Shown: in pieces, positions 1-64,000 of the stretch
Numbering within the stretch: the stretch's first letter is position 1
How the letters are laid out: every line of letters begins with the position of its first letter
From: Saccharomycodes ludwigii
Lineage: Eukaryota; Ascomycota; Saccharomycetes; Saccharomycodales; Saccharomycodaceae
Assembly: GCF_020623625.1 (NCBI RefSeq)
Contig: NC_060200.1
Location: 1,232,501-1,296,500 of the forward strand
Reading direction: 5' to 3'
Length of the DNA stretch: 64,000 nucleotides
Made by a program: the position numbers and the translations under genes
Notes under the pieces: generated by a model
Databases searched by the model: none
What the model saw: only the letters and a program-made list of their open reading frames with translations
Told to the model about the DNA's origin: nothing

Positions 1-2353
1 CCATAATAATAACAACACATAATGGCATACACAACTTTTTGGATTGCTCAAACATCTTTTCCATATCAACATAATTATCATCAAAAACAGCTTTGTGAAG
101 AATATCCACCAACTTTGCTCCAGACCTGTGATTTTCATCTTTAATTATATTTTCCAAGTTGTGAATCAACTTCTCTTGGTTTTTTAACTCATCGCTCAAT
201 ATAGTGGAAAACATAGTTTGTAGTAAAGAACTACCTCCAAAGGGGGGCTGTGCCATAAACAAATCCATTAAGCCCTTCATCATTGCCATCGGATTAGTAA
301 ATCTTAAAATTTGCGTAATAACATTGTAAGGTATTAACTTATGAAACCTTCTAACACGAATGTAAAATTCATAACTTTGATCATTCCCTAAAAATAGTTG
401 ATAAATAGTGGCGCTAACTTGAACTTTACACCAATCAAAAAATTCTAATAATAAAGGACTCAAATCTGCCAAATTTTCTTTGTCTCTTAACTCTGCAAAA
501 ATACTTAAAATAAACTTTTCATCATGCAAAATGTTAGTTCTAAATTGTCTCATTGAGTTTCTCAACCTTAAAGATTGATCAAAGGCTAATTTCTGAAATT
601 TTATCTGGTTCTCCAAGTTGGTTAAATCCATCAAAGTCCGATTACGTATATCACTTTTAATTTCATTGCTAAACATTTTCTCGGATGACGGTAACTCGTA
701 GTTACTAGTTTCATAAAATTTTTTTAACACTAAACCGTTACTGATATCTTTATCTGAAGACAGCAAACGTAGATATTTCCTAAGTGATAATCTCATTTTT
801 TCTCTGGGCAAAGTAGAATTCTTCTCATCGCTAGCATCAAAAAACCCACTGTGCGACACATTCTCAGCATCATATTCGTCTTCATCATCATAATCATAAG
901 ATTCTTTATTTTCTCTATCCATTTCTTCTTGGGTTTTCTTTATTTTTTCAAATTCCTTTTTTAGCTCTTTTTCAAATTTTGGAGTTAAATCCTCCTCTCC
1001 CTTATTGTTTGCGGTGGAACTAACCGTGGAATTGTCATAAGAATTGTTATCCACCTCTTCGGTGTCTTCGGTGGTAGATTGTGGCTTAAAAGATACAATG
1101 GTTTCCCCAGTTTTAGAACTCTTCGACTGCTTGGTAATTATGCTGGTGCCCATTTTATTTCTATGGGGCAACCTAGGCAATAATTTACTTGGAAATTCTA
1201 ATTCTAAGGAACTGTTCAAGGCTTTAAAATCATGATAACTCTTGGCCAAATAACGAACATTATCTGGATGAGACTCATTAACAATTTTCAAAATAAAATA
1301 ATAGCCCTTAGCTTTCAAATTTTCATTAACTGTATTACTTTGAGTGTTACTGCTGCTGTTAGAATTGCCGTAGAATGACAATTTGGAAAATAACTTGGTA
1401 GGTGCGTATTTTTTAGCCAATTTGTTTTTTGACTTCAAATTAGCCTCCGTTAAAGTCTTAGTTAACCCATTGAACCTATCTGCAGTAACAACTGAAACAA
1501 CGTTTACGTCCCAGCCATTTAGGAAAAAGGGTTGGTTCGTGATTAAGTTTAACAAATTTTCTCTGCTGGGCATTAAAAATTTGTCTAGCTGAGATTTTTT
1601 CCTAAGCTTATGAATTTCATCGTCTTTACTATTGACCATCGTCAATTCTTTTTGAATGCTTTTTTCTCTTTTTTCTTCTTCCTCCGTGGTGGCTAAAATA
1701 AAGTATTTGTCACAATTATAATATCGAACCTCTTTGGAAACACCAATACCGGAATTATATATCAATAAAATAATCTTTGATAATTTAATACCAAGTTTTT
1801 TCCTTTTAGTTAACTCTTGCTTGTCATAACTAGAACTAAAATGCATATTCATAAAATGTTCAAAAAATTTTTGAACTTTATTTTGCCAAAAATCTTCTTG
1901 ACTTGCTTTGTTGGAAGATAATAGTGGAAATGTGATCACAAATTCTCTTAAAAAATAATTCAATAATGGGAAATCTGTTTTCACAATCATATTATCGGAA
2001 CTGACAACATTGTTATTGATGGAAGGAGAAGAGGAAGTATGACTTAATTTAGTATTCAAAATGCTGGGCAAGTGGGAACTACTGCTTGTAGAATTGGAAC
2101 TTTTAGAGGAACCAGATGAAAATGGATATCCAAACCGTTTCAAAGCATTAACGTCATTTAAATCATCGAATTCCTTTCTTAATTCTAATATAATCAACTC
2201 TCTTTTGAAATAATGTTCTTCCATTGGGTTAAATTCGATAAAATCTTTTGTAGTTGTGGAATCAGTAGTTGTATTAGAATCAAGGGTCGTAGCCATATCT
2301 AGCTGTCTCTCCTCATGATCGCCACCGTTAATTGAGTTATTTACTTTACTCAT
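1..2353 (-). CDS. LEC1: PX-domain lipid-binding protein, YPR097W/Lec1 family (C-terminus beyond window)
   Basis: About 784 codons are open from the ATG at 2353 to the left edge with no stop; the C-terminus lies outside the window (S. cerevisiae YPR097W is 1073 residues). An N-terminal helical region at about residues 124-195 fits the PX-associated (PXB) domain. A PX domain begins near residue 280 and holds the typical segment EFPSKLLPRLPHRNK at about 385-400. An acidic linker of roughly 100 residues (about 405-510) follows before a helix resembling the end of a PX domain (RKYLRLLSSD). Residues ~605-715 carry the fungal PX-associated block with LIPYNVITQILRFTNPMAMM. The family binds phosphoinositides and the yeast member is reported to act in ergosterol movement to lipid droplets. 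Position and orientation next to SYT1 match YPR097W. The family is sure; the function is taken from the family. Confidence 0.9.
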   Translation of the reverse strand, partial: MSKVNNSINGGDHEERQLDMATTLDSNTTTDSTTTKDFIEFNPMEEHYFKRELIILELRKEFDDLNDVNALKRFGYPFSSGSSKSSNSTSSSSHLPSILNTKLSHTSSSPSINNNVVSSDNMIVKTDFPLLNYFLREFVITFPLLSSNKASQEDFWQNKVQKFFEHFMNMHFSSSYDKQELTKRKKLGIKLSKIILLIYNSGIGVSKEVRYYNCDKYFILATTEEEEKREKSIQKELTMVNSKDDEIHKLRKKSQLDKFLMPSRENLLNLITNQPFFLNGWDVNVVSVVTADRFNGLTKTLTEANLKSKNKLAKKYAPTKLFSKLSFYGNSNSSSNTQSNTVNENLKAKGYYFILKIVNESHPDNVRYLAKSYHDFKALNSSLELEFPSKLLPRLPHRNKMGTSIITKQSKSSKTGETIVSFKPQSTTEDTEEVDNNSYDNSTVSSTANNKGEEDLTPKFEKELKKEFEKIKKTQEEMDRENKESYDYDDEDEYDAENVSHSGFFDASDEKNSTLPREKMRLSLRKYLRLLSSDKDISNGLVLKKFYETSNYELPSSEKMFSNEIKSDIRNRTLMDLTNLENQIKFQKLAFDQSLRLRNSMRQFRTNILHDEKFILSIFAELRDKENLADLSPLLLEFFDWCKVQVSATIYQLFLGNDQSYEFYIRVRRFHKLIPYNVITQILRFTNPMAMMKGLMDLFMAQPPFGGSSLLQTMFSTILSDELKNQEKLIHNLENIIKDENHRSGAKLVDILHKAVFDDNYVDMEKMFEQSKKLCMPLCVVIIM

Positions 2354-3298
2354 GTTTTCAAATTATTTCAAGATCTTTTGCTTTGTTTTTTTTCTTTTTG
2401 CTTCTCTCACCCTTGTATTATAAGTATCTAGAGAAGCAGTAAAAATCGTTGAACTTTTATTGTAACAGTGTTGATGATAAATGGATATTAAGGAATAATA
2501 ATTAAAAAGAATAAATGAACGAAAAACACTGAAAAAAAAAAAAAAATAAATAAAAATGTATATATATCAAGATATGAAAGGACATGTTTTCAATTTGATA
2601 TTAATTAAAAGAATAGAGAAATTATTCATTAGGTCATATATTTAATAATGAGAAATAGGGGGGGAAAGTAAGCTAAAACTTCGCCTTTGCGCATTAGTTT
2701 GTTGAAAGTCCAATAAAAAAAAAAAAAAGAAAAAACATTCACTACCTATACAAAATTATCGGATAAACAACTGCAAGTAAAGCGGAACAGCATCTTGTAC
2801 AAAAGGTAAAGTGTTAAAGAGACGCAGGAGTTGAAAATAAAATTTGTGAAAATAAATAAATAAAAAAAAAAAAAAAAAAAAAAAGGAAGAAAGAATATTA
2901 TTCAAAATACTCTTAATGATTGATTTACAGTTAAGTAATCTTTTATATTGATATATAAAGATTCAAATAGACTAACAAATTAATTATAGAATTTGAACCT
3001 GTAATCACTACGAATACTCCTGAGTTACACTTGGATGAAGCATGCCATGTTACTAATTTATTTATCAAAATTCTAAATATCAACTATAAACTTAAAGTTA
3101 TATATTTCAGAATAGATTAATAACTAGACCTTTTAATAAGATATCCCTTTATACATGATTAATTTTTTTTTATTGTGACATCTTTTTTTAATATGTTCTT
3201 GTTAACAATAGAGATTTTTTTAATCGCGTATTCTTAATGCATTTTATATGTGTCTTGTGAATAAATTGAACTTATACTTGAACGATACGTGCAGCTAC
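2354..3298. other. Intergenic region between YPR097W homolog and tRNA-Val
   Basis: Gene-free stretch holding the upstream region of the minus-strand PX gene. It contains several poly(A) runs (about 2531-2546, 2716-2728, 2863-2884) typical of yeast promoters. In S. cerevisiae the small gene YPR096C lies in this interval; I see no ORF resembling it. A GACTAAC followed by ATTATAG (2970-2989) looks like an intron branch point and 3' splice site, but no matching exon was found. Confidence 0.6.
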
Positions 3299-3372
3299 GG
3301 TTTTGTGGTCTAGTTGGTTATGGCATCTGCTTAACACGCAGAACGTCCCCAGTTCGATCCTGGGCAAAATCA
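3299..3372 (+). tRNA. tV(AAC): tRNA-Val (anticodon AAC)
   Basis: A 74-base cloverleaf can be read directly. The acceptor arm GGTTTTG pairs with CAAAATC, with a G-U at the second pair. The anticodon stem CTGC/GCAG encloses the loop TTAACAC, so the anticodon AAC is at 3333-3335. The T arm holds the B box (AGTTCGATCC). From memory it is nearly identical to yeast tRNA-Val(AAC). No intron is present. A run of eight T from 3388 is a good RNA polymerase III terminator. Confidence 0.97.
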
Positions 3373-3387
3373 TGGCTAGACTATTAA

Positions 3388-3395
3388 TTTTTTTT
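3388..3395 (+). terminator. Pol III oligo-T terminator of tRNA-Val
   Basis: A T8 run lies 15 bases after the tRNA 3' end, the normal position and sequence for RNA polymerase III termination. Confidence 0.8.
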
Positions 3396-3668
3396 CGCCT
3401 TATATTTTGCCAAATATACTGACAAATTTTTTTACACTTTAATGATTTTCTTCCCCTATTTTTAGAGTTAGATTGACCCTCACTTTTTTATTTTTTTTTT
3501 TTTTTCTTCTTCCCCTCACACATCAAAATAGTGAACATTGTTTGAAAAAAAAAATAAAAAAAATATATTGAAGTAAGTATCAATTAATCAATTGACTTCT
3601 CTCTTTGTAAAATAAAAACTCCATAACAATATTTTAGTAATAAAATAAATAATAACTCTTCACTGTTA

Positions 3669-3747
3669 CCTTTTTATCGCTTTTCTTTGTCTTTTTATCG
3701 TTTTTCTTTGCCTTTTATCTTTTTTCTTTGCCTTTTTATCTTTTCTT
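3669..3747. repeat. Imperfect 20-bp tandem repeat, SYT1 upstream region
   Basis: About four head-to-tail copies of a 20-base unit close to CTTTTTATCGTTTTTCTTTG are visible, degenerating rightwards. They lie 330-400 bases before the SYT1 ATG. The unit is pyrimidine-rich and embeds TTATC (GATAA on the other strand). A promoter role is possible but not shown. Confidence 0.75.
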
Positions 3748-4074
3748 AACTTGTTATATTTTTAATCCTTTATCTTGGTGCTAGCTGATTTTAGAAACTG
3801 CAAGTACAAAATCAGAATAAGTTCAACATTTCAAAGCATTGTAATATCGGTTCTACACTTTGTCCAATTTCCAACTTTTTTTTTTTTCTTTTCCCTTTTA
3901 TTATTGTTACTATCATTATCCTTGGGTTTTTTTTCTTTATCTCTTTCTTTTCATTTTTTTTTTTTTTCAGTGACTCCTTTGTTTGATAATCAAAATTTTA
4001 AACTTATCCACAACAACAAATTAATAGAATATAGATTAACAAAGAAAGCTAAAAAAAAAAAAAAAAAATTCAGT

Positions 4075-5493
4075 ATGAGCCACTACCTAGCAAATTTTGT
4101 CAAGAAAAAAATGTTCAGGAATAATAATAATGCTAATGATGCTAATAACGATAATACATGTAAAGTTGAAGTTGAGCATCAACAGGCAGGAAAAATAACT
4201 ACCCAAAATGACACTACTTCGGAATGTTTAAAAGAGAAGGAATTTTCCAGGGATAATGTTGATATAGTTAAAAGCCCTACTTCAAATATTCATCTATCGC
4301 CAAATGGTGATACTTACGATACTGCTAATGAATATAATTTTTCTAACAAAAAATCATTGAATGCTATTGAAGAAGAAATATCAAATGAAGAGGAAATTGA
4401 AACTATAAAAAATATAAAAGTTGAACAAGAGAATAAAATCACACTACCCCATATATCAGTCATGGAAAATAATGATCCAATAGATGAACAATTCGATTTT
4501 GAAAAATCGAATGATAGTGATAGTATTACTTCGGATGTTTCTGCCAGTGAACATAGTGATAATCATCATATATCAAAACCTAGTATTGTAAGTAATTTAT
4601 CAAAAAATTCAAGCATACATAAATGTAAAAGTGAAGAGCATGTACTTCCTACGAATTACAACAATAACAAAAATCTAGATGCTCAACTTGAAGATTTAAC
4701 CCTACGTGATATTGAGATTAATTCTGATGAAATTAAAAGCAAACGTAACTGTAAAAGTTTGGAGATTGATCAACATGCAACTTTAGTGTCAAACAAATCC
4801 CAGAAAAATGACATTTTCTCAGAAAAACTGGATTTCAAAGGGCTTAAAAAAATTGGATTTCGCTCGGTTAGTACACCTCCAGATGTTTCCCCTAAAACTG
4901 TTAAATCATTTATACACAAGAACACCACTGGTGGTTGTAATACAAATAACAATAGTGGCTGGAATAGCATGGACGGGAAAACTATATCCACAAAATCATC
5001 GACATCATCGCTAAAATCAAAATTAAACAAGTCAATATCCTTTTTAGCAAGTAAAGTTTCGACATCGCCACTGTCCAGTAATGCCACCCATAGCAATTTA
5101 ATATCAAATGAAAGTACCAAAAATGTTTTTTCAAATAATGGTGAAATATCTACTTTTAATTCAAATTCTAACTTGGCTTCGAATCTACCGTCTACCCCAC
5201 TTCTTCATCCAGGAGTATCTTCGTCTCCTATAGATATTATTTTACTTGATGAGCCAAATAACAGTAGCAGTATTGGGTATAATAGACTATTAGGATCTAA
5301 AAGCCCGATCAAAGCAACTGAAATATTAACTGGAAGTCCAAGGTCAAGAGAGACCAGCTCCAGTTCAGATGTTTCTCTCGTGGTAGATAATTTTGCTATG
5401 AATAATGTTAGTAACAATGTGAATCCTAACACCCCACAAATAACACTATTATCTTCCTCAGGAAATAACTTGTTTTTTGATGGTGACGATGTC

Positions 5494-5539
<46 letters not shown>

Positions 5540-7744
5540 CTAGAAACAGTTGCACTATTGAAGATGTTTTGATAAATGGAGAGTTAAATAAAACTAATGT
5601 TAATGGAAGACATGTTTCTAATGATATGCTATATTCTGGGAAAAATATTGATAGATCAAACTCAGATAGAGCTTTAAAAACTAATACCAAGGTTTCAGTT
5701 TATAAAAATGAAAAAAATACTTCAAGTAATATGGAAATAAATACCATGTCACATACAACTGGCAACAATATTATTTCTTCTGGTATTAATGACTCAGCAG
5801 CTGCAAATAAATCAACTTTGAAAAATAACTTGAGCGTGCCTAACCAAACATTATTAACTCGTAAAAGGAGTAAAACAGTAGGGGCATACGATTATCAAAG
5901 CAATGCAAAAGTATCCTTGTCCGCTTCACCACCTTTATTGGAAAATGTAGGTAACAGTACCAATAATCGCGTCAATAACAGTACTGCATTGAACAAGTTG
6001 CCTTCAACCAAAACCTCACTGCAAAAAAGGTCAAATAGTTTTAAGAGTTTGGATTCGCGTTCGAGTCTGGGAATAACCCATTTACCTGATTCATCTACTT
6101 CATTTAAGGAATCTACAAGTAGTTCTTTCGTCCCACCTGCATTTACTCCTCATAAAAGAAGTAATACCATTGTTAATGCTATAAGTAATTTTGTCAGTTT
6201 AAAATCAACACCATCATTGTCAAATATATCAGGTTTCAACAATAATAGTGGGTCTTCTTCTGCTTCATCCCTGATGAATGGGTCGAAATTTGTCAACTTG
6301 GAATTATTGCCCAAGCCAGCAGAGCCTGATTTGGAAAATGACACTGAAGAGACCTATTTAGCAAAAATTAACTCGTATGGAAAATATATAACCTACATTC
6401 TAAGCCAAAGTGATTCTGAATTTAAAAACAAGACATTAAAATATTTTATTTTTACAAGATTTGATTTTAAAAACGAACCTTTAGATATTTCATTACGGAA
6501 ATTATTACTATTTATTCAATTACCAAAGGAAACACAACAAATAGATCGTATAATAATGGCATTTAGCGAAAAATATTTTCAAGATTCGAAGCCTTCTATA
6601 TGGTCAGATCATGGACAAGTTTACTTTATCAGCTTCTCTTTATTAATGCTACATACAGACCATTTTAATTTCAATAATAAGAATAAAATCAGTAGAAAAG
6701 AGTTTATAGAATTGATTAAGTCAGATACTGAATCACATGGAGATAAGATTTCGAGCGAAGTGTTAGGCTATTTTTTTGATAACATTACCAATAAGGAGTT
6801 CCCAACAATACATTTTCCCTTCCCTACAGAGAGTGATACAAGTTTGCGTAAAAATGATAATTTTAAGACTGCAAACTCCCATTTGCTGTATTCACCCATT
6901 GATTTAATTCAGTCGCATGAATTACTATCTATTTATCCCGAATTTTTGGAATGTTTGTCATCATTTTCTCCATCCTATGCATCATCAAATTTTTCAAATG
7001 AGACGCTCAATAATAATGGTAGTTTTAATAGAGTGTCCTCATATTTGCCATTTTCATCTTATTTACAACCGAATCTAGCTTCATCCTCATCATCATTAGA
7101 TTTACCTCAGCCAAATGTCAATAACAATATTGGCTCTTCGCCAATTACAAAGACAATATCCCCAAGATCACCATCGTATGCTGGAATAAATCCGTTTATC
7201 GATGGGAAATCGGTTTCGAAAAATAATTTTTTTGAAAATTTGGATATCTATAGTAATATTATTAATGATACAATTAATTCTATTACAGTATCTAGTTTAC
7301 ATTCTGATATGTTTAATTTTCTGGATAGAGCATCGAGCCAGCAAGAAGTGCCGGCCATTATTGATAAAAATTCTTTAAGGTATAAAAATTATATCAAGTA
7401 CTCGATGATGATTAAAGATTTGAAGGGTGGGTACCTAAAATTTAATGAAAATGATGTATTAAAGAATGGAAAAATCAAAACAGCTTTGGTTAATAAAAAC
7501 ATAACTACTTTTGAAGCAGATACTAGTGAATTGTGGAAATATGTTAAAATTATTCAAATGGGGTCTTTATACCTTCATGTCTCGTCGGTGCCTAAAAGGA
7601 GGAAAAATAAGAAAAACCATGGATCTGGGAATGCGAGTTCTTCTAATTGCAATAATACAAGCACTGTTAGAAAAAGAAGATATAGTATTATTCCAGTAAA
7701 CATAAATAATAATAGCGATAATGGTGATGATGGTGATAATAATA

Positions 7745-7834
<90 letters not shown>

Positions 7835-8943
7835 GTGGTAGTGGTAGTAGTAATAATAACATTAATAATAATGGAGCAAATTCTTCTAATGGCAACAACA
7901 ATAATGTGTTTAATAGCAAAGGTAATAATGATATGTTGGGTCTCGATAATTATTCTGATAAAGTGAGTAGTTTATACTATAAGACCTTTGGTACCGATTT
8001 TGTTGGGGATGGGGGTGATTATTATGAGGAGCTTGAAAAAGATCTAAAGTTGATAAATATAGAAATTGACAAAGAGAAAAAGTTAAATGCAGTGAAAAGG
8101 CAGCAGAATGCGTTATCAGTGGTTGGTAATCACGAAGAAATCAGACAACACCACTTTTCCGCTGATAAATGGAAAAAAGTTTTCTGCATATTAACAGTTA
8201 TTGGATTATTTGTTTTTGAGAATAATGACTGGGTTCACCCAGAAATCATGAAGATCAACGATGTGTCCAATTATCTAGTTGATTTTACTCCGATATCCAG
8301 TAAAAAATTAAAATCCATATTGAGCGGTAATGGTTTATTTGTAAACAAGATTGAGCCACATGCTTTTGAAATTTATAACGCTAATAAAAGGGAGATATAT
8401 TATTGCCATAATCTAAGGGAAATAGACTACTGGGTCGATTCAATAAACGTTGTGTCTGCGTTTGAACATTGTAACTTGGAATTGAAAACGGTTCCCAATT
8501 CCTTAATTCCAATTAAACGAATGGATATGGTGGAAAGATTAGCCAAATGGGAAAAATCAAAGTCGGCCAAAGAATTTTTCCTAAAGGAAATTGAAGCAAC
8601 ACTCAAATTTACTGGAACTTGTGTTCCATTATCAAAAAAAACTTATGAGGAATTAATTTTGTATTTAAAACAATTGAAAGTTAAACATGGTTGGTGTTTT
8701 TATGAAGTGTGCAGAAATCAAGTTTATATAGATATCATTAAAAGTGTTTGTCATATTTTTGGATATGATTTGGTGGATCTGGAAAAACAGGTTAAAAACA
8801 GGTTGCATACAAAATTGGTAAATAGCTCAATAGGCACTCTAACTAAGGAAACCGCTGATACTGGTACACATGAAGAAGATAACGAGAATAAGATTGAGAT
8901 TGATGAGAAAAATAATATTTTACATGGGACAAATATTAAATAG
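4075..8943 (+). CDS. SYT1: Arf guanine-nucleotide exchange factor, Sec7 + PH domains (Syt1 type)
   Basis: 1622 residues from the first in-frame ATG (4075); the open frame further upstream begins at a non-ATG codon and encodes only poly-Phe and poly-Lys from promoter tracts. Residues 1-750 are low-complexity, rich in Ser and Asn. The Sec7 domain spans about 755-885; its catalytic glutamate finger is present as LPKETQQIDR (Glu819) and the second motif as LLMLHTDHFN. A PH domain lies at about 1362-1468, starting DKWKKVFCILTV. Sec7 proteins load GTP on Arf GTPases in Golgi/endosomal and cortical traffic. S. cerevisiae has two related proteins, Syt1 (1226 aa) and Yel1; the place beside RDS3 and ASR1 and the orientation identify SYT1. 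Asn runs at 5494-5538 (15 residues) and 7750-7833 (28 residues) lengthen it. Confidence 0.92.
5494..5538 (+). repeat. (AAT)15 coding repeat, poly-Asn in SYT1
   Basis: Fifteen consecutive AAT codons inside the disordered N-terminal half of SYT1. Only one codon is used, so it is a recent trinucleotide expansion and probably polymorphic. Confidence 0.95.
7750..7833 (+). repeat. (AAT)28 coding repeat, poly-Asn in SYT1
   Basis: Twenty-eight pure AAT codons in the linker between the Sec7 and PH domains, flanked by further Asn/Ser/Gly-rich sequence. Confidence 0.95.
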
Positions 8944-9331
8944 AATCTTGAGAAACGAGCAAGGGAAAAAAAAAAATTTACTGAAACTGATGCTTTACAA
9001 AATAGATGTTAGAAGAATAAAAATATCTTAAATTAATATTCGCAGAATAGGATCTACAATAAAAAGATATTAATATAAAAAAGAACCATTTTCATCTAGC
9101 TTTGTTTCTTTTCTTTTTTTTTAAATTTTTTAATTCATTTTTTCCTTTACGTACATAATAACAGTACATTTTAAAAGCATGATAGAACACAAATACATAC
9201 ATAACACATATATGTATATATATAATTAATAAAATATGGCTACTATATTCCTAATAGTACTTGTGACATTTTTATTTTATTTATTGGAGCCTTTTTTTTT
9301 TTTTTTTTTCGTATCTGTTCGATATTCTTTT
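8944..9331. other. Convergent 3' region, SYT1 / RDS3
   Basis: About 390 bases of AT-rich sequence between two converging genes. It holds TATATA-type elements and T/A runs that could serve as polyadenylation signals for both. No other gene is seen. Confidence 0.6.
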
Positions 9332-9649
9332 TCAAGCTTGGTTAAAATGTCTTTCAATTTTATTATTTCCAACATTTATAACTTTGGGACATCCATCTTT
9401 ATTCTTCTCCAAAATATAACATTGATAACAATAATAAGCGGTATTTTTTGCCAAATTTTTAGCACCACATATTATGCAAGTTTCTTTTGTAGTATTATTA
9501 CTACATTGGTCACATATTCTAACTTTTATAGTTGGATTAACCATAGAATCACAAATAGGGCAGCGTCCATCGCATTTATCACAAACTTTACCAATGTGTT
9601 TTCCTGGTTCATTAAGGCACATAACTAAATCAAATTGGTGGCGAGACAT
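9332..9649 (-). CDS. RDS3: Pre-mRNA splicing factor Rds3 (PHF5A family, SF3b)
   Basis: 105 residues, against 107 in S. cerevisiae. The protein opens MSRHQFDLVMCL and carries a dense set of CxxC pairs (CDKC, CPIC, CDQC, CIIC, CYQC) ending in KDGCPKVINVG...RHF, the hallmark of the PHF5A/Rds3 family. These cysteines form the three-zinc knot that sits in the SF3b part of U2 snRNP and helps hold the branch-point helix. The start is fixed by the conserved MSRHQ. It is transcribed divergently from the RING gene at 10077, as in S. cerevisiae, where RDS3 adjoins ASR1 and SYT1. Confidence 0.98.
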   Translation of the reverse strand: MSRHQFDLVMCLNEPGKHIGKVCDKCDGRCPICDSMVNPTIKVRICDQCSNNTTKETCIICGAKNLAKNTAYYCYQCYILEKNKDGCPKVINVGNNKIERHFNQA

Positions 9650-10076
9650 ATTGCTATTATTCTTTTTATCTTTGTATTACATGATAGCCTTAAATACTAT
9701 GATGTACTATTATGTAATGGAAGGGTTTTGTTTAAGGTCAAATTTAAAGAGATTTTATATTTGGACTTGATATTTCCAATTTGGAAAAGTATCTTCGGAT
9801 TTAGGTTTTCGGACTTGGACAAAAAATAAATAAATATATATATATACATCAAGGTATCCCTAAATTTTGTCTTATTTTTTTTTTTTTTATTTTAGTACAT
9901 TTAGCTTATATTGTTTTACTCGGTATTTATCTAAATTTAAATCAAGAAGGATAAAAACATTTTTATAAATTAGAATAATAGCAAACAGATAACTATATCT
10001 TTTTTTTTACCAAAAGGTATTAAGCTACCTCTTTCTTCTTCCAAAATAATAAAACAAAAAATAAATACATAATATA
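9650..10076. promoter_or_regulatory. Divergent promoter region, RDS3 / ASR1-like
   Basis: A 427-base region shared by two divergently transcribed genes, with T-runs near 9880-9892 and 10001-10008. No specific factor site is recognised. Confidence 0.5.
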
Positions 10077-10967
10077 ATGTCTGGGGATTACAGGTCTAAC
10101 ACCAATAATGGTAATAATATTACTACTAATATAAACATAAGTAGAAATGAAAAGTATACCGGAAAAAATATTGAAGTGTCTGAATATAATGATACCATAT
10201 GTGTTATTTGTTTAGAACCCATTTATGAGCATACTCTGTTTAAAAGTAAAGAAACTATAAAAATAAAAGAAATCGTATCGGTACTGTTACCGTGTAGACA
10301 TGAATATCATCAGCAATGTTTGCACAAGTGGTTTGACTTTTGTAACGCCAGTACTAATAATGGAAATGTTTTTGCTAATACCAATATTAAATGTCCAACT
10401 TGTAGATCCAGAATAAATGAAGAAGAGCAATACACAATAAGTACAACCCATCATGAATACAACGAAAATACCAAACATGTAACTAAAAAGTTTGAAAAAA
10501 AAGTTATACTAGATTTTGAATATTTCTGGATTAACATCTTGAGCGTTGATAGGATACAAAAAGCATCGTTACTTTTAATGTCAGAGAGGAAAGACAGTTT
10601 TAATGGAAAGTCCAAGCATGAAGACATAATTATAGAGGAAACTTACGAAAATATGTGTAAATTTACAAGAACCTTATACCATCAAAATAAAGAAAGAGAA
10701 AGAAAAGAAAAGCTTTGTAATATAGTTCGGGGCATTTTAGATCCTATATATTACAATGCGAATCACAAGATGGAAATGGAACGTTCTACAGCTTTTAGTA
10801 AAAAGCAATACAAACAGATTAATGAGAAAGTATCTAGAATATTATACAAAACATCAAGTAAAAATCATAAAGAATTGGCCTTGAAGTTATGTGAATCTGA
10901 AATATCTGGGATTTTGACTCCAAAACAGATTATAGTGCGGCAAAATGATAAATTAATAATAATGTAA
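10077..10967 (+). CDS. ASR1: RING-H2 protein, divergent Asr1 ortholog lacking a PHD finger
   Basis: 296 residues. A RING-H2 finger spans about residues 42-110: CVIC, then PCRHEYHQQCLHKW, then CPTC, with a ~15-residue Asn-rich insertion before CPTC. The middle has no recognised domain. Near residues 240-262 is KQYKQINEKVSRILYK, which resembles the C-terminal AYKHVNKQVSRKLYR I recall for S. cerevisiae Asr1, an E3 ligase that binds the phosphorylated RNA polymerase II CTD. Its position between RDS3 and NVJ2 and its orientation also match ASR1/YPR093C. Unlike S. cerevisiae Asr1 (288 aa), there is no Cys-rich PHD region after the RING. E3 activity is inferred from the RING; the orthology rests on synteny plus a short C-terminal match. 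Confidence 0.72.
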   Translation: MSGDYRSNTNNGNNITTNINISRNEKYTGKNIEVSEYNDTICVICLEPIYEHTLFKSKETIKIKEIVSVLLPCRHEYHQQCLHKWFDFCNASTNNGNVFANTNIKCPTCRSRINEEEQYTISTTHHEYNENTKHVTKKFEKKVILDFEYFWINILSVDRIQKASLLLMSERKDSFNGKSKHEDIIIEETYENMCKFTRTLYHQNKERERKEKLCNIVRGILDPIYYNANHKMEMERSTAFSKKQYKQINEKVSRILYKTSSKNHKELALKLCESEISGILTPKQIIVRQNDKLIIM

Positions 10968-11010
10968 ATATGTATATATATATACTTGTGTGTGTGTGTC
11001 AACTGTTTGA

Positions 11011-12111
11011 CTATTTATGGCCACCTCTTCTTGGTGGACCTTTTGGTTTATTAAACTTTAATCTATTGTTTAGATTGTTGGCGGAACTTTCTTCTTCTTC
11101 GTCTCTGCTTTTCAACTCGCTCAATTCTAGCTCGTCGGCATCACCAATTTCAATAACTTTAGCAAAGGTTATGCCGTACTGGTCAGTTAAATGATTAATC
11201 AATCCTTGTTTGTTGGACGCATATAACATACGTTCTTTAACTTTACTGCCCGAAGGACAACTGTAAATAAAAAAATATTGATCAAACGTATTGTCATTTT
11301 TTGAGGATGATTTGTATAAAGAATAAGTAGGATGTTCAGTAATAATTTTTGATGGCAGTTCACTAACTTTGTCGATCATTGATTCATTAGTTGCATTAAC
11401 AAGTTCAGAGGAAATATCAATGAGCAAGCTAATGAAATTATAGTTATGGACCATATTATTTGGTTTAAAAAATCCATTGAGTAAATCTTGACCATTGTCA
11501 TTAATTTTAAAACTTAGCTGACTGCCAGACCCATTTGTTTGTGATACTAATTGTTGCTTATATTGTTGCCTAGATATTTCTAAATTAGCTAACTCTGATT
11601 CACTCAAAACACTGACATCAATTTTCTTCAAGCCGGTAGTATTGGTTATTGACTGATTGTCACTGTTTGAAGCACTTTCACTTAATTCTTTTCTCAAATT
11701 GGTTGGGATTAGCTCTTCGACTGAATTAAGTAATAGATTAACACCTATTTTAGAAGTGCCAATTTGTCTTTGTAAGCTTAATTTACTCGATGCATATAAC
11801 ATTTTCTGCCTAACAGGTGAAATATCGGGGATGTAAGTTATAAAATCGTAACTTGTATCATTATTGGTGGCTGAAGAAGAGGAGTTATTCAGATTAATTG
11901 GAACTAAAATATAAAAGGATTCGAAATTGGAATTTTTTGATTCTTCATTGGAAAGAAATGCATGCAATTCTTCGATAGAATCTAAACTTTTGAATAATTG
12001 TACTGTATCACAGCTTTTATTGATTTGTGCTAGGATAACCTGTTTTGATGGATTATGAGCGATTGCCTCTAACAATTTTTCATCGCCTAAAATACCTGAT
12101 TGAGTAGACAT
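11011..12111 (-). CDS. TWF1: Twinfilin, actin-monomer-binding protein
   Basis: 366 residues (S. cerevisiae Twf1 332). Two ADF-homology domains are visible: the first at about residues 8-150, with the paired motif PVRQKMLYASSKLSLQRQIG, and the second at about 190-325, with the equivalent KVKERMLYASNKQGLINHL. The basic tail ends KPKGPPRRGG, a usual feature of yeast twinfilins. Twinfilin sequesters ADP-actin monomers and works with capping protein at cortical patches. The 3' end is only 43 bases from the stop of the converging ASR1-like gene. In S. cerevisiae TWF1 is on chromosome VII (YGR080W), so it is the one clear interruption of the conserved gene order here. Confidence 0.95.
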   Translation of the reverse strand: MSTQSGILGDEKLLEAIAHNPSKQVILAQINKSCDTVQLFKSLDSIEELHAFLSNEESKNSNFESFYILVPINLNNSSSSATNNDTSYDFITYIPDISPVRQKMLYASSKLSLQRQIGTSKIGVNLLLNSVEELIPTNLRKELSESASNSDNQSITNTTGLKKIDVSVLSESELANLEISRQQYKQQLVSQTNGSGSQLSFKINDNGQDLLNGFFKPNNMVHNYNFISLLIDISSELVNATNESMIDKVSELPSKIITEHPTYSLYKSSSKNDNTFDQYFFIYSCPSGSKVKERMLYASNKQGLINHLTDQYGITFAKVIEIGDADELELSELKSRDEEEESSANNLNNRLKFNKPKGPPRRGGHK

Positions 12112-14264
12112 TTTTGATTTCCTTTGTTGTTGTTTCTTGTCGGTTTATTAAATTCTAAGATTTTAGTTATTTTAGCTTATTTAATATAGTATTTGTTCCT
12201 TAAGTCTACAAAATAAACAACTAAAGTTTTTAGAGCGAAAAGAAAAGAAAAGAGAAAAGAAAAAACAAAAAAAAAAAAAGGGGGGGGGGGGGGGGGTAGA
12301 AAGACAGGGCCAAGTGTATTTCCTATCTCATTCTATACGAAGTCATGTCTAACCCTGCGTTAGGGCTGAATATAAAAAAGAATTGAAAATCACAAAAATA
12401 AAAAAACATAAAAAAAAATGCCCTATAGAAAAAAATAAAAAAAAAGGAAAAAAAAAAAATAAAAATAAAAAAATAAAATCATTGCTAAATTTTTCTCTCG
12501 TTTTGTTTTATATTTTTTTCTTTTTTGGTTTCCTCTGGTAATATATAAAAGCCTAATACTTCTCTTTCTCTTATTTAGGTTTCTACAGTATCCAGTATTT
12601 ACTTATTTATGAACCAGTCTTATTCAATCTCAAAATCTAATGAAAATAAAAAGGGAAAGGAAAAAGAAAAAGAGAGAAAAAGTTGACAATAATAATGTTA
12701 TTATTGGTACACTATAATGATCTAGAATATTTAAACAGTTTAATGTTCACTAATTGAAATAATGTTACGGATTAATAAAGATATTTTTTTTTTTTTAATA
12801 TTTTTTCTATGATTAAAACTGTATTTTTCATTTACCAATTGTTCCGACTGAATAGTTTACGAACTATATGTCGACAAAACCCATAATCGTTAAGTTTCAG
12901 CCTTGTATGAGAACATATATTATTTGAATTATTTTTTTGTACCATTTTCAGTTTTGAACATTAACTTTCGTATTTCATTGTGACATATTCTGTTGTTATA
13001 GTGTATGGCTATTTTTTTTTTTTTTGTCTGGCTTGTGAATATAATTACTTATAAATGTGATGATTTTTGTTTATTTATCGACCGGGCGGACATATTTAAG
13101 TATCTTCTAATCACTATTCCAATGGGATAGTAGCCGTGCTCTTTTGTGTACAAAATTTATTAAGGGGCATTGGTTAGTTGAGAAGTGATGAGTGGTCGCA
13201 AGATAGCTGATTTATTTTATTTTATTATTTTTTGAATAATAGGAATATTACATTCACAATCAAAAAGGAAGAAAAAATGCCAATACTCTTAAAAAAAAAA
13301 AATTACAACGTCCTGTTAGGTAACAGGTATTTACTAGTTACTATATTTTATCCGTCAGATATTTATTTTTAGTAATAAGTATGGAACTCAAAGAGAACCA
13401 GGTTTCTTGAAGTTGAACTAATAAAATGAAAGTGGATATATGTGATGATCTTTTTCATATTCACACTGTCTAAGGATGCAGTTTAAGTACTGTATTCCAA
13501 TGAACACAAAAACGAAAAAAAAACTGATTTAATGACTCTGACCCAAATCTATTTTATTTTATTTGTTTGACTTTGTTTTATTATTAGTAGTGACAACGTT
13601 GTTACTATCTCATTTTTTCTTTTTCCTCTTAATTTTTTTTTTTTTTTTGACTTAGAATTGCGTTTGTCTTTGTAAACTAGCAAAGAATGTTGTAAATGGC
13701 AGATTATGACATTTTGTGATTTCTTGAAAGCGCTCTTTTTTAAAAGAATAATAAATGAATTGCAAATTATTTTATCGGTTAATCTGTAACCTAGACTTGA
13801 ATCTTGTATAATTCGTAGAGGTATAAATTGGATAGGGAAATGGAACATTTTGGAATATAACAAGTGTTAATTTTAATAACAAACAAATTAAAAAAAAAAA
13901 AAATTTCTCTATTTACATTTCTCTGCTGCGCCCCTTTCTAAATTCAAAAATTAAAAGAAAACAAAAAAATAATGAAGGAAACTAGCCATTATTACCATCA
14001 CATATTTTAACACTTCTAAAACTTCTTTCAAGATTGCCACTGGTTTATATAAACATTCTAAAAACCTCGTCCTGTCACATTACAATATTAGATTGCTATA
14101 TGGTAATATTCTATAAATAATTTAAAATTAAACTAAAATCAAAGAAAACACAAGATTGCATTAAAAGAAAAAAAAAAAAAAAAAAAAAAAAAAAGAAAAG
14201 AACCACAATCACATCAAGCACAACAATAAGAAAGCCAAGTACAATCTTACTAATTACTACATAA
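12112..14264. other. 2.15-kb gene-free region between TWF1 and NVJ2
   Basis: No convincing gene was found. The left part holds a G17 run (12280-12296) and A-rich sequence. A TATATAAA (12542-12549) is followed by a small ORF of 25 codons (12609-12686), which alone does not support a gene. A minus-strand frame at 13549-13848 is open but unlike any family I know. Two divergent promoters must lie at the ends. S. cerevisiae has only a dubious ORF at the matching place. A non-coding RNA could be here, but no box motif or structure was convincing. Confidence 0.5.
12280..12296. repeat. G17 homopolymer
   Basis: Seventeen consecutive G directly after an A-run, about 170 bases upstream of the TWF1 start, in otherwise AT-rich DNA. 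It may be real or an assembly/base-calling artefact. Confidence 0.9.
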
Positions 14265-17219
14265 ATGATAAGTTTGAAATTATTCTTAATAATATATCTA
14301 TTTGGTGGCGTTACCTTTATCCCATTAATTTTGTACTTATGGTTCATAAATTTACCAAACAAAACAGATAAAAATACTATCATTGACACGCATATAGAAG
14401 GAGATAAACAACCATTGTTAAAGGAATCAAGTACTGTTGATCCACAATTGAAAGCTGGCGAATTCGATGAAAAGACTGATGTGTCAGTTTTCAAGAAAGG
14501 TTGGATGACTGTTACAAAACAATTCTATTATCATCCTTCAGCTTTACCATCAAACCAAGAAAATTCAGATACCACCGCCAACATTTTAACTTTAGATCAA
14601 TTGAATAGGAAGAAAAATTCATATTATTGTGTGTTGAAGCATGGAAATCTTTTTTTATACAGCGATGAGCCAAGTGTTGGATTATCCCATGCCGTTGTTT
14701 TAAAAAATTTTTTTGTTACTATATGGCCAAGGGAAGGTATTTCTGAGGCTTCCTTATTTACTAAGAAAACTTGCATTGCTCTCTTCAAAAATGATTATGT
14801 AACACCAAAGGGTAAAATTAAGGTTGTTCCACCTTCTTCCTTCTCTAATTGTTCCTCCTCTCCTTCATCTCACCCCTCTGAAAATGGTTTTCAAGGAATC
14901 CCTATTGATAGATTACCCACAAAATCATGTTATTTCTTATACTTTGATAATAATTACGTTAAAGAAGATTGGTATTTTGCTCTTATTGATGCTACTAGAA
15001 ATCTCTCCTCTGTTGGTAATATATCCTCGTTTGTTCAGCCTCCAATAACCGCCCACTTTAAAACCAAAGATATGTTGAAATTAATTCAGACTATTAATTC
15101 TACTGAGGGCCAATTAGCTACCAAATGGTTAAATGTATTTTTGGGAAGAATGTTTTTATCTTTACAGCAAAATGATAAGCTGGCTAATTTGATCAAGGAG
15201 AAATTGTATACAAAACTGTCTAAAATTAACAAACCAGATTTTTTGGATGATTTTAAAATCAATTCCGTGGATGCTGGTGATATAGCGCCCATTTTCACCA
15301 ACCCTAAATGTACAGAATTAAATGTTGAGGGTGATTGTAAGATATCTGTAGATACTTTGTACACCGGTGGGTTATCTTTGCAAATATCTACAATTGCCAC
15401 TCTAAACATTGTCGGTTTCCGTAAACCTAAAAGATTTCCATTAGAGGTTAGTTTAAAAGTTAACAGATTACAAGGTACCTTAATGCTAATTATGAAGAGA
15501 CCACCAAGCAACAGAATATGGTATTGCTTCGAAAATGAACCAGATCTAGATGTAAGTATCGAACCCGTGATTAGTAGTAAACAATTAAGCTACAATATGG
15601 TAACTAACGCTTTAAAGAGTAAATTAAGAGATGCTTTGAATGAATCAATTGTTTGGCCAGCAATGGACGATACTGTTTATTACTTCCCCGATTCTGAACA
15701 GTTCTATAGAGGTGGTATTTGGGTTGCCAATACGAATTGCAAAAGTTCTTCCACCGGTGAAAATGGAAAAGATGGTGACACCAATCAAAATGATGGCAGC
15801 GGTAATACTACTTCTGCTCATCCTAACAAATCTGATGATGAACTAAATGCTAACGGCCATCATGGCAACCAAGAAAACAAAGAAGATGCTTCTTCTGCAA
15901 TTTCCCTATCATCAACCTCCACTTCCTCATCGCAAGATTTATTAAACCCCTACACTCCGCAAGATCCATTATCTGAGGGAAATGATTTGAACTCACTAGG
16001 TTCCAAAAAAAACACTAATGGCATCAACGCTAATAATGATGTTGACAATAATAACCGAACTTCTGTGGAGGTTGTTCGTAACAAAACAACTGATAAGGTC
16101 GGCAACTTTAAAAACTATTTAAAAAAAAAATCGGCAGATGCCGGCGAACAATCACATACTGACAATTCGGAAGAAAACACTGGAGAAACCAAAAAATACA
16201 CAAAGAAATTTGAAAAATGGTACAAAAACGTGAAAGAATCAGCAGCTACTTTAATGAATGAAGTTCGTGAAGATATTACTAATATTGAGGATGATAATCA
16301 CAATAGTGAAGCCGGTAATAATGACGATTCATTAAAGGAAAATTTAAAAACCAAAAATGACACATTAAACGGTTTAGATGGAAATTCTCCAATAAACAAT
16401 GGCACATGTATAACTTCTTTGGTATCTGGAAATAACATTCCAAATTCAAAGGATTCAGAAGATTTAAGAAAGAGGGATGAAGAAACACTAACTGCTATTA
16501 AAGAGTCAAAAAATCACAGTGGTAAAATCGGTACCAATGCTGGAAATGTTAATAATAACAGTACGGAGACCGTTAAGAAACTACCTGAGAGTGTAATCAA
16601 TACACATCTGATTCCTGAAATGATTTCCAGTAGAAGAAAAAGATCCTCAATTACTACTACATCTACCGCCGATACAAGCAAAGATGGTTCAATGATAACA
16701 TCACATGCTTTCATCCCCAATACTACTAATACACCTGCTCCCATTACCGGTGCTACCATTAACATTTCTGCTGCTTCTTCTTCTTCTTCTTCCTCTTCTC
16801 CTTCTTCTTCTTCCTCTTCCTCTCTCCCTTCTTCTCTCCCTTCTTCTCCCAGAAAAGATTTAAATGAGCCTGGTATTAATATATCACCAGTGCCACCATC
16901 AACTGCTTCTACTTCTACTGCCCGTAAATCGAAACCAGCTTCCATGTTTGTTAAACAAGATGATCCTATACTACATCATTCCTTAATCACTTCTCCTGCA
17001 TCTCCTTCCACTCCATTCCAAAAGATGTCTAATGAAAAAAGTATATATTCTGATAAAAAAGTTTCTTCAATAAACTCATCAACCAAAATTTTAACTGTTA
17101 ACGGCAAAGAAATACAAGCAACCAAAAACGTTTCAAGACCACTACCGCCACCGCCACCGTCCCTACCAAAAAAGACAGGCACAGGTATCCTTAATACCGC
17201 CAGTATTAAAAAGGAATGA
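14265..17219 (+). CDS. NVJ2: SMP-domain lipid-transfer protein of membrane contact sites (Nvj2)
   Basis: 984 residues (S. cerevisiae Nvj2 770). A transmembrane segment at residues 3-27 anchors it in the ER. A PH-like region at about 70-250 follows (KKGWMTVTKQFYYHP... to YVKEDWYFALIDATRN), then an SMP (synaptotagmin-like, mitochondrial, lipid-binding) domain at about 279-478. From 490 to the end the protein is low-complexity, with a Ser run near 830-855 and a proline-rich tail (RPLPPPPPSLPKK) that could bind an SH3 domain. Nvj2 sits at the nucleus-vacuole junction and moves ceramide at ER contacts. The first ATG is used because the membrane anchor starts at once. It converges with MEC1, 115 bases apart. 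Confidence 0.94.
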   Translation: MISLKLFLIIYLFGGVTFIPLILYLWFINLPNKTDKNTIIDTHIEGDKQPLLKESSTVDPQLKAGEFDEKTDVSVFKKGWMTVTKQFYYHPSALPSNQENSDTTANILTLDQLNRKKNSYYCVLKHGNLFLYSDEPSVGLSHAVVLKNFFVTIWPREGISEASLFTKKTCIALFKNDYVTPKGKIKVVPPSSFSNCSSSPSSHPSENGFQGIPIDRLPTKSCYFLYFDNNYVKEDWYFALIDATRNLSSVGNISSFVQPPITAHFKTKDMLKLIQTINSTEGQLATKWLNVFLGRMFLSLQQNDKLANLIKEKLYTKLSKINKPDFLDDFKINSVDAGDIAPIFTNPKCTELNVEGDCKISVDTLYTGGLSLQISTIATLNIVGFRKPKRFPLEVSLKVNRLQGTLMLIMKRPPSNRIWYCFENEPDLDVSIEPVISSKQLSYNMVTNALKSKLRDALNESIVWPAMDDTVYYFPDSEQFYRGGIWVANTNCKSSSTGENGKDGDTNQNDGSGNTTSAHPNKSDDELNANGHHGNQENKEDASSAISLSSTSTSSSQDLLNPYTPQDPLSEGNDLNSLGSKKNTNGINANNDVDNNNRTSVEVVRNKTTDKVGNFKNYLKKKSADAGEQSHTDNSEENTGETKKYTKKFEKWYKNVKESAATLMNEVREDITNIEDDNHNSEAGNNDDSLKENLKTKNDTLNGLDGNSPINNGTCITSLVSGNNIPNSKDSEDLRKRDEETLTAIKESKNHSGKIGTNAGNVNNNSTETVKKLPESVINTHLIPEMISSRRKRSSITTTSTADTSKDGSMITSHAFIPNTTNTPAPITGATINISAASSSSSSSSPSSSSSSSLPSSLPSSPRKDLNEPGINISPVPPSTASTSTARKSKPASMFVKQDDPILHHSLITSPASPSTPFQKMSNEKSIYSDKKVSSINSSTKILTVNGKEIQATKNVSRPLPPPPPSLPKKTGTGILNTASIKKE

Positions 17220-17334
17220 AATAATCTAATAATTAGTGAGATATATAATTTTAATAAGTAATAATAGTAGCAAAAAAAAAAAAAAAATTTGAGATAGTGC
17301 ATAAGTTTTTGTCCAACATGTGATACTTAAGTAA

Positions 17335-20300
17335 CTACCAAAAAGGTAGCCAGCCAATGAACATCTTGCAAAGATTTTCATCTGATATGGCTTCCTTAAT
17401 TAAAGCATCTGTTTGAGCAGTTACACTAATTGAGACCCCGTCATGAGGATCAATACCTCTCATTTTATTTCTTATAACTTCCATAGTTTGGTTTATGGTC
17501 CAATTATTTCTTCCAGGACCTATTATTCTACCGTCAGTAGTTTTCCGAACCATTCTACCATACATAATAGTTTCAATAACATTAATCAATGTCAGTTCGT
17601 TACCCCTAATTAAAGTCAACGTTACTTCGCAGGCCTTCCGGAATGTACCTTCAATGCCTGTAATACCCAAAGCGTCGACAAAATTATGTGTTAATCTAAA
17701 GGGGACAATCTCTGGTATTTTCAAGTCTTTACCCTTATCAAATAAAATGTCAAAATCTACATGTAAAACTTGCCCAGTTTTAACATTAATCAAAATGTTA
17801 TCACAATGTCTGTCGCCTAGCCCTAAGATATGGCCAACCATGCACATAACGGCATATGACCTTGAAAAATTTTGCTTAGAATTATACCAATTGATAGGAT
17901 CCGGGAAGTTATCTAAGAACCATTCGTGTAAAACGGGGGTAAAACACTCTAGCGCATTGTGGAAAATTGAAAGTCTTTGTGCTGTATCATTTAGAGGAAT
18001 GGCTTTCCAATATTTACCCACACTGTTGATCAAGCTTAACTTATTCATACTACTATATTTGCTAATCAATATACTTCTAACCGTGGAAACATGCTGAACT
18101 AACTCAATAATACCGAAATCCTCGTTAAGAGATAAAATTGCATACGTTAAAATTCCTAAATTTCTCTTTTTCGAATCCAAGTCCTTCTTCAATAAATAAA
18201 CCATGTTAGTGGCAAATTGCATATATTGGTTATCCTGACTCACGTCTTCCATTTTACACAGAATCTCATAAAGATTCCCATCAGAACCATAGAGCTGTAT
18301 CTTTTTAGGTCTTCTCAAAGAATGATAAATAACAAATTCTGAGCCAAAGCTGTTTATAGTTATTTTGTTAGGAAAAATTTCAAATTTGTCGCTAGATAAG
18401 TTTGTCAATGGTAATACAGAGTCAAAATTTCTGGTGACAGGCACAACTAAATTTGAATGTACATTTAAATCTATCTTTAAGTCTCTGTCCAAAAACCCAT
18501 TATTATTACCCGATTTTCCAGACCCTTTCTCATATTTGCATATCTGTGATAAAGTCTCAACCATTTTTAAAGCACTACTTACTAATTGTCTTCCATTTCT
18601 GTAAGAATTATCTTTTACAAATTTTTCCAGGATTTTTTGACCAGATTTCACCTTTTTTGGTTCATTTGAGTTTTGTAAAGATGCAATGTACCATAATATG
18701 TGTTCGGGATAATCATTGCAAAGTAAATATAAAATGTTACCAATTCTGATTGAGGATTTTTGATGTGGATGTAGCACTCTTGATATCAATTGGATTAGTA
18801 CAGAATACCAAATATAACTTGGGCATGACTTAATAGCATTGTCAATATGTACACACATTTCATCGATGTTTGTTTTTAAAACCAAATTTTTTCTATTTTC
18901 CACAAGTTTTTCTGATGTGTTTAGCCAATAGGTAATAACTTTTGGCAAGCTTTCTCTTACATGTGTAGTGTTTTTTTCAAATGATAATAAAAAATATTTT
19001 ATAGATTCCTTTTCTAAGCTACCATCTTCTTCGTAACTACCTTCGGCATTCTTTTTTTCTAAAAATCTACTGTAAAAAAGACCTAAAGCAAAATAGGGTT
19101 CTTCCCAGTGAGGATTTAGAGATATAGTGTGTTTATATTGCTTAATAATCTGAGAAGATGTCGAACTATTTGATAAATCCAACCATTGTGTATATTTTAG
19201 CAAGACTTTTGATTCTTCTTGATCAATGGAATTGTCTTTATCCGTTTTCATTTGGTTATATATTTCAGAAATCATTTTTAACGCTTTATCCTTTTCGTTT
19301 CTTTCCCATAATAGGTTCGAATACTCCAATTCTAACTGAAATTGGTTTTTATTATGTTCTGACCATGCATCCATTAATAGTTTACTTGCTAAGTCCTGTC
19401 TACCATTTTGTCTCGATATTTGTGCCATTTCAAAATAAGTTAGGAATAATTTGTTTGAAATCTTATCGTTTGACGATAAGTTTAGAAAAGTTTTTTTCAA
19501 AGATAACAACTTATACTTCGAACCAAAATCGTCACCAATAGCCACTAGTCTTTTTTCTAAATTTTCTTCCAATGTTAGTTCTTCTTGTTCCGGACCTACT
19601 GTATCAAATTTCCTGGAATCAATCAAAACCTTTAAATCATGGATAGAATGCAAATTTGTAAAGATCTGTCTAATTTTTAAGATTGTGGTTGCGTTAGGAG
19701 AGGTAATAAAGTGTCTAGCAATTAATTTGTTACAGTTGTCCAAACATGCAAGTGTTTGGTCCCATTCCTGCCTATACACGAAAGTGTACAATTTCGCAAT
19801 GTTATAATTGTACAATATGTGAGGATAAAGGTTCTTTTTAAGTTGATCTTCAAAGCGTCTTTCAATTAGTCCAACGTATTTCCCAATTTTCTCATATTTT
19901 CCATACATAACAGACGCTTCTAAGCCAAAATTTAAATATTGAATTAGCGCATGTTCATTGATACAAGGAGAAGTAATTAAAGTGTCTAGTTTAACCAAAG
20001 ATTTGTCGTATAATTGATGTTTGTGTAAAGATTCTAAATACTTATGATTGATGGAATAATCCTGCACATTTGTCACGCTCAACTCTTCTAAACATTGCTG
20101 TGCCATTTCCCAGTTATCGCTGTAAAGTAATTCATCCAATTTGCCGGAAAGCTCAATTGTTGTAAATTTTTTTAGCACACCATCAATGGCATCCAGATCT
20201 TGGATATTTGCATATGCTGTTTGAAGATGTTCTCGTAATCTATCATTATCTGAAACAAATTCGCCCGAACGATATGATTGTTCCAAATATAGAACAGATC

Positions 20301-23300
20301 TTTCAAAAGAGTTCATTTCTAGAGACCTTTGTGCCATTAAATGTAATGGAATGCATACAACTAATTCTTCAATCTGATTAAGTTCCTCCTTTGTCAATCT
20401 GCTAAATTCTGTATTCTTTTGATTGTATTGAGCTAAAATCTGTTTACAATATTCTAAAATTTTAAAAATTACTTCATAGCATTGTTTTAGCGTTTCCAGT
20501 TGGTGGTGATTCAAATTGGCAACTTCAATCCTAAATATACTTAAAAATTCGGTTTTTATATTTTCCAATAAGATTTTATATTCTGGGCTGCGTTTTAGAG
20601 AAATATAACCAACGGCATAAGGTAGAATATATTCGCAAAGTTGTTCATTGGCTTCTTTAAGAAGAGAAGAGTATATTGAGAAAACAGGTGTCGCACTGGT
20701 TGAGGATTCTTCCCTAATGCACATTAATCTTTTAAGCAAGTCAGTACTAAAACCTCTGACCCAAAATTGAAACTTCATAGTTTTATTATAAAATGGATAA
20801 ATCAATGGACTGTAATCGCCACTGTTTGATCCAATTGAATATTTGGATGATCTTAATGGTTCTAGAGTAGCTTTAGCTAGATCGTTGAACGAAATATCCC
20901 ATAAATGTTTCTTTTCAGACGACTGGCTAAAATCACAACTTTTTAAATCCAAATTACAAAATTTGATATATTCTTGCATGACATATGCTATGAAGGATTG
21001 CTCAGAACGATTGGTGGTTTGCCAAAATGCCGGTACTAAAATTTTATTCATAGTTTTCATAATAAAGGAGATTTGTTGACCATAGTCGCTTAAATCATAA
21101 ACAAAAGCAATATCTTTATTCTTTCTTGTAATTTTATAAACAGTAGGATCGACGGACCCAATAAGACTAATACACTCGGTGGCCTTTGTCGATATATTGA
21201 ACGAAATGTGTTTGAATTTATAAGAAACATTCAATAACAATCCCAATAATTTGGAAACACTGGCAATATTAAATTCCGATATATCTTTTTTCATCAAAGA
21301 TAATATTAGCTTGATATCGTCCAAAGTTTGCAGAACAATATAGACATTTTCGCTCTCCAAATTTGTTAAAAATATATTAATATTGTCTAATCTTGCAAAA
21401 AACTTTCTATTATTTTGAAAGAAATGTTTATGTCTATCTATCAAATTTATTTCTTCATTTTTCATTAGGCTGTATATTATGGAAGGTTTCTTTTCAATTA
21501 TGTAATTTTTTTTATTCGTGAGTAAGATGTTGAATATTTCTTGACAAACTGTTTTGGTTTTCGTGTCAAAACTGTTCCATCTCTGACATATGAAATAAAC
21601 CACTAAATCAATTATGGTAAATAATTGCTCATCAGATAGCAATTTTACTAAACAATACCAAGCCTTCATGGAGTAATATCTAACTTCCGGAATTTCCATG
21701 GCAACTTGTAGGCATAAACTGATAATAGCCAAGGATGAGATCAAGGCTTGTTCTGAGGCATTATTGATCATAAAAGTAACACCATTTATAATTCTTATTT
21801 TTTCAAAATAAGTATTTATTTCCATATTGTTAGACATGCTAGAACTGAAAAAATGGAAAATACCCAAAATGTGTTCGGACATATATTTTTCAAATTGCCT
21901 CATTTCATCTAAATTCCAAGCCTCAGAAATATTTTTCGCTATAATCTCTTCATACAATTGTTTCTTTTTTTGGTTCCTTTTGTCATCCATCAGATTAAAA
22001 ACAAAATATAAACATTTCATTATTACGAGTTTGTTTGTTGGTTTTTCGTGCGTTGCTTGAAGTTCATCACAATTATCATATAGTTGAGCAATCTCTGACA
22101 AAACAATGTACCAATTAACAACATCAGAGATGCTCTTATTTTTAAAAGATGGTTCGCAATTGCATAGGATTTCAATTAGCTTTGGTAATGAAAAATTGTT
22201 TCCAGAAACTAATAAGACAGCTATTATTCGATTGATATTTTTATAAACAATTTGTTTTTTCGGTGTGCCAGTAATATTGGAAATGTGTTGTATGATATCC
22301 TTCTTATAATAAGTAATGACATATGGCACAATATATCTTTGAAATCTTTCTAAAAATTTATCAATCGGTCTCTCTGTCAAATTTGCAATTTTTTTAAAAA
22401 CGCCAGGATTTGTGCCCAAACGAATACTTAATTTACTGACAACTAATGGCAAAATAGGCGATAACAATTGATACGGAGACTTATTATCCATTATTTTTGC
22501 TATATATCTGATCTGGAAAATTGCAAAATACTCTTCGATAAAATCATGCGAATTCACATAGTTTAACAATTTCTTCAATAATGGATCCACAATCTCGTCT
22601 CTTGAAGAAAGGAAAAATTGAGCCCACGTTTCTAGTCTTGTATCTATGGTATAATTAGGGTGCGGTGATTCCAAAAACGACATCAATAAAAGACTCTGTT
22701 TATCATTATTATTGTACCTTGAACTTATTGCGTATAATACCAAGATTGCGCTGCTGATGGTTCTGAGTATTCTATCTTGTGAGTCATAACACTTGGTGAC
22801 AAATTTGTAGATTGGACCCTCTAACTTTAAAGGAACTTGAAAATGGTGAAAGATATTTCTTAAGCAAAATAACAGTTCCAATTGTACCGAAATGGATAGT
22901 TTTTGTAAGTCCCTTTGCAAAAGAGTGTCAGCTAAAATCTTGTAGCCGTAACTAAATTTTATATCTAATCTATTCGGATCAACATCTCTTAAATTCCATT
23001 TATTTTCATCAGTGGTGCAATGCACGCATACACATTCTGAAGATACTTGGCAATCCAATTTGGAAATCAACCTAATGCATAGTTTTAAATCAGATGAATC
23101 CAAACCTGGTTTGTTTAATGTATATATTAATCTGCTGTGTAAGAAAACTTTTAAATCAGCTCTTTTGCTTATTAAGTCGGTAATATTATAATTTAACTCT
23201 TTAACTTCATGGTATATATACCTGGTGAAGACTGGCATATTTGCTGATTCTAGATATTTTGTCTCAATATTTTTGATTTTATTTTGAAAGGCGGTAGCAT

Positions 23301-24480
23301 TTACAAATAAACTTGAACTACTCCCATTAAATTGGCACATTATAAAAATTAAAACCCCATTCAAGCTGGTGCTGAAGGGCAAGCTTTCTTTATTATATAT
23401 CTGAAACCATTTTGCAACATTTAAAGTCTGTGTAAAATCAACAATATCCAGTTTTTCGTCTACTATACATTCGTAGACATCTAAAAGGATATCTGGTAAA
23501 ACGTCCAGCTCTTCCACTATAAACTTCTCCAACTGGTCATTGTTGTTAGTGCCCAATACCAGTATATCGTGATAATACTGGTTTGTAGTTAAGTCGCTTA
23601 ATATATTATCTATAATTTGAAAAAAACAATTTAATTTATTTATTGAAAGGACGTTATCGACAAAAATGTAATTCTTTAAAATTAATAAAAACCTATTTTG
23701 AAATTTGAAGATCAAGCAAAACATTGTTATATCGAGTGAGTCAATATTCCCCAAAAGATAGAAAATAAATCTTAGATTTCTTTCGATTATTAAATCACCG
23801 GGTAGTTTAATGTAAAGTGCCCATTCAAAATAAACTAAAAATTCTGTTAATTTATCACACAAAAAATCCAAATTATTTCTACTGGAAGCCTTCCCGTTGC
23901 TTATATCATTGAAAATTGACATTAAATCCGATTGTAATTCCATAATTTCAAGTCTGATTCTATTAACAAGTAAATTTTCCAGATTAATACCAAACAAATC
24001 AATAGAAAATGAGCACCAACCAAAAATAAACTTTTTATTCACTTTATTAGCAAATTCGTAGTTATCTACTACTTGTTTTTTGACTATTTGAAAAATAGAT
24101 TCAAATATAAACCAAATGCCTTGGTTGGAGCTATCAGAAATATATGGTGGTTCGTTATCAAATATGTATATAAAAATCAAGGGATTATACTGGAAAAGTA
24201 AATCCAACGCCTCGAAAATTCTAAGCAATAGTTTTTCATTATTTACACATTTATTTTGTAGTTTTTTTAAAAATAGTTTTAACGCTTTAGTATTTCTTTT
24301 GATATCGTCTTGAAATTTGGTATCCTTGGTGAAGAAACTGGAAAGTGTTGTATCATTTGTATTTTTAGTGTTATAAAAATGACAAAACTCACTTGGCGGT
24401 ATATTATAGCTAATTACATTTGTGGTTTGTTGTCTTATTTTTTCAATGTACTTTTCTACAGCAGCCAAATCGTCATTCAT
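17335..24480 (-). CDS. MEC1: Checkpoint kinase Mec1 (ATR family PIKK)
   Basis: 2381 residues (S. cerevisiae Mec1 2368), uninterrupted. The N-terminal ~1300 residues are a HEAT-type helical solenoid with recognisable Mec1 segments (YQLLSPILPLVVSKL; LGIFHFFSSSMS). The FAT domain follows (RSLEMNSFERSVLYLEQSYR; WLDLSNSSTSSQIIKQYK). The kinase domain holds LYGSDGNLYE, then the catalytic loop GLGDRHCDN near residue 2220 and the metal-binding HVDFD. The FATC tail ends FIGWLPFW. Mec1 with Ddc2 senses RPA-coated single-stranded DNA and phosphorylates Rad53, Rad9 and H2A at SQ/TQ sites. CKS1 lies upstream on the same strand, as in S. cerevisiae. Length and the absence of TAN-type N-terminal motifs favour MEC1 over TEL1. 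Confidence 0.98.
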   Translation of the reverse strand: MNDDLAAVEKYIEKIRQQTTNVISYNIPPSEFCHFYNTKNTNDTTLSSFFTKDTKFQDDIKRNTKALKLFLKKLQNKCVNNEKLLLRIFEALDLLFQYNPLIFIYIFDNEPPYISDSSNQGIWFIFESIFQIVKKQVVDNYEFANKVNKKFIFGWCSFSIDLFGINLENLLVNRIRLEIMELQSDLMSIFNDISNGKASSRNNLDFLCDKLTEFLVYFEWALYIKLPGDLIIERNLRFIFYLLGNIDSLDITMFCLIFKFQNRFLLILKNYIFVDNVLSINKLNCFFQIIDNILSDLTTNQYYHDILVLGTNNNDQLEKFIVEELDVLPDILLDVYECIVDEKLDIVDFTQTLNVAKWFQIYNKESLPFSTSLNGVLIFIMCQFNGSSSSLFVNATAFQNKIKNIETKYLESANMPVFTRYIYHEVKELNYNITDLISKRADLKVFLHSRLIYTLNKPGLDSSDLKLCIRLISKLDCQVSSECVCVHCTTDENKWNLRDVDPNRLDIKFSYGYKILADTLLQRDLQKLSISVQLELLFCLRNIFHHFQVPLKLEGPIYKFVTKCYDSQDRILRTISSAILVLYAISSRYNNNDKQSLLLMSFLESPHPNYTIDTRLETWAQFFLSSRDEIVDPLLKKLLNYVNSHDFIEEYFAIFQIRYIAKIMDNKSPYQLLSPILPLVVSKLSIRLGTNPGVFKKIANLTERPIDKFLERFQRYIVPYVITYYKKDIIQHISNITGTPKKQIVYKNINRIIAVLLVSGNNFSLPKLIEILCNCEPSFKNKSISDVVNWYIVLSEIAQLYDNCDELQATHEKPTNKLVIMKCLYFVFNLMDDKRNQKKKQLYEEIIAKNISEAWNLDEMRQFEKYMSEHILGIFHFFSSSMSNNMEINTYFEKIRIINGVTFMINNASEQALISSLAIISLCLQVAMEIPEVRYYSMKAWYCLVKLLSDEQLFTIIDLVVYFICQRWNSFDTKTKTVCQEIFNILLTNKKNYIIEKKPSIIYSLMKNEEINLIDRHKHFFQNNRKFFARLDNINIFLTNLESENVYIVLQTLDDIKLILSLMKKDISEFNIASVSKLLGLLLNVSYKFKHISFNISTKATECISLIGSVDPTVYKITRKNKDIAFVYDLSDYGQQISFIMKTMNKILVPAFWQTTNRSEQSFIAYVMQEYIKFCNLDLKSCDFSQSSEKKHLWDISFNDLAKATLEPLRSSKYSIGSNSGDYSPLIYPFYNKTMKFQFWVRGFSTDLLKRLMCIREESSTSATPVFSIYSSLLKEANEQLCEYILPYAVGYISLKRSPEYKILLENIKTEFLSIFRIEVANLNHHQLETLKQCYEVIFKILEYCKQILAQYNQKNTEFSRLTKEELNQIEELVVCIPLHLMAQRSLEMNSFERSVLYLEQSYRSGEFVSDNDRLREHLQTAYANIQDLDAIDGVLKKFTTIELSGKLDELLYSDNWEMAQQCLEELSVTNVQDYSINHKYLESLHKHQLYDKSLVKLDTLITSPCINEHALIQYLNFGLEASVMYGKYEKIGKYVGLIERRFEDQLKKNLYPHILYNYNIAKLYTFVYRQEWDQTLACLDNCNKLIARHFITSPNATTILKIRQIFTNLHSIHDLKVLIDSRKFDTVGPEQEELTLEENLEKRLVAIGDDFGSKYKLLSLKKTFLNLSSNDKISNKLFLTYFEMAQISRQNGRQDLASKLLMDAWSEHNKNQFQLELEYSNLLWERNEKDKALKMISEIYNQMKTDKDNSIDQEESKVLLKYTQWLDLSNSSTSSQIIKQYKHTISLNPHWEEPYFALGLFYSRFLEKKNAEGSYEEDGSLEKESIKYFLLSFEKNTTHVRESLPKVITYWLNTSEKLVENRKNLVLKTNIDEMCVHIDNAIKSCPSYIWYSVLIQLISRVLHPHQKSSIRIGNILYLLCNDYPEHILWYIASLQNSNEPKKVKSGQKILEKFVKDNSYRNGRQLVSSALKMVETLSQICKYEKGSGKSGNNNGFLDRDLKIDLNVHSNLVVPVTRNFDSVLPLTNLSSDKFEIFPNKITINSFGSEFVIYHSLRRPKKIQLYGSDGNLYEILCKMEDVSQDNQYMQFATNMVYLLKKDLDSKKRNLGILTYAILSLNEDFGIIELVQHVSTVRSILISKYSSMNKLSLINSVGKYWKAIPLNDTAQRLSIFHNALECFTPVLHEWFLDNFPDPINWYNSKQNFSRSYAVMCMVGHILGLGDRHCDNILINVKTGQVLHVDFDILFDKGKDLKIPEIVPFRLTHNFVDALGITGIEGTFRKACEVTLTLIRGNELTLINVIETIMYGRMVRKTTDGRIIGPGRNNWTINQTMEVIRNKMRGIDPHDGVSISVTAQTDALIKEAISDENLCKMFIGWLPFW

Positions 24481-24587
24481 ACGTATTCCTGTGAATTCTA
24501 TATTAGCTATTTAGCTTTAAATTACAATGGAATTGTTAATATTATGTATATTTTTTTTTGTGAGTCGCATTCATTAAGGAAAACTTG

Positions 24588-24618
<31 letters not shown>

Positions 24619-25012
24619 TAGAGAGAAAAAGAGTAGTCGTTTTCTTTCCGTCTAGAGCAATATAAAAAAAATGTTTACTTTTGCTTTTATTCTTTTTAAT
24701 TTTTTTTTTTTTTCCGTGTCTTGTTTAAATAAGCGCCCAGGTCTAATTAGATTCAGTTTGGAAAGTTTGAATCCAGATTTCAACTTTTTGATATATTTAA
24801 TAAAAAAAAAAATTTTTTTTTTTTGAACATAAAAAGTATAACACAAGAGAAGTTGTATTTCAGCTGAAAATACATATATGAAAGATATAAACTGAAACTA
24901 GTTATTAAAATAGATTTATACATTTTCAGGATTAAAAAGTGCGGGCATTAAACAACACATAATTATCTTATCTATATACGTGAGATTGTTACTATTATTA
25001 TTGTTGCTGTTG
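24481..25012. promoter_or_regulatory. MEC1 upstream / CKS1 3' region
   Basis: About 530 bases holding the MEC1 promoter (minus strand) and the CKS1 terminator region. Poly(A) at ~24591-24619 and mixed T/A runs near 24697-24825 are present. No specific site is recognised. Confidence 0.5.
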
Positions 25013-25417
25013 TTATTGTTGTTGTTGCTGTTGCTGTTGTTGATGGTGTTGTAGGGCAGCTGCAGCTGCAGCTTGTTGGGCATGTAGTTCAGCTTCAAAG
25101 TTAATAGGCCTTTTAAATAATAGAATATGTGGTTCCGGCGCATGGCACTCGTAATGAACCCAACCCAAGGATTGGGTGATACCTAATCCACGCCATTCAT
25201 CTTCAGTTAATAAACGTAATGTACCAGTTTCTCCATTAAAATAATCGGATGGTATAACTTTTAACATTGCCTTTGGTAACATAACATGTCTATATTCGTG
25301 AGTATCATCTGAATAACGTGGTGAATAATGAATAGATTCTTGAAATTCTAACACCCTTGTTCGCTCTTGATCTGTTAGTTTTCTGCCATGAAAAGTGTGA
25401 TGACCGTAATAACTCAT
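25013..25417 (-). CDS. CKS1: Cyclin-dependent kinase regulatory subunit Cks1
   Basis: 134 residues (S. cerevisiae 150). The complete CKS/Suc1 fold is present, about residues 20-112: [20 protein letters not shown] (the phosphate-binding face), [28 protein letters not shown] (the family signature, including the hinge HAPEPH). The tail is Ala-rich and then ends in a run of nine Gln. S. cerevisiae Cks1 also has a poly-Gln tail, so the tail is an old feature that varies in length. Cks1 bridges Cdc28-cyclin to priming phosphosites on substrates. The start is the only ATG that gives the normal N-terminus. Confidence 0.98.
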
Positions 25418-26238
25418 TAGTTTACTTGATTTGTGAGTTTTTCTTTTTTTGTTAGTGGCTATATGGTGTCTTAATTTAGAAATTTTTTAGTGATAAAAAC
25501 ACTTTTAAAGGGAAGAAAAAAGTGCAGAATAAATTGGTGTAAGTGTTCATATTTTTATGGATTTCCATTAACAAAAAAACTATTCGAAATATAAAAAACG
25601 GAGAAGATTTTCAGCGAGATGAAATTTTCTGATTAATTGTAATACCGGGAATGGAGAAGTGAATAAATTGTGTCGGGAATTATACGGTTTCGGACATATA
25701 CAAAAAAAAAAAAAAAAAAAAAAAAAACATTTAATTTATTTATTTATTTATTTTGACAGATTTGGCTCATTATAAAAGGATTATTTAGTAATAAAGTGAA
25801 AGCCTTATTTTGTGTATTATTTCTTATGTGGAAGATTAATTTATTATTATTATTATTATTATTATAAAATAAACTTTGCACAATTATTTAAACACCCACA
25901 CATCTTTCAAGAAAATATGTCCTTAATAACAAATTCTGTTTGAAGTATTAAAATACAAAGGAAAAAAAGGCTATCTTTTATTATTATTATTATTATTATT
26001 AAAAAATTTTCCCTGTTTGTCAATTTTTTTTTTTTTTTTTAAAGTTTCATTTTAAAAATCGAATATTTTAATGAATTTTTCCCTTCTCTCACATTCCGTT
26101 TTTCCTTTTCTTGTTATTATTTTCTTTAATATTTTTTCAAATTCTCTTTTTTTTTTTTTTTTTTGTTTTTCCCAATAAATATAAAAATCTTGTCTAAACC
26201 AAGAGAATAAAAAATAAAAACATAAAATAAAGATTATT
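25418..26238. promoter_or_regulatory. Divergent promoter region, CKS1 / HSL7
   Basis: An 820-base AT-rich region between divergent genes with poly(A) near 25702-25726, (TTA)n near 25843-25863 and 25979-26000, and T-runs at ~26023-26040 and ~26149-26164. These stiff tracts commonly exclude nucleosomes in yeast promoters. No specific operator recognised. Confidence 0.55.
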
Positions 26239-29208
26239 ATGAGAAGTAATGTATTTGTAGGTGTGAAACCGCCATTGAATGCGACTTCTATGGCTCAAGA
26301 TAATTGGAATGTGTTAGATAGCAAAAAATATGATTATCTATTAATACCCATTACAAATAATAAATACAAAGATACTGTAAGAAACTATTATTTGAATTTC
26401 CAAGAATCTATTCACTTATTAAATGTGCCTGCTCCTCAATTACAAGAACTTTGCATCTCTCCAAAAACAAACTTTAAAAATCAGCATGACCTTTCACTAA
26501 ATAAACAACAGGATAATAGCACAAAATTTCATTTGCATATCGGACTAATATCTTCATGGATTGAATTAGAAAGTGATGACGTGGCTGTTCGAGAATTGAG
26601 CTATCAAGTTTTACAGCATGAATGGAACTATGCAAAATTTGTCGGAATAGAAGTTTTAATATTGGCACCACCTAAAAACTTAAACAATCTAACACAATAT
26701 GCCCAAATGCTTTCAAGATTACTCCAAAAAACATCTAATAATGATGTTGAGGATAACAATGGAGAAACAGGTACACCTCCGATTCTGTCGATTTCATTGC
26801 CCATTTTTGAAGACTCAGATCCTTTATCTACATGGGAATTGTGGCATAATATTCGTAAAATGGCTTCTTATCACCCTAATTTGACTGTTTCCTTGGCATT
26901 ACCCCGCTATAAAACACCCAGTTATGTGGTAGAAAGATGGATTGCAGAACCAGTCACTTGTTTATTATTATCATCATCCATTTTTCCAGCCAATAGATAT
27001 AACTTCCCTGTTTTGAACAAATTCAATCAAGAAATAATTTTTAAATTTCAAAAAATAAATGGATACTCTCAATTAAATTCCAATTCCCAATTGATTATAC
27101 TATTGCACGGGATGGAAAAATATTTAGATCACATTGATGGTGGAGAAAAAGCCTACTTAGAATATACCAACTATTTATTAAAACAAGGCGACAAGAAAAT
27201 ACTGAAAATTTATTCAAAGTTTATTAATAATACCGATATTATATATTCTACCAAAAGCGATACAAATTTTTTAACTCTTGAACAAGATTTTTTCATTCCA
27301 CGTATAATGCCGCCTTTAAAACCATTTAGTGAAAATCTCTCCAATAACGTTTATCATATTTTCGAACAAGATTCGAGCAAATATGAACAATATGAATTGG
27401 CCATTTTCGCTGCATTACAAGACATTCGTGATCAAAGAAATTATCACATTGAACCACTAGAAATTGTAGTTGCAGGGGCTGGGAGGGGACCATTAGTTAC
27501 TAAAGTCTACGATGTTTTGCAAAAATTAGACTACAGCCCTAAGGAATATAAAATATATGCTATTGAAAAAAATCCCCAAGCTGTCTTATACTTACAGAAG
27601 AAAAATTTTCATAACTGGAACAATGAAGTAACTATTATACAAGATAATATATGTGATTTACAGATACCTAATTGTAAATTTGATTTGATTATCAGTGAAT
27701 TACTAGGATCATTTGGTTGCAATGAATTATCTCCTGAGATATTGCAATATTTAGAATTATATTATAGTACTCCCCAAACTATTTTCATTCCATGGAAATA
27801 CACTTCGTATATTGCACCAGTTTCGTGTCCATTGCTGCATCAAGTTTTAAGAAAGAGTTCTGGTACCTTTAGGAACAACAAAGATATTGAGTCACCTTGG
27901 GTATTACACAATATTCCATATTGTATTTTATCAAGTAAATTAAATGAAGTATGGTCTTTTGTTCATAATGCACAAGCGCATAAGAATAGTAATGCTAATA
28001 ACCAAAGTGTAAACAATAAAGAAAATTGTAAAGAAGATGAAGAGGAAGAGGAAGAAGAAGATGCATATTCGCTAACATTTTTGTCTAGATCCACCACAAC
28101 TTATTTTAAAATTAAAAAAAAGGGGGAAGTGCATGGATTGTTGGGTGTTTTCACAGCACATCTATACAGGGATACTGTCACACTATCCATATTACCTAAC
28201 CATAAGCCTGTAAAATTTTTAAAGCAACAGCATACACAATCCAATGAAAATACTGCGACTATGGATCATAGAGTTCGTAGCAATGCTACCACCGATACTT
28301 TTTCGCAGCAGCAACTGAATTTAAAACATACAGATGGTATGAGATCTTGGTCACCAATGCTCTTCCCTTTAAAGCAGCCAATTTATACCACTGACGACAC
28401 AGAATTGGAAATTTATTTTACAAGAAATAGTGACTCTAGTAAAGTATGGTACGAGTGGACAGTTAAAAGCTATATTTATTTGGTTTGTGGAAATAATTCT
28501 GTAACAAATAATGTGGATCTTCGCAATAATGTTCCCTCATCATCTTTTAACACTTCTTTGGCTAAAAATAGGGATAATAATATGATCGTTGCCAGTAATG
28601 GTAATATTAACAATATTAATAGTACTTCACCAAGACAAATGTCTAGATCAACAGCGTACAGTGCTAGAGATACTAAGAAATATAACGAAGAAATTTTACA
28701 AAATAACCATAAGACTGAAGATGATATAAATGAAGAGGATGAAGATCAGGAAGAATATAATAGTACTGATCATAAACGTAACAATAGTGATGAAAATGCA
28801 GGCTTTTTCAAGATGCAAGAAACTGGATGGCAAAGTATTCAAGATGTTCATAATTTACTCAATTCACTATCCATTTCAAATCAATTGGACAAAGAAACTA
28901 AAAATCACATTTTGACTACGCCTAGGCCATCATTTAATTTAAATATTAATAATAATAAGAGTGTTACTACTATAACTTCATATGAAGAAGAAGAGCACTC
29001 TTCGGTTACTAATTTAAAAGAGCAGACGTTTAAACCTGAAGAAAGCTTAACCTCAAACCTTACAGTTAAACATGTTGATCTGCATAAACAAGAAAATTTG
29101 TACAAGCACAATAATAACAACACTACTATTAATAATAATACCGGTAATAATAGTAATAGTAATAATTCAATTTATAGAGACAATAATAACAACAAAAACG
29201 ACACCAAC

Positions 29209-29245
<37 letters not shown>

Positions 29246-29394
29246 CCACTTATATTAATAATTCTAGTATTGGAAATACAAGTATTGATGAATATCATCT
29301 GAGAGTTGTAATGGGTGGTATAGATTTGCATAATTGTGGAGGTAAATTTTTTTCTATTCCGAAAAAAAGTTGCTACGAAAAAATATATATTTAG
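26239..29394 (+). CDS. HSL7: Protein arginine methyltransferase Hsl7 (PRMT5 type)
   Basis: 1051 residues (S. cerevisiae Hsl7 827). An N-terminal TIM-barrel region (1-300) is followed by the SAM-binding motif VVAGAGRGPLV at about 409-419 and the double-E loop SELLGSFGCNELSPE from residue 486. The beta-barrel starts after FIPWKYTSY and reaches KVWYEWTV at about 735-742. A low-complexity insert of ~270 residues (about 748-1016), with an Asn run, precedes the final strands HLRVVMGGIDLHNCGGKFFSI, which match the PRMT5 C-terminus. Hsl7 with Hsl1 recruits Swe1 to the septin ring for degradation, linking budding to mitosis. An acidic run (EEEEEEED) sits in the barrel near residue 600-610. Gene order CKS1-HSL7-AGP2 is as in S. 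cerevisiae. Confidence 0.95.
29209..29244 (+). repeat. AAT-type coding repeat, poly-Asn in HSL7
   Basis: A run of about 12 Asn codons (AAT) near the end of the low-complexity insert, directly before ATYINNSS. The insert around it is itself Asn-rich. Confidence 0.85.
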
Positions 29395-29516
29395 TTGGAA
29401 GATCTATGGCTGTTGATCTCAAATAAGATAAAAGAAAACAAGAATAATGTGATGAAAAAGAAGGTACTAATAAAAGATAAATTTTACGCGGATATAAAAT
29501 TAATCATCACATGCCA

Positions 29517-29553
<37 letters not shown>

Positions 29554-29889
29554 TTTCCTCTCTTCTTATTAAATGTTATAACCATTGGCTATTTCACTTA
29601 TATCTTGGATTGTTTATATTGTTTTAGATGGAAAAGTGATATAATGACGCGAACAAATTTGATAATATAAAGTATATATGCGGAATAAGGTGAAATGGCA
29701 TTGGATGGCTAAAAAGAAAGAAAAAAGATTAGCAATTTTAGACAAAAAAATTTTAACTCCTAGTACAAGGTATATTATTGCATAGAATTTGAATAGTTCA
29801 CTTAGATGCGAAGAGAATCATGGGGGGGGGAACATATTTGATGGGCTTATTTTCTTAATGTTAATTATCCAAATGAAGAAACCAAAAAA

Positions 29890-29921
<32 letters not shown>

Positions 29922-29948
29922 CATAATATAGATATAAATAAAACACCA
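29395..29948. other. Convergent 3' region, HSL7 / ankyrin-DIL gene
   Basis: About 550 bases between converging genes. It holds an (AT)n run near 29525-29551, nine G at 29822-29830, and a poly(A)-(TA)n stretch near 29883-29921. No gene is seen. Confidence 0.6.
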
Positions 29949-32693
29949 TTACCATGGATTTTCTTCGATTTCTGGCGTTGGTTGAATCCAAGATTGTCTT
30001 TTAGTGGCAGCTACAGATGGAACATTTAGCTCCTTAAAAATATCGGCCTTTCCTTTATCATCCTTAAATGAAATAGAAAAGTTATCGTGAGTGTCATGTC
30101 CAGTTTTTTCTACTTCTTGATTATCAAAAAAACGTTCGCTGACATTATCTATTGGATTTCCTGTAACATTATTTTCGAAATTACCATGATTTTCCTCTTG
30201 ATTATCAGTACAATAAGATTCATAATCACTGCCAGAACTATTGTTATTATAGTCATTCTGCTTCTGTTCTCGTATATTTTTATTATTTTCTAGAAGTAAA
30301 TCAAGCTCATCCTGAATTTCTATCGGTAGTAAAGGAGAATAATCAGACGTTCCACCGTACAATGGTAATAGTTCAATCAAGGTAGGTAATGCAATACCAA
30401 TTGGTGTTTCATCCTCTTTCAAGTAATCATCGCTGTTAATACTGTGACTGAGTGTGCTGCTATTACCATTGCTTCTTGAAAATGTGAAACTTAACCTGTT
30501 TTTTTTTTTTAATTTTGCTCTTAATTGTTTTTTAAATGCAAAATTGGGTTCATCAATTTCGTACCTATATCTGTCCATAATTTTCAAAATTTGTTGTGGT
30601 TTCAAATAATCCAACAATTTTAATGTTGCATTTAATGATTCCTCATCTTTCAAAGTTGTTGCTACTTGTAACCACTCCAAGATTTGAAGTAGGGGTTGCA
30701 AATGAATACTGGCAATTTTAATGAAGGATTGGTAAAAAAATAAAGAATTGGTCTCATTCAACACTTTCGCTTTGCTGGATGCATGGATTACAAATTTTAG
30801 TTTTTTGTTTAGTTCCATTTGGTTATCCAGATCTATATCTGCTAGATTTTGTATTAAAGTGTAAGGAAATCGATCCCACATAAATTCATCTATAGAGACA
30901 GTGGGTTTGAAAGGTGTCAAATTATTCACCATAACCCAATCTTGTATAACACTTAAATTCAACCTGATTTGCATAGCTTTGGCTCTACATAAAAATTTCC
31001 TTGACTTATTTTTCATAATCGAATTAAAGGTGACCGCGTTGAACCACTTCATTACAAGTGACAAACACTGTTGTGAAATTAGCTCATGTACAGAATTTAA
31101 GTTTAACACATAAATTAGAGCACTATAAACCTGAACGATTTTCATTGGAGAGGGTTTCATTTGTTCCTCTAAAGTTGGTGGGTATAACATTTTTAATATC
31201 TCATCATAAGAATCCTTATTTTGTTTTTTTTTTACAGGACAGTCCGTGTTTGGTGCAGCAGTTTCGTTTGTACCATTAGTGCTATTAGATCCGCTTTTCT
31301 TGAAAAAATTCCAATCTTTTTTGTATAAAGTTTCCTTGACTTGGTTTAATGTAGTGTAATCAAATATAGTGGTCTGGATTAATGGAACAACCCTAGAATG
31401 TATAGAGTAGCATAATTCAATCATTAACGATCTACTACCAATAACTAAATTTTGCAATACTTGTGGATATTTTTTAAAAAAATTATCTTGTTTCAAAAGA
31501 TGATAATACAATATATTAAAGCATCCCAACCAGTAAGATTGTAAGACAACATCACCACTATTGACATTGTCATCCTTGGTTGTACTAGATACTACACCAC
31601 TTTTAGTGTTTGTAGAAGTGGACAATATTTTAGTAATACATAGATCAATAAAGTTATTTACCAAAGTCTCACTGTTTAATGATTTGTCCGCATATCTAAT
31701 GCATTGAAAAACAATCGATGCAGGTATAATAGGCTTATGTTGGTGTTTAACTGGTAATTTCAATAAATATTCTAATATAGCAGAAATATCGTAATCTCCA
31801 AACATAATGTATTGATCTGGCTCTAATTTATCGTAATTGAAAAGCATGGTGTCTGTAAAATCATCATTAATGTTAATACTAGAGGCACGGTCCAATGTAT
31901 GCTTATTGGGCGATGATGGTTTAAACAAATCTTCTGATTTTATTCGTAAACCCGCAGTTTGTAACGCAATAGAGTCTAAAACAGGATCGTGTTCGTTGTT
32001 AAAGGAAGCATTATTGTGAATATCAATACTAGTGTGGGCACCATTAAGTGCCGTCCCAGTTGGCGTTAGCAGGGGTAATAAATTGTGATCTTCTACAAAA
32101 TTATAAAAGGACGTATTAGGTATCAATAAGTCAAAAGCAGTGAGTGAATCTCTTTTTAACTGGAAATCAATATCATCAACGTTATTCAATAATTCCAATA
32201 GACAGTCTTTGTTTTGCAATACAAAACACCACATCAGCGGAGTATACCCAACAATGTTATCGTATAAATTTAAATCGAGTACATGATCGGCATCAGAATA
32301 AGAGGATAATAACAATAGTTCGATATAACTTGGTTTATTATACACAATAGAATAAATTAAAAGCGTAACTCCGGTTTCAGATTTATCGTTTAACAATTTT
32401 GATAAATGATGAGAACTATTTTTTAGTTCTTGAGTAAATTTCAGTCTATCTTCCGAACTTGGTTCGATATCTGATGACGTTATGAGTTGTAACAATTTTA
32501 ACCACGTGCTTTTGTGGGTTTGTGACTCTTCTTTATCTTCATTGTTGTCTAATTCTGATAATTCTTGTGGTAATGTAGATTTAATTAATTGTACATTTTT
32601 ATTTATTGTTGTTGTGTCATCAGTGTTCGCTAGTGTTGAAGTGGCGGTTGTATTAATAGACATGATATTATTTTCACATGATAAATAGCTCAT
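29949..32693 (-). CDS. Ankyrin-repeat and dilute (DIL) domain protein, YPR089W-like
   Basis: 914 residues (YPR089W about 890). Ankyrin-type repeats lie near residues 98-200 (TGVTLLIYSIVYNKPSYIELL; GYTPLMWCFVLQNKDCLLELL). The middle, about 290-680, is helical and resembles the dilute domain of type V myosin tails (FNILYYHLLKQDNFF; QQCLSLVMKWFNAVTFNSIM). The last 200 residues are polar, with SWIQPTPEIEENPW at the end. The domain pair and the place next to NVJ2 and SRP54 on the YPR track point to YPR089W, whose role is poorly known. A second ATG ten codons in (MSINTT) could also start translation. Domain calls are by eye; the ortholog call depends mainly on synteny. Confidence 0.8.
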   Translation of the reverse strand: MSYLSCENNIMSINTTATSTLANTDDTTTINKNVQLIKSTLPQELSELDNNEDKEESQTHKSTWLKLLQLITSSDIEPSSEDRLKFTQELKNSSHHLSKLLNDKSETGVTLLIYSIVYNKPSYIELLLLSSYSDADHVLDLNLYDNIVGYTPLMWCFVLQNKDCLLELLNNVDDIDFQLKRDSLTAFDLLIPNTSFYNFVEDHNLLPLLTPTGTALNGAHTSIDIHNNASFNNEHDPVLDSIALQTAGLRIKSEDLFKPSSPNKHTLDRASSININDDFTDTMLFNYDKLEPDQYIMFGDYDISAILEYLLKLPVKHQHKPIIPASIVFQCIRYADKSLNSETLVNNFIDLCITKILSTSTNTKSGVVSSTTKDDNVNSGDVVLQSYWLGCFNILYYHLLKQDNFFKKYPQVLQNLVIGSRSLMIELCYSIHSRVVPLIQTTIFDYTTLNQVKETLYKKDWNFFKKSGSNSTNGTNETAAPNTDCPVKKKQNKDSYDEILKMLYPPTLEEQMKPSPMKIVQVYSALIYVLNLNSVHELISQQCLSLVMKWFNAVTFNSIMKNKSRKFLCRAKAMQIRLNLSVIQDWVMVNNLTPFKPTVSIDEFMWDRFPYTLIQNLADIDLDNQMELNKKLKFVIHASSKAKVLNETNSLFFYQSFIKIASIHLQPLLQILEWLQVATTLKDEESLNATLKLLDYLKPQQILKIMDRYRYEIDEPNFAFKKQLRAKLKKKNRLSFTFSRSNGNSSTLSHSINSDDYLKEDETPIGIALPTLIELLPLYGGTSDYSPLLPIEIQDELDLLLENNKNIREQKQNDYNNNSSGSDYESYCTDNQEENHGNFENNVTGNPIDNVSERFFDNQEVEKTGHDTHDNFSISFKDDKGKADIFKELNVPSVAATKRQSWIQPTPEIEENPW

Positions 32694-33072
32694 AGTTGCT
32701 ATTTATATTTTTGGTGGTTTTTTTTTTTTTTTTTTTTTTTTTTTCTTTTGAGCTAAAAAGGTACAAGCGTTTAAACACTTTAAACATAAAAAAAATAAAG
32801 GATAAGCTTAGAGTTTCAGTGTAAAGTTTAAACTTGATGGAAAAAAAAAATGTTAGTCTAAATATTAAATATTGAATAAAATGTTTATATTTTTTTTTTT
32901 TATAATTTTTTTTCCTGTTAAATAGGTTTGTTAATTTCGTAGAATATGATATAAAAAATAAAAATAACAATGTGAGATTATTTTGTTTATTTTTTAATAA
33001 TATTATTTATTATTATGTGGGGGAAATTATTTTTAAGTAAATTACAAATTTTAATAGTTAACAGTAAACAAA

Positions 33073-33092
33073 AGAGAGAGAGAGAGAGAGAG
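33073..33092. repeat. (AG)10 microsatellite
   Basis: Ten AG dinucleotides in the AGP2 upstream region, followed by more purines. Confidence 0.9.
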
Positions 33093-33174
33093 AAAGAGGA
33101 GAGAAGTTTTATTCGGAAAAGTTCAATTTGAAAGCTGTATATCCGGACATTTTAGATGATGTATATATTTATAG

Positions 33175-33180
33175 CACGTG
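33175..33180. promoter_or_regulatory. E-box CACGTG (Pho4/Cbf1-type)
   Basis: A perfect CACGTG, within the palindrome GCACGTGC, about 690 bases upstream of AGP2 and 480 upstream of the ankyrin-DIL gene. Such sites bind basic helix-loop-helix factors in yeasts; use here is unproven. Confidence 0.4.
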
Positions 33181-33862
33181 CTCTGTCACTTTCAACTCTT
33201 TTCTGCTAAAATAAATCAATGAAAAAAGACAATAAACGATAACAAACAAAATGTTTCTCCGATTATTATTATTATTAATAAAGTTTTGTTTGGTTTTAGA
33301 ATCATTAAATGGAAAGAAAAGAAGAGAAAGAAAAGAGATTTTTTACATGGATAAAATAATTATTACTAAATGGACAGATGGAGAAAGTATTTTATTTTCC
33401 CATTTTTGTAAGTTGTAATAAATGTAAGGAAAGCCGTACTTCTTTTGAAATTTGGTATTATCAACTGCCTTTGTTCTCTTTCCACTTATCCCATCTCCCC
33501 TCTCCCTCTCCCCTTCCCCTCGCCTCGCCTCCACATTATCCTTGTGATAAACCTTTTTTTTTTTTTTTTTTTTAAATGCTATCTTACATTTAGTTTATAT
33601 CTTATACATAATAGTAATAAAAAATACGTGACCCTTCCCTTTATATGCTTAATCTATAATAAACCACTTAATAACTCTTTTTTTTCTTTTTTTTTTTTAA
33701 AAACAAGTTAAAAATTAAAAGTGAACCAAACAGCTAACTTCAATAATTATAAATATAATTAAAATTTACTAAAATGCTACTCAAGTAAAATTATATATAA
33801 AAACAAATTGAGAAAAAAAAAAAAAAAAAAAAACAAAAAATAATATACATACATATACAAGC

Positions 33863-35731
33863 ATGTTGCCTGGAGAAATAAAACAAAATAATATAAATAC
33901 AGAAACAATCGCTACAGAAAGTATTAATTGTATTTCCACAAGAACCAATAGTATAAGTATCAATACAACAGATTCCTTTGATGAGTACGAGACTCCTATT
34001 GAATATAACGTCCAGCGTAAATTGGTTAATAGATATGTTCAACTTATTAGTATCTCAGGTATTATAGGGACTGCATTGTTTGTAAGTATAGGCAAAGCGT
34101 TGTATCATGGTGGTAGCGGATCTTTATTATTGGGATTTGCAATATGGTGTCTGCCTATTTTGGCAATAACGGTATCAACAGCTGAAATGGTTTGTTACTT
34201 ACCAATAAATTCACCCTTTTTAAGAATGGCCCAAAGATGCTGTGATAAATCATTAGGACGAATGGCTGCTTGGAATTTTTGGTTTTTACAATGTGTACAA
34301 ATTCCATTTGAAATTGTGGCTGTTAATACAATCATACACTATTGGAGAACCGATTATAGTCCCGCTATTCCACTATGTGTTCAGGTAGCCTTGTATTTAC
34401 TAATAAGTATATTCGCGGTTAGATACTACGGTGAGATTGAATTTTGGCTAGCTCTTTGGAAAATAATATTAGCTGTTGGATTATTTTTTTTCACTTTAAT
34501 AACAATGTGTGGTGGCAACCCATTAAGAGATGCCTATGGTTTTCGTAATTTTAAAAAAAACTCTTTTAAAAAGTATTATCCAACTGGGATAGCACCAACT
34601 GATCCTAATCACGGTGAAGGTGTTTATATATTCCAGGGGTTACTAGCATGTATTATTCAAGGTAGTTTTACCATTGCTGGTCCAGAATACGTCTCAATGA
34701 TTGCTGGAGAAACCAAAACCCCTCGCAAAATATTACCTATTGCATTCAAACAAGTTTTCATTAGATTAACTGTGTTATTTTTAGGTGGGTGTTTATGTAT
34801 TGGAATTGTTTGTAATAGTACAGATCCATCGTTGACAGCAGCTATAAATGAGTCTAGGCCAGGTGCAGGTAGTTCTCCCTATGTCATTGCGATGAATAAT
34901 TTGAAAATTAAAGTCTTGCCAGATATAGTTAATGCAGCGTTAATTACAGCTGCGTTTAGTGCAGGTAATGCATACACTTACTGTTCAAGTAGATCATTAT
35001 ATGGTATGGCATTAGACGGATACGTTCCCAAAATTTTCACCAAATGTAATAGGTACGGTGTCCCGATATACTGCGTATTAGTTTCGTTATGTTGGGGTGC
35101 GCTAAGTTTTTTACAATTGGGTGAAAATAGTGCTATTGTATTAAATTGGATTATTAATTTTATAACAGCCTCTCAATTAATTAATTTTTTCATTTTATGC
35201 ATCATATATTTGAAATTTAGAGCAAGCTACAATTATCAGAAGTTTAAAATGGGGGTTAAATTACCAGATTTACCATTTAAATATTGGGGCCAGCCATACA
35301 CTGCCTTATTCGGTTGCGTATGTACTTTTGTTATGATTTTTTTACAAGGTTATTCTGTTTTCTTCAAAGAAAATTGGAATATCAGGGATTTTTTGTTTTG
35401 TTACATAATGGTTTTCATTGATATTGGCATTTATTTATTTTATAAATTATTTTACTTCAAAATGGGGAGAAATGATAAATTCGTTCCATTAGATAAGGTT
35501 GATTTAATCACCGGATTAAAAGAAATCGAACTGCACGAACTGGATCACGGTTTTGATAGATTTAGATTTTTTTACAATGGCGAGATTACTAACGGCAGCA
35601 ATAGTATAATAATGGAGCAAGATCCGTCTATTATTGCTGACAATAAGAAAAAGGTATTAGAACGTTTTAATATAGAAGAAGTAGAAAGATTGGACAGTTG
35701 TGATAATAATAGCATCAGTAATAGAACGTGA
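33863..35731 (+). CDS. AGP2: Amino-acid permease family transporter/regulator Agp2
   Basis: 622 residues (S. cerevisiae Agp2 596). It is a 12-span APC-superfamily permease: a soluble N-terminus of ~60 residues, then LISISGIIGTALFVSIGKALYHGG as the first membrane span, and the conserved block GSFTIAGPEYVSMIAGETKTPRKI. The soluble tail after about residue 535 is charged. Agp2 acts at the plasma membrane as a regulator of polyamine and carnitine uptake more than as a bulk transporter. General permeases such as Gap1 are excluded by its place beside HSL7 and CCZ1, which matches YBR132C in order and orientation. The first ATG gives an N-terminus of the right length. Confidence 0.93.
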   Translation: MLPGEIKQNNINTETIATESINCISTRTNSISINTTDSFDEYETPIEYNVQRKLVNRYVQLISISGIIGTALFVSIGKALYHGGSGSLLLGFAIWCLPILAITVSTAEMVCYLPINSPFLRMAQRCCDKSLGRMAAWNFWFLQCVQIPFEIVAVNTIIHYWRTDYSPAIPLCVQVALYLLISIFAVRYYGEIEFWLALWKIILAVGLFFFTLITMCGGNPLRDAYGFRNFKKNSFKKYYPTGIAPTDPNHGEGVYIFQGLLACIIQGSFTIAGPEYVSMIAGETKTPRKILPIAFKQVFIRLTVLFLGGCLCIGIVCNSTDPSLTAAINESRPGAGSSPYVIAMNNLKIKVLPDIVNAALITAAFSAGNAYTYCSSRSLYGMALDGYVPKIFTKCNRYGVPIYCVLVSLCWGALSFLQLGENSAIVLNWIINFITASQLINFFILCIIYLKFRASYNYQKFKMGVKLPDLPFKYWGQPYTALFGCVCTFVMIFLQGYSVFFKENWNIRDFLFCYIMVFIDIGIYLFYKLFYFKMGRNDKFVPLDKVDLITGLKEIELHELDHGFDRFRFFYNGEITNGSNSIIMEQDPSIIADNKKKVLERFNIEEVERLDSCDNNSISNRT

Positions 35732-36183
35732 GGAAAGGATTTTATTTTTATTTTTTTATATCTTCTGTCTAGATGAAACTTCCCGTAATTTTTATTTTCT
35801 CAATTATTTTTTTTTAAATGTAATTAGGTGTGTTTTTAAGTGCATAATTAATCATTACTTAGTTTGTTATAAACTACTATTCAATAATAATAACAATGAC
35901 AAAAAAAAAAAAATTTTTTTTTTGGATATAAAAAACAACATATTTCCATACCTTTTAATCATATAGTTTTTGTTTTGGAAATTTAAGCTTATAGTACTAA
36001 GTAATAACCATATTGCTACTTTATTATTATTATCTATTCATGATCTAGTCTTTCCCTAAAAACAAGTGAGAAAGGAAAAAAAAAAAACAAAAAAAAAACA
36101 AAAAAAAAAACAACAATAATTAGATGGTGCTATTAGCATTACACCTTTCTCATGAAACATTTAAAATGCCGCGTATTTTTCTT

Positions 36184-36234
36184 TTTTATTCAAGCCTTTG
36201 ACTTATTTTATTCAAGCCTTTGACTTATTTTATT
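36184..36234. repeat. 22-bp tandem duplication
   Basis: Two full copies and a partial third of a unit containing CAAGCCTTTGACTTATT, repeated with a period of 22 bases without mismatch. Confidence 0.9.
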
Positions 36235-37656
36235 GTGATGTTATACATAATATCAGCTGATTAAATACAAAAAGGCTTTAATTATACTAATATTACCAAT
36301 GAAATAAGTAGTAATACTAGAGGAAAAAGTTAAAAGAATTAAAGTTATTGTTTTACCATTAAAAAACGTTAGAGATAATACCATTGCCTTAAACAATATC
36401 CTTAGTTTGTGGATCAAAAGTAAAAATTAGTGAAACTCTGTTTGCTGTATTTTTTTTTCTTTCTTTTTTGCTTATTTTTTTTTTTTTCATTAATAATGAG
36501 TTTGTAAAATATTGTTAACAACAAAGCGCTAAGAACAATAATTGCCCTTTCAAAAGCTCTTCTACCCTTTGCCGCGAGACACATAAGATTTTTTAAGCTG
36601 CCTTTAAAAAGACTTTTATTTGCCAAGAAAACAGTCAGTAATAGTACGTTAATTAAACGCGATCAATTGCCATTTTCACATTAGAAAAATGCTTTTATCT
36701 TGACTTATTCCCATGCCGCGATGAGCTGATGTAATTTATTAATTTACTATGTAGTTTTTTTTTTTTTGTATTTAATAAAAAAAAAGAAAACATTTTAATT
36801 GTTATACTGAGATCGCGCTAAGAGCTACCTTCTGAAACATTTTTATTTCCTCAGCGAAAATAAAAAAAAATAAAAATTTACAAGAATTTTTATAATTGGC
36901 GAATTGGAAACTCTCGGAAAATGCCAACAGCCTAACAATTAGGGCCATCTGTAAATATGGATCTTTTTACAAATTACGCTTTGGGTTTTACCTCATCTTT
37001 TCAATTTAATTTTTTTTTTTTTTTTTTTTCCTTTTTGGAAATTGGAAAAGAAGGGATCCTGATTTTAACCTTTTTGAGGATTTCTTATCTCCTTCACAAA
37101 TATTTGCCACCAAGGCGCTACGCTATTACTTTAATGAACATTTCTGGTGAAACACGGCACACATACACTTACTACATCCAATTTCTTTTTACTTTTTAGA
37201 GCGCATTTTACCGTAGTAAAAAAATCTATATTCGCGCATAAATGTATTTTCCCTTTTTTTTTTTTTATGATGTTACATATATAGCTGATATAAACACACC
37301 TTTTCATTTTTTCATTTCTTTTTTTTCTTTTTTTTCTTTTTTTTTTAAGAATTATTATAGTCGGATTTGCACTTCCGTCTGCGGTACTATAGCCACCATT
37401 TAAGGCTATTAATAACAAGAAAAAAAAAGTTACGTAGGATTATAATAATTAGCATTTCGTTTATCTTATCTTTTTTTCTTTTTCTTTTTCTGTTCCTATT
37501 TTAATTTTGCATGTTTCATTGGCTACTTCTTATCTTCAGAGATTAAGACTCTATTCTTATATTTGATACTGGCGGTATCTTGTAGCTTTCTTTCAAATAA
37601 AAAATTTACAAATTATCTTGTTTTGTTCATACCGAAAAAGTAAAAAAAAAAAAAAA

Positions 37657-37682
37657 ACTACGGAGAAAAACTACGGAGAAAA
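37657..37682. repeat. 13-bp tandem duplication
   Basis: Two identical copies of ACTACGGAGAAAA directly after an A-run. Confidence 0.9.
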
Positions 37683-38333
37683 ACCACTGTCGTAAATTCG
37701 CGAAAATAAAAAACTTTTTCTTTTTTGTCGATAAGGCTATTTTTCTTTTCTTCTTTTGACACCTTTTTTTCTTAAAATTAAACCATTTAGCATTCGCAGA
37801 CAAACACACTTTTTTTTTTCTTCTTTTGTTTTAATCTCTAAAAATATTGGTAAATTAAAATCACTCAGAAAGGACGGTCACAATCATTGAGAGTCACAAT
37901 AATCGGGTCAATACTTGAACCGCTAATTTGAGTTTTTCAATTTTCAGCGCGTAATAAATTGAAAAAGATAAGAAAATGATTAATGAGTAAATACAAGAAA
38001 ACTCGGAGGGTGGAAGAGAGAAGAGTAATAAGGAGTAGTTATCTCTGTATATGGAGAGTTTGGTTATTAATCAACTTTATTATATTGTGATTCATGTTCC
38101 CATTTGGCCAATTGGTACTGCTACCTCTATAATAGATATTCTCTATCATGTACTTGAATCAATGTATGTGTCTCAAAATAAACTTATTATTTACTGGAAC
38201 ACATATTTTTTGGAGAGAAAAAAAAAAAAAAAATCAATGATGCTACTAAAATCTTTCAATGTGTTTATTGCTGCTGCCAATTACTAATACAAAAAAAAAT
38301 TAAAAATAAAAAAAAAAAAAGGCGACATTCACA

Positions 38334-38339
38334 CACGTG
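38334..38339. promoter_or_regulatory. E-box CACGTG upstream of orphan ORF
   Basis: A CACGTG followed by AA, about 335 bases upstream of the ATG at 38674. Its use as a Cbf1 or Pho4 site is only a guess. Confidence 0.35.
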
Positions 38340-38673
38340 AAAACCAAACAAGAATAAATTGAAAACTATCTTTAAATTTAATCCACCAGTTGAAGTAAAT
38401 ATCGATTATGATAAGCTATTTCTTTTCTTTTTTCCTTTTTCTTTTCATATTGTTAATTAATACGTATAAATAGAGAGAAGGTCTTCAAAAAAAAAAAAAA
38501 ATTCTTTTTTTTTCCATTTCATTTCATATCGTACTTACTTCGACATCGAATTCTCCCCTCCCCCCCTTTTCATTCGATTTTTTGCAATGAACAACTTTCA
38601 AAGTAGAATCGAAGAAGTAAAGATATTTGTATGCTAATTAAAAAAAAAATCTACATAAGAAACTTTTTGTACC

Positions 38674-39411
38674 ATGTGCGGTCAACTTAATCATAACAAT
38701 ACTGCTGGCACAGCCATTTATAAGAAAAGCAAGAGCAACGAGAGTGACGATAAAGGTAACAGAAAAAAAACAAACCATTTTATAGAGCAAAACCAATATA
38801 AGGATATTGCATTACAGAAATTAAATGAATTATTTGATTTTCAACATTGTTTGAAAAACTTGGGTATGATTAGTGTCGATAGTGGCACTGTTGGTTCTTC
38901 TTCTTCTTCTTCTTCACTAAATTATAATGGCAGTACAAACACTAACAACCATTCAGTTTGTTTATGTCCCAGCAACAGCAGTTCTACTAATAATGACAAT
39001 AATATTAAGCATAGGACAATTATACTTCGATCATCAAAAAAAAAATGTATTAATGACAATAAAAGCAATCCCGCAAATACTGACCAGAACTATACGTATA
39101 AAAATAACCGTCACTTCAATACTGATAAACGTGTTTACAAAAAAAGATTATCTAATGTTCTGACCAATAATACTGATATTACTGCTAATACCATTACTAT
39201 CACCAATTCCAGCTCAACTGCAATAAATAACACATGGAAGGCTCCGGTAAACACAAAGGTGATACATCTTCCATTCTCCAGTAACATCAAATGTGCTACG
39301 CAGAATAATGCTGCAACCAGTAATAATTACAATACTCGCAGTTTGATAGACTCTTATGAAAAACTATTGCTATTGCATGATTTGAATTCAGGCGAAATCT
39401 ATGACTATTAG
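38674..39411 (+). CDS. Orphan low-complexity protein of 245 residues
   Basis: I do not recognise this protein. It begins MCGQLNHNN, has a possibly folded helix near residues 43-68 (IALQKLNELFDFQHCLKNL), a Ser run (residues ~75-83), basic patches (SSKKKC; KRVYKKRLSNVL) and ends with a well-formed helix-like segment RSLIDSYEKLLLLHDLNSGE. The rest is rich in Asn, Thr and Ser. No membrane span or signal peptide is visible. It converges with CCZ1, 82 bases apart, and S. cerevisiae has no verified gene at this place. The length of the open frame in AT-rich DNA, a non-repetitive C-terminus and a 3' end close to CCZ1 favour a real, fast-evolving gene; homology has not been tested. Confidence 0.6.
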   Translation: MCGQLNHNNTAGTAIYKKSKSNESDDKGNRKKTNHFIEQNQYKDIALQKLNELFDFQHCLKNLGMISVDSGTVGSSSSSSSLNYNGSTNTNNHSVCLCPSNSSSTNNDNNIKHRTIILRSSKKKCINDNKSNPANTDQNYTYKNNRHFNTDKRVYKKRLSNVLTNNTDITANTITITNSSSTAINNTWKAPVNTKVIHLPFSSNIKCATQNNAATSNNYNTRSLIDSYEKLLLLHDLNSGEIYDY

Positions 39412-39493
39412 TAAATTTTATACAGTTTTATGTATATTAATGTTATATATTCATAATTAATGAATAACGAAACGCTCTTCTATATTTTATCTC

Positions 39494-39594
39494 TTATTCA
39501 TTAGGTAGTTTAGAAAAAAAGGTTTCTTGTTTGTCATTCCACCAATTAACAACATCAGAGCCTAAATTATTGAATAGGGCCGATTTTATAGTAC

Positions 39595-39686
<92 letters not shown>

Positions 39687-42016
39687 ATATTTTTTTGATT
39701 TGACTCGTAAAGTTTGAGATCAATTTTATCCTTATTTTTCTTGCCTACTTTACCATTTTTATTATACCAATTTTTCACTATTAATAACTGATAATTCGCG
39801 TTATTTTCTATGTAACATAATAATCCATTGTCCAGTTTAATTATCTTGGCATCATCTTCAATATTACTCTTTGCACTACTGTTATCACCGCCTATTCTTA
39901 GCTCGTGATTATTCAAGATAATTGACCACAAGTATTTATTTAACTCGTTTAGTTTCCCTTGATCTAATTCACTTAAAAAATTGATATTTCGAGAAGGGAC
40001 ATCATTTTTGCAAAAGTCAGTATTGGCGCCACCTCTGTTAGTAGTATCAACGCTTGCCGTATTGGTTTTGGTGGAATATTTCCCAAAGGAAAGTAAAGAT
40101 AATGATTTGATTAAATATGAAGTATTTTCGGAATTTGATTCACTAAGATTATTATGGTCATTATTCTTGTTTTTATTACTCTCATCTTGTTTGTCCGCGA
40201 GGAAAGGTATTGATGTAAAACATTGTTTGGTATCATAATTATAGAAATAATAACTAAAGTCATAGTCGCTGGTAGCGTTATCGTTAATATTATTCGTACT
40301 ATTATCTTGACTAGAAAAACATTTTATTAAAGTATTATCCAATTCCGTCAAATAATTTTTATCATAAATTAACTCGAAATCGTGATCAATTATAAAAATT
40401 AAAATGATACTGTTATAACACCACATCAAAAGTTTGTAATTTGTTTTTGCATTTGTTTTGCTTCTTAGGATATTGTCCTCGTCGAATTCAACATAAACGT
40501 CTGGCAAATTATTTCTGAAAGGTGATATTATAAAGTTAGTGTGACAAGTCATACTATTGGGATTAGAAGAAACGCTTGTTTCTTCTAATCCACCACTAAT
40601 AGTACCATTACCACCTGTATTATTGTTTGCAATATTATTATTACCATTATCATTATCATTATCAGTTTTATTATTATTATTATCATTATTATTACCGTTA
40701 TCACTGCTTGTAGTGGCAGGAACATTAGCACCTATTGCCGAAAAATTATCTCCACCACCTGGTATTGGCAAATAATCAGTTATTAAAGATAAACTGGTAC
40801 TCACACCGGTCATATTTCCAACTTCATGAACAGCATCATAAGCAAATTGTAAAGGTAAGGAAATATTATGCACCAATCTTCCAGTGATATCAGACAAGGT
40901 ATTGTTATGTGTGCTACCAGAATTACTGTTAGAATTAGGATCAGAAGTGGCCGTGTTTCCACCTGTAAGGATTCTCTCGTAGAATAAATTGTATAACCAG
41001 TTGGAAATCGTCGATATGGATTTATTGTCATATTTAAAATTTCTGATGAACCCCAAATTCTTTATATTATCGGTGGCAGTTATAACATCACCAGTAATAA
41101 CGACATCTCTTTGTGGAATATTATAGACCAAAATATCTTTTATATTTAAATAATTTTCTTCTCTCAATAAAATTTCATTGTTTAGCATTGAATCCCAGGT
41201 GTAATTTTCAGTTTGTATTTGATATTCTGAGATTTTATATGAATTGGGATTGGTCATTAATATCGAAGGCAAAATATGTATTGATTTTATAGTATTATTC
41301 CAAAAAGGGATATAAAATTCATTTAAATTATCTGTCAATTTGGAAGTCCTGAAATTTGCGATAATGGTATCTGTAGAAGTTAAAATATCGGTGTTGGTAT
41401 TACAGATCATTGTACCACCAGTTAAATGAGTTATAAATGGACCATATAAAAATTCAAATATTGAAATAGATTGGATCAATTTATTTTTAATATAATAACA
41501 CATATTCTTATTTGCAGTTTTTAATGATATAGTTATGTAGATTTGGAGACCATCAATATTTAAAGCACGGTATGTTATTATATAATTTGAACTACTTAAA
41601 GTTACTATTTGAAAGTCATCTTCGCCGTTATTACCTAATTTTTCCGTATTTCTATCCCTACTATCGTTTTTGTTGTTTTTACAATCTATAAAATTCCCAT
41701 AGAAATTCCACAAACCCTGGATTATACCAATTGTGGCTAACTTTTCATTAATATCAATGGCACAGTCTTCAATGTCTTCAGTGTTGACAATATTCTTCTT
41801 CTTGTTATCACTGGTACACGTATTGTAGGGATTTCTATCATTAATATCAAAATCGCCAGCACCCTCACTGGTATTGTTATTATCGGTGTCTAATATAGTT
41901 TGTTTAGGGAACGTATAATATAGTAATAATTGCTTATAAGTATCATCTTCATTTTGACTTAAAGATGGACTGAATATCGCCAAATAGTCTAAAGACAGTA
42001 GTATATTACTTGTCAT
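39494..42016 (-). CDS. CCZ1: Vacuolar fusion protein Ccz1 (Mon1-Ccz1 Rab7/Ypt7 GEF)
   Basis: 840 residues from the first ATG (42016); the frame continues upstream without an ATG. S. cerevisiae Ccz1 has 704. The N-terminal longin region opens LLSLDYLAIFSPSLSQNEDDTYKQLLLYYTF and then EKLATIGIIQGLWNFYGNF, close to what I recall of yeast Ccz1 (EKLSIIGVIQGIWSF). The middle contains long Asn/Asp/Gly-rich linkers, and a run of 29 Asn lies near the C-terminus, before the final STIKSALFNNLGSDVVNWW. Ccz1 with Mon1 activates the Rab GTPase Ypt7 for vacuole and autophagosome fusion. It adjoins AGP2 (with the orphan between), as YBR131W adjoins YBR132C. Confidence 0.9.
39596..39682 (-). repeat. Coding repeat, 29 Asn in CCZ1
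   Basis: 87 bases of ATT (AAT on the coding strand; one AAC at the end) giving 29 Asn, the longest pure run in the window. Confidence 0.95.
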
Positions 42017-42447
42017 TGTGTTAAAAACCTTGCAAATATGATCCTCCTGCAGTATCAAACTAGTTTATAAACTATGTTATTTTTAACTGATTATTTTCAG
42101 TTCTTTTTATTATAATATTAGATATTTTTTTTAAAAATATTAACAACAAGAAAAAACAAAATAAAACTAAAAAAAAAAAAAAAAAAAAAAAAAAAACGAG
42201 TCCGAATTCAATATGGACAAATGAAGTGCGAAGTAAATTTTTTTTTTTTTTTTTTGAACAAAAAAATTTTTTTCTGTAATATTTTAATGTAATGGATCAA
42301 GCAAAAATCCAATTTATGACCATAGCCACTTTGTCAAAAAGACAGGTTACAAGCAAATTAATAGAAAAAACCAAAAATAAAGATAAAAAAAAAAATTACT
42401 CTGTCCAAAAAACAAACAAACAAACAAATAAACAAAAAAAAAAACTC
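42017..42447. promoter_or_regulatory. Divergent promoter region, CCZ1 / SRP54
   Basis: A 430-base interval with poly(A) at ~42171-42196 and T at ~42239-42255. It includes an in-frame ATG for SRP54 at 42292, discussed under SRP54, directly preceded by a minimal ATG-TAA upstream ORF at 42287-42292. Confidence 0.55.
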
Positions 42448-44127
42448 ATGGTCTTAGCTGATTTAGGAAAACGGATCCATAATGCGGTAAATAATGCATT
42501 ATCAGATACCGAGGATGACTATACGACTACCGTAGACACCATGCTAAAAACTATAACAACAGCATTATTGCAAAGTGATGTCAATATCAGGCTAGTGTCT
42601 AGTTTACGTACAAATATAAGAAATGAGTTACTAAGCAATAATAAACACAATTTACCACCATCACAAAGAAAAAAATTAATTCAAAAGGTTGTCTTTGACG
42701 AATTATGCAATTTAGTTGATTGCAAAGAACAAGATGTCATCTTTCAAGCTAAAAAAAAGAAGGCAAATGTGATTATGTTTGTTGGGTTGCAAGGTTCAGG
42801 TAAAACCACATCATGTACCAAATTGGCTGTCTATTATGCCAAGAGAGGCTTTAAAGTTGGGTTAGTTTGCGCAGATACCTTTCGTGCAGGTGCTTTTGAC
42901 CAATTGAAGCAAAACGCTATCAAAGCTCATATCCCATTTTATGGTTCATACACTGAGCCAAATCCTGTTAAAGTAGCTAGCGATGGTGTGGCTAAATTTA
43001 AAAAGGAAAAATTTGAAATCATTATAGTAGATACTTCTGGTAGACATCAGCAAGAAGAAGCACTATTTCAAGAAATGGTGGAAATCTCTAGTGTTGTTCA
43101 GCCAAATCAAACTATTATGGTTTTGGATGCCTCCATAGGTCAAGCAGCTGAGCAACAAGCTAAAGCTTTTAAAGAAAGTGCTAACTTTGGTGCCATTATA
43201 TTAACCAAAATGGACGGGCACGCCAAAGGTGGTGGTGCCATTTCTGCTGTTGCTGCTACCAATACACCAATTATTTTTATAGGTACTGGTGAACATATGC
43301 ACGATTTTGAAAAATTTAGCCCTAGATCCTTTATCCAGAAATTGTTAGGATTAGGTGATATAGAAGGGTTCGTAGATATTTTAAATTCTGTTACAAATAA
43401 AAAAGATACTCAGGAGATGATGGAAAATTTTAAAAAGGGGAAATTTACGTTATTGGACTTCCAGAAACAAATGCAAACAGTTATGAAAATGGGTCCATTG
43501 TCTAATGTAGCACAGATGATTCCCGGGTTGAATAATGCTGCTCAAGCCATGTCTGGCGGTGCTGATGGTGGTAACACCGATTTTATGGATAATGCTTCTA
43601 AAGTTGTGAAACAATCTATATACATTATGGATAGCATGACTAAAAAAGAATTGGAAAGTGACGGTAGATGTTTTATCGAAGAACCTAGTAGAATAGTAAG
43701 AATTGCTCGTGGTAGTGGTACTAGTGTGTTTGAGGTAGAAATGTTATTGATGCAACATCAAATGATGGCAAAAATGTCACAAAGTACTGCACAAAACATA
43801 CAACAACAAGAAGCTATGAAACAAATGGGGGGTGCCAATGGTATGTCTCCGCAGCTAATGCAACAGCGTATGCAAATGATGCAAAAGAATCCACAGATGA
43901 TGCAGAAAATGATGAAGCAGTTTGGTGGTAATATGCCTAATTTTCCGGGAGCTGGTGGAGCTGGTGGAGCTGGTGGTATGCCTAACTTTGGTGATATGAT
44001 GGGTATGATGAAAAATCCTGAAATACAAGCGATGGCCAAAGAGTTTGCCAAAAACGGAGGCGGACCAGGCGGTATGTTTCCATCGATGGGTGGTGCCGGT
44101 GGTATGCCCAATCCTTTTGGATTTTAA
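42448..44127 (+). CDS. SRP54: Signal recognition particle GTPase Srp54
   Basis: 559 residues from the ATG that gives the family's start [10 protein letters not shown] (S. cerevisiae 541). The N domain is followed by the G domain: P-loop GLQGSGKTT from residue 113, [10 protein letters not shown] from 195 and [11 protein letters not shown]. The methionine-rich M domain, which binds signal peptides and SRP RNA, carries runs such as [19 protein letters not shown] and then a Gly/Met-rich tail. An in-frame ATG at 42292 would add 52 Lys/Gln/Thr-rich residues that no Srp54 I know has; they overlap A-rich leader sequence, so I chose 42448. Srp54 binds nascent signal sequences and docks ribosomes at the ER. 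Orientation and place match YPR088C. Confidence 0.97.
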
Positions 44128-44618
44128 TTAATGATTGCGATATAGACTTGTTTTACTTTTTATACATATATATTTATTTATTTTATTAGAAGTAGTCTAT
44201 AAATCATTTTTTGTACAATATATTGTGTATGTTTTTGTTTAATTTATTATTTTCATTGAAAATATCTTTAACGTTACTTTATTATGAATATCGTGCTTTT
44301 TGGTTATTGGGTTAATTCACTATTATGTTTACGTATTAGAAAAATAAAAATAAAAATAAAATATATATATGTTACCCGGGAACAATATAAATTTAATAGT
44401 TATTCTTTCCAATTTAACTCCTTTTTATTTAAACAATCAGCAATAGAAAAATTATTTGCTAAGTAAATTATTACGTAATTGAATATTTCCCATTTTTCAA
44501 GAAAAACATACCCGGTCCAATATAATACCTTTTATCACTTTTTACGTACAAGAACACATAACTACCACGTGATTGGATTTTAATTTGGTTGAAATGTTGC
44601 AATAGATTTTTCTTGCCA

Positions 44619-44649
<31 letters not shown>

Positions 44650-45057
44650 GATCCAGAACAAGAACGAACAAGAAAATTTTTTTTTTTCTTTCATTTTCCT
44701 TTTTAAACAATTCTGATCTTACGATTGTTGAACATTAATTATTACCAGTAAGAGAGAAAAAAAAAAATAAGATACTTTTATTAATATCAAATTATTAGAC
44801 ATACTAAGACCAAAAATTGCCACTATTTGTGTAACAATCACTTACTTTATTTTATCCAGGCCATATATTCAACTTTTTTAAATAAAAAACGGAAAGAAAA
44901 AGCTAAATAAGAAGGCAAAGAAAAAAAAAAAAAAAAAAACGTTGCATAATAAGTAATACGAGGATAAAAGTTAACTATTAATTTCATTTACTTATATATC
45001 TATATATATATATTATTATTGTTACGAATTTACAAATAATCAAGCATTTTACTCAAT
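44128..45057. promoter_or_regulatory. SRP54 3' / SHE3 upstream region
   Basis: 930 bases with no credible gene; S. cerevisiae SUA7 would be expected near here on the YPR track and is absent. Poly(A) tracts near 44622-44649 and 44921-44939 lie upstream of SHE3. Confidence 0.55.
44576..44583 (-). promoter_or_regulatory. ATCACGTG, consensus Cbf1-type site
   Basis: CACGTGAT on the plus strand equals ATCACGTG on the minus strand, a full match to the RTCACRTG element bound by Cbf1, ~475 bases before the SHE3 ATG. No CDEIII element is nearby, so a promoter role is more likely than a centromere. Confidence 0.45.
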
Positions 45058-47289
45058 ATGAACGATAATCAAGTCAAGGCTTCTCCGCCGAAAATTACTT
45101 CAAAATTTCATTCCGCTGATCTCTTTGGAACACCTACAAAACACAATACCAATATTCCTGTGTCTACTGGTAATGCTTCCGCCCCCACCAATGGGAACAA
45201 CAATGATATTTTCGGTGCAAATGATGTTCTCAAAATCAATCAGCAACATGGAAATTTTATTAGCACTATGGATAACAGTTCTCCCCGTTTAAAAAAAAAA
45301 AAAAGCCGTTCTGGTGCCACTTCCACTGAAAATGCTTCTCCTCATATGAGGCGTGAGAGTAGTAGTAGTGTTAAGAATAATAATGGCAATGCTAATGACA
45401 ACAATACGTTTCCTACGCCTCATAATATTATGTTTACTCCTACTAACTCTTCTTCTTCCTCTACAAGAGTTATTGAATCTTTACATCAACAAGTTGATAC
45501 ATTAACGTCTACTAATCTTCAGTTAACATTGCAATCCAATAATTTGTTGAACAGGTTAGAAGCAGCTACTCTAAAAGATGCAAAACAGACTGAAACAGTT
45601 AATTTGCTAAAACATGAAAATGAAAATTTGAATTCCGTATTGAATAGGAAAACTAGGAGAAACAAAGAGTTAGAACAAGATTTGAAGGAGCTAAAATTAA
45701 AATATAAAGAAATTTCTGAGGAAAATAAAACTTTATCTAATGAAATGAAGGATAAAAGTGGGAACGAATCGAAATTGGTTAACGAATTAGAAATGATTAA
45801 AGTACAATATGATGCTTTAGTAGATGCCCAATCTGGCTATAAGAAACACTATGAGAATGAAATTAGCAAGTTAAAAACGACATTGGTGGATTTAACCAAA
45901 AATCAAGAAAAAGTTTTACTAGAAAACTTGAATAAGATTGTTAAATTGGACGATAGTTTACAGAAGAATTACAGAAAATATGAATCTAATTATTCCGTTT
46001 TTCGAGATGAAGTTGGTTTGCAGCTCAATGAATTGAGTAACCAATTAAGTATTTTAAGTGATAAAGCTGACAAAGGTGATGATTTGGAAATAGTGTATCA
46101 AGAATCTGTTGATATGACTTTGAAATTCGCCAAAGAAATGAGTGTTATCTTGGACAAAAAGTTCAGAAATCAACATGATCCTAATAATGACGGTGATTTT
46201 CAACGAGAATTGGTTAATTTATCTGAAAAATTGTATTCCAAAAAGAGAGCACTGGATGCCCAGAAAGAAAAATTATACGAGGTAAGACAGAAGCACATTT
46301 CACAGTTGCAACAACTGCAAAGTTTGCAACAACAGCAACGTCAACAGCAAAAACAACCACGTCATTCTCATCATCAAGCACAACCACAAAGTGTATCTGC
46401 ATCCACTGTAGCCGACGACAATACGAACAACAGTAATGACAAGGGACCATTAAGAATTAACAAATTGAGGAATTTTTCTACCCCTAAATCACCCACTGTA
46501 AAAGCTCATCCTTCATTTACATCTACTTTAGCGGCTCCAACGACATCGTCTTCTAATTTTTCATCATCACCCTTTTACACAAATGATAGCAATAATATTA
46601 GCAATTCAATACCCTCTAATCTCATTTCAAACACATTATCGACGCCCGCTCTGGCCTCACCAACCACTTTTAATAATAGCAGCAACAATAACGCTATCAA
46701 TAACACTGCGGCTCAATCGAATGTGGGGAAACGAAGTAGTTTTTACGGTGCATCTGGTGTATATAATATTGATCCTAATAATGAAAGTGCGCAACATTTA
46801 AGGGCATTATCATCAAGCATAAATGGCGGAAGCCCTAGTCATCCAAACTTTGCGGTTAATAATAGCATTAGAATACCACCGCCATCATCATCATCATCGG
46901 AGAGTGTTAGTACCGAGGGTATGTTACCTGGTTTCAAGAGAAGTGGTTCCATAAGAAAACTGAGTGCAAATTTAAACACTACTGTTTCTCCCCCTTCGAA
47001 ATCACCGCCACCAAGTAAAGCATTTACTAATGGTAGTGGAAGCGTCAACAGTGGCACCAGTAATAGTAGAAGAAGTAGTCGTCATTTTAGCAATAGCAGT
47101 GCTGCCAATGGGTTTGAATTTAGCTTTCCAAATAATAATGATAATGGCACTAATATCAACAGTAACAATACAAATAGTGCTAGCACATTAATTAATAATT
47201 ACAATAACACCGCACACAGAAGGGTAGCATCAAATACTGGGTTGAAAAGAAGCACATCTATCAAGAGGAATAGCTTAAGATTTGAGTAA
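45058..47289 (+). CDS. SHE3: She3, adaptor between Myo4 and She2-bound mRNA
   Basis: 743 residues (S. cerevisiae She3 425). The diagnostic coiled-coil starts near residue 137 with RVIESLHQQVDTLTSTNLQL, closely matching She3, and continues as heptads to about 300 (LLKHENENLNSVLNRKTRRNKELEQD). A Gln-rich stretch near 418-445 follows. The C-terminal half is disordered and Ser/Asn-rich, with short basic motifs (GFKRSGSIRKLSA; GLKRSTSIKRNS) like the She2/RNA-binding tail. She3 links the class V myosin Myo4 to localised mRNAs such as ASH1. The 300 extra residues are low-complexity. Place and orientation equal YBR130C. Confidence 0.9.
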   Translation: MNDNQVKASPPKITSKFHSADLFGTPTKHNTNIPVSTGNASAPTNGNNNDIFGANDVLKINQQHGNFISTMDNSSPRLKKKKSRSGATSTENASPHMRRESSSSVKNNNGNANDNNTFPTPHNIMFTPTNSSSSSTRVIESLHQQVDTLTSTNLQLTLQSNNLLNRLEAATLKDAKQTETVNLLKHENENLNSVLNRKTRRNKELEQDLKELKLKYKEISEENKTLSNEMKDKSGNESKLVNELEMIKVQYDALVDAQSGYKKHYENEISKLKTTLVDLTKNQEKVLLENLNKIVKLDDSLQKNYRKYESNYSVFRDEVGLQLNELSNQLSILSDKADKGDDLEIVYQESVDMTLKFAKEMSVILDKKFRNQHDPNNDGDFQRELVNLSEKLYSKKRALDAQKEKLYEVRQKHISQLQQLQSLQQQQRQQQKQPRHSHHQAQPQSVSASTVADDNTNNSNDKGPLRINKLRNFSTPKSPTVKAHPSFTSTLAAPTTSSSNFSSSPFYTNDSNNISNSIPSNLISNTLSTPALASPTTFNNSSNNNAINNTAAQSNVGKRSSFYGASGVYNIDPNNESAQHLRALSSSINGGSPSHPNFAVNNSIRIPPPSSSSSESVSTEGMLPGFKRSGSIRKLSANLNTTVSPPSKSPPPSKAFTNGSGSVNSGTSNSRRSSRHFSNSSAANGFEFSFPNNNDNGTNINSNNTNSASTLINNYNNTAHRRVASNTGLKRSTSIKRNSLRFE

Positions 47290-47531
47290 TGATTATTATA
47301 TTACCTTTTACTGATATTATTAGACTAACTGGTGTATAATAATTTAGTTATGGTCCTGTGTATTTTGTTTAATCTTTTATTTTCCTCCTCTCCTCGTTTT
47401 TATGTATATAAGATCAAGCTGATCACGATTCGCACACACTTTCTTGTTACTGTTGGATCTTCTAAAAGTTATACATTTGTCAAGTGTTATGCGGACATAT
47501 TCTTGAATTTGATACAGCAGTATATATAATA

Positions 47532-47580
<49 letters not shown>

Positions 47581-47687
47581 TTTTGCAAAAAAATATAAAT
47601 TTGATTATATGTACCCAAAGTTTGCATAATGGCAGAAGCGAGCATCTTCAAAGATACAACCATATCGAAAGTGTATTCTATTTTCTA
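47290..47687. other. SHE3 3' / ASA1 leader region
   Basis: About 400 bases holding the SHE3 3' end and the ASA1 promoter, with an (AT)n run near 47524-47547 merging into ~30 T (47549-47579). The last 80 bases hold two upstream ORFs, listed separately. Confidence 0.6.
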
Positions 47688-47688
47688 A
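47609..47688 (+). promoter_or_regulatory. Two chained upstream ORFs joined by TAATG, ASA1 leader
   Basis: uORF1 (ATG 47609, 6 codons) ends with TAA at 47627-47629, whose last A begins the ATG of uORF2. uORF2 (ATG 47629, 19 codons) ends with TAA at 47686-47688, whose last A begins the ATG of ASA1 (47688). Both joints read TAATG. If they are in the mRNA, scanning ribosomes would meet three linked ORFs, and ASA1 would depend on leaky scanning or reinitiation. Transcript start is unknown. Confidence 0.6.
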
Positions 47689-49175
47689 TGATCGAAATAG
47701 ATACATTCACCTTAAGATATCATAAATCAAGGATAACAGCAATACATGACACCAAAATAACTGTACCAAATACCGCTGTTAATGGAGTTTTCTCAACACA
47801 GCAATCGTCGCTGATGAAGATAACTTTACATACCTTATTTAGCGGTGATGCAAATGGTGTACTAATACAATGGAATTTGATTACAAGGAGACCAATTAAT
47901 ACTTGGAAAGTTAGTGATTCCAGTATTATATCAATTGGTACTTTGTCACTCTATCCAAATTGCGAATATATTGTAGATTACGACAAGCAATACGAACCAC
48001 TAATCAAGGAACAAAATGAATTAAGTTCGTTAATATTATATGTCCAATCTAAAAACCATACTTTAAAATTCTATCAAGTAAATAACATGGTTAATAATGT
48101 AAACGGGAACAACAACAGTGAAAAACAGAATGGATTTTTATGGGAAATGCCCATAAACACTTTGAATTTTAGTAATTTGATAGTGTATGAGAACAGAATA
48201 GGAGTAAGAACAAAGAGCGACCGAGCTCCGTACATTATTTGGTGTTGTAATACACAAAATTCAGAAAATATAGATATTTACGAAATAAACCCATTTACTA
48301 AACATTTAGAAAGAATATATGAAAGTATAAACTTCAATTGTACACACCCATTGACTCAACGAACTGACGATACTAATAGGAATAATAGGGGAGTAGTTAT
48401 GAGATTGGAATATTGTTCAGACATCAATAGTGTTGTCATAGGTTATGAAGATGGTTCATGCATATTAGTTGATTGTACTTTTATAAAAAACTATAAAATT
48501 CACGATACCAATATTGATCGATTGAATGCTTTAACATATAAAGATATATTCAATAAAGATATGATATTATCAGACGATTTCAAAAGTGAACCGGTTTTAT
48601 CGATCCACTATGATTTTGAAGATCATAGAATTATGATTGGTAAAGCCAAAGATAGGTTTATATACAAGTATGACCTTGTGTCGAATAAAATTACGAAATA
48701 TAGCATGGGCACTCGTAGTAAAGAATATAGTGTAGCTAATGTTTTTTCCATTAATCAAAATTTATTATGCTATAACACATGGGAGTCCAACTCCTTATTT
48801 ATCTGTAAAATAATTGGTGACAACAATATGATCAATAATACTGATAATATTATAGATGTTTCTCAATTAAAAGTTTTAAGAAGGCTCGGTAAGATGAAAA
48901 GCAATGTTTCTATTATTCCACTTGATTCCATTCATAACTTTAACGATGAGAATATTGACAACGGGAATAGCAGATTAAAGACAAAACGGAATAATTATGT
49001 AAAGATAGGCGCTGTTTGTGTGTTATCCCAAGCAAATCACATATTTAGCGACAATGAGAAACAAAAGAACATTTCTTTATTAAGATACAAAAAAGAAAAA
49101 TATCTCATGGAAAATACATGGATTATTTTAGGCTATGAAGATGGGACTATATCTGTAAATAAACTTACCTATTAA
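47688..49175 (+). CDS. ASA1: WD-repeat protein, ASTRA complex subunit Asa1
   Basis: 495 residues from the first ATG in this frame; the open frame upstream has no ATG and is poly-T. WD-type blades are visible: FTLRYHKSRITAIHD with TLFSGDANGVLIQWNL (residues ~7-65), VVIGYEDGSCILVDC, and VLSIHYDFEDHRIMIGKAKDRFIYKYDL, closing with IILGYEDGTISVNKL. Asa1 is a fungal subunit of ASTRA with Tra1, Tti1, Tti2, Tel2 and Rvb1/2, a complex tied to maturation of PI3K-like kinases. The family is diverse, so the name rests on the WD propeller plus place and orientation (YPR085C, between SRP54 and YPR084W). S. cerevisiae Asa1 is 443 residues. Confidence 0.78.
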   Translation: MIEIDTFTLRYHKSRITAIHDTKITVPNTAVNGVFSTQQSSLMKITLHTLFSGDANGVLIQWNLITRRPINTWKVSDSSIISIGTLSLYPNCEYIVDYDKQYEPLIKEQNELSSLILYVQSKNHTLKFYQVNNMVNNVNGNNNSEKQNGFLWEMPINTLNFSNLIVYENRIGVRTKSDRAPYIIWCCNTQNSENIDIYEINPFTKHLERIYESINFNCTHPLTQRTDDTNRNNRGVVMRLEYCSDINSVVIGYEDGSCILVDCTFIKNYKIHDTNIDRLNALTYKDIFNKDMILSDDFKSEPVLSIHYDFEDHRIMIGKAKDRFIYKYDLVSNKITKYSMGTRSKEYSVANVFSINQNLLCYNTWESNSLFICKIIGDNNMINNTDNIIDVSQLKVLRRLGKMKSNVSIIPLDSIHNFNDENIDNGNSRLKTKRNNYVKIGAVCVLSQANHIFSDNEKQKNISLLRYKKEKYLMENTWIILGYEDGTISVNKLTY

Positions 49176-49279
49176 ATAAATATATCATGACATGTACATA
49201 TATATATATGTGTGTGTCTGTGTGTGTGTTTATGCTTACTTGTGTTGTTTTTAAATGACAATGTGTTCATATATTTATA

Positions 49280-50794
49280 CTATTTCAAGGACGCTAAATA
49301 TTTTTCCCGTTCAACAACCTCTCTAATAGCAGCACTTAAAGTTTCGTCTATATTATAATCTATAACACTATCAACAGCAACAAAACCACAACCCCATTCG
49401 GTTGCTAATTCTCTCCCCATTTCAAGTAAAACGGGAGAACTTAATGGACTTGCACAATGCGTTGCTACAATTATAAAAGGCGGTGGTGAATCATGACTGA
49501 GTTTAAGAAGAGAAGAGTTACGTGTACCGCCGTTATCTTTTGTATCTGTGGTACCCCCTCTTAGTGATGAAGATGAAGATGCACCACTTTTCCATAATTT
49601 TTTCAAATTGTACATTATCGAATAAACATCTCTTTCTGCGCCAGAGTCCCAACCTTTTTTATAGTTATAATATTCTTTCCAAGCTTCTTCTATAGTCTGT
49701 CTGATATTGACTAATAGATCTAGTGGCGATTTTTTCTTAACGTTGGAAGAGACACTGCTGGTAGAATTATGAAGAGGAGAAGAAGTTGAATTGTTGCTCG
49801 CTGGTGTACTGTCATAATCTGGTGGGTCTACGTCATCTGGGAAACAACTATAAACTAGCAAATAACAGTCTATCTTGCCGTTTAGTTCACTGGCGCCACT
49901 AGCAGTTATCAAACTTGTTGTACTGACAGGTTTCCTTGGTTCATCAGCTAGGCCGTGTAAATACTCTTTACCTAAATTTCTAAATAGCGAAACTTCTAAG
50001 AAGGGAACGACCATATCCGGGTCAAATGGCGGGGTGTCTATAATGTCTACGGGGATTGGGGAAATAATTGGAGGTTCATAATTGGAAGGTAGTTTCATTT
50101 GGTGGAAGTAATTCATCTGTAATAAATGCATACTATCTCCATGCTTTATATTATGCAATGTGTTATTACTGCTAGCACAGGTGGACACAGTTGAGTCGCT
50201 ATATAAGGGCTGTAAATCAGATCCCAATTTCATGATGCTATTTGTGGAGTTACTTCTAACATTTTCTGTTTGCAATGCTTCTAGCTCACCCTCATCCAAT
50301 TTATCAGGATCTAAGTAATAGTAGTATTTATTCTCTTTTTTAAAGCATATTTTATCTCTATCATCAAAGCAATAGCTGTAATAACTGGATTTAGATCCTT
50401 GTTGCGTTTTTTTTAAATTGGTAAAATTAGTTAAAATCTTATCGTATAGAGGAGGTGATAATAAGAGATGAGGTGATAGTTGTGGAGTGGGGAAAATGCA
50501 GCAAGTTACCAATTGTTTATCTGTTCTACCCAATCTATCATGAATATGTTCATCCAATATGCATTTGGACAAATCTGTCTTTGGCTCAAATGAGAACAAC
50601 CAGTTATTTTGTTTTCTGGTTGGATAATGAACTTCATGTACTAAGTTAAGTGTTAACCTTGTGACTAATGAGGTTTTGCCACAACCTTTACCGCCCAATA
50701 CTGCCACTCGAATTGGCCTGGGACAAGAGGAATGGGTTGCTGAAGAAGGATCACCTTCTAGAGATGATGATGATAAAAGCAATGAATTTTTCAT
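49280..50794 (-). CDS. Ras-like P-loop protein with degenerate GTP motifs (YPR084W position)
   Basis: 504 residues. The N-terminus has a perfect P-loop, G34-GKGC-G39-K40-T41 (context VAVLGGKGCGKTSLVTRL). Near residue 250, VDIIDTPPFDP stands where a DxxG switch II motif is expected. Near 440, FIIVATHCASP stands where NKxD should be, and the following RELATEWGCGFVAVDSVIDYNIDETL aligns well with the end of Ras-type domains, with VDS in place of SAK. A large Ser/Asn-rich insertion separates these. So it is a Ras-like domain stretched by inserts that keeps phosphate binding but lacks the standard guanine-specificity motif. YPR084W (456 aa, unknown function) occupies this place in S. cerevisiae in matching orientation. 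Nucleotide binding is not shown. Confidence 0.7.
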   Translation of the reverse strand: MKNSLLLSSSSLEGDPSSATHSSCPRPIRVAVLGGKGCGKTSLVTRLTLNLVHEVHYPTRKQNNWLFSFEPKTDLSKCILDEHIHDRLGRTDKQLVTCCIFPTPQLSPHLLLSPPLYDKILTNFTNLKKTQQGSKSSYYSYCFDDRDKICFKKENKYYYYLDPDKLDEGELEALQTENVRSNSTNSIMKLGSDLQPLYSDSTVSTCASSNNTLHNIKHGDSMHLLQMNYFHQMKLPSNYEPPIISPIPVDIIDTPPFDPDMVVPFLEVSLFRNLGKEYLHGLADEPRKPVSTTSLITASGASELNGKIDCYLLVYSCFPDDVDPPDYDSTPASNNSTSSPLHNSTSSVSSNVKKKSPLDLLVNIRQTIEEAWKEYYNYKKGWDSGAERDVYSIMYNLKKLWKSGASSSSSLRGGTTDTKDNGGTRNSSLLKLSHDSPPPFIIVATHCASPLSSPVLLEMGRELATEWGCGFVAVDSVIDYNIDETLSAAIREVVEREKYLASLK

Positions 50795-51069
50795 AATATT
50801 TTTAATCTAATGTGAATGGCTTAGGACCGAAAGAATTTTATTATTGTGCCTTGCTATTTATTTTTTTTTGAATTAATAATTAAGGGTTATTATAACAATT
50901 TTAATTTTAATCAATTGTAATTATATATATGTGTATATATATATATATATATATAGGTGTATGAGTAGATATGTATATTTATAAGTATGTGTATGTGTAT
51001 GAATTTGATATATGTATATAAAGTTGAGGTAATAGTCAATAAGCTCAAATTCAGTTCGGTATTTATATA

Positions 51070-51104
<35 letters not shown>

Positions 51105-51382
51105 CCTTTTTTTCTTTTTTCTCTCATCGCCCGCCGCGTAAGTTGTCGCTTCCCCACTTTGCCCCGCTTTGAATATCCCCTTTTGGAATATAGTATATAT
51201 ATATACTTCTATAAAATTATCACTTTTTATTTTTTATTTTTTAAGTCAGTTTAATTCTTTTTTTTCTTTCTTTTTTCTCTTTTTTGATGTGACATTAAAC
51301 GAATAAATAGCAACCAACAGCCGTAACAATATCACTAATTCCATTGTTGTTTTGATTCCTGTTTCAAACTGCTTTGCTATAA
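50795..51382. promoter_or_regulatory. Divergent promoter region, YPR084W-like / ATG14
   Basis: 590 bases with a (TA)n run near 50934-50955, a T-run of about 30 near 51074-51104, and a short GC-rich island (CGCCCGCCGCG, about 51128-51138) next to it. No other gene. Confidence 0.5.
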
Positions 51383-52876
51383 ATGTTTGCACCATGTTTG
51401 ATTCATAATTCATCTAAATATTTGTGCCAGGACTGTAGTTCTTTGGAAATTATAAAACACAAGATTAAATTATATAAACTATTGCAAGAATTAAAAATTT
51501 TAAAGCATGAAATTGATGAGATATTGGTTAGTTCTATGGTAGATACTTGTGCTACTGATTCCACTGCTATCGTTACTGCCAATACCAATATTGAAATAGT
51601 AACACTATTAAAATCACGAGTATTGGCTTTAAAGGTAATAGCCAAGAAAAGAGAAATTGGTCAGTTAGAGAAATCAATAAAAGATCTAGAAAAATCAAAT
51701 GTAGAAAAACTCAGTAAAATATTAACAATTGAACAAAGTTTAATAAATAAAAAAAAGACCGGCGCAAATATTAATAATGGTGATACTAATAATATAAAGT
51801 ATGAAAAGGAAACAGAACATGATCATAACGATATCAAGTGTAAAATTTTACAAAGTAGTAAAATGGTGTACAAATTTCAAAATGAAAAGTTTAATCAGTT
51901 GTCCGAATTAATACCTTTGAGATTTGCAAAATATACTTATTATTTTGGTAATGTGCCCATACCTGAAAATTTAAAGAGTATAGGAACTATATTGTTACCT
52001 GGTCGTAAAACTAAGATATCTTCTGACTTTTTACTAGATGATTTGATCAAATATTTGAAAGTGGGATTAAAAGTATGGGGTGTTGAATATAAAATGATAT
52101 TTACAAAGTTTTTTTTTTTAAAATTAAACAAACAAGACAATCCTAGCCATCAAGAGGCAACCAGGAGGAAGACCAAGAACAAGAGGAGGGATATCGATTA
52201 TAATAACATTCCCACTAAAAATAAAGAGAAAAACAAGATAAATGCTGTAAAATCACAAAAGAGGGAAAAAGAAGGAAAAAAAGAAGAAAAGGAAGAAATA
52301 ATATTTCAGGATGGAGAAGATAGTTCATATAATGGTATTAATAGTAATACCAAAAAGGATAGATATAAATTACAATTGAATAATAAAAATAGTGGAAACA
52401 GAAGGTTTTTCTTGCAGACAAAACAGCTTAGGACCCCAGATATGGAGGCATCAGCAGCTAATTCTTCTGTTGAAACACATGCTATTAACAAAGACAATAA
52501 AAACAACGATGGCAACTTACTGGCCAAAAAAAATGAAATCAATAGAATAAATAACAATCACTATAATATATTGAATAAAGTTACTTTTATAATATTTTCA
52601 GCTTATAAAATTAGGAATATTCAGGCAAGGTATAATAACAATAATGTGAATTATACCAATAATATTACAGATGATATTAAGAAAATAAATGTACAAGATT
52701 ACAATTTTTTAGGTAGATTAATATATGAAACTTTTAAAGGGAAAGAACATGGTGATTCCACTGAAACTTTAGTGATAGAAATAGAGGAAGATAAGCGATT
52801 TGTTTTATATATCTATAGGTTGATCAAAGATATAATAGAAAAGAAAAATGAAGAGAAATGGTTATTAATATCGTGA
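51383..52876 (+). CDS. ATG14: Autophagy PI3-kinase complex I subunit Atg14
   Basis: 497 residues (S. cerevisiae Atg14 344). The N-terminus has a zinc-knot-like set C5-x2-H8 and C15-x2-C18, the place of the CxxC pairs of yeast Atg14. Coiled-coil heptads follow at about 22-130 (KLYKLLQELKILKHEIDEIL; EIGQLEKSIKDLEKSN). A recognisable segment KILQSSKMVYKFQNEKFNQL then enters the C-terminal domain, which is broken by a long Lys/Asn/Glu-rich insertion at about 250-385. Atg14 directs Vps34-Vps15-Atg6 to the phagophore assembly site. Sequence similarity is weak, as is usual for Atg14; place and orientation next to VMA2 equal YBR128C. Vps38, the alternative subunit, is less likely. Confidence 0.75.
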   Translation: MFAPCLIHNSSKYLCQDCSSLEIIKHKIKLYKLLQELKILKHEIDEILVSSMVDTCATDSTAIVTANTNIEIVTLLKSRVLALKVIAKKREIGQLEKSIKDLEKSNVEKLSKILTIEQSLINKKKTGANINNGDTNNIKYEKETEHDHNDIKCKILQSSKMVYKFQNEKFNQLSELIPLRFAKYTYYFGNVPIPENLKSIGTILLPGRKTKISSDFLLDDLIKYLKVGLKVWGVEYKMIFTKFFFLKLNKQDNPSHQEATRRKTKNKRRDIDYNNIPTKNKEKNKINAVKSQKREKEGKKEEKEEIIFQDGEDSSYNGINSNTKKDRYKLQLNNKNSGNRRFFLQTKQLRTPDMEASAANSSVETHAINKDNKNNDGNLLAKKNEINRINNNHYNILNKVTFIIFSAYKIRNIQARYNNNNVNYTNNITDDIKKINVQDYNFLGRLIYETFKGKEHGDSTETLVIEIEEDKRFVLYIYRLIKDIIEKKNEEKWLLIS

Positions 52877-53441
52877 TAGATACGGATTTTACATAATTTA
52901 TATTAGTTTGCTCTATCTTTAAAAAAACCACATAACAATAAAACATATTCTACTTTTTGAACTCTTTTCCATCAGTAATGATAATGAAGAGAATTGATAG
53001 GTATGGGGTATATTTTCAAATCTCTTTGATTAAAAGAAAGCGAATGTGAAAAACAGCCGGGTTAAAAATTAAAAAAAAAAAAGTTTTTTTTTGTAGTGTT
53101 TTTTTTACTATGTTTTTTTTTACTATGTTTTTTTTTACTATGTTTTTTTTTACTATGTTTTTTTGCATTACATTTTTTTTTTTTCTTTGGTTGCAAAAAA
53201 AATAACTTTTTTTTTTTTTTGGTTGTATAATTTTTTTTTTTTTTTTTTTTTTTACTTTAGTTTAATTAAACATTTAATAAGTTATTGACTATCTATTTAT
53301 CATTCCAACCGCTTATTTAAACTAGTTTCAAAGTTCACGACTACTTGATTCCAATCTTAAACCAATATACGAATACTTTATATTTTATTAAAAAAAAAAA
53401 AGAAAAAAATCAAACAAAAAAGTTATATATACACAACGAAA
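52877..53441. promoter_or_regulatory. ATG14 3' / VMA2 promoter region
   Basis: 565 bases dominated in the middle by T-runs (53096-53253), including the 15-bp tandem repeat listed next. No gene; OPY1, expected between SHE3 and ATG14 in S. cerevisiae, is not here either. Confidence 0.6.
53107..53163. repeat. 15-bp tandem repeat in VMA2 upstream region
   Basis: Four copies of ACTATGTTTTTTTTT begin at 53107, 53122, 53137 and 53152 with an exact 15-base period (last copy slightly short), about 280-335 bases upstream of the VMA2 ATG. Confidence 0.9.
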
Positions 53442-54980
53442 ATGGCAACCAAGATTTCTGATCAACAACTGTTTGATGTTAACAAGTTAGCTGCAACCAA
53501 AGGCTTCAACATCAAACCAAGATTAACCTATAACACTGTTGGTGGTGTTAATGGTCCATTGGTTATATTGGAAAAGGTGAAATTTCCCCGTTATAATGAA
53601 ATTGTCAATTTAACACTACCAGATGGTTCAGTGAGACAGGGGCAAGTATTAGAAGTCAGAGGTGATCGTGCTATTGTCCAAGTTTTCGAGGGTACCAGTG
53701 GTATTGATGTCAAAAAAACTACTGTTGAATTTACCGGGGAAAACTTGAAAATACCTGTCAGTGAAGACGCTTTGGGTCGTATTTTTGATGGTAGTGGTAG
53801 ACCAATTGATAATGGTCCACAAGTTTTTGCTGAGGATTATTTAGATATCAATGGATCTCCTATTAACCCATATGCCCGTATTTACCCTGAAGAAATGATT
53901 TCCACTGGTATATCTGCTATTGATACTATGAATAGTATTGCTAGAGGACAAAAGATACCAATTTTCTCTGCAAGTGGGTTACCTCATAATGAAATTGCTG
54001 CTCAAATCTGTAGACAGGCTGGCTTGGTCAGACCAACCAAGGATGTTCATGATGGACATGAAGAAAATTTCAGTATTGTCTTTGCTGCCATGGGTGTTAA
54101 TTTAGAAACTGCCAGATTTTTCAAACAAGATTTTGAAGAAAATGGTTCCTTGGAAAGAACTTCTCTATTTTTGAATTTAGCCAATGACCCAACCATCGAA
54201 AGAATTATTACTCCTCGTTTGGCATTAACTACAGCAGAGTACTTAGCTTATCAAACCGAACGTCATGTCTTGACAATTTTAACAGATATGTCTTCATACG
54301 CCGATGCTTTACGTGAAGTTTCTGCCGCCAGAGAAGAAGTTCCAGGTAGAAGAGGTTATCCAGGTTATATGTACACAGATTTGTCTACTATTTATGAGCG
54401 TGCTGGTAGAGTTGAAGGCCGTAATGGTAGTATTACACAAATTCCAATTTTGACCATGCCAAATGATGATATCACACATCCTATTCCTGATTTGACGGGT
54501 TATATTACAGAGGGACAAATTTCTGTTGATCGTCAATTGCACAATAAAGGTATTTATCCACCTATTAATGTTTTGCCAAGCTTAAGTAGATTAATGAAGA
54601 GTGCTATTGGTGAAGGTATGACTAGAAAGGATCATGGTGATGTTTCTAACCAATTGTATGCTAAGTATGCCATTGGTAGAGATGCTGCCGCTATGAAAGC
54701 CGTTGTTGGTGAGGAAGCTTTGAGTATGGAAGATAAATTATCTTTGGAATTTTTAGAAAAATTTGAAAAAACGTTTATCTCTCAAGGTGCATATGAAAAT
54801 AGAACTGTTTTTGAAAGTTTGGATCAAGCCTGGAGTTTGTTGAGAATTTATCCAAAGGAGATGTTGAATAGAATTTCTCCAAAGATTTTGGATGAGTTTT
54901 ACGACAGAACCAGAGACGATGAAGAAGACCAAGATAAGAACCATGACGTTAGTAAAGGCCAAGAACAATCTTTGATTTGA
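53442..54980 (+). CDS. VMA2: Vacuolar H+-ATPase V1 subunit B
   Basis: 512 residues (S. cerevisiae Vma2 517), uninterrupted and highly conserved. Visible features include the N-terminal beta-barrel ([20 protein letters not shown]), the segment [19 protein letters not shown] in place of a true P-loop, and [18 protein letters not shown] with [30 protein letters not shown], the family signature. It is the non-catalytic B subunit of the V1 head that acidifies the vacuole. The tail is acidic ([11 protein letters not shown]). Codon choice is more biased to AGA, GGT and TTG than in its neighbours, as expected for a strongly expressed gene. Place and orientation match YBR127C. Confidence 0.99.
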
Positions 54981-55474
54981 TTTATTTTTTAGATTCATAG
55001 AATTAGAATTAGAAGAAGAAGAAGAAGAAGAAGAAGAAGAAGAAGAAGAAGAAGAAAAGAAAAGGAAAGGAAAAAAAAACAGAAAAAAAAACACTTATAT
55101 AGTTGTATGTGTATGAATAGATCTTTTATGTATTGAGACATCAAAAAAAAAAATATTAATTACACATTCAATGGACTTACAAGTAAAAAAAAAAAAAAAA
55201 AAAAATTATGCAGTGATACTAACACAGAATACTCGTAATATAATAACAAAAATGTTTCAATTGGGACATAACTTAAAAAATATGGAATATATATATATAA
55301 AAAAAAAAAAAAAAAAAAAAATATGAGAGGAAATTAAAAACATCGAAAATAATAATAAATTTTTAAAACAAAGAGGGAAAAAAAAAAAAAAAATATAGTG
55401 TTTATATGTAACAAATGACAAAATATCTAGTAATAAATTCCGCCTAATTATATCTTGACAATCCCGTTTCTTCT
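54981..55474. other. Convergent 3' region, VMA2 / MDM36
   Basis: About 490 bases with an (AGA)n repeat at 55011-55056 and several A-runs near 55183-55205, 55301-55320 and 55378-55394. No gene. Confidence 0.65.
55011..55056. repeat. (AGA)n microsatellite
   Basis: About 15 AGA units beginning 31 bases after the VMA2 stop, so in its 3' untranslated region. Confidence 0.95.
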
Positions 55475-56989
55475 TTAATGTAGTGGATGCTGTTTTTGTT
55501 GTTGTAGACCATATAAATTATTCAGCACGCCACTTTTAAAAATGGGTTGATTCTTGTGAAGTAAAGGTGATGTCATGGGTGTGAAAATTCCAGGACTACC
55601 GGTAGTATTGCTGTCACCAACGTTATTTATTCCACCATGCTTATTATCATTAATGGTGTTTAATAGTGGAGAACCAGAAAAAAAAGGTTTAAACATAGAC
55701 ATAGGACTTGGTAAAGGGCTACATGCAGGATTTGTATTAAGATTACTCAATTTATTTGCGGAACCCATAGTACTGTTCGAAGAAGCAATATAAGAAGAAG
55801 GCTGTGAGATAACCGACTTTCTTTTATTAGTATTTTCAGTTGTGTTAGAGCCAGTGTTGGATTTTACATTTTTAATCTCCTTTTCTAGATTTTTTGCCTC
55901 ATCAAATGCTTGCAATAAAAATGGCAATTCATGTGTTAATGTAGTTCGTTCCATCATTAGCGAAACGTCAGTACCAGTAGAACTTACACTACTTGTTCTG
56001 CTATGCATATTAAGCTCAGCGCTTTTACTAATCGTAGCAGCGGTGGTAGAATTGCTATTTTCCAAGCTTGTTTCATCTGCATCATAGAAACAATCACCAT
56101 CCTCATCGTAATAATAATACTCCTCTAGCAACCAATCTATATTGGAAGCAGCATACATTGCCTCAATATCATTAAATAGCTTCATACAATCGTTAAAAGT
56201 TACATCGTCTTGATCCACTTCCGCTTGCTCTAGATTTTCCAATAAAACATTAATAAAACCCTTATATGCCTTGACAGTTTGGTCTAATTGAGCGTACCTC
56301 TTTAGCACCAAAGTTGTAGTGTTATCTTTACTTTCAATATCCTGCAGCGACTTAATTTTATCATTGATTAAAGTCAACTCGTATTCGATCAATAATAATT
56401 TTGCTTTCATGTACAATGAAGTTAGTTTGTTTTTTACATGCTTAACATTTATATTACACAATGACCAGCATTCCCATAATAAAACCATTCCATCATTCAT
56501 GTACATTATTGAAATGCCTTGCTGGCTGATAGTATTATTTATAAAGTCAGATATATTGGAATTAGTTAGAGAGTAAGAGTTTAGATTTTTGGAGAGTTTT
56601 TCTACTTTATCAATAATTTTCAAACTGATATCCTTATAAAATTCGTTACTGTAACTAGTACTATTGGGATCAAACCTTACTAAAATAGATTTAGTAAAAG
56701 TTTGAATATCCCATGATTTGTTTAGTTGGATTTTCAACTTAATTAAAATGGTATATAGATTGATTGCCGCATTGCATTGTTTTAAAATCATACGTTCGAT
56801 ATTATTGTTAGTGCCCGCTGATAGCGTATCCTGTTGTTTTATTATTAGACTACCTAATTGGTCTTTATAGATTAGTTCGTCTTCACTCTTGGTGCTAGAG
56901 CTGGTAATTTTATTTTTATTATAAAAATGTGACATGATGGGATCTACATAATGGGTAGCGTTGTTTATATGGCTGTTCTTGCTCATCAT
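55475..56989 (-). CDS. MDM36: Mitochondrial distribution protein Mdm36 (by position)
   Basis: 504 residues. It has no catalytic motif or membrane span that I can see. Residues ~60-300 look all-helical (MILKQCNAAINLYTILIKLKIQLNKSWD; YAQLDQTVKAYKGFINVLLENLEQAE), followed by an acidic stretch (YYYDEDGDCFYDADE) and a Ser/Asn/Pro-rich tail with repeated SPLL/SPLP motifs. S. cerevisiae Mdm36 (579 aa) is a helical cytoplasmic protein that promotes the Num1-Dnm1 link and mitochondrial anchoring at the cortex. Place and orientation, next to YPR084W and VMA2, equal YPR083W. I recall too little of the Mdm36 sequence to align it, so the name rests on synteny and general architecture. Two adjacent ATGs start the frame. 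Confidence 0.68.
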   Translation of the reverse strand: MMSKNSHINNATHYVDPIMSHFYNKNKITSSSTKSEDELIYKDQLGSLIIKQQDTLSAGTNNNIERMILKQCNAAINLYTILIKLKIQLNKSWDIQTFTKSILVRFDPNSTSYSNEFYKDISLKIIDKVEKLSKNLNSYSLTNSNISDFINNTISQQGISIMYMNDGMVLLWECWSLCNINVKHVKNKLTSLYMKAKLLLIEYELTLINDKIKSLQDIESKDNTTTLVLKRYAQLDQTVKAYKGFINVLLENLEQAEVDQDDVTFNDCMKLFNDIEAMYAASNIDWLLEEYYYYDEDGDCFYDADETSLENSNSTTAATISKSAELNMHSRTSSVSSTGTDVSLMMERTTLTHELPFLLQAFDEAKNLEKEIKNVKSNTGSNTTENTNKRKSVISQPSSYIASSNSTMGSANKLSNLNTNPACSPLPSPMSMFKPFFSGSPLLNTINDNKHGGINNVGDSNTTGSPGIFTPMTSPLLHKNQPIFKSGVLNNLYGLQQQKQHPLH

Positions 56990-57003
56990 TTTTTTTTATT
57001 TTG

Positions 57004-57039
<36 letters not shown>

Positions 57040-57323
57040 ATATATAATTAAATATATATTCGGTTTTTCTTTTATTATTGGTATATTTTGTTTATTATTA
57101 TCACTATTATTACTTGCAAAATTTTTTTTTTCTAATACAAGATATATAAATTGTAAAAAGTTATAACAGTTGTTATTTTTTTTTTAGATAGCTTTTGTTT
57201 GTTTTTTAATGAGTGGTGCGGGGGGGAAATACGAGAATGGAAATGTATTTTTCTTTTTCTTTTCTTTTCTTTTTTCTTTCTCTTCTTAATATTATATCTA
57301 CTACGGCTGTATACGGTTAATCA

Positions 57324-57341
57324 CATGATAATTTTATCATG
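57324..57341. promoter_or_regulatory. Inverted repeat CATGATAA-TT-TTATCATG
   Basis: Perfect 8-base arms with a two-base spacer, each containing GATAA. It overlaps ATCACATG (57320-57327), a match to the Cbf1/CDEI consensus. It may be a dimer-binding operator; no factor is assigned. Confidence 0.5.
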
Positions 57342-57352
57342 AGGGAAGAGAA

Positions 57353-57999
57353 AGGGGAAAAAGATAATTATATAATTGGGTGAATTATTTTGGTGTATTA
57401 AAATGGTTTCCATTCTATTAGGAAATATATTTGTATCGTATAGAATGCAATTTCGGTACAAATTATGTTCGGATATGGTAATCGGATAACCGCTTTATCC
57501 TTGAATATTAATATAACTTGATATTATAACAGTAAATTACAGATATTTGATCCGGGTAATATTAAAAGAAAGTAAGTTGGTTTTTAAAAGCAAAGTCTTT
57601 TTTTTTTTTTTTTTTTTTTGGTGTATTAAATCTTCTAGAACGTGAAGAGCAAATTAATAACATCAATAAATGCGTAATCCCATTTTTTTTTTATTTTTTA
57701 TTTTCTTAATTAATTACTTAACCAAGAAAAGCTTAGGACTGCCCCCCCCCGCCCCCTCGTAGCCCCTTTCTAATTACCATCTGGTGATTGTTGTTTATGC
57801 TTTAAAAACAACAACAACAACAAATAATATATATATATATATAACAATGTTGATGTCTTCTTACGTATCTTATTTGATAATGGCACTTAATTGTTGTCCT
57901 TCTCTGTCTTTTTTTTTTTTTTTTTTTTTTTGGACTTTTCACATGTACTTTCGTTCTATTTATGTTTTCTCTTTACTATCCCTGATTCCCCCTGCCCCT
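57353..57999. promoter_or_regulatory. Five STRE motifs (AGGGG/CCCCT) upstream of TPS1
   Basis: AGGGG at 57353-57357 and CCCCT at 57753-57757, 57763-57767, 57989-57993 and 57995-57999. Msn2/Msn4 bind this element in S. cerevisiae and induce TPS1 under stress. Five copies in otherwise AT-rich DNA, all upstream of TPS1, support conserved stress control; binding is inferred. Confidence 0.65.
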
Positions 58000-58021
58000 T
58001 CTTTTTCTCTTTTTTTTTTCC

Positions 58022-58066
58022 TTTTTCATCCTTTTCATCCTTTTCGTCCTTTTCATCCTTTCCATC
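58022..58066. repeat. 9-bp tandem repeat in TPS1 upstream region
   Basis: Five copies of CTTTTCATC (two with one change: CTTTTCGTC, CTTTCCATC), ending ~160 bases before the TPS1 ATG. Confidence 0.85.
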
Positions 58067-58227
58067 TTCTAATCTCTCTTTAGCATAAAACAAAAAAAAA
58101 GGTATAAATAACTGAAAAAAAAAAAAACTAGCAACTCCACTGGCAAAGAATAATAAATATAAGTACACAGAAATATAAATACCTAATACACACTGGTACC
58201 TACATATATACAAGCACAAACAGAACT

Positions 58228-59706
58228 ATGACTCAAAAAACAACAACTGACACTACAACCACTTCAAATAATACCAAAAAAATAGGAAATGTTATTGTAG
58301 TTAGTAATAGATTACCAGTAACTATAACCAAGGATGACACAACTAATCAATACGAGTATTCCATGTCTAGTGGTGGTTTGGTTACTGCTTTGCAAGGTTT
58401 AGCCAAACACACCACTTTCCAATGGTATGGTTGGCCAGGTAAAGAATTACCAGATGAAGATAAAAGCAAAGTTGTAAGTGATTTAAAAGAAAAGTTTAAT
58501 GCGATTCCAATTTTTTTGAGTGACGAAGTTGCGGATTTACACTATAATGGTTTCAGTAATTCTATTTTATGGCCCCTTTTCCATTATCACCCAGGTGAGA
58601 TCAATTTTGATGAAAATGCATGGTTGGCTTATAATGAAGCTAATATGAAATTTGCCATTGAAATAGTCAAAAATGTTAAAGATGGTGATTTAATTTGGGT
58701 CCACGATTATCATTTAATGTTATTGCCCCAATTGATCAGACAGTTGAAGCCCGAGTTGAAAAATATTAAATTGGGATTTTTCCTTCATACTCCATTTCCA
58801 AGTAGTGAAATTTATAGAATTTTACCTGTCAGACAAGAAATTTTAAGGGGTGTTTTAAGTTGTGATTTAATTGGTTTTCATACTTATGATTACGCAAGAC
58901 ACTTTTTGTCTAGTGTCCAAAGGGTTTTGGGCATAAACACCTTGCCCAATGGTTTGGAATATGAAGGTAGATTTGTTAATGTTGGTGCGTTCCCAATTGG
59001 TATTGATGTGGACACTTTCAGCGATGGTTTGAAGCAAGAACAAGTTTTGACAAGAATTGCTGACCTAAAAAAAATTTTCAAAGGCTGTAAAATTATTGTT
59101 GGTGTAGATAGGTTGGATTATATTAAGGGTGTTCCACAAAAATTGCATGCGATGGAGGTCTTTCTTAACGAACACCCAGAATGGATTGGTAAAGTTGTTT
59201 TGGTGCAAGTTGCTGTGCCAAGTAGAGGTGATGTTGAAGAATATCAATTTTTAAGAAGTGTTGTTAACGAGTTGGTTGGTAGAATAAATGGACAATTTGG
59301 TACCGTAGAGTTTGTACCTATTCATTTTATGCATAAGAGTATTCCCTTCAATGAATTGATTTCCTTGTATGCGGTGAGTGACGTATGCTTGGTTTCCTCA
59401 ACGAGAGATGGTATGAATTTGGTTTCTTATGAATATATTGCTTGTCAAAGTGAGAAGAAGGGATCCTTAATTTTGAGTGAATTTACGGGCGCTGCTCAAT
59501 CTTTGAACGGTGCTATTATAGTAAACCCATGGAACACTGATGAGCTAGCTGACTCAATTAATGAAGCCTTAACTTTGCCAGAAGAAAAGAAAGTGGCTAA
59601 TTGGGAAAAATTATATAAATATATTTCCAAGTACACATCTGAGTTTTGGGGGGAGAATTTTGTTCATGAATTAAATAACTTGAATAATAAAATACAAAGC
59701 AAATAA
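58228..59706 (+). CDS. TPS1: Trehalose-6-phosphate synthase
   Basis: 492 residues (S. cerevisiae Tps1 495). GT20 glycosyltransferase, joining UDP-glucose and glucose-6-phosphate. Visible motifs: VVSNRLPV (about 24-31), the donor-site WVHDYHLMLLPQL (from 157), HTPFPSSEIYRILP, GVDRLDYIKGVPQKL (from ~292) and RDGMNLVSYEYIACQ (near 394). No phosphatase domain is fused, as expected of Tps1 as opposed to Tps2. It makes trehalose for stress and restrains hexokinase on glucose. The upstream STREs fit stress induction. Position matches YBR126C. Confidence 0.99.
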   Translation: MTQKTTTDTTTTSNNTKKIGNVIVVSNRLPVTITKDDTTNQYEYSMSSGGLVTALQGLAKHTTFQWYGWPGKELPDEDKSKVVSDLKEKFNAIPIFLSDEVADLHYNGFSNSILWPLFHYHPGEINFDENAWLAYNEANMKFAIEIVKNVKDGDLIWVHDYHLMLLPQLIRQLKPELKNIKLGFFLHTPFPSSEIYRILPVRQEILRGVLSCDLIGFHTYDYARHFLSSVQRVLGINTLPNGLEYEGRFVNVGAFPIGIDVDTFSDGLKQEQVLTRIADLKKIFKGCKIIVGVDRLDYIKGVPQKLHAMEVFLNEHPEWIGKVVLVQVAVPSRGDVEEYQFLRSVVNELVGRINGQFGTVEFVPIHFMHKSIPFNELISLYAVSDVCLVSSTRDGMNLVSYEYIACQSEKKGSLILSEFTGAAQSLNGAIIVNPWNTDELADSINEALTLPEEKKVANWEKLYKYISKYTSEFWGENFVHELNNLNNKIQSK

Positions 59707-60568
59707 GGGAAAAGCAAGATAAAAAAAAAATGGAAAGACATGCAGACAGGAACTTATAAGTATATTTAGAAGGTGCTGGTTGGTGGATATGATATTTATT
59801 TTGTTTTAGTTGTATATATATGTACATATGTATATATTATAAGATTTTATTTTTGAGATGGGAATTGTTAAGATTGACAAGATTTGTGTGAATACTAATT
59901 AGGAAGTATGATAAAAGGTACCTTAGGTAAGGTGCTTGTGAAAGTATGGTATGATGAGTATAGATAACTTTAAAAAGGGAGTTACTCTGTTGGGGGATTT
60001 ATATATATATCTGTATGTGAATGTATGTATAATGTTAAGAGAAAAAAACTACATCAAGTACAAAATAAAAAAAAAGGGCAAAAAAAGAGAGAGAGAGAAA
60101 GAGAGAGAGAAAAAAATAAAAGGGCAAAAAAAAAGGAAAGAAAAAGAAAAAAAAAGAAAAAAAAAGCTCTTGAAGATAAAGAACGAGAGAAAGAAAGTTC
60201 GTTTTTAATTACCTTATTTATTTATTTATTTACTTCATTTTATTTATTTCATTTTAATTTATTCATTTTAACAATATTGACATTTGTTCAACACCTCAAA
60301 AAATCACAAGATTCCAATCTCTGCTCTACTATTTTCATTTTTTTTTTTTTTGTTTTTTTTTATATATAAAATTATTAAGATACACATACATATATATACA
60401 TATATATATATATATACAATAGTACCTACCAGCATCAGCTCTTTCTCATTTCCCTTTTTTCTTTTAAATACACAGCTAACATTCCTTCAGATTCATTCAC
60501 TTTATAACAAGTATTTCTTTAAAAATACAAAAAATACAAAAAACAAAAATATAGAAAGAAAAATAACT
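59707..60568. promoter_or_regulatory. TPS1 3' / PTC4 upstream region
   Basis: 860 bases without a gene. A nearly pure purine tract (about 60067-60167, with only a few C/T) rich in AG and A runs lies in the middle, followed by repeats of TTTA/TTCATT and a (TA)n run near 60399-60415. Confidence 0.6.
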
Positions 60569-61963
60569 ATGGGCCAAATTTTATCCAACCCATTAACCGA
60601 AAAAACCATATATTATCAACCTTTTAATGGAAATGACCCTTCAAAATATCTACAGTTTTTTTCAGGTGTTGGATCCATGAAGGGGTATAGAATGACGCAA
60701 GAAGACTCTCATTTAATTTGTAACGGTAATAATAACCATACTAAGCAATATTCTAATGAAGATGAATCACATAAAGATGAATTCACCGTTACTTTCAGAA
60801 ATCCATTTAATTCTGAGAAATTCAATAAAAAGGAAAAATTGAACATCTCAATGTTTGCTGTTTTTGATGGCCATGGCAATGAAAAAATATCAACCTATCT
60901 AAGCAAAAGATTAAATTATTGGATTAAATGGGCTTTAGAAAATCATAATTATAACAGGTATCCACCATCTGATACTAAGACTGAAATTAACAGTAAAGAG
61001 AAAAGGTGGTGTAGAAATTTCAATACTTTGCAAGGACTATTAGCACAGATATTCAAAGATGCATTTATTTATCAGGACCAGGAACTATATAAACATTTTG
61101 CTAAGATGCAATGTGGATCCACTGCTATTGTATTGATCATAGTCAATAGAAAAACCATCTACTGCTGTAACACTGGTGATAGCAGGTGTATATTATCCAC
61201 AAAACCAACAATTTCACAACAACAAAAAATCATGTCTTCACCTTTAAATAACAACAACCATACTGCTAATAATAAGGTAGGCGGAGTTAGAAACAAAATG
61301 CATCTACATCGTAGAAATAACAGTGACAATGTTAGTAACAACAGTGTTGCCAATAGTAATACCAAAACAGCTAACTATGAAGGTAACAATGCCACTCCCA
61401 GGTTGTCCTCCTCCGAGTTAGTACCATATCTAAACCATAAATATTGTTGTGTCAAAAGTCTAAGTTTTGATCATAAACCTCTACATATAGGCGAATTGAT
61501 AAGAATTAATGATAACGGCGGTGTTGTGTCACTAGGGAGAGTTGGTGGTGTGTTAGCGCTAAGTAGAGCTTTTGGTGATTTCCAGTTTAAGAAGAACAAT
61601 TTTGTGTATCACAAATCCATTCCTCAAGAACAGCAAGTTTCCGTGGAACCAGATGTTATAGTACATGAAATTGATTATAATAAAGACGAATTTCTGGTTT
61701 TGGCATGTGATGGTATTTGGGATGTCTATTCCAATAGAAATTTAGTACAGTTTGTTAGGTATCATTTAGCTTTAAATATTAAATTTGATGAAATTGTTAG
61801 GAAATTGTTAGATCGCGGTATTTCCTGTGCTGATAGTAATACTGGGGCTGGGTTTGATAATATGACAGTTATGCTAGTTGCGTTGAATAAACCTAATGAA
61901 TCACACGAATATTGGTATTCTAGGATTAAAAATAGGTTAGAAAGAGAAAAACGAATTGTTTAG
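60569..61963 (+). CDS. PTC4: PP2C-type protein phosphatase Ptc4
   Basis: 464 residues from the first ATG (S. cerevisiae Ptc4 393). The open frame further upstream has no ATG. The N-terminus MGQILSNPLTEKTI matches Ptc4 and fits the N-myristoylation pattern MGxxxS. PP2C motifs follow in order: YRMTQEDSH, FAVFDGHGNEK (metal-binding Asp near residue 100), STAIVLIIV, GVLALSRAFGDFQFK, LACDGIWDVYSN (near 380) and GAGFDNMTVMLVAL (near 430). An Asn-rich insertion of about 70 residues (around 215-290) explains most of the extra length. Ptc phosphatases use Mg/Mn and counter MAP kinases and similar signals. Place and orientation equal YBR125C. Confidence 0.95.
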   Translation: MGQILSNPLTEKTIYYQPFNGNDPSKYLQFFSGVGSMKGYRMTQEDSHLICNGNNNHTKQYSNEDESHKDEFTVTFRNPFNSEKFNKKEKLNISMFAVFDGHGNEKISTYLSKRLNYWIKWALENHNYNRYPPSDTKTEINSKEKRWCRNFNTLQGLLAQIFKDAFIYQDQELYKHFAKMQCGSTAIVLIIVNRKTIYCCNTGDSRCILSTKPTISQQQKIMSSPLNNNNHTANNKVGGVRNKMHLHRRNNSDNVSNNSVANSNTKTANYEGNNATPRLSSSELVPYLNHKYCCVKSLSFDHKPLHIGELIRINDNGGVVSLGRVGGVLALSRAFGDFQFKKNNFVYHKSIPQEQQVSVEPDVIVHEIDYNKDEFLVLACDGIWDVYSNRNLVQFVRYHLALNIKFDEIVRKLLDRGISCADSNTGAGFDNMTVMLVALNKPNESHEYWYSRIKNRLEREKRIV

Positions 61964-62705
61964 TCGCTTTATTCGTTGGTATCTTGATGATTTTTGGTCC
62001 TTTCCTCCTTCTTCGATTTAGATATTGGCATTTTTGTACCTTTGTTATTAGTTTATATATGCATAATATAATGACAATTATGATTTTTATTATTTTTATT
62101 ATTATTTTAAATGTTAGTTATTTTATAATTAAATAGATAGATAGATTTGTATGTAACTTAAAAATAAAAGATTTTTTTTTTATTTTTTTTTTTTTTTTTT
62201 TTGTTTTTATCAAAATATCTTGTAACATCTTGGTTCTTTGAACACTAATGTAACTAGTTTGATATATAGGTAAAAGGCATATCGTGACTAATATTTTCAT
62301 TGACACTTCTCGTAAACCATTGTTTACAGGGTCCAAAATAACGGCCTCTTAAAGCCAGTGAAATAAAAAAAAAAAATCAATAAATATAAACATTATTATT
62401 TTTTATGTATCAAATAACAATATATATATAAATAATATTTATCTCAAACTTGTGAACAAATATTTTACTTTGATTTCATCATTTGCTTCGTTCTATTCTT
62501 CTTATTATATATACATATATAACTATATTCGTGTATTCAAATTTTTTTTTTTGGTTTTTTTTGTTTTTTTTTGGTTTTTTTTCCCGCGATACTCCTTCAG
62601 CTTTTCGTAAGTTAATAAAAATAGTGTTTCTTTCAATCGATAAGTTAATCCCATACTTACATTTTAGAACTAATATCGACACCAATATTTACTCTAATCG
62701 AAGTA
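61964..62705. promoter_or_regulatory. PTC4 3' / TFC1 promoter region
   Basis: 740 AT-rich bases with T-runs (~62171-62202, ~62541-62581). No gene; a CCCGCG lies at 62582-62587, ~120 bases before the TFC1 ATG. Confidence 0.55.
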
Positions 62706-64000
62706 ATGAGCGCTGCACCTTCTAGATCAGGTTCACCAGCAGCTGCGTTAGTAGTTGCAGAAAATAATAATTCTATATACGCTAAAGAATATCCCTTGAA
62801 TGCTATCCCTCAAAATCTAAAATCTGTTGAGTTCCCACTATTTTTAAAAAATGATCAAAGTGTATCCAAGGTGATTAACAATATGTGCGGTGGCATCTAT
62901 AAGATTAATAGTGCTTTTAGGGAAAATTTAGACTACAGCACAGATAAATGTTTGGAGTTGTACTTGAATAAAAATGATAAAACAATTGACGGAAACAATT
63001 GGGATAATAATGGGGATAATTCTGAGAATGATTTTTTTAATGAGCATCCAATCATAGGTAAGTCTGACAACGATGAAAAGTTATTAATAAAAATAACAAT
63101 AACAAGAAAAAAAAAGAGTCAGACAGATGGTGATGCAAGTACCGGTACTTTACTGGATAACTTAAGAAGTTGTGAAGCTTTTAAAGTACAGCCTTTAGGT
63201 GTGATTAATAAAACAATAAAATTTAGATACATAAGTGATTTTCAAACCATTTTGGACAACAATAAAAGTGCTGTGGAGTACAATCAAAGTATAAATTCTC
63301 TAGATTGGGATAAAATTAAGACATTTGTCGAAGATATTCCTGATGAGGATCCTAGGCCATTTGAACCATTGTTTAATGATAAGAAAAAATATTATCTACC
63401 ACCACCTCCCAAATTTAGCATGGTCCATCTTCCCTTTATTTATGAATATAAGAAAAATCCATATAGTGATTCAAGAGGGGAAGACGTTAGAACTTCATAT
63501 TTGAAAAGTTATCAAATACAAATTTCAAGCAGATCAGATGTACCTGAGCAGCCACATCAAAAATTATTGGATAATTTAGCAATTGCGAAGGAGACAGGAG
63601 TCTACCCCAAAACAAATAAGGAATCCCAGTTCTATGAACAATTGTTAAAATGTGTTGAACATTTAGAAAATTTGTTTAATAAGAGACCAATTTGGCTGAA
63701 AAAACATTTAGAAGGTATTATCGTCAGCGATAATGAAACAAACAACAATAATACCGCTTGGGGCCCAATTTTGAAATTCGGTTTAGCAGTTGTTTCCTAC
63801 AGGTTTTTGAAAGGCCCTTGGAGAAATTCATATATTAAGTTTGGTGTCGATCCATATTCGAGTTTTTCATATGCCAAATACCAAACAGAATTTTTCAAGA
63901 TTGAAAAAAAAATATTGGATAGGCTATTATATGAAAAATATAAAAACGAAAAGAAAAACGTTAATGATCTTGTTGTCACACATCATGATTATAGCAGTAT
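62706..64000 (+). CDS. TFC1: TFIIIC subunit tau95 (Tfc1), 5' part
   Basis: 431 codons and two bases are present; the frame is open at the right edge (S. cerevisiae Tfc1 has 649). Early segments PLNAIPQNLKSVEFPLFLKND and IYKINSAFRENLDYSTDKCLELYL fit the N-terminal dimerisation part of tau95/GTF3C5. The diagnostic segment is NKRPIWLKKHLEG...YRFLKGPWRNSYIKFGVDP at about residues 321-380, conserved from yeast to human GTF3C5. Tfc1 is in the tauA module that contacts the A box of tRNA genes. Upstream ATG codons in this frame are absent. The acidic C-terminus is outside the window. Place and orientation match YBR123C. Confidence 0.93.
   Translation, partial: MSAAPSRSGSPAAALVVAENNNSIYAKEYPLNAIPQNLKSVEFPLFLKNDQSVSKVINNMCGGIYKINSAFRENLDYSTDKCLELYLNKNDKTIDGNNWDNNGDNSENDFFNEHPIIGKSDNDEKLLIKITITRKKKSQTDGDASTGTLLDNLRSCEAFKVQPLGVINKTIKFRYISDFQTILDNNKSAVEYNQSINSLDWDKIKTFVEDIPDEDPRPFEPLFNDKKKYYLPPPPKFSMVHLPFIYEYKKNPYSDSRGEDVRTSYLKSYQIQISSRSDVPEQPHQKLLDNLAIAKETGVYPKTNKESQFYEQLLKCVEHLENLFNKRPIWLKKHLEGIIVSDNETNNNNTAWGPILKFGLAVVSYRFLKGPWRNSYIKFGVDPYSSFSYAKYQTEFFKIEKKILDRLLYEKYKNEKKNVNDLVVTHHDYSS

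Follow-up and report, generated by a model that had tools for sequence, protein, structure and literature searches.

Gene content of the window

The window, the whole 64,000-nucleotide stretch of Saccharomycodes ludwigii DNA analysed here, belongs to a genome of 12,500,424 bases in 8 contigs, and its GC content is 28-33% per 4 kb. The features assigned within it are listed below by position, strand and the evidence for each name.

2..2353, minus: YPR097W (LEC1) orthologue, 5' part only; PXB, PX and DUF3818
3299..3372, plus: tRNA-Val (AAC); ARAGORN
4075..8943, plus: SYT1 (YPR095C); Sec7
9332..9649, minus: RDS3 (YPR094W); PHF5, PDB RDS3 at E 4e-38; single genome match
10077..10967, plus: ASR1 (YPR093C); RING finger only, plus place
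11011..12111, minus: TWF1 (YGR080W); two ADF/cofilin stretches, PDB twinfilin at E 1e-16; single genome match
12803..12915, plus: snR41 box C/D snoRNA; Rfam RF01218, 108.9 bits
13053..13212, plus: snR70 box C/D snoRNA; Rfam RF01238, 54.9 bits, E 3e-11, barely below the gathering score of 55
13438..13543, plus: snR51 box C/D snoRNA; Rfam RF01214, 86.2 bits
14265..17219, plus: NVJ2 (YPR091C); MMM1-type domain, PH below its cut-off
17335..24480, minus: MEC1 (YBR136W), the leftmost YBR gene; ATR/MEC1 domains, PDB MEC1 at E 0
25013..25417, minus: CKS1 (YBR135W); CKS; single genome match
26239..29394, plus: HSL7 (YBR133C); three PRMT5 domains; single genome match
29949..32693, minus: YPR089W; DIL, ankyrin below its cut-off
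33863..35731, plus: AGP2 (YBR132C); AA_permease, family level only, plus place
38674..39411, plus: 245-codon frame between AGP2 and CCZ1; no Pfam family over cut-off
39494..42016, minus: CCZ1 (YBR131W); Intu/CCZ1 longin, E 1e-8
42292..44127, plus: SRP54 (YPR088C); SRP54 N, GTPase and signal-peptide-binding domains
45058..47289, plus: SHE3 (YBR130C); SHE3 family; single genome match
47688..49175, plus: ASA1 (YPR085C); place only, no family over cut-off, no PDB match
49280..50794, minus: YPR084W; place only, weak Ras-family match covering residues 30-61 (21.8 bits, cut-off 21.6)
51383..52876, plus: ATG14 (YBR128C); place only, no Pfam or PDB match
53442..54980, plus: VMA2 (YBR127C); ATP synthase alpha/beta domains, PDB V-ATPase subunit B at E 0
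55475..56989, minus: MDM36 (YPR083W); place only, no family over cut-off
58228..59706, plus: TPS1 (YBR126C); Glyco_transf_20
60569..61963, plus: PTC4 (YBR125C); PP2C, family level only, plus place
62706..63998, plus: TFC1 (YBR123C), continuing beyond the right edge; Tau95 domains; single genome match

The gene with PXB, PX and DUF3818 domains is presumably LEC1/YPR097W, and we take DIL with ankyrin to fit YPR089W. A version of YPR097W fused into a 2599-codon gene was discarded as an artefact in which the frame finder read through a run of N. PDB matches of CCZ1 to kinesins near its C-terminus (E 0.012 to 0.019) were judged to be chance, as was a match of the 245-codon frame to PEX11 (E 0.003, below the cut-off). 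The codon score of that frame is 0.09 bits per codon, in a weak test in which one presumed non-gene frame scored higher. A CDEI/CDEIII-like centromere pattern was unmatched in the joined 264 kb of the window and its flanks, a search that a diverged motif would escape.

Two gene tracks in descending order

Read from left to right, the YPR genes of the window are 097, 095, 094, 093, 091, 089, 088, 085, 084 and 083 (10 genes) and the YBR genes are 136, 135, 133, 132, 131, 130, 128, 127, 126, 125 and 123 (11 genes). The numbers descend strictly in both tracks relative to the assumed S. cerevisiae order, and all 21 genes are inverse to the assumed S. cerevisiae strands. Systematic names, positions and strands in S. 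cerevisiae are assumed throughout, except those of GRS1/YBR121C and GRS2/YPR081C, which come from a printed source; orthology calls rest on domains. For 17 of the 21 names there is a fitting Pfam domain or PDB relative, in several cases at family level only (among them RING for ASR1, AA_permease for AGP2 and PP2C for PTC4), and ASA1, YPR084W, MDM36 and ATG14 are named by place alone.

For 21 genes, the probability that both tracks would be monotone under random order is ~3e-14, and that all strands would agree by chance ~1e-6; with the four place-named genes removed (7 YPR and 10 YBR genes remaining) these values become ~2e-10 and ~2e-5. The original prediction had described ten genes of YPR083-YPR097 and eleven of YBR123-YBR136 with order kept and every strand inverted. 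The open reading frames lie at the positions it implied, and given the assumed map this description holds, with 17 of the 21 names supported by domain or PDB match.

It had also called the two regions perfectly interleaved, and here the wording has to be relaxed. YPR genes make up all five of the leftmost named ones, and mixing begins only at MEC1 (17.3 kb). "Perfectly" also fails because three genes did not appear at their expected positions and two items are extra, namely TWF1 and the 245-codon frame. No TFIIB match for SUA7 (YPR086W) was found within the window, the frames between SHE3 and ATG14, where OPY1 (YBR129C) would be expected, gave no PH match, and the interval from YPR097W to SYT1, the expected place of YPR096C, contains no frame of 60 codons.

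A third S. cerevisiae region on the left

TWF1 (twinfilin) sits among the five leading YPR genes and belongs to a third S. cerevisiae region, which had been missed in the first reading of the window. Beyond the left edge of the window the flank carries GCD2, MRP13, RPL11 and a PIL1-type gene. We take TWF1 to be YGR080W and the four flank genes to be YGR083-086, and together they follow the YGR080-086 order of the assumed map, all inverse. Neither SLX9 nor TOM20, which we assume to be YGR081C and YGR082W in the YGR row, could be made out from TWF1 to GCD2 in the part of the flank that is readable; the search for the TOM20 family gave no match anywhere, controls included, and was uninformative. 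The RPL11 family has a second match on contig C2, presumably a mitochondrial relative. Candidates for COG4 and SNT309 (presumably YPR101W) were picked out by eye in the left flank; the latter has no Pfam or PDB match and was left out of the evidence.

Given the assumed map, the partner of the YPR track is therefore chromosome VII on the left and chromosome II on the right, and this switch of partner would mark, within the window, a break that the S. cerevisiae lineage underwent later. The proposal that the window is a segment that was never duplicated and has two counterparts in S. cerevisiae is well supported in its main reading, again given the assumed map, but is incomplete, because the partner of the left quarter is chromosome VII rather than II and three S. 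cerevisiae regions are involved. A literature search for YGR, YPR and YBR names in combination found no paper.

The right flank and the glycyl-tRNA synthetase gene

If the window is an unduplicated segment, the genes beyond its right edge can be predicted. They are, in order and in inverse orientation, MRPL36, DIB1, one glycyl-tRNA synthetase (GlyRS), CBP6, TEF and MRL1, and all six fall as expected in both order and orientation. The YPR and YBR tracks meet in the one GlyRS gene, which has no second match in the genome. S. cerevisiae has two GlyRS ohnologs, GRS1/YBR121C and GRS2/YPR081C (PMC2704937), so that an S. cerevisiae ohnolog pair corresponds to a single gene here. The GlyRS gene lies ~1.2 kb from TEF, which is outside the window and has a second copy, encoding an identical protein, elsewhere on contig C1. 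We assume TEF to be another S. cerevisiae ohnolog pair like GRS1/GRS2. On the same side, a frame of 208 codons resembles SLX9 by eye; it has no Pfam match and was left out of the evidence.

Alternative explanations

A sister region carrying alternate copies would be expected if this genome were itself post-duplication, the window being one of two such regions. The two identical-protein copies of TEF on contig C1 and the two Pil1-family genes in the flanks are of the kind this explanation calls for. Six of the 23 window proteins (RDS3, TWF1, CKS1, HSL7, SHE3 and TFC1) were searched against the genome, however, and each had one match; no sister region appeared among them. GlyRS is likewise single, and lies close to TEF yet lacks a second match. 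Near-complete retention of the genes of both tracks would also be unexpected in such a region, and we regard a post-duplication genome as very improbable.

Interleaving has also been argued not to prove duplication, and gradual segmental duplication with rearrangement has been offered in place of whole-genome duplication (Martin et al. 2007; PMC2134927). Against this route, the first reviewer's report in the same source holds that it could yield two tracks of unbroken order and uniform strand only through an implausible series of nested inversions, and in our data there is one GlyRS gene where both S. cerevisiae tracks carry an ohnolog. We give this explanation equally little credence. The 2004 papers reportedly found one-to-two correspondence over most of the genome in other species.

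The least probable alternative, which we consider negligible, is a bias in the naming, by which genes were called after their expected S. cerevisiae neighbours and the pattern is in part a circular one: four of the 21 names (ASA1, YPR084W, MDM36 and ATG14) do lack independent support and several others are at family level, but the 17 with fitting domains or PDB relatives make the order improbable on their own, and flank genes unseen in the first reading fell in the predicted order.

Origin of the gene order

With a probability of about 0.95, we consider the window to be a single-copy segment from a yeast that branched before the Saccharomyces whole-genome duplication, in which the genes stand nearly as they did in the common ancestor. 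A doubling of the whole genome in the S. cerevisiae lineage would have been followed by the loss of each gene from either copy, nearly at random. In keeping with this, the YPR and YBR genes of the window form 10 runs, where random mixing would give 11.5 on average (P(<=10) 0.33). The surviving YPR track would have been kept intact on chromosome XVI, while the second copy would later have broken in two, leaving the YBR piece on chromosome II and the YGR piece on chromosome VII. The ancestral row would look interleaved relative to S. cerevisiae because the survivors are split between XVI and the copy later broken into II and VII. We infer that there was a duplication, that genes were then lost, and which way the chromosome II/VII break went, from what is read in this genome, namely the identities (17 of the 21 plus TWF1), order, strands, third gene set and single matches including GlyRS, set against assumed S. 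cerevisiae positions. A more doubtful extension is that the 245-codon frame could be an ancestral gene of which S. cerevisiae retained neither copy, and that the TWF1-NVJ2-MEC1 stretch could fix the post-duplication chromosome II/VII break.

Discussion

The window is most likely part of an ordinary yeast chromosome of a lineage without genome doubling; as such a lineage never doubled, genes now on separate S. cerevisiae chromosomes would still share one row in it. The published Sd. ludwigii genomes (PMC8567612 and PMC7903802) agree with the present one in size, pre-duplication status, overall synteny and base composition, for which our value is that of the window. The first is given as 12.5 Mb with 30.9% GC, in 7 chromosomal scaffolds with a single gap in the rDNA, and its overall gene synteny resembles that of pre-duplication yeasts (PMC8567612); 517 S. 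cerevisiae ohnolog pairs have a homologue in strain UTAD17, and for 512 of them it is a single gene (PMC7903802). The parts of these two articles examined do not discuss the region of this window.

The pattern itself is already known, and the window is a clean example of ordinary double conserved synteny. In Ashbya gossypii and Kluyveromyces waltii compared with S. cerevisiae, one region likewise corresponds to two, the genes retained being interleaved and complementary, with ohnologs shared at some of the loci. We see no difference in kind from these cases; here the second S. cerevisiae copy, by its assumed positions, is split between II and VII. Such interleaving, in Ashbya and in K. waltii, was under debate as early as 2007 (PMC2134927). 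A similar contiguous ancestral row is found in the reconstructed order that preceded the duplication, from which S. cerevisiae is separated by an inferred 66 reciprocal translocations and 73 inversions (Gordon, Byrne and Wolfe 2009; PMC2675101); of the gene-name prefixes sought in its main text, that source yielded YGR071C and YPR071W only.

Work on ancestral gene order mostly uses Saccharomycetaceae, and the Saccharomycodaceae are a family outside it. The window indicates that long collinear rows can persist in a member of the Saccharomycodaceae. A genome of this kind is of use as an outgroup, both when the ancestral side of a rearrangement has to be determined and when fast-evolving genes are to be named from their position.

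Gene content of the window

The genome comprises 8 contigs totalling 12,500,424 bases; the window (C1:1232501-1296500) has a GC content of 28-33% in 4-kb steps. Gene names come from relatives in Pfam, Rfam and PDB, and the genes were then assigned to positions on the S. cerevisiae map. There are 30 open frames of at least 100 codons, 23 of which were counted as genes: the 21 named in the original prediction, a twinfilin gene that it missed, and a frame of 245 codons. The other 7 overlap counted genes, save 60025-60369, which is low complexity. The RNA genes are one tRNA-Val and the snoRNAs snR41, snR70 (scoring just below its gathering score) and snR51. The following features were added:

11011-12111: twinfilin gene TWF1, with one match in the genome
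12803-13543, + strand: snR41-snR70-snR51 cluster, in that order, between TWF1 and NVJ2
38674-39411: 245-codon frame between AGP2 and CCZ1, with no Pfam family over the cut-off

Seventeen of the 21 names agree with Pfam and PDB, some at family level only. ASA1, MDM36 and ATG14 found no independent support in Pfam or PDB, and the YPR084W orthologue (49280-50794) has only a marginal Ras-family match, at a P-loop-like stretch close to its N-terminus.

At this composition, 245 consecutive open codons would arise with a chance probability of 1e-9. The frame has a coding-like codon score of 0.09 bits per codon, the other two reading frames of the stretch scoring -0.25 and -0.15. The test is a weak one, since four presumed non-genes scored -0.19, -0.15, 0.01 and 0.11, the last overlapping NVJ2 and exceeding the 245-codon frame, and accepted genes go down to 0.03-0.05 (ASA1, RDS3). 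The window's longest gap without a 100-codon frame is 2.9 kb (35732-38673).

Order, strands and mixing of the two tracks

The YPR and YBR genes each run in strictly descending order, and all 21 strands are inverse to those in S. cerevisiae. With the same genes in random order, both tracks would be monotone with P ~3e-14, and strands would be uniform by chance with P ~1e-6 (21 genes); for the 17 supported names alone, the values are ~2e-10 and ~2e-5. The named genes form 10 YPR/YBR runs against a random-mixing mean of 11.5, which fits gene loss that was random between copies.

We examined 100 kb on either side of the window. The right flank carries, in order, MRPL36 (bL31), DIB1 (DIM1 family), one glycyl-tRNA synthetase gene, CBP6, TEF and MRL1, the last identified by a weak CIMR match. 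We take these to be YBR122C, YPR082C, YBR121C=YPR081C, YBR120C, YBR118W=YPR080W and YPR079W, so that the interleaving extends rightward through genes outside the window, in the predicted order and with inverse strands. There is no room for MUD1 (presumably YBR119W) between CBP6 and TEF. Past MRL1 lies one frame, followed by blocks that by eye seem to resemble HAT1, NCR1, CHL1 and others of YPL001-013, and beyond these by apparent resemblances to YPR062-067 with YBR106-108.

A third region, corresponding to chromosome VII

Leftward, the YPR track continues in order and inverse orientation with a proteasome subunit, a forkhead-FHA protein and a CCCH protein, presumably PRE2 (YPR103W), FHL1 (YPR104C) and YTH1 (YPR107C). 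The left flank also holds GCD2 (PDB eIF2B delta, E 2e-203), MRP13 (PDB MRP13, E 9e-28), RPL11 and a Pil1-family gene. Taking TWF1 as YGR080W and these four as YGR083C, YGR084C, YGR085C (=YPR102C) and YGR086C, the YGR numbers of the four rise leftward and their strands are all inverse. The two-region reading thus holds in outline but missed a third region: the YPR partner is chromosome VII from TWF1 leftward and chromosome II from MEC1 on. Neither SLX9 nor TOM20 (presumably YGR081C and YGR082W), which would be due between TWF1 and GCD2, was recognised in the readable part of the flank, the TOM20 search being uninformative. Pil1-family genes occur once per flank, ~180 kb apart (L011:7334-8302 and L028:6331-7332); given the second, the left-flank gene is called PIL1, not LSP1, by place.

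The switch between partners falls between 12.1 and 17.3 kb of the window, an interval occupied by the snoRNA cluster and NVJ2. Judging by its position in S. cerevisiae, we take the cluster to mark the YPR track independently of protein-coding genes. S. cerevisiae chromosome XVI and the present genome both run on unbroken across the switch point, which is most simply explained if the other post-duplication copy broke there later, in the S. cerevisiae lineage. For that lineage, 66 reciprocal translocations and 73 inversions are inferred by Gordon et al. (PMC2675101), and the snoRNA cluster is described as widespread in fungi in PMC3596301.

Genes out of place and second copies

SUA7, OPY1 and YPR096C were not seen at the positions required by gene order, so the interleaving stands in order and strands but is not "perfect". 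No TFIIB-repeat match lies in the window; contigs C6 and C7 each carry matches, and C5 and C1 weak ones. Of the first two, the 574-codon frame on C6 has a slightly higher score than the 389-codon frame on C7; by length we take the former for BRF1 and the latter for SUA7, making C7:441449-442618 (L036) the probable TFIIB gene. Its neighbours by eye resemble what we take to be YER005-009 genes, and it lies on a different contig from SRP54 and ASA1, presumably the neighbours of SUA7 in S. cerevisiae.

No sign of a sister region was seen among the 6 of 23 window proteins searched (RDS3, TWF1, CKS1, HSL7, SHE3 and TFC1), each with a single genome match (E up to 0.001). Besides RPL11 itself, its family matched one further frame, of 328 codons on C2, which is probably a mitochondrial relative. 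TEF occurs twice on C1 (1303203-1304576 and 2698741-2700114) with 100% protein identity, which in a pre-duplication yeast suggests a recent copy or gene conversion. A duplicate block carrying TEF and glycyl-tRNA synthetase together is unlikely, because the synthetase gene, ~1.2 kb from TEF, has a single match genome-wide. Its S. cerevisiae counterparts are printed as GRS1/YBR121C and GRS2/YPR081C in PMC2704937.

Comparison with published genomes

S. ludwigii NBRC 1722 is described in PMC8567612 as 12.5 Mb in 7 chromosomal scaffolds with one rDNA gap and 30.9% GC, its overall synteny being like that of pre-duplication yeasts; size, contig number and GC (as seen for the window) agree with the present genome. 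For strain UTAD17, PMC7903802 gives 512 of 517 ohnolog pairs with a homologue as corresponding to a single gene. Interleaving as evidence of duplication, and a challenge to that inference, both appear in PMC2134927. The present analysis extends the original prediction by a third track (chromosome VII), the snoRNA cluster at its expected position, the genes out of place and the 245-codon frame. The interleaving itself is real and ordinary: it is the double conserved synteny of a pre-duplication yeast.
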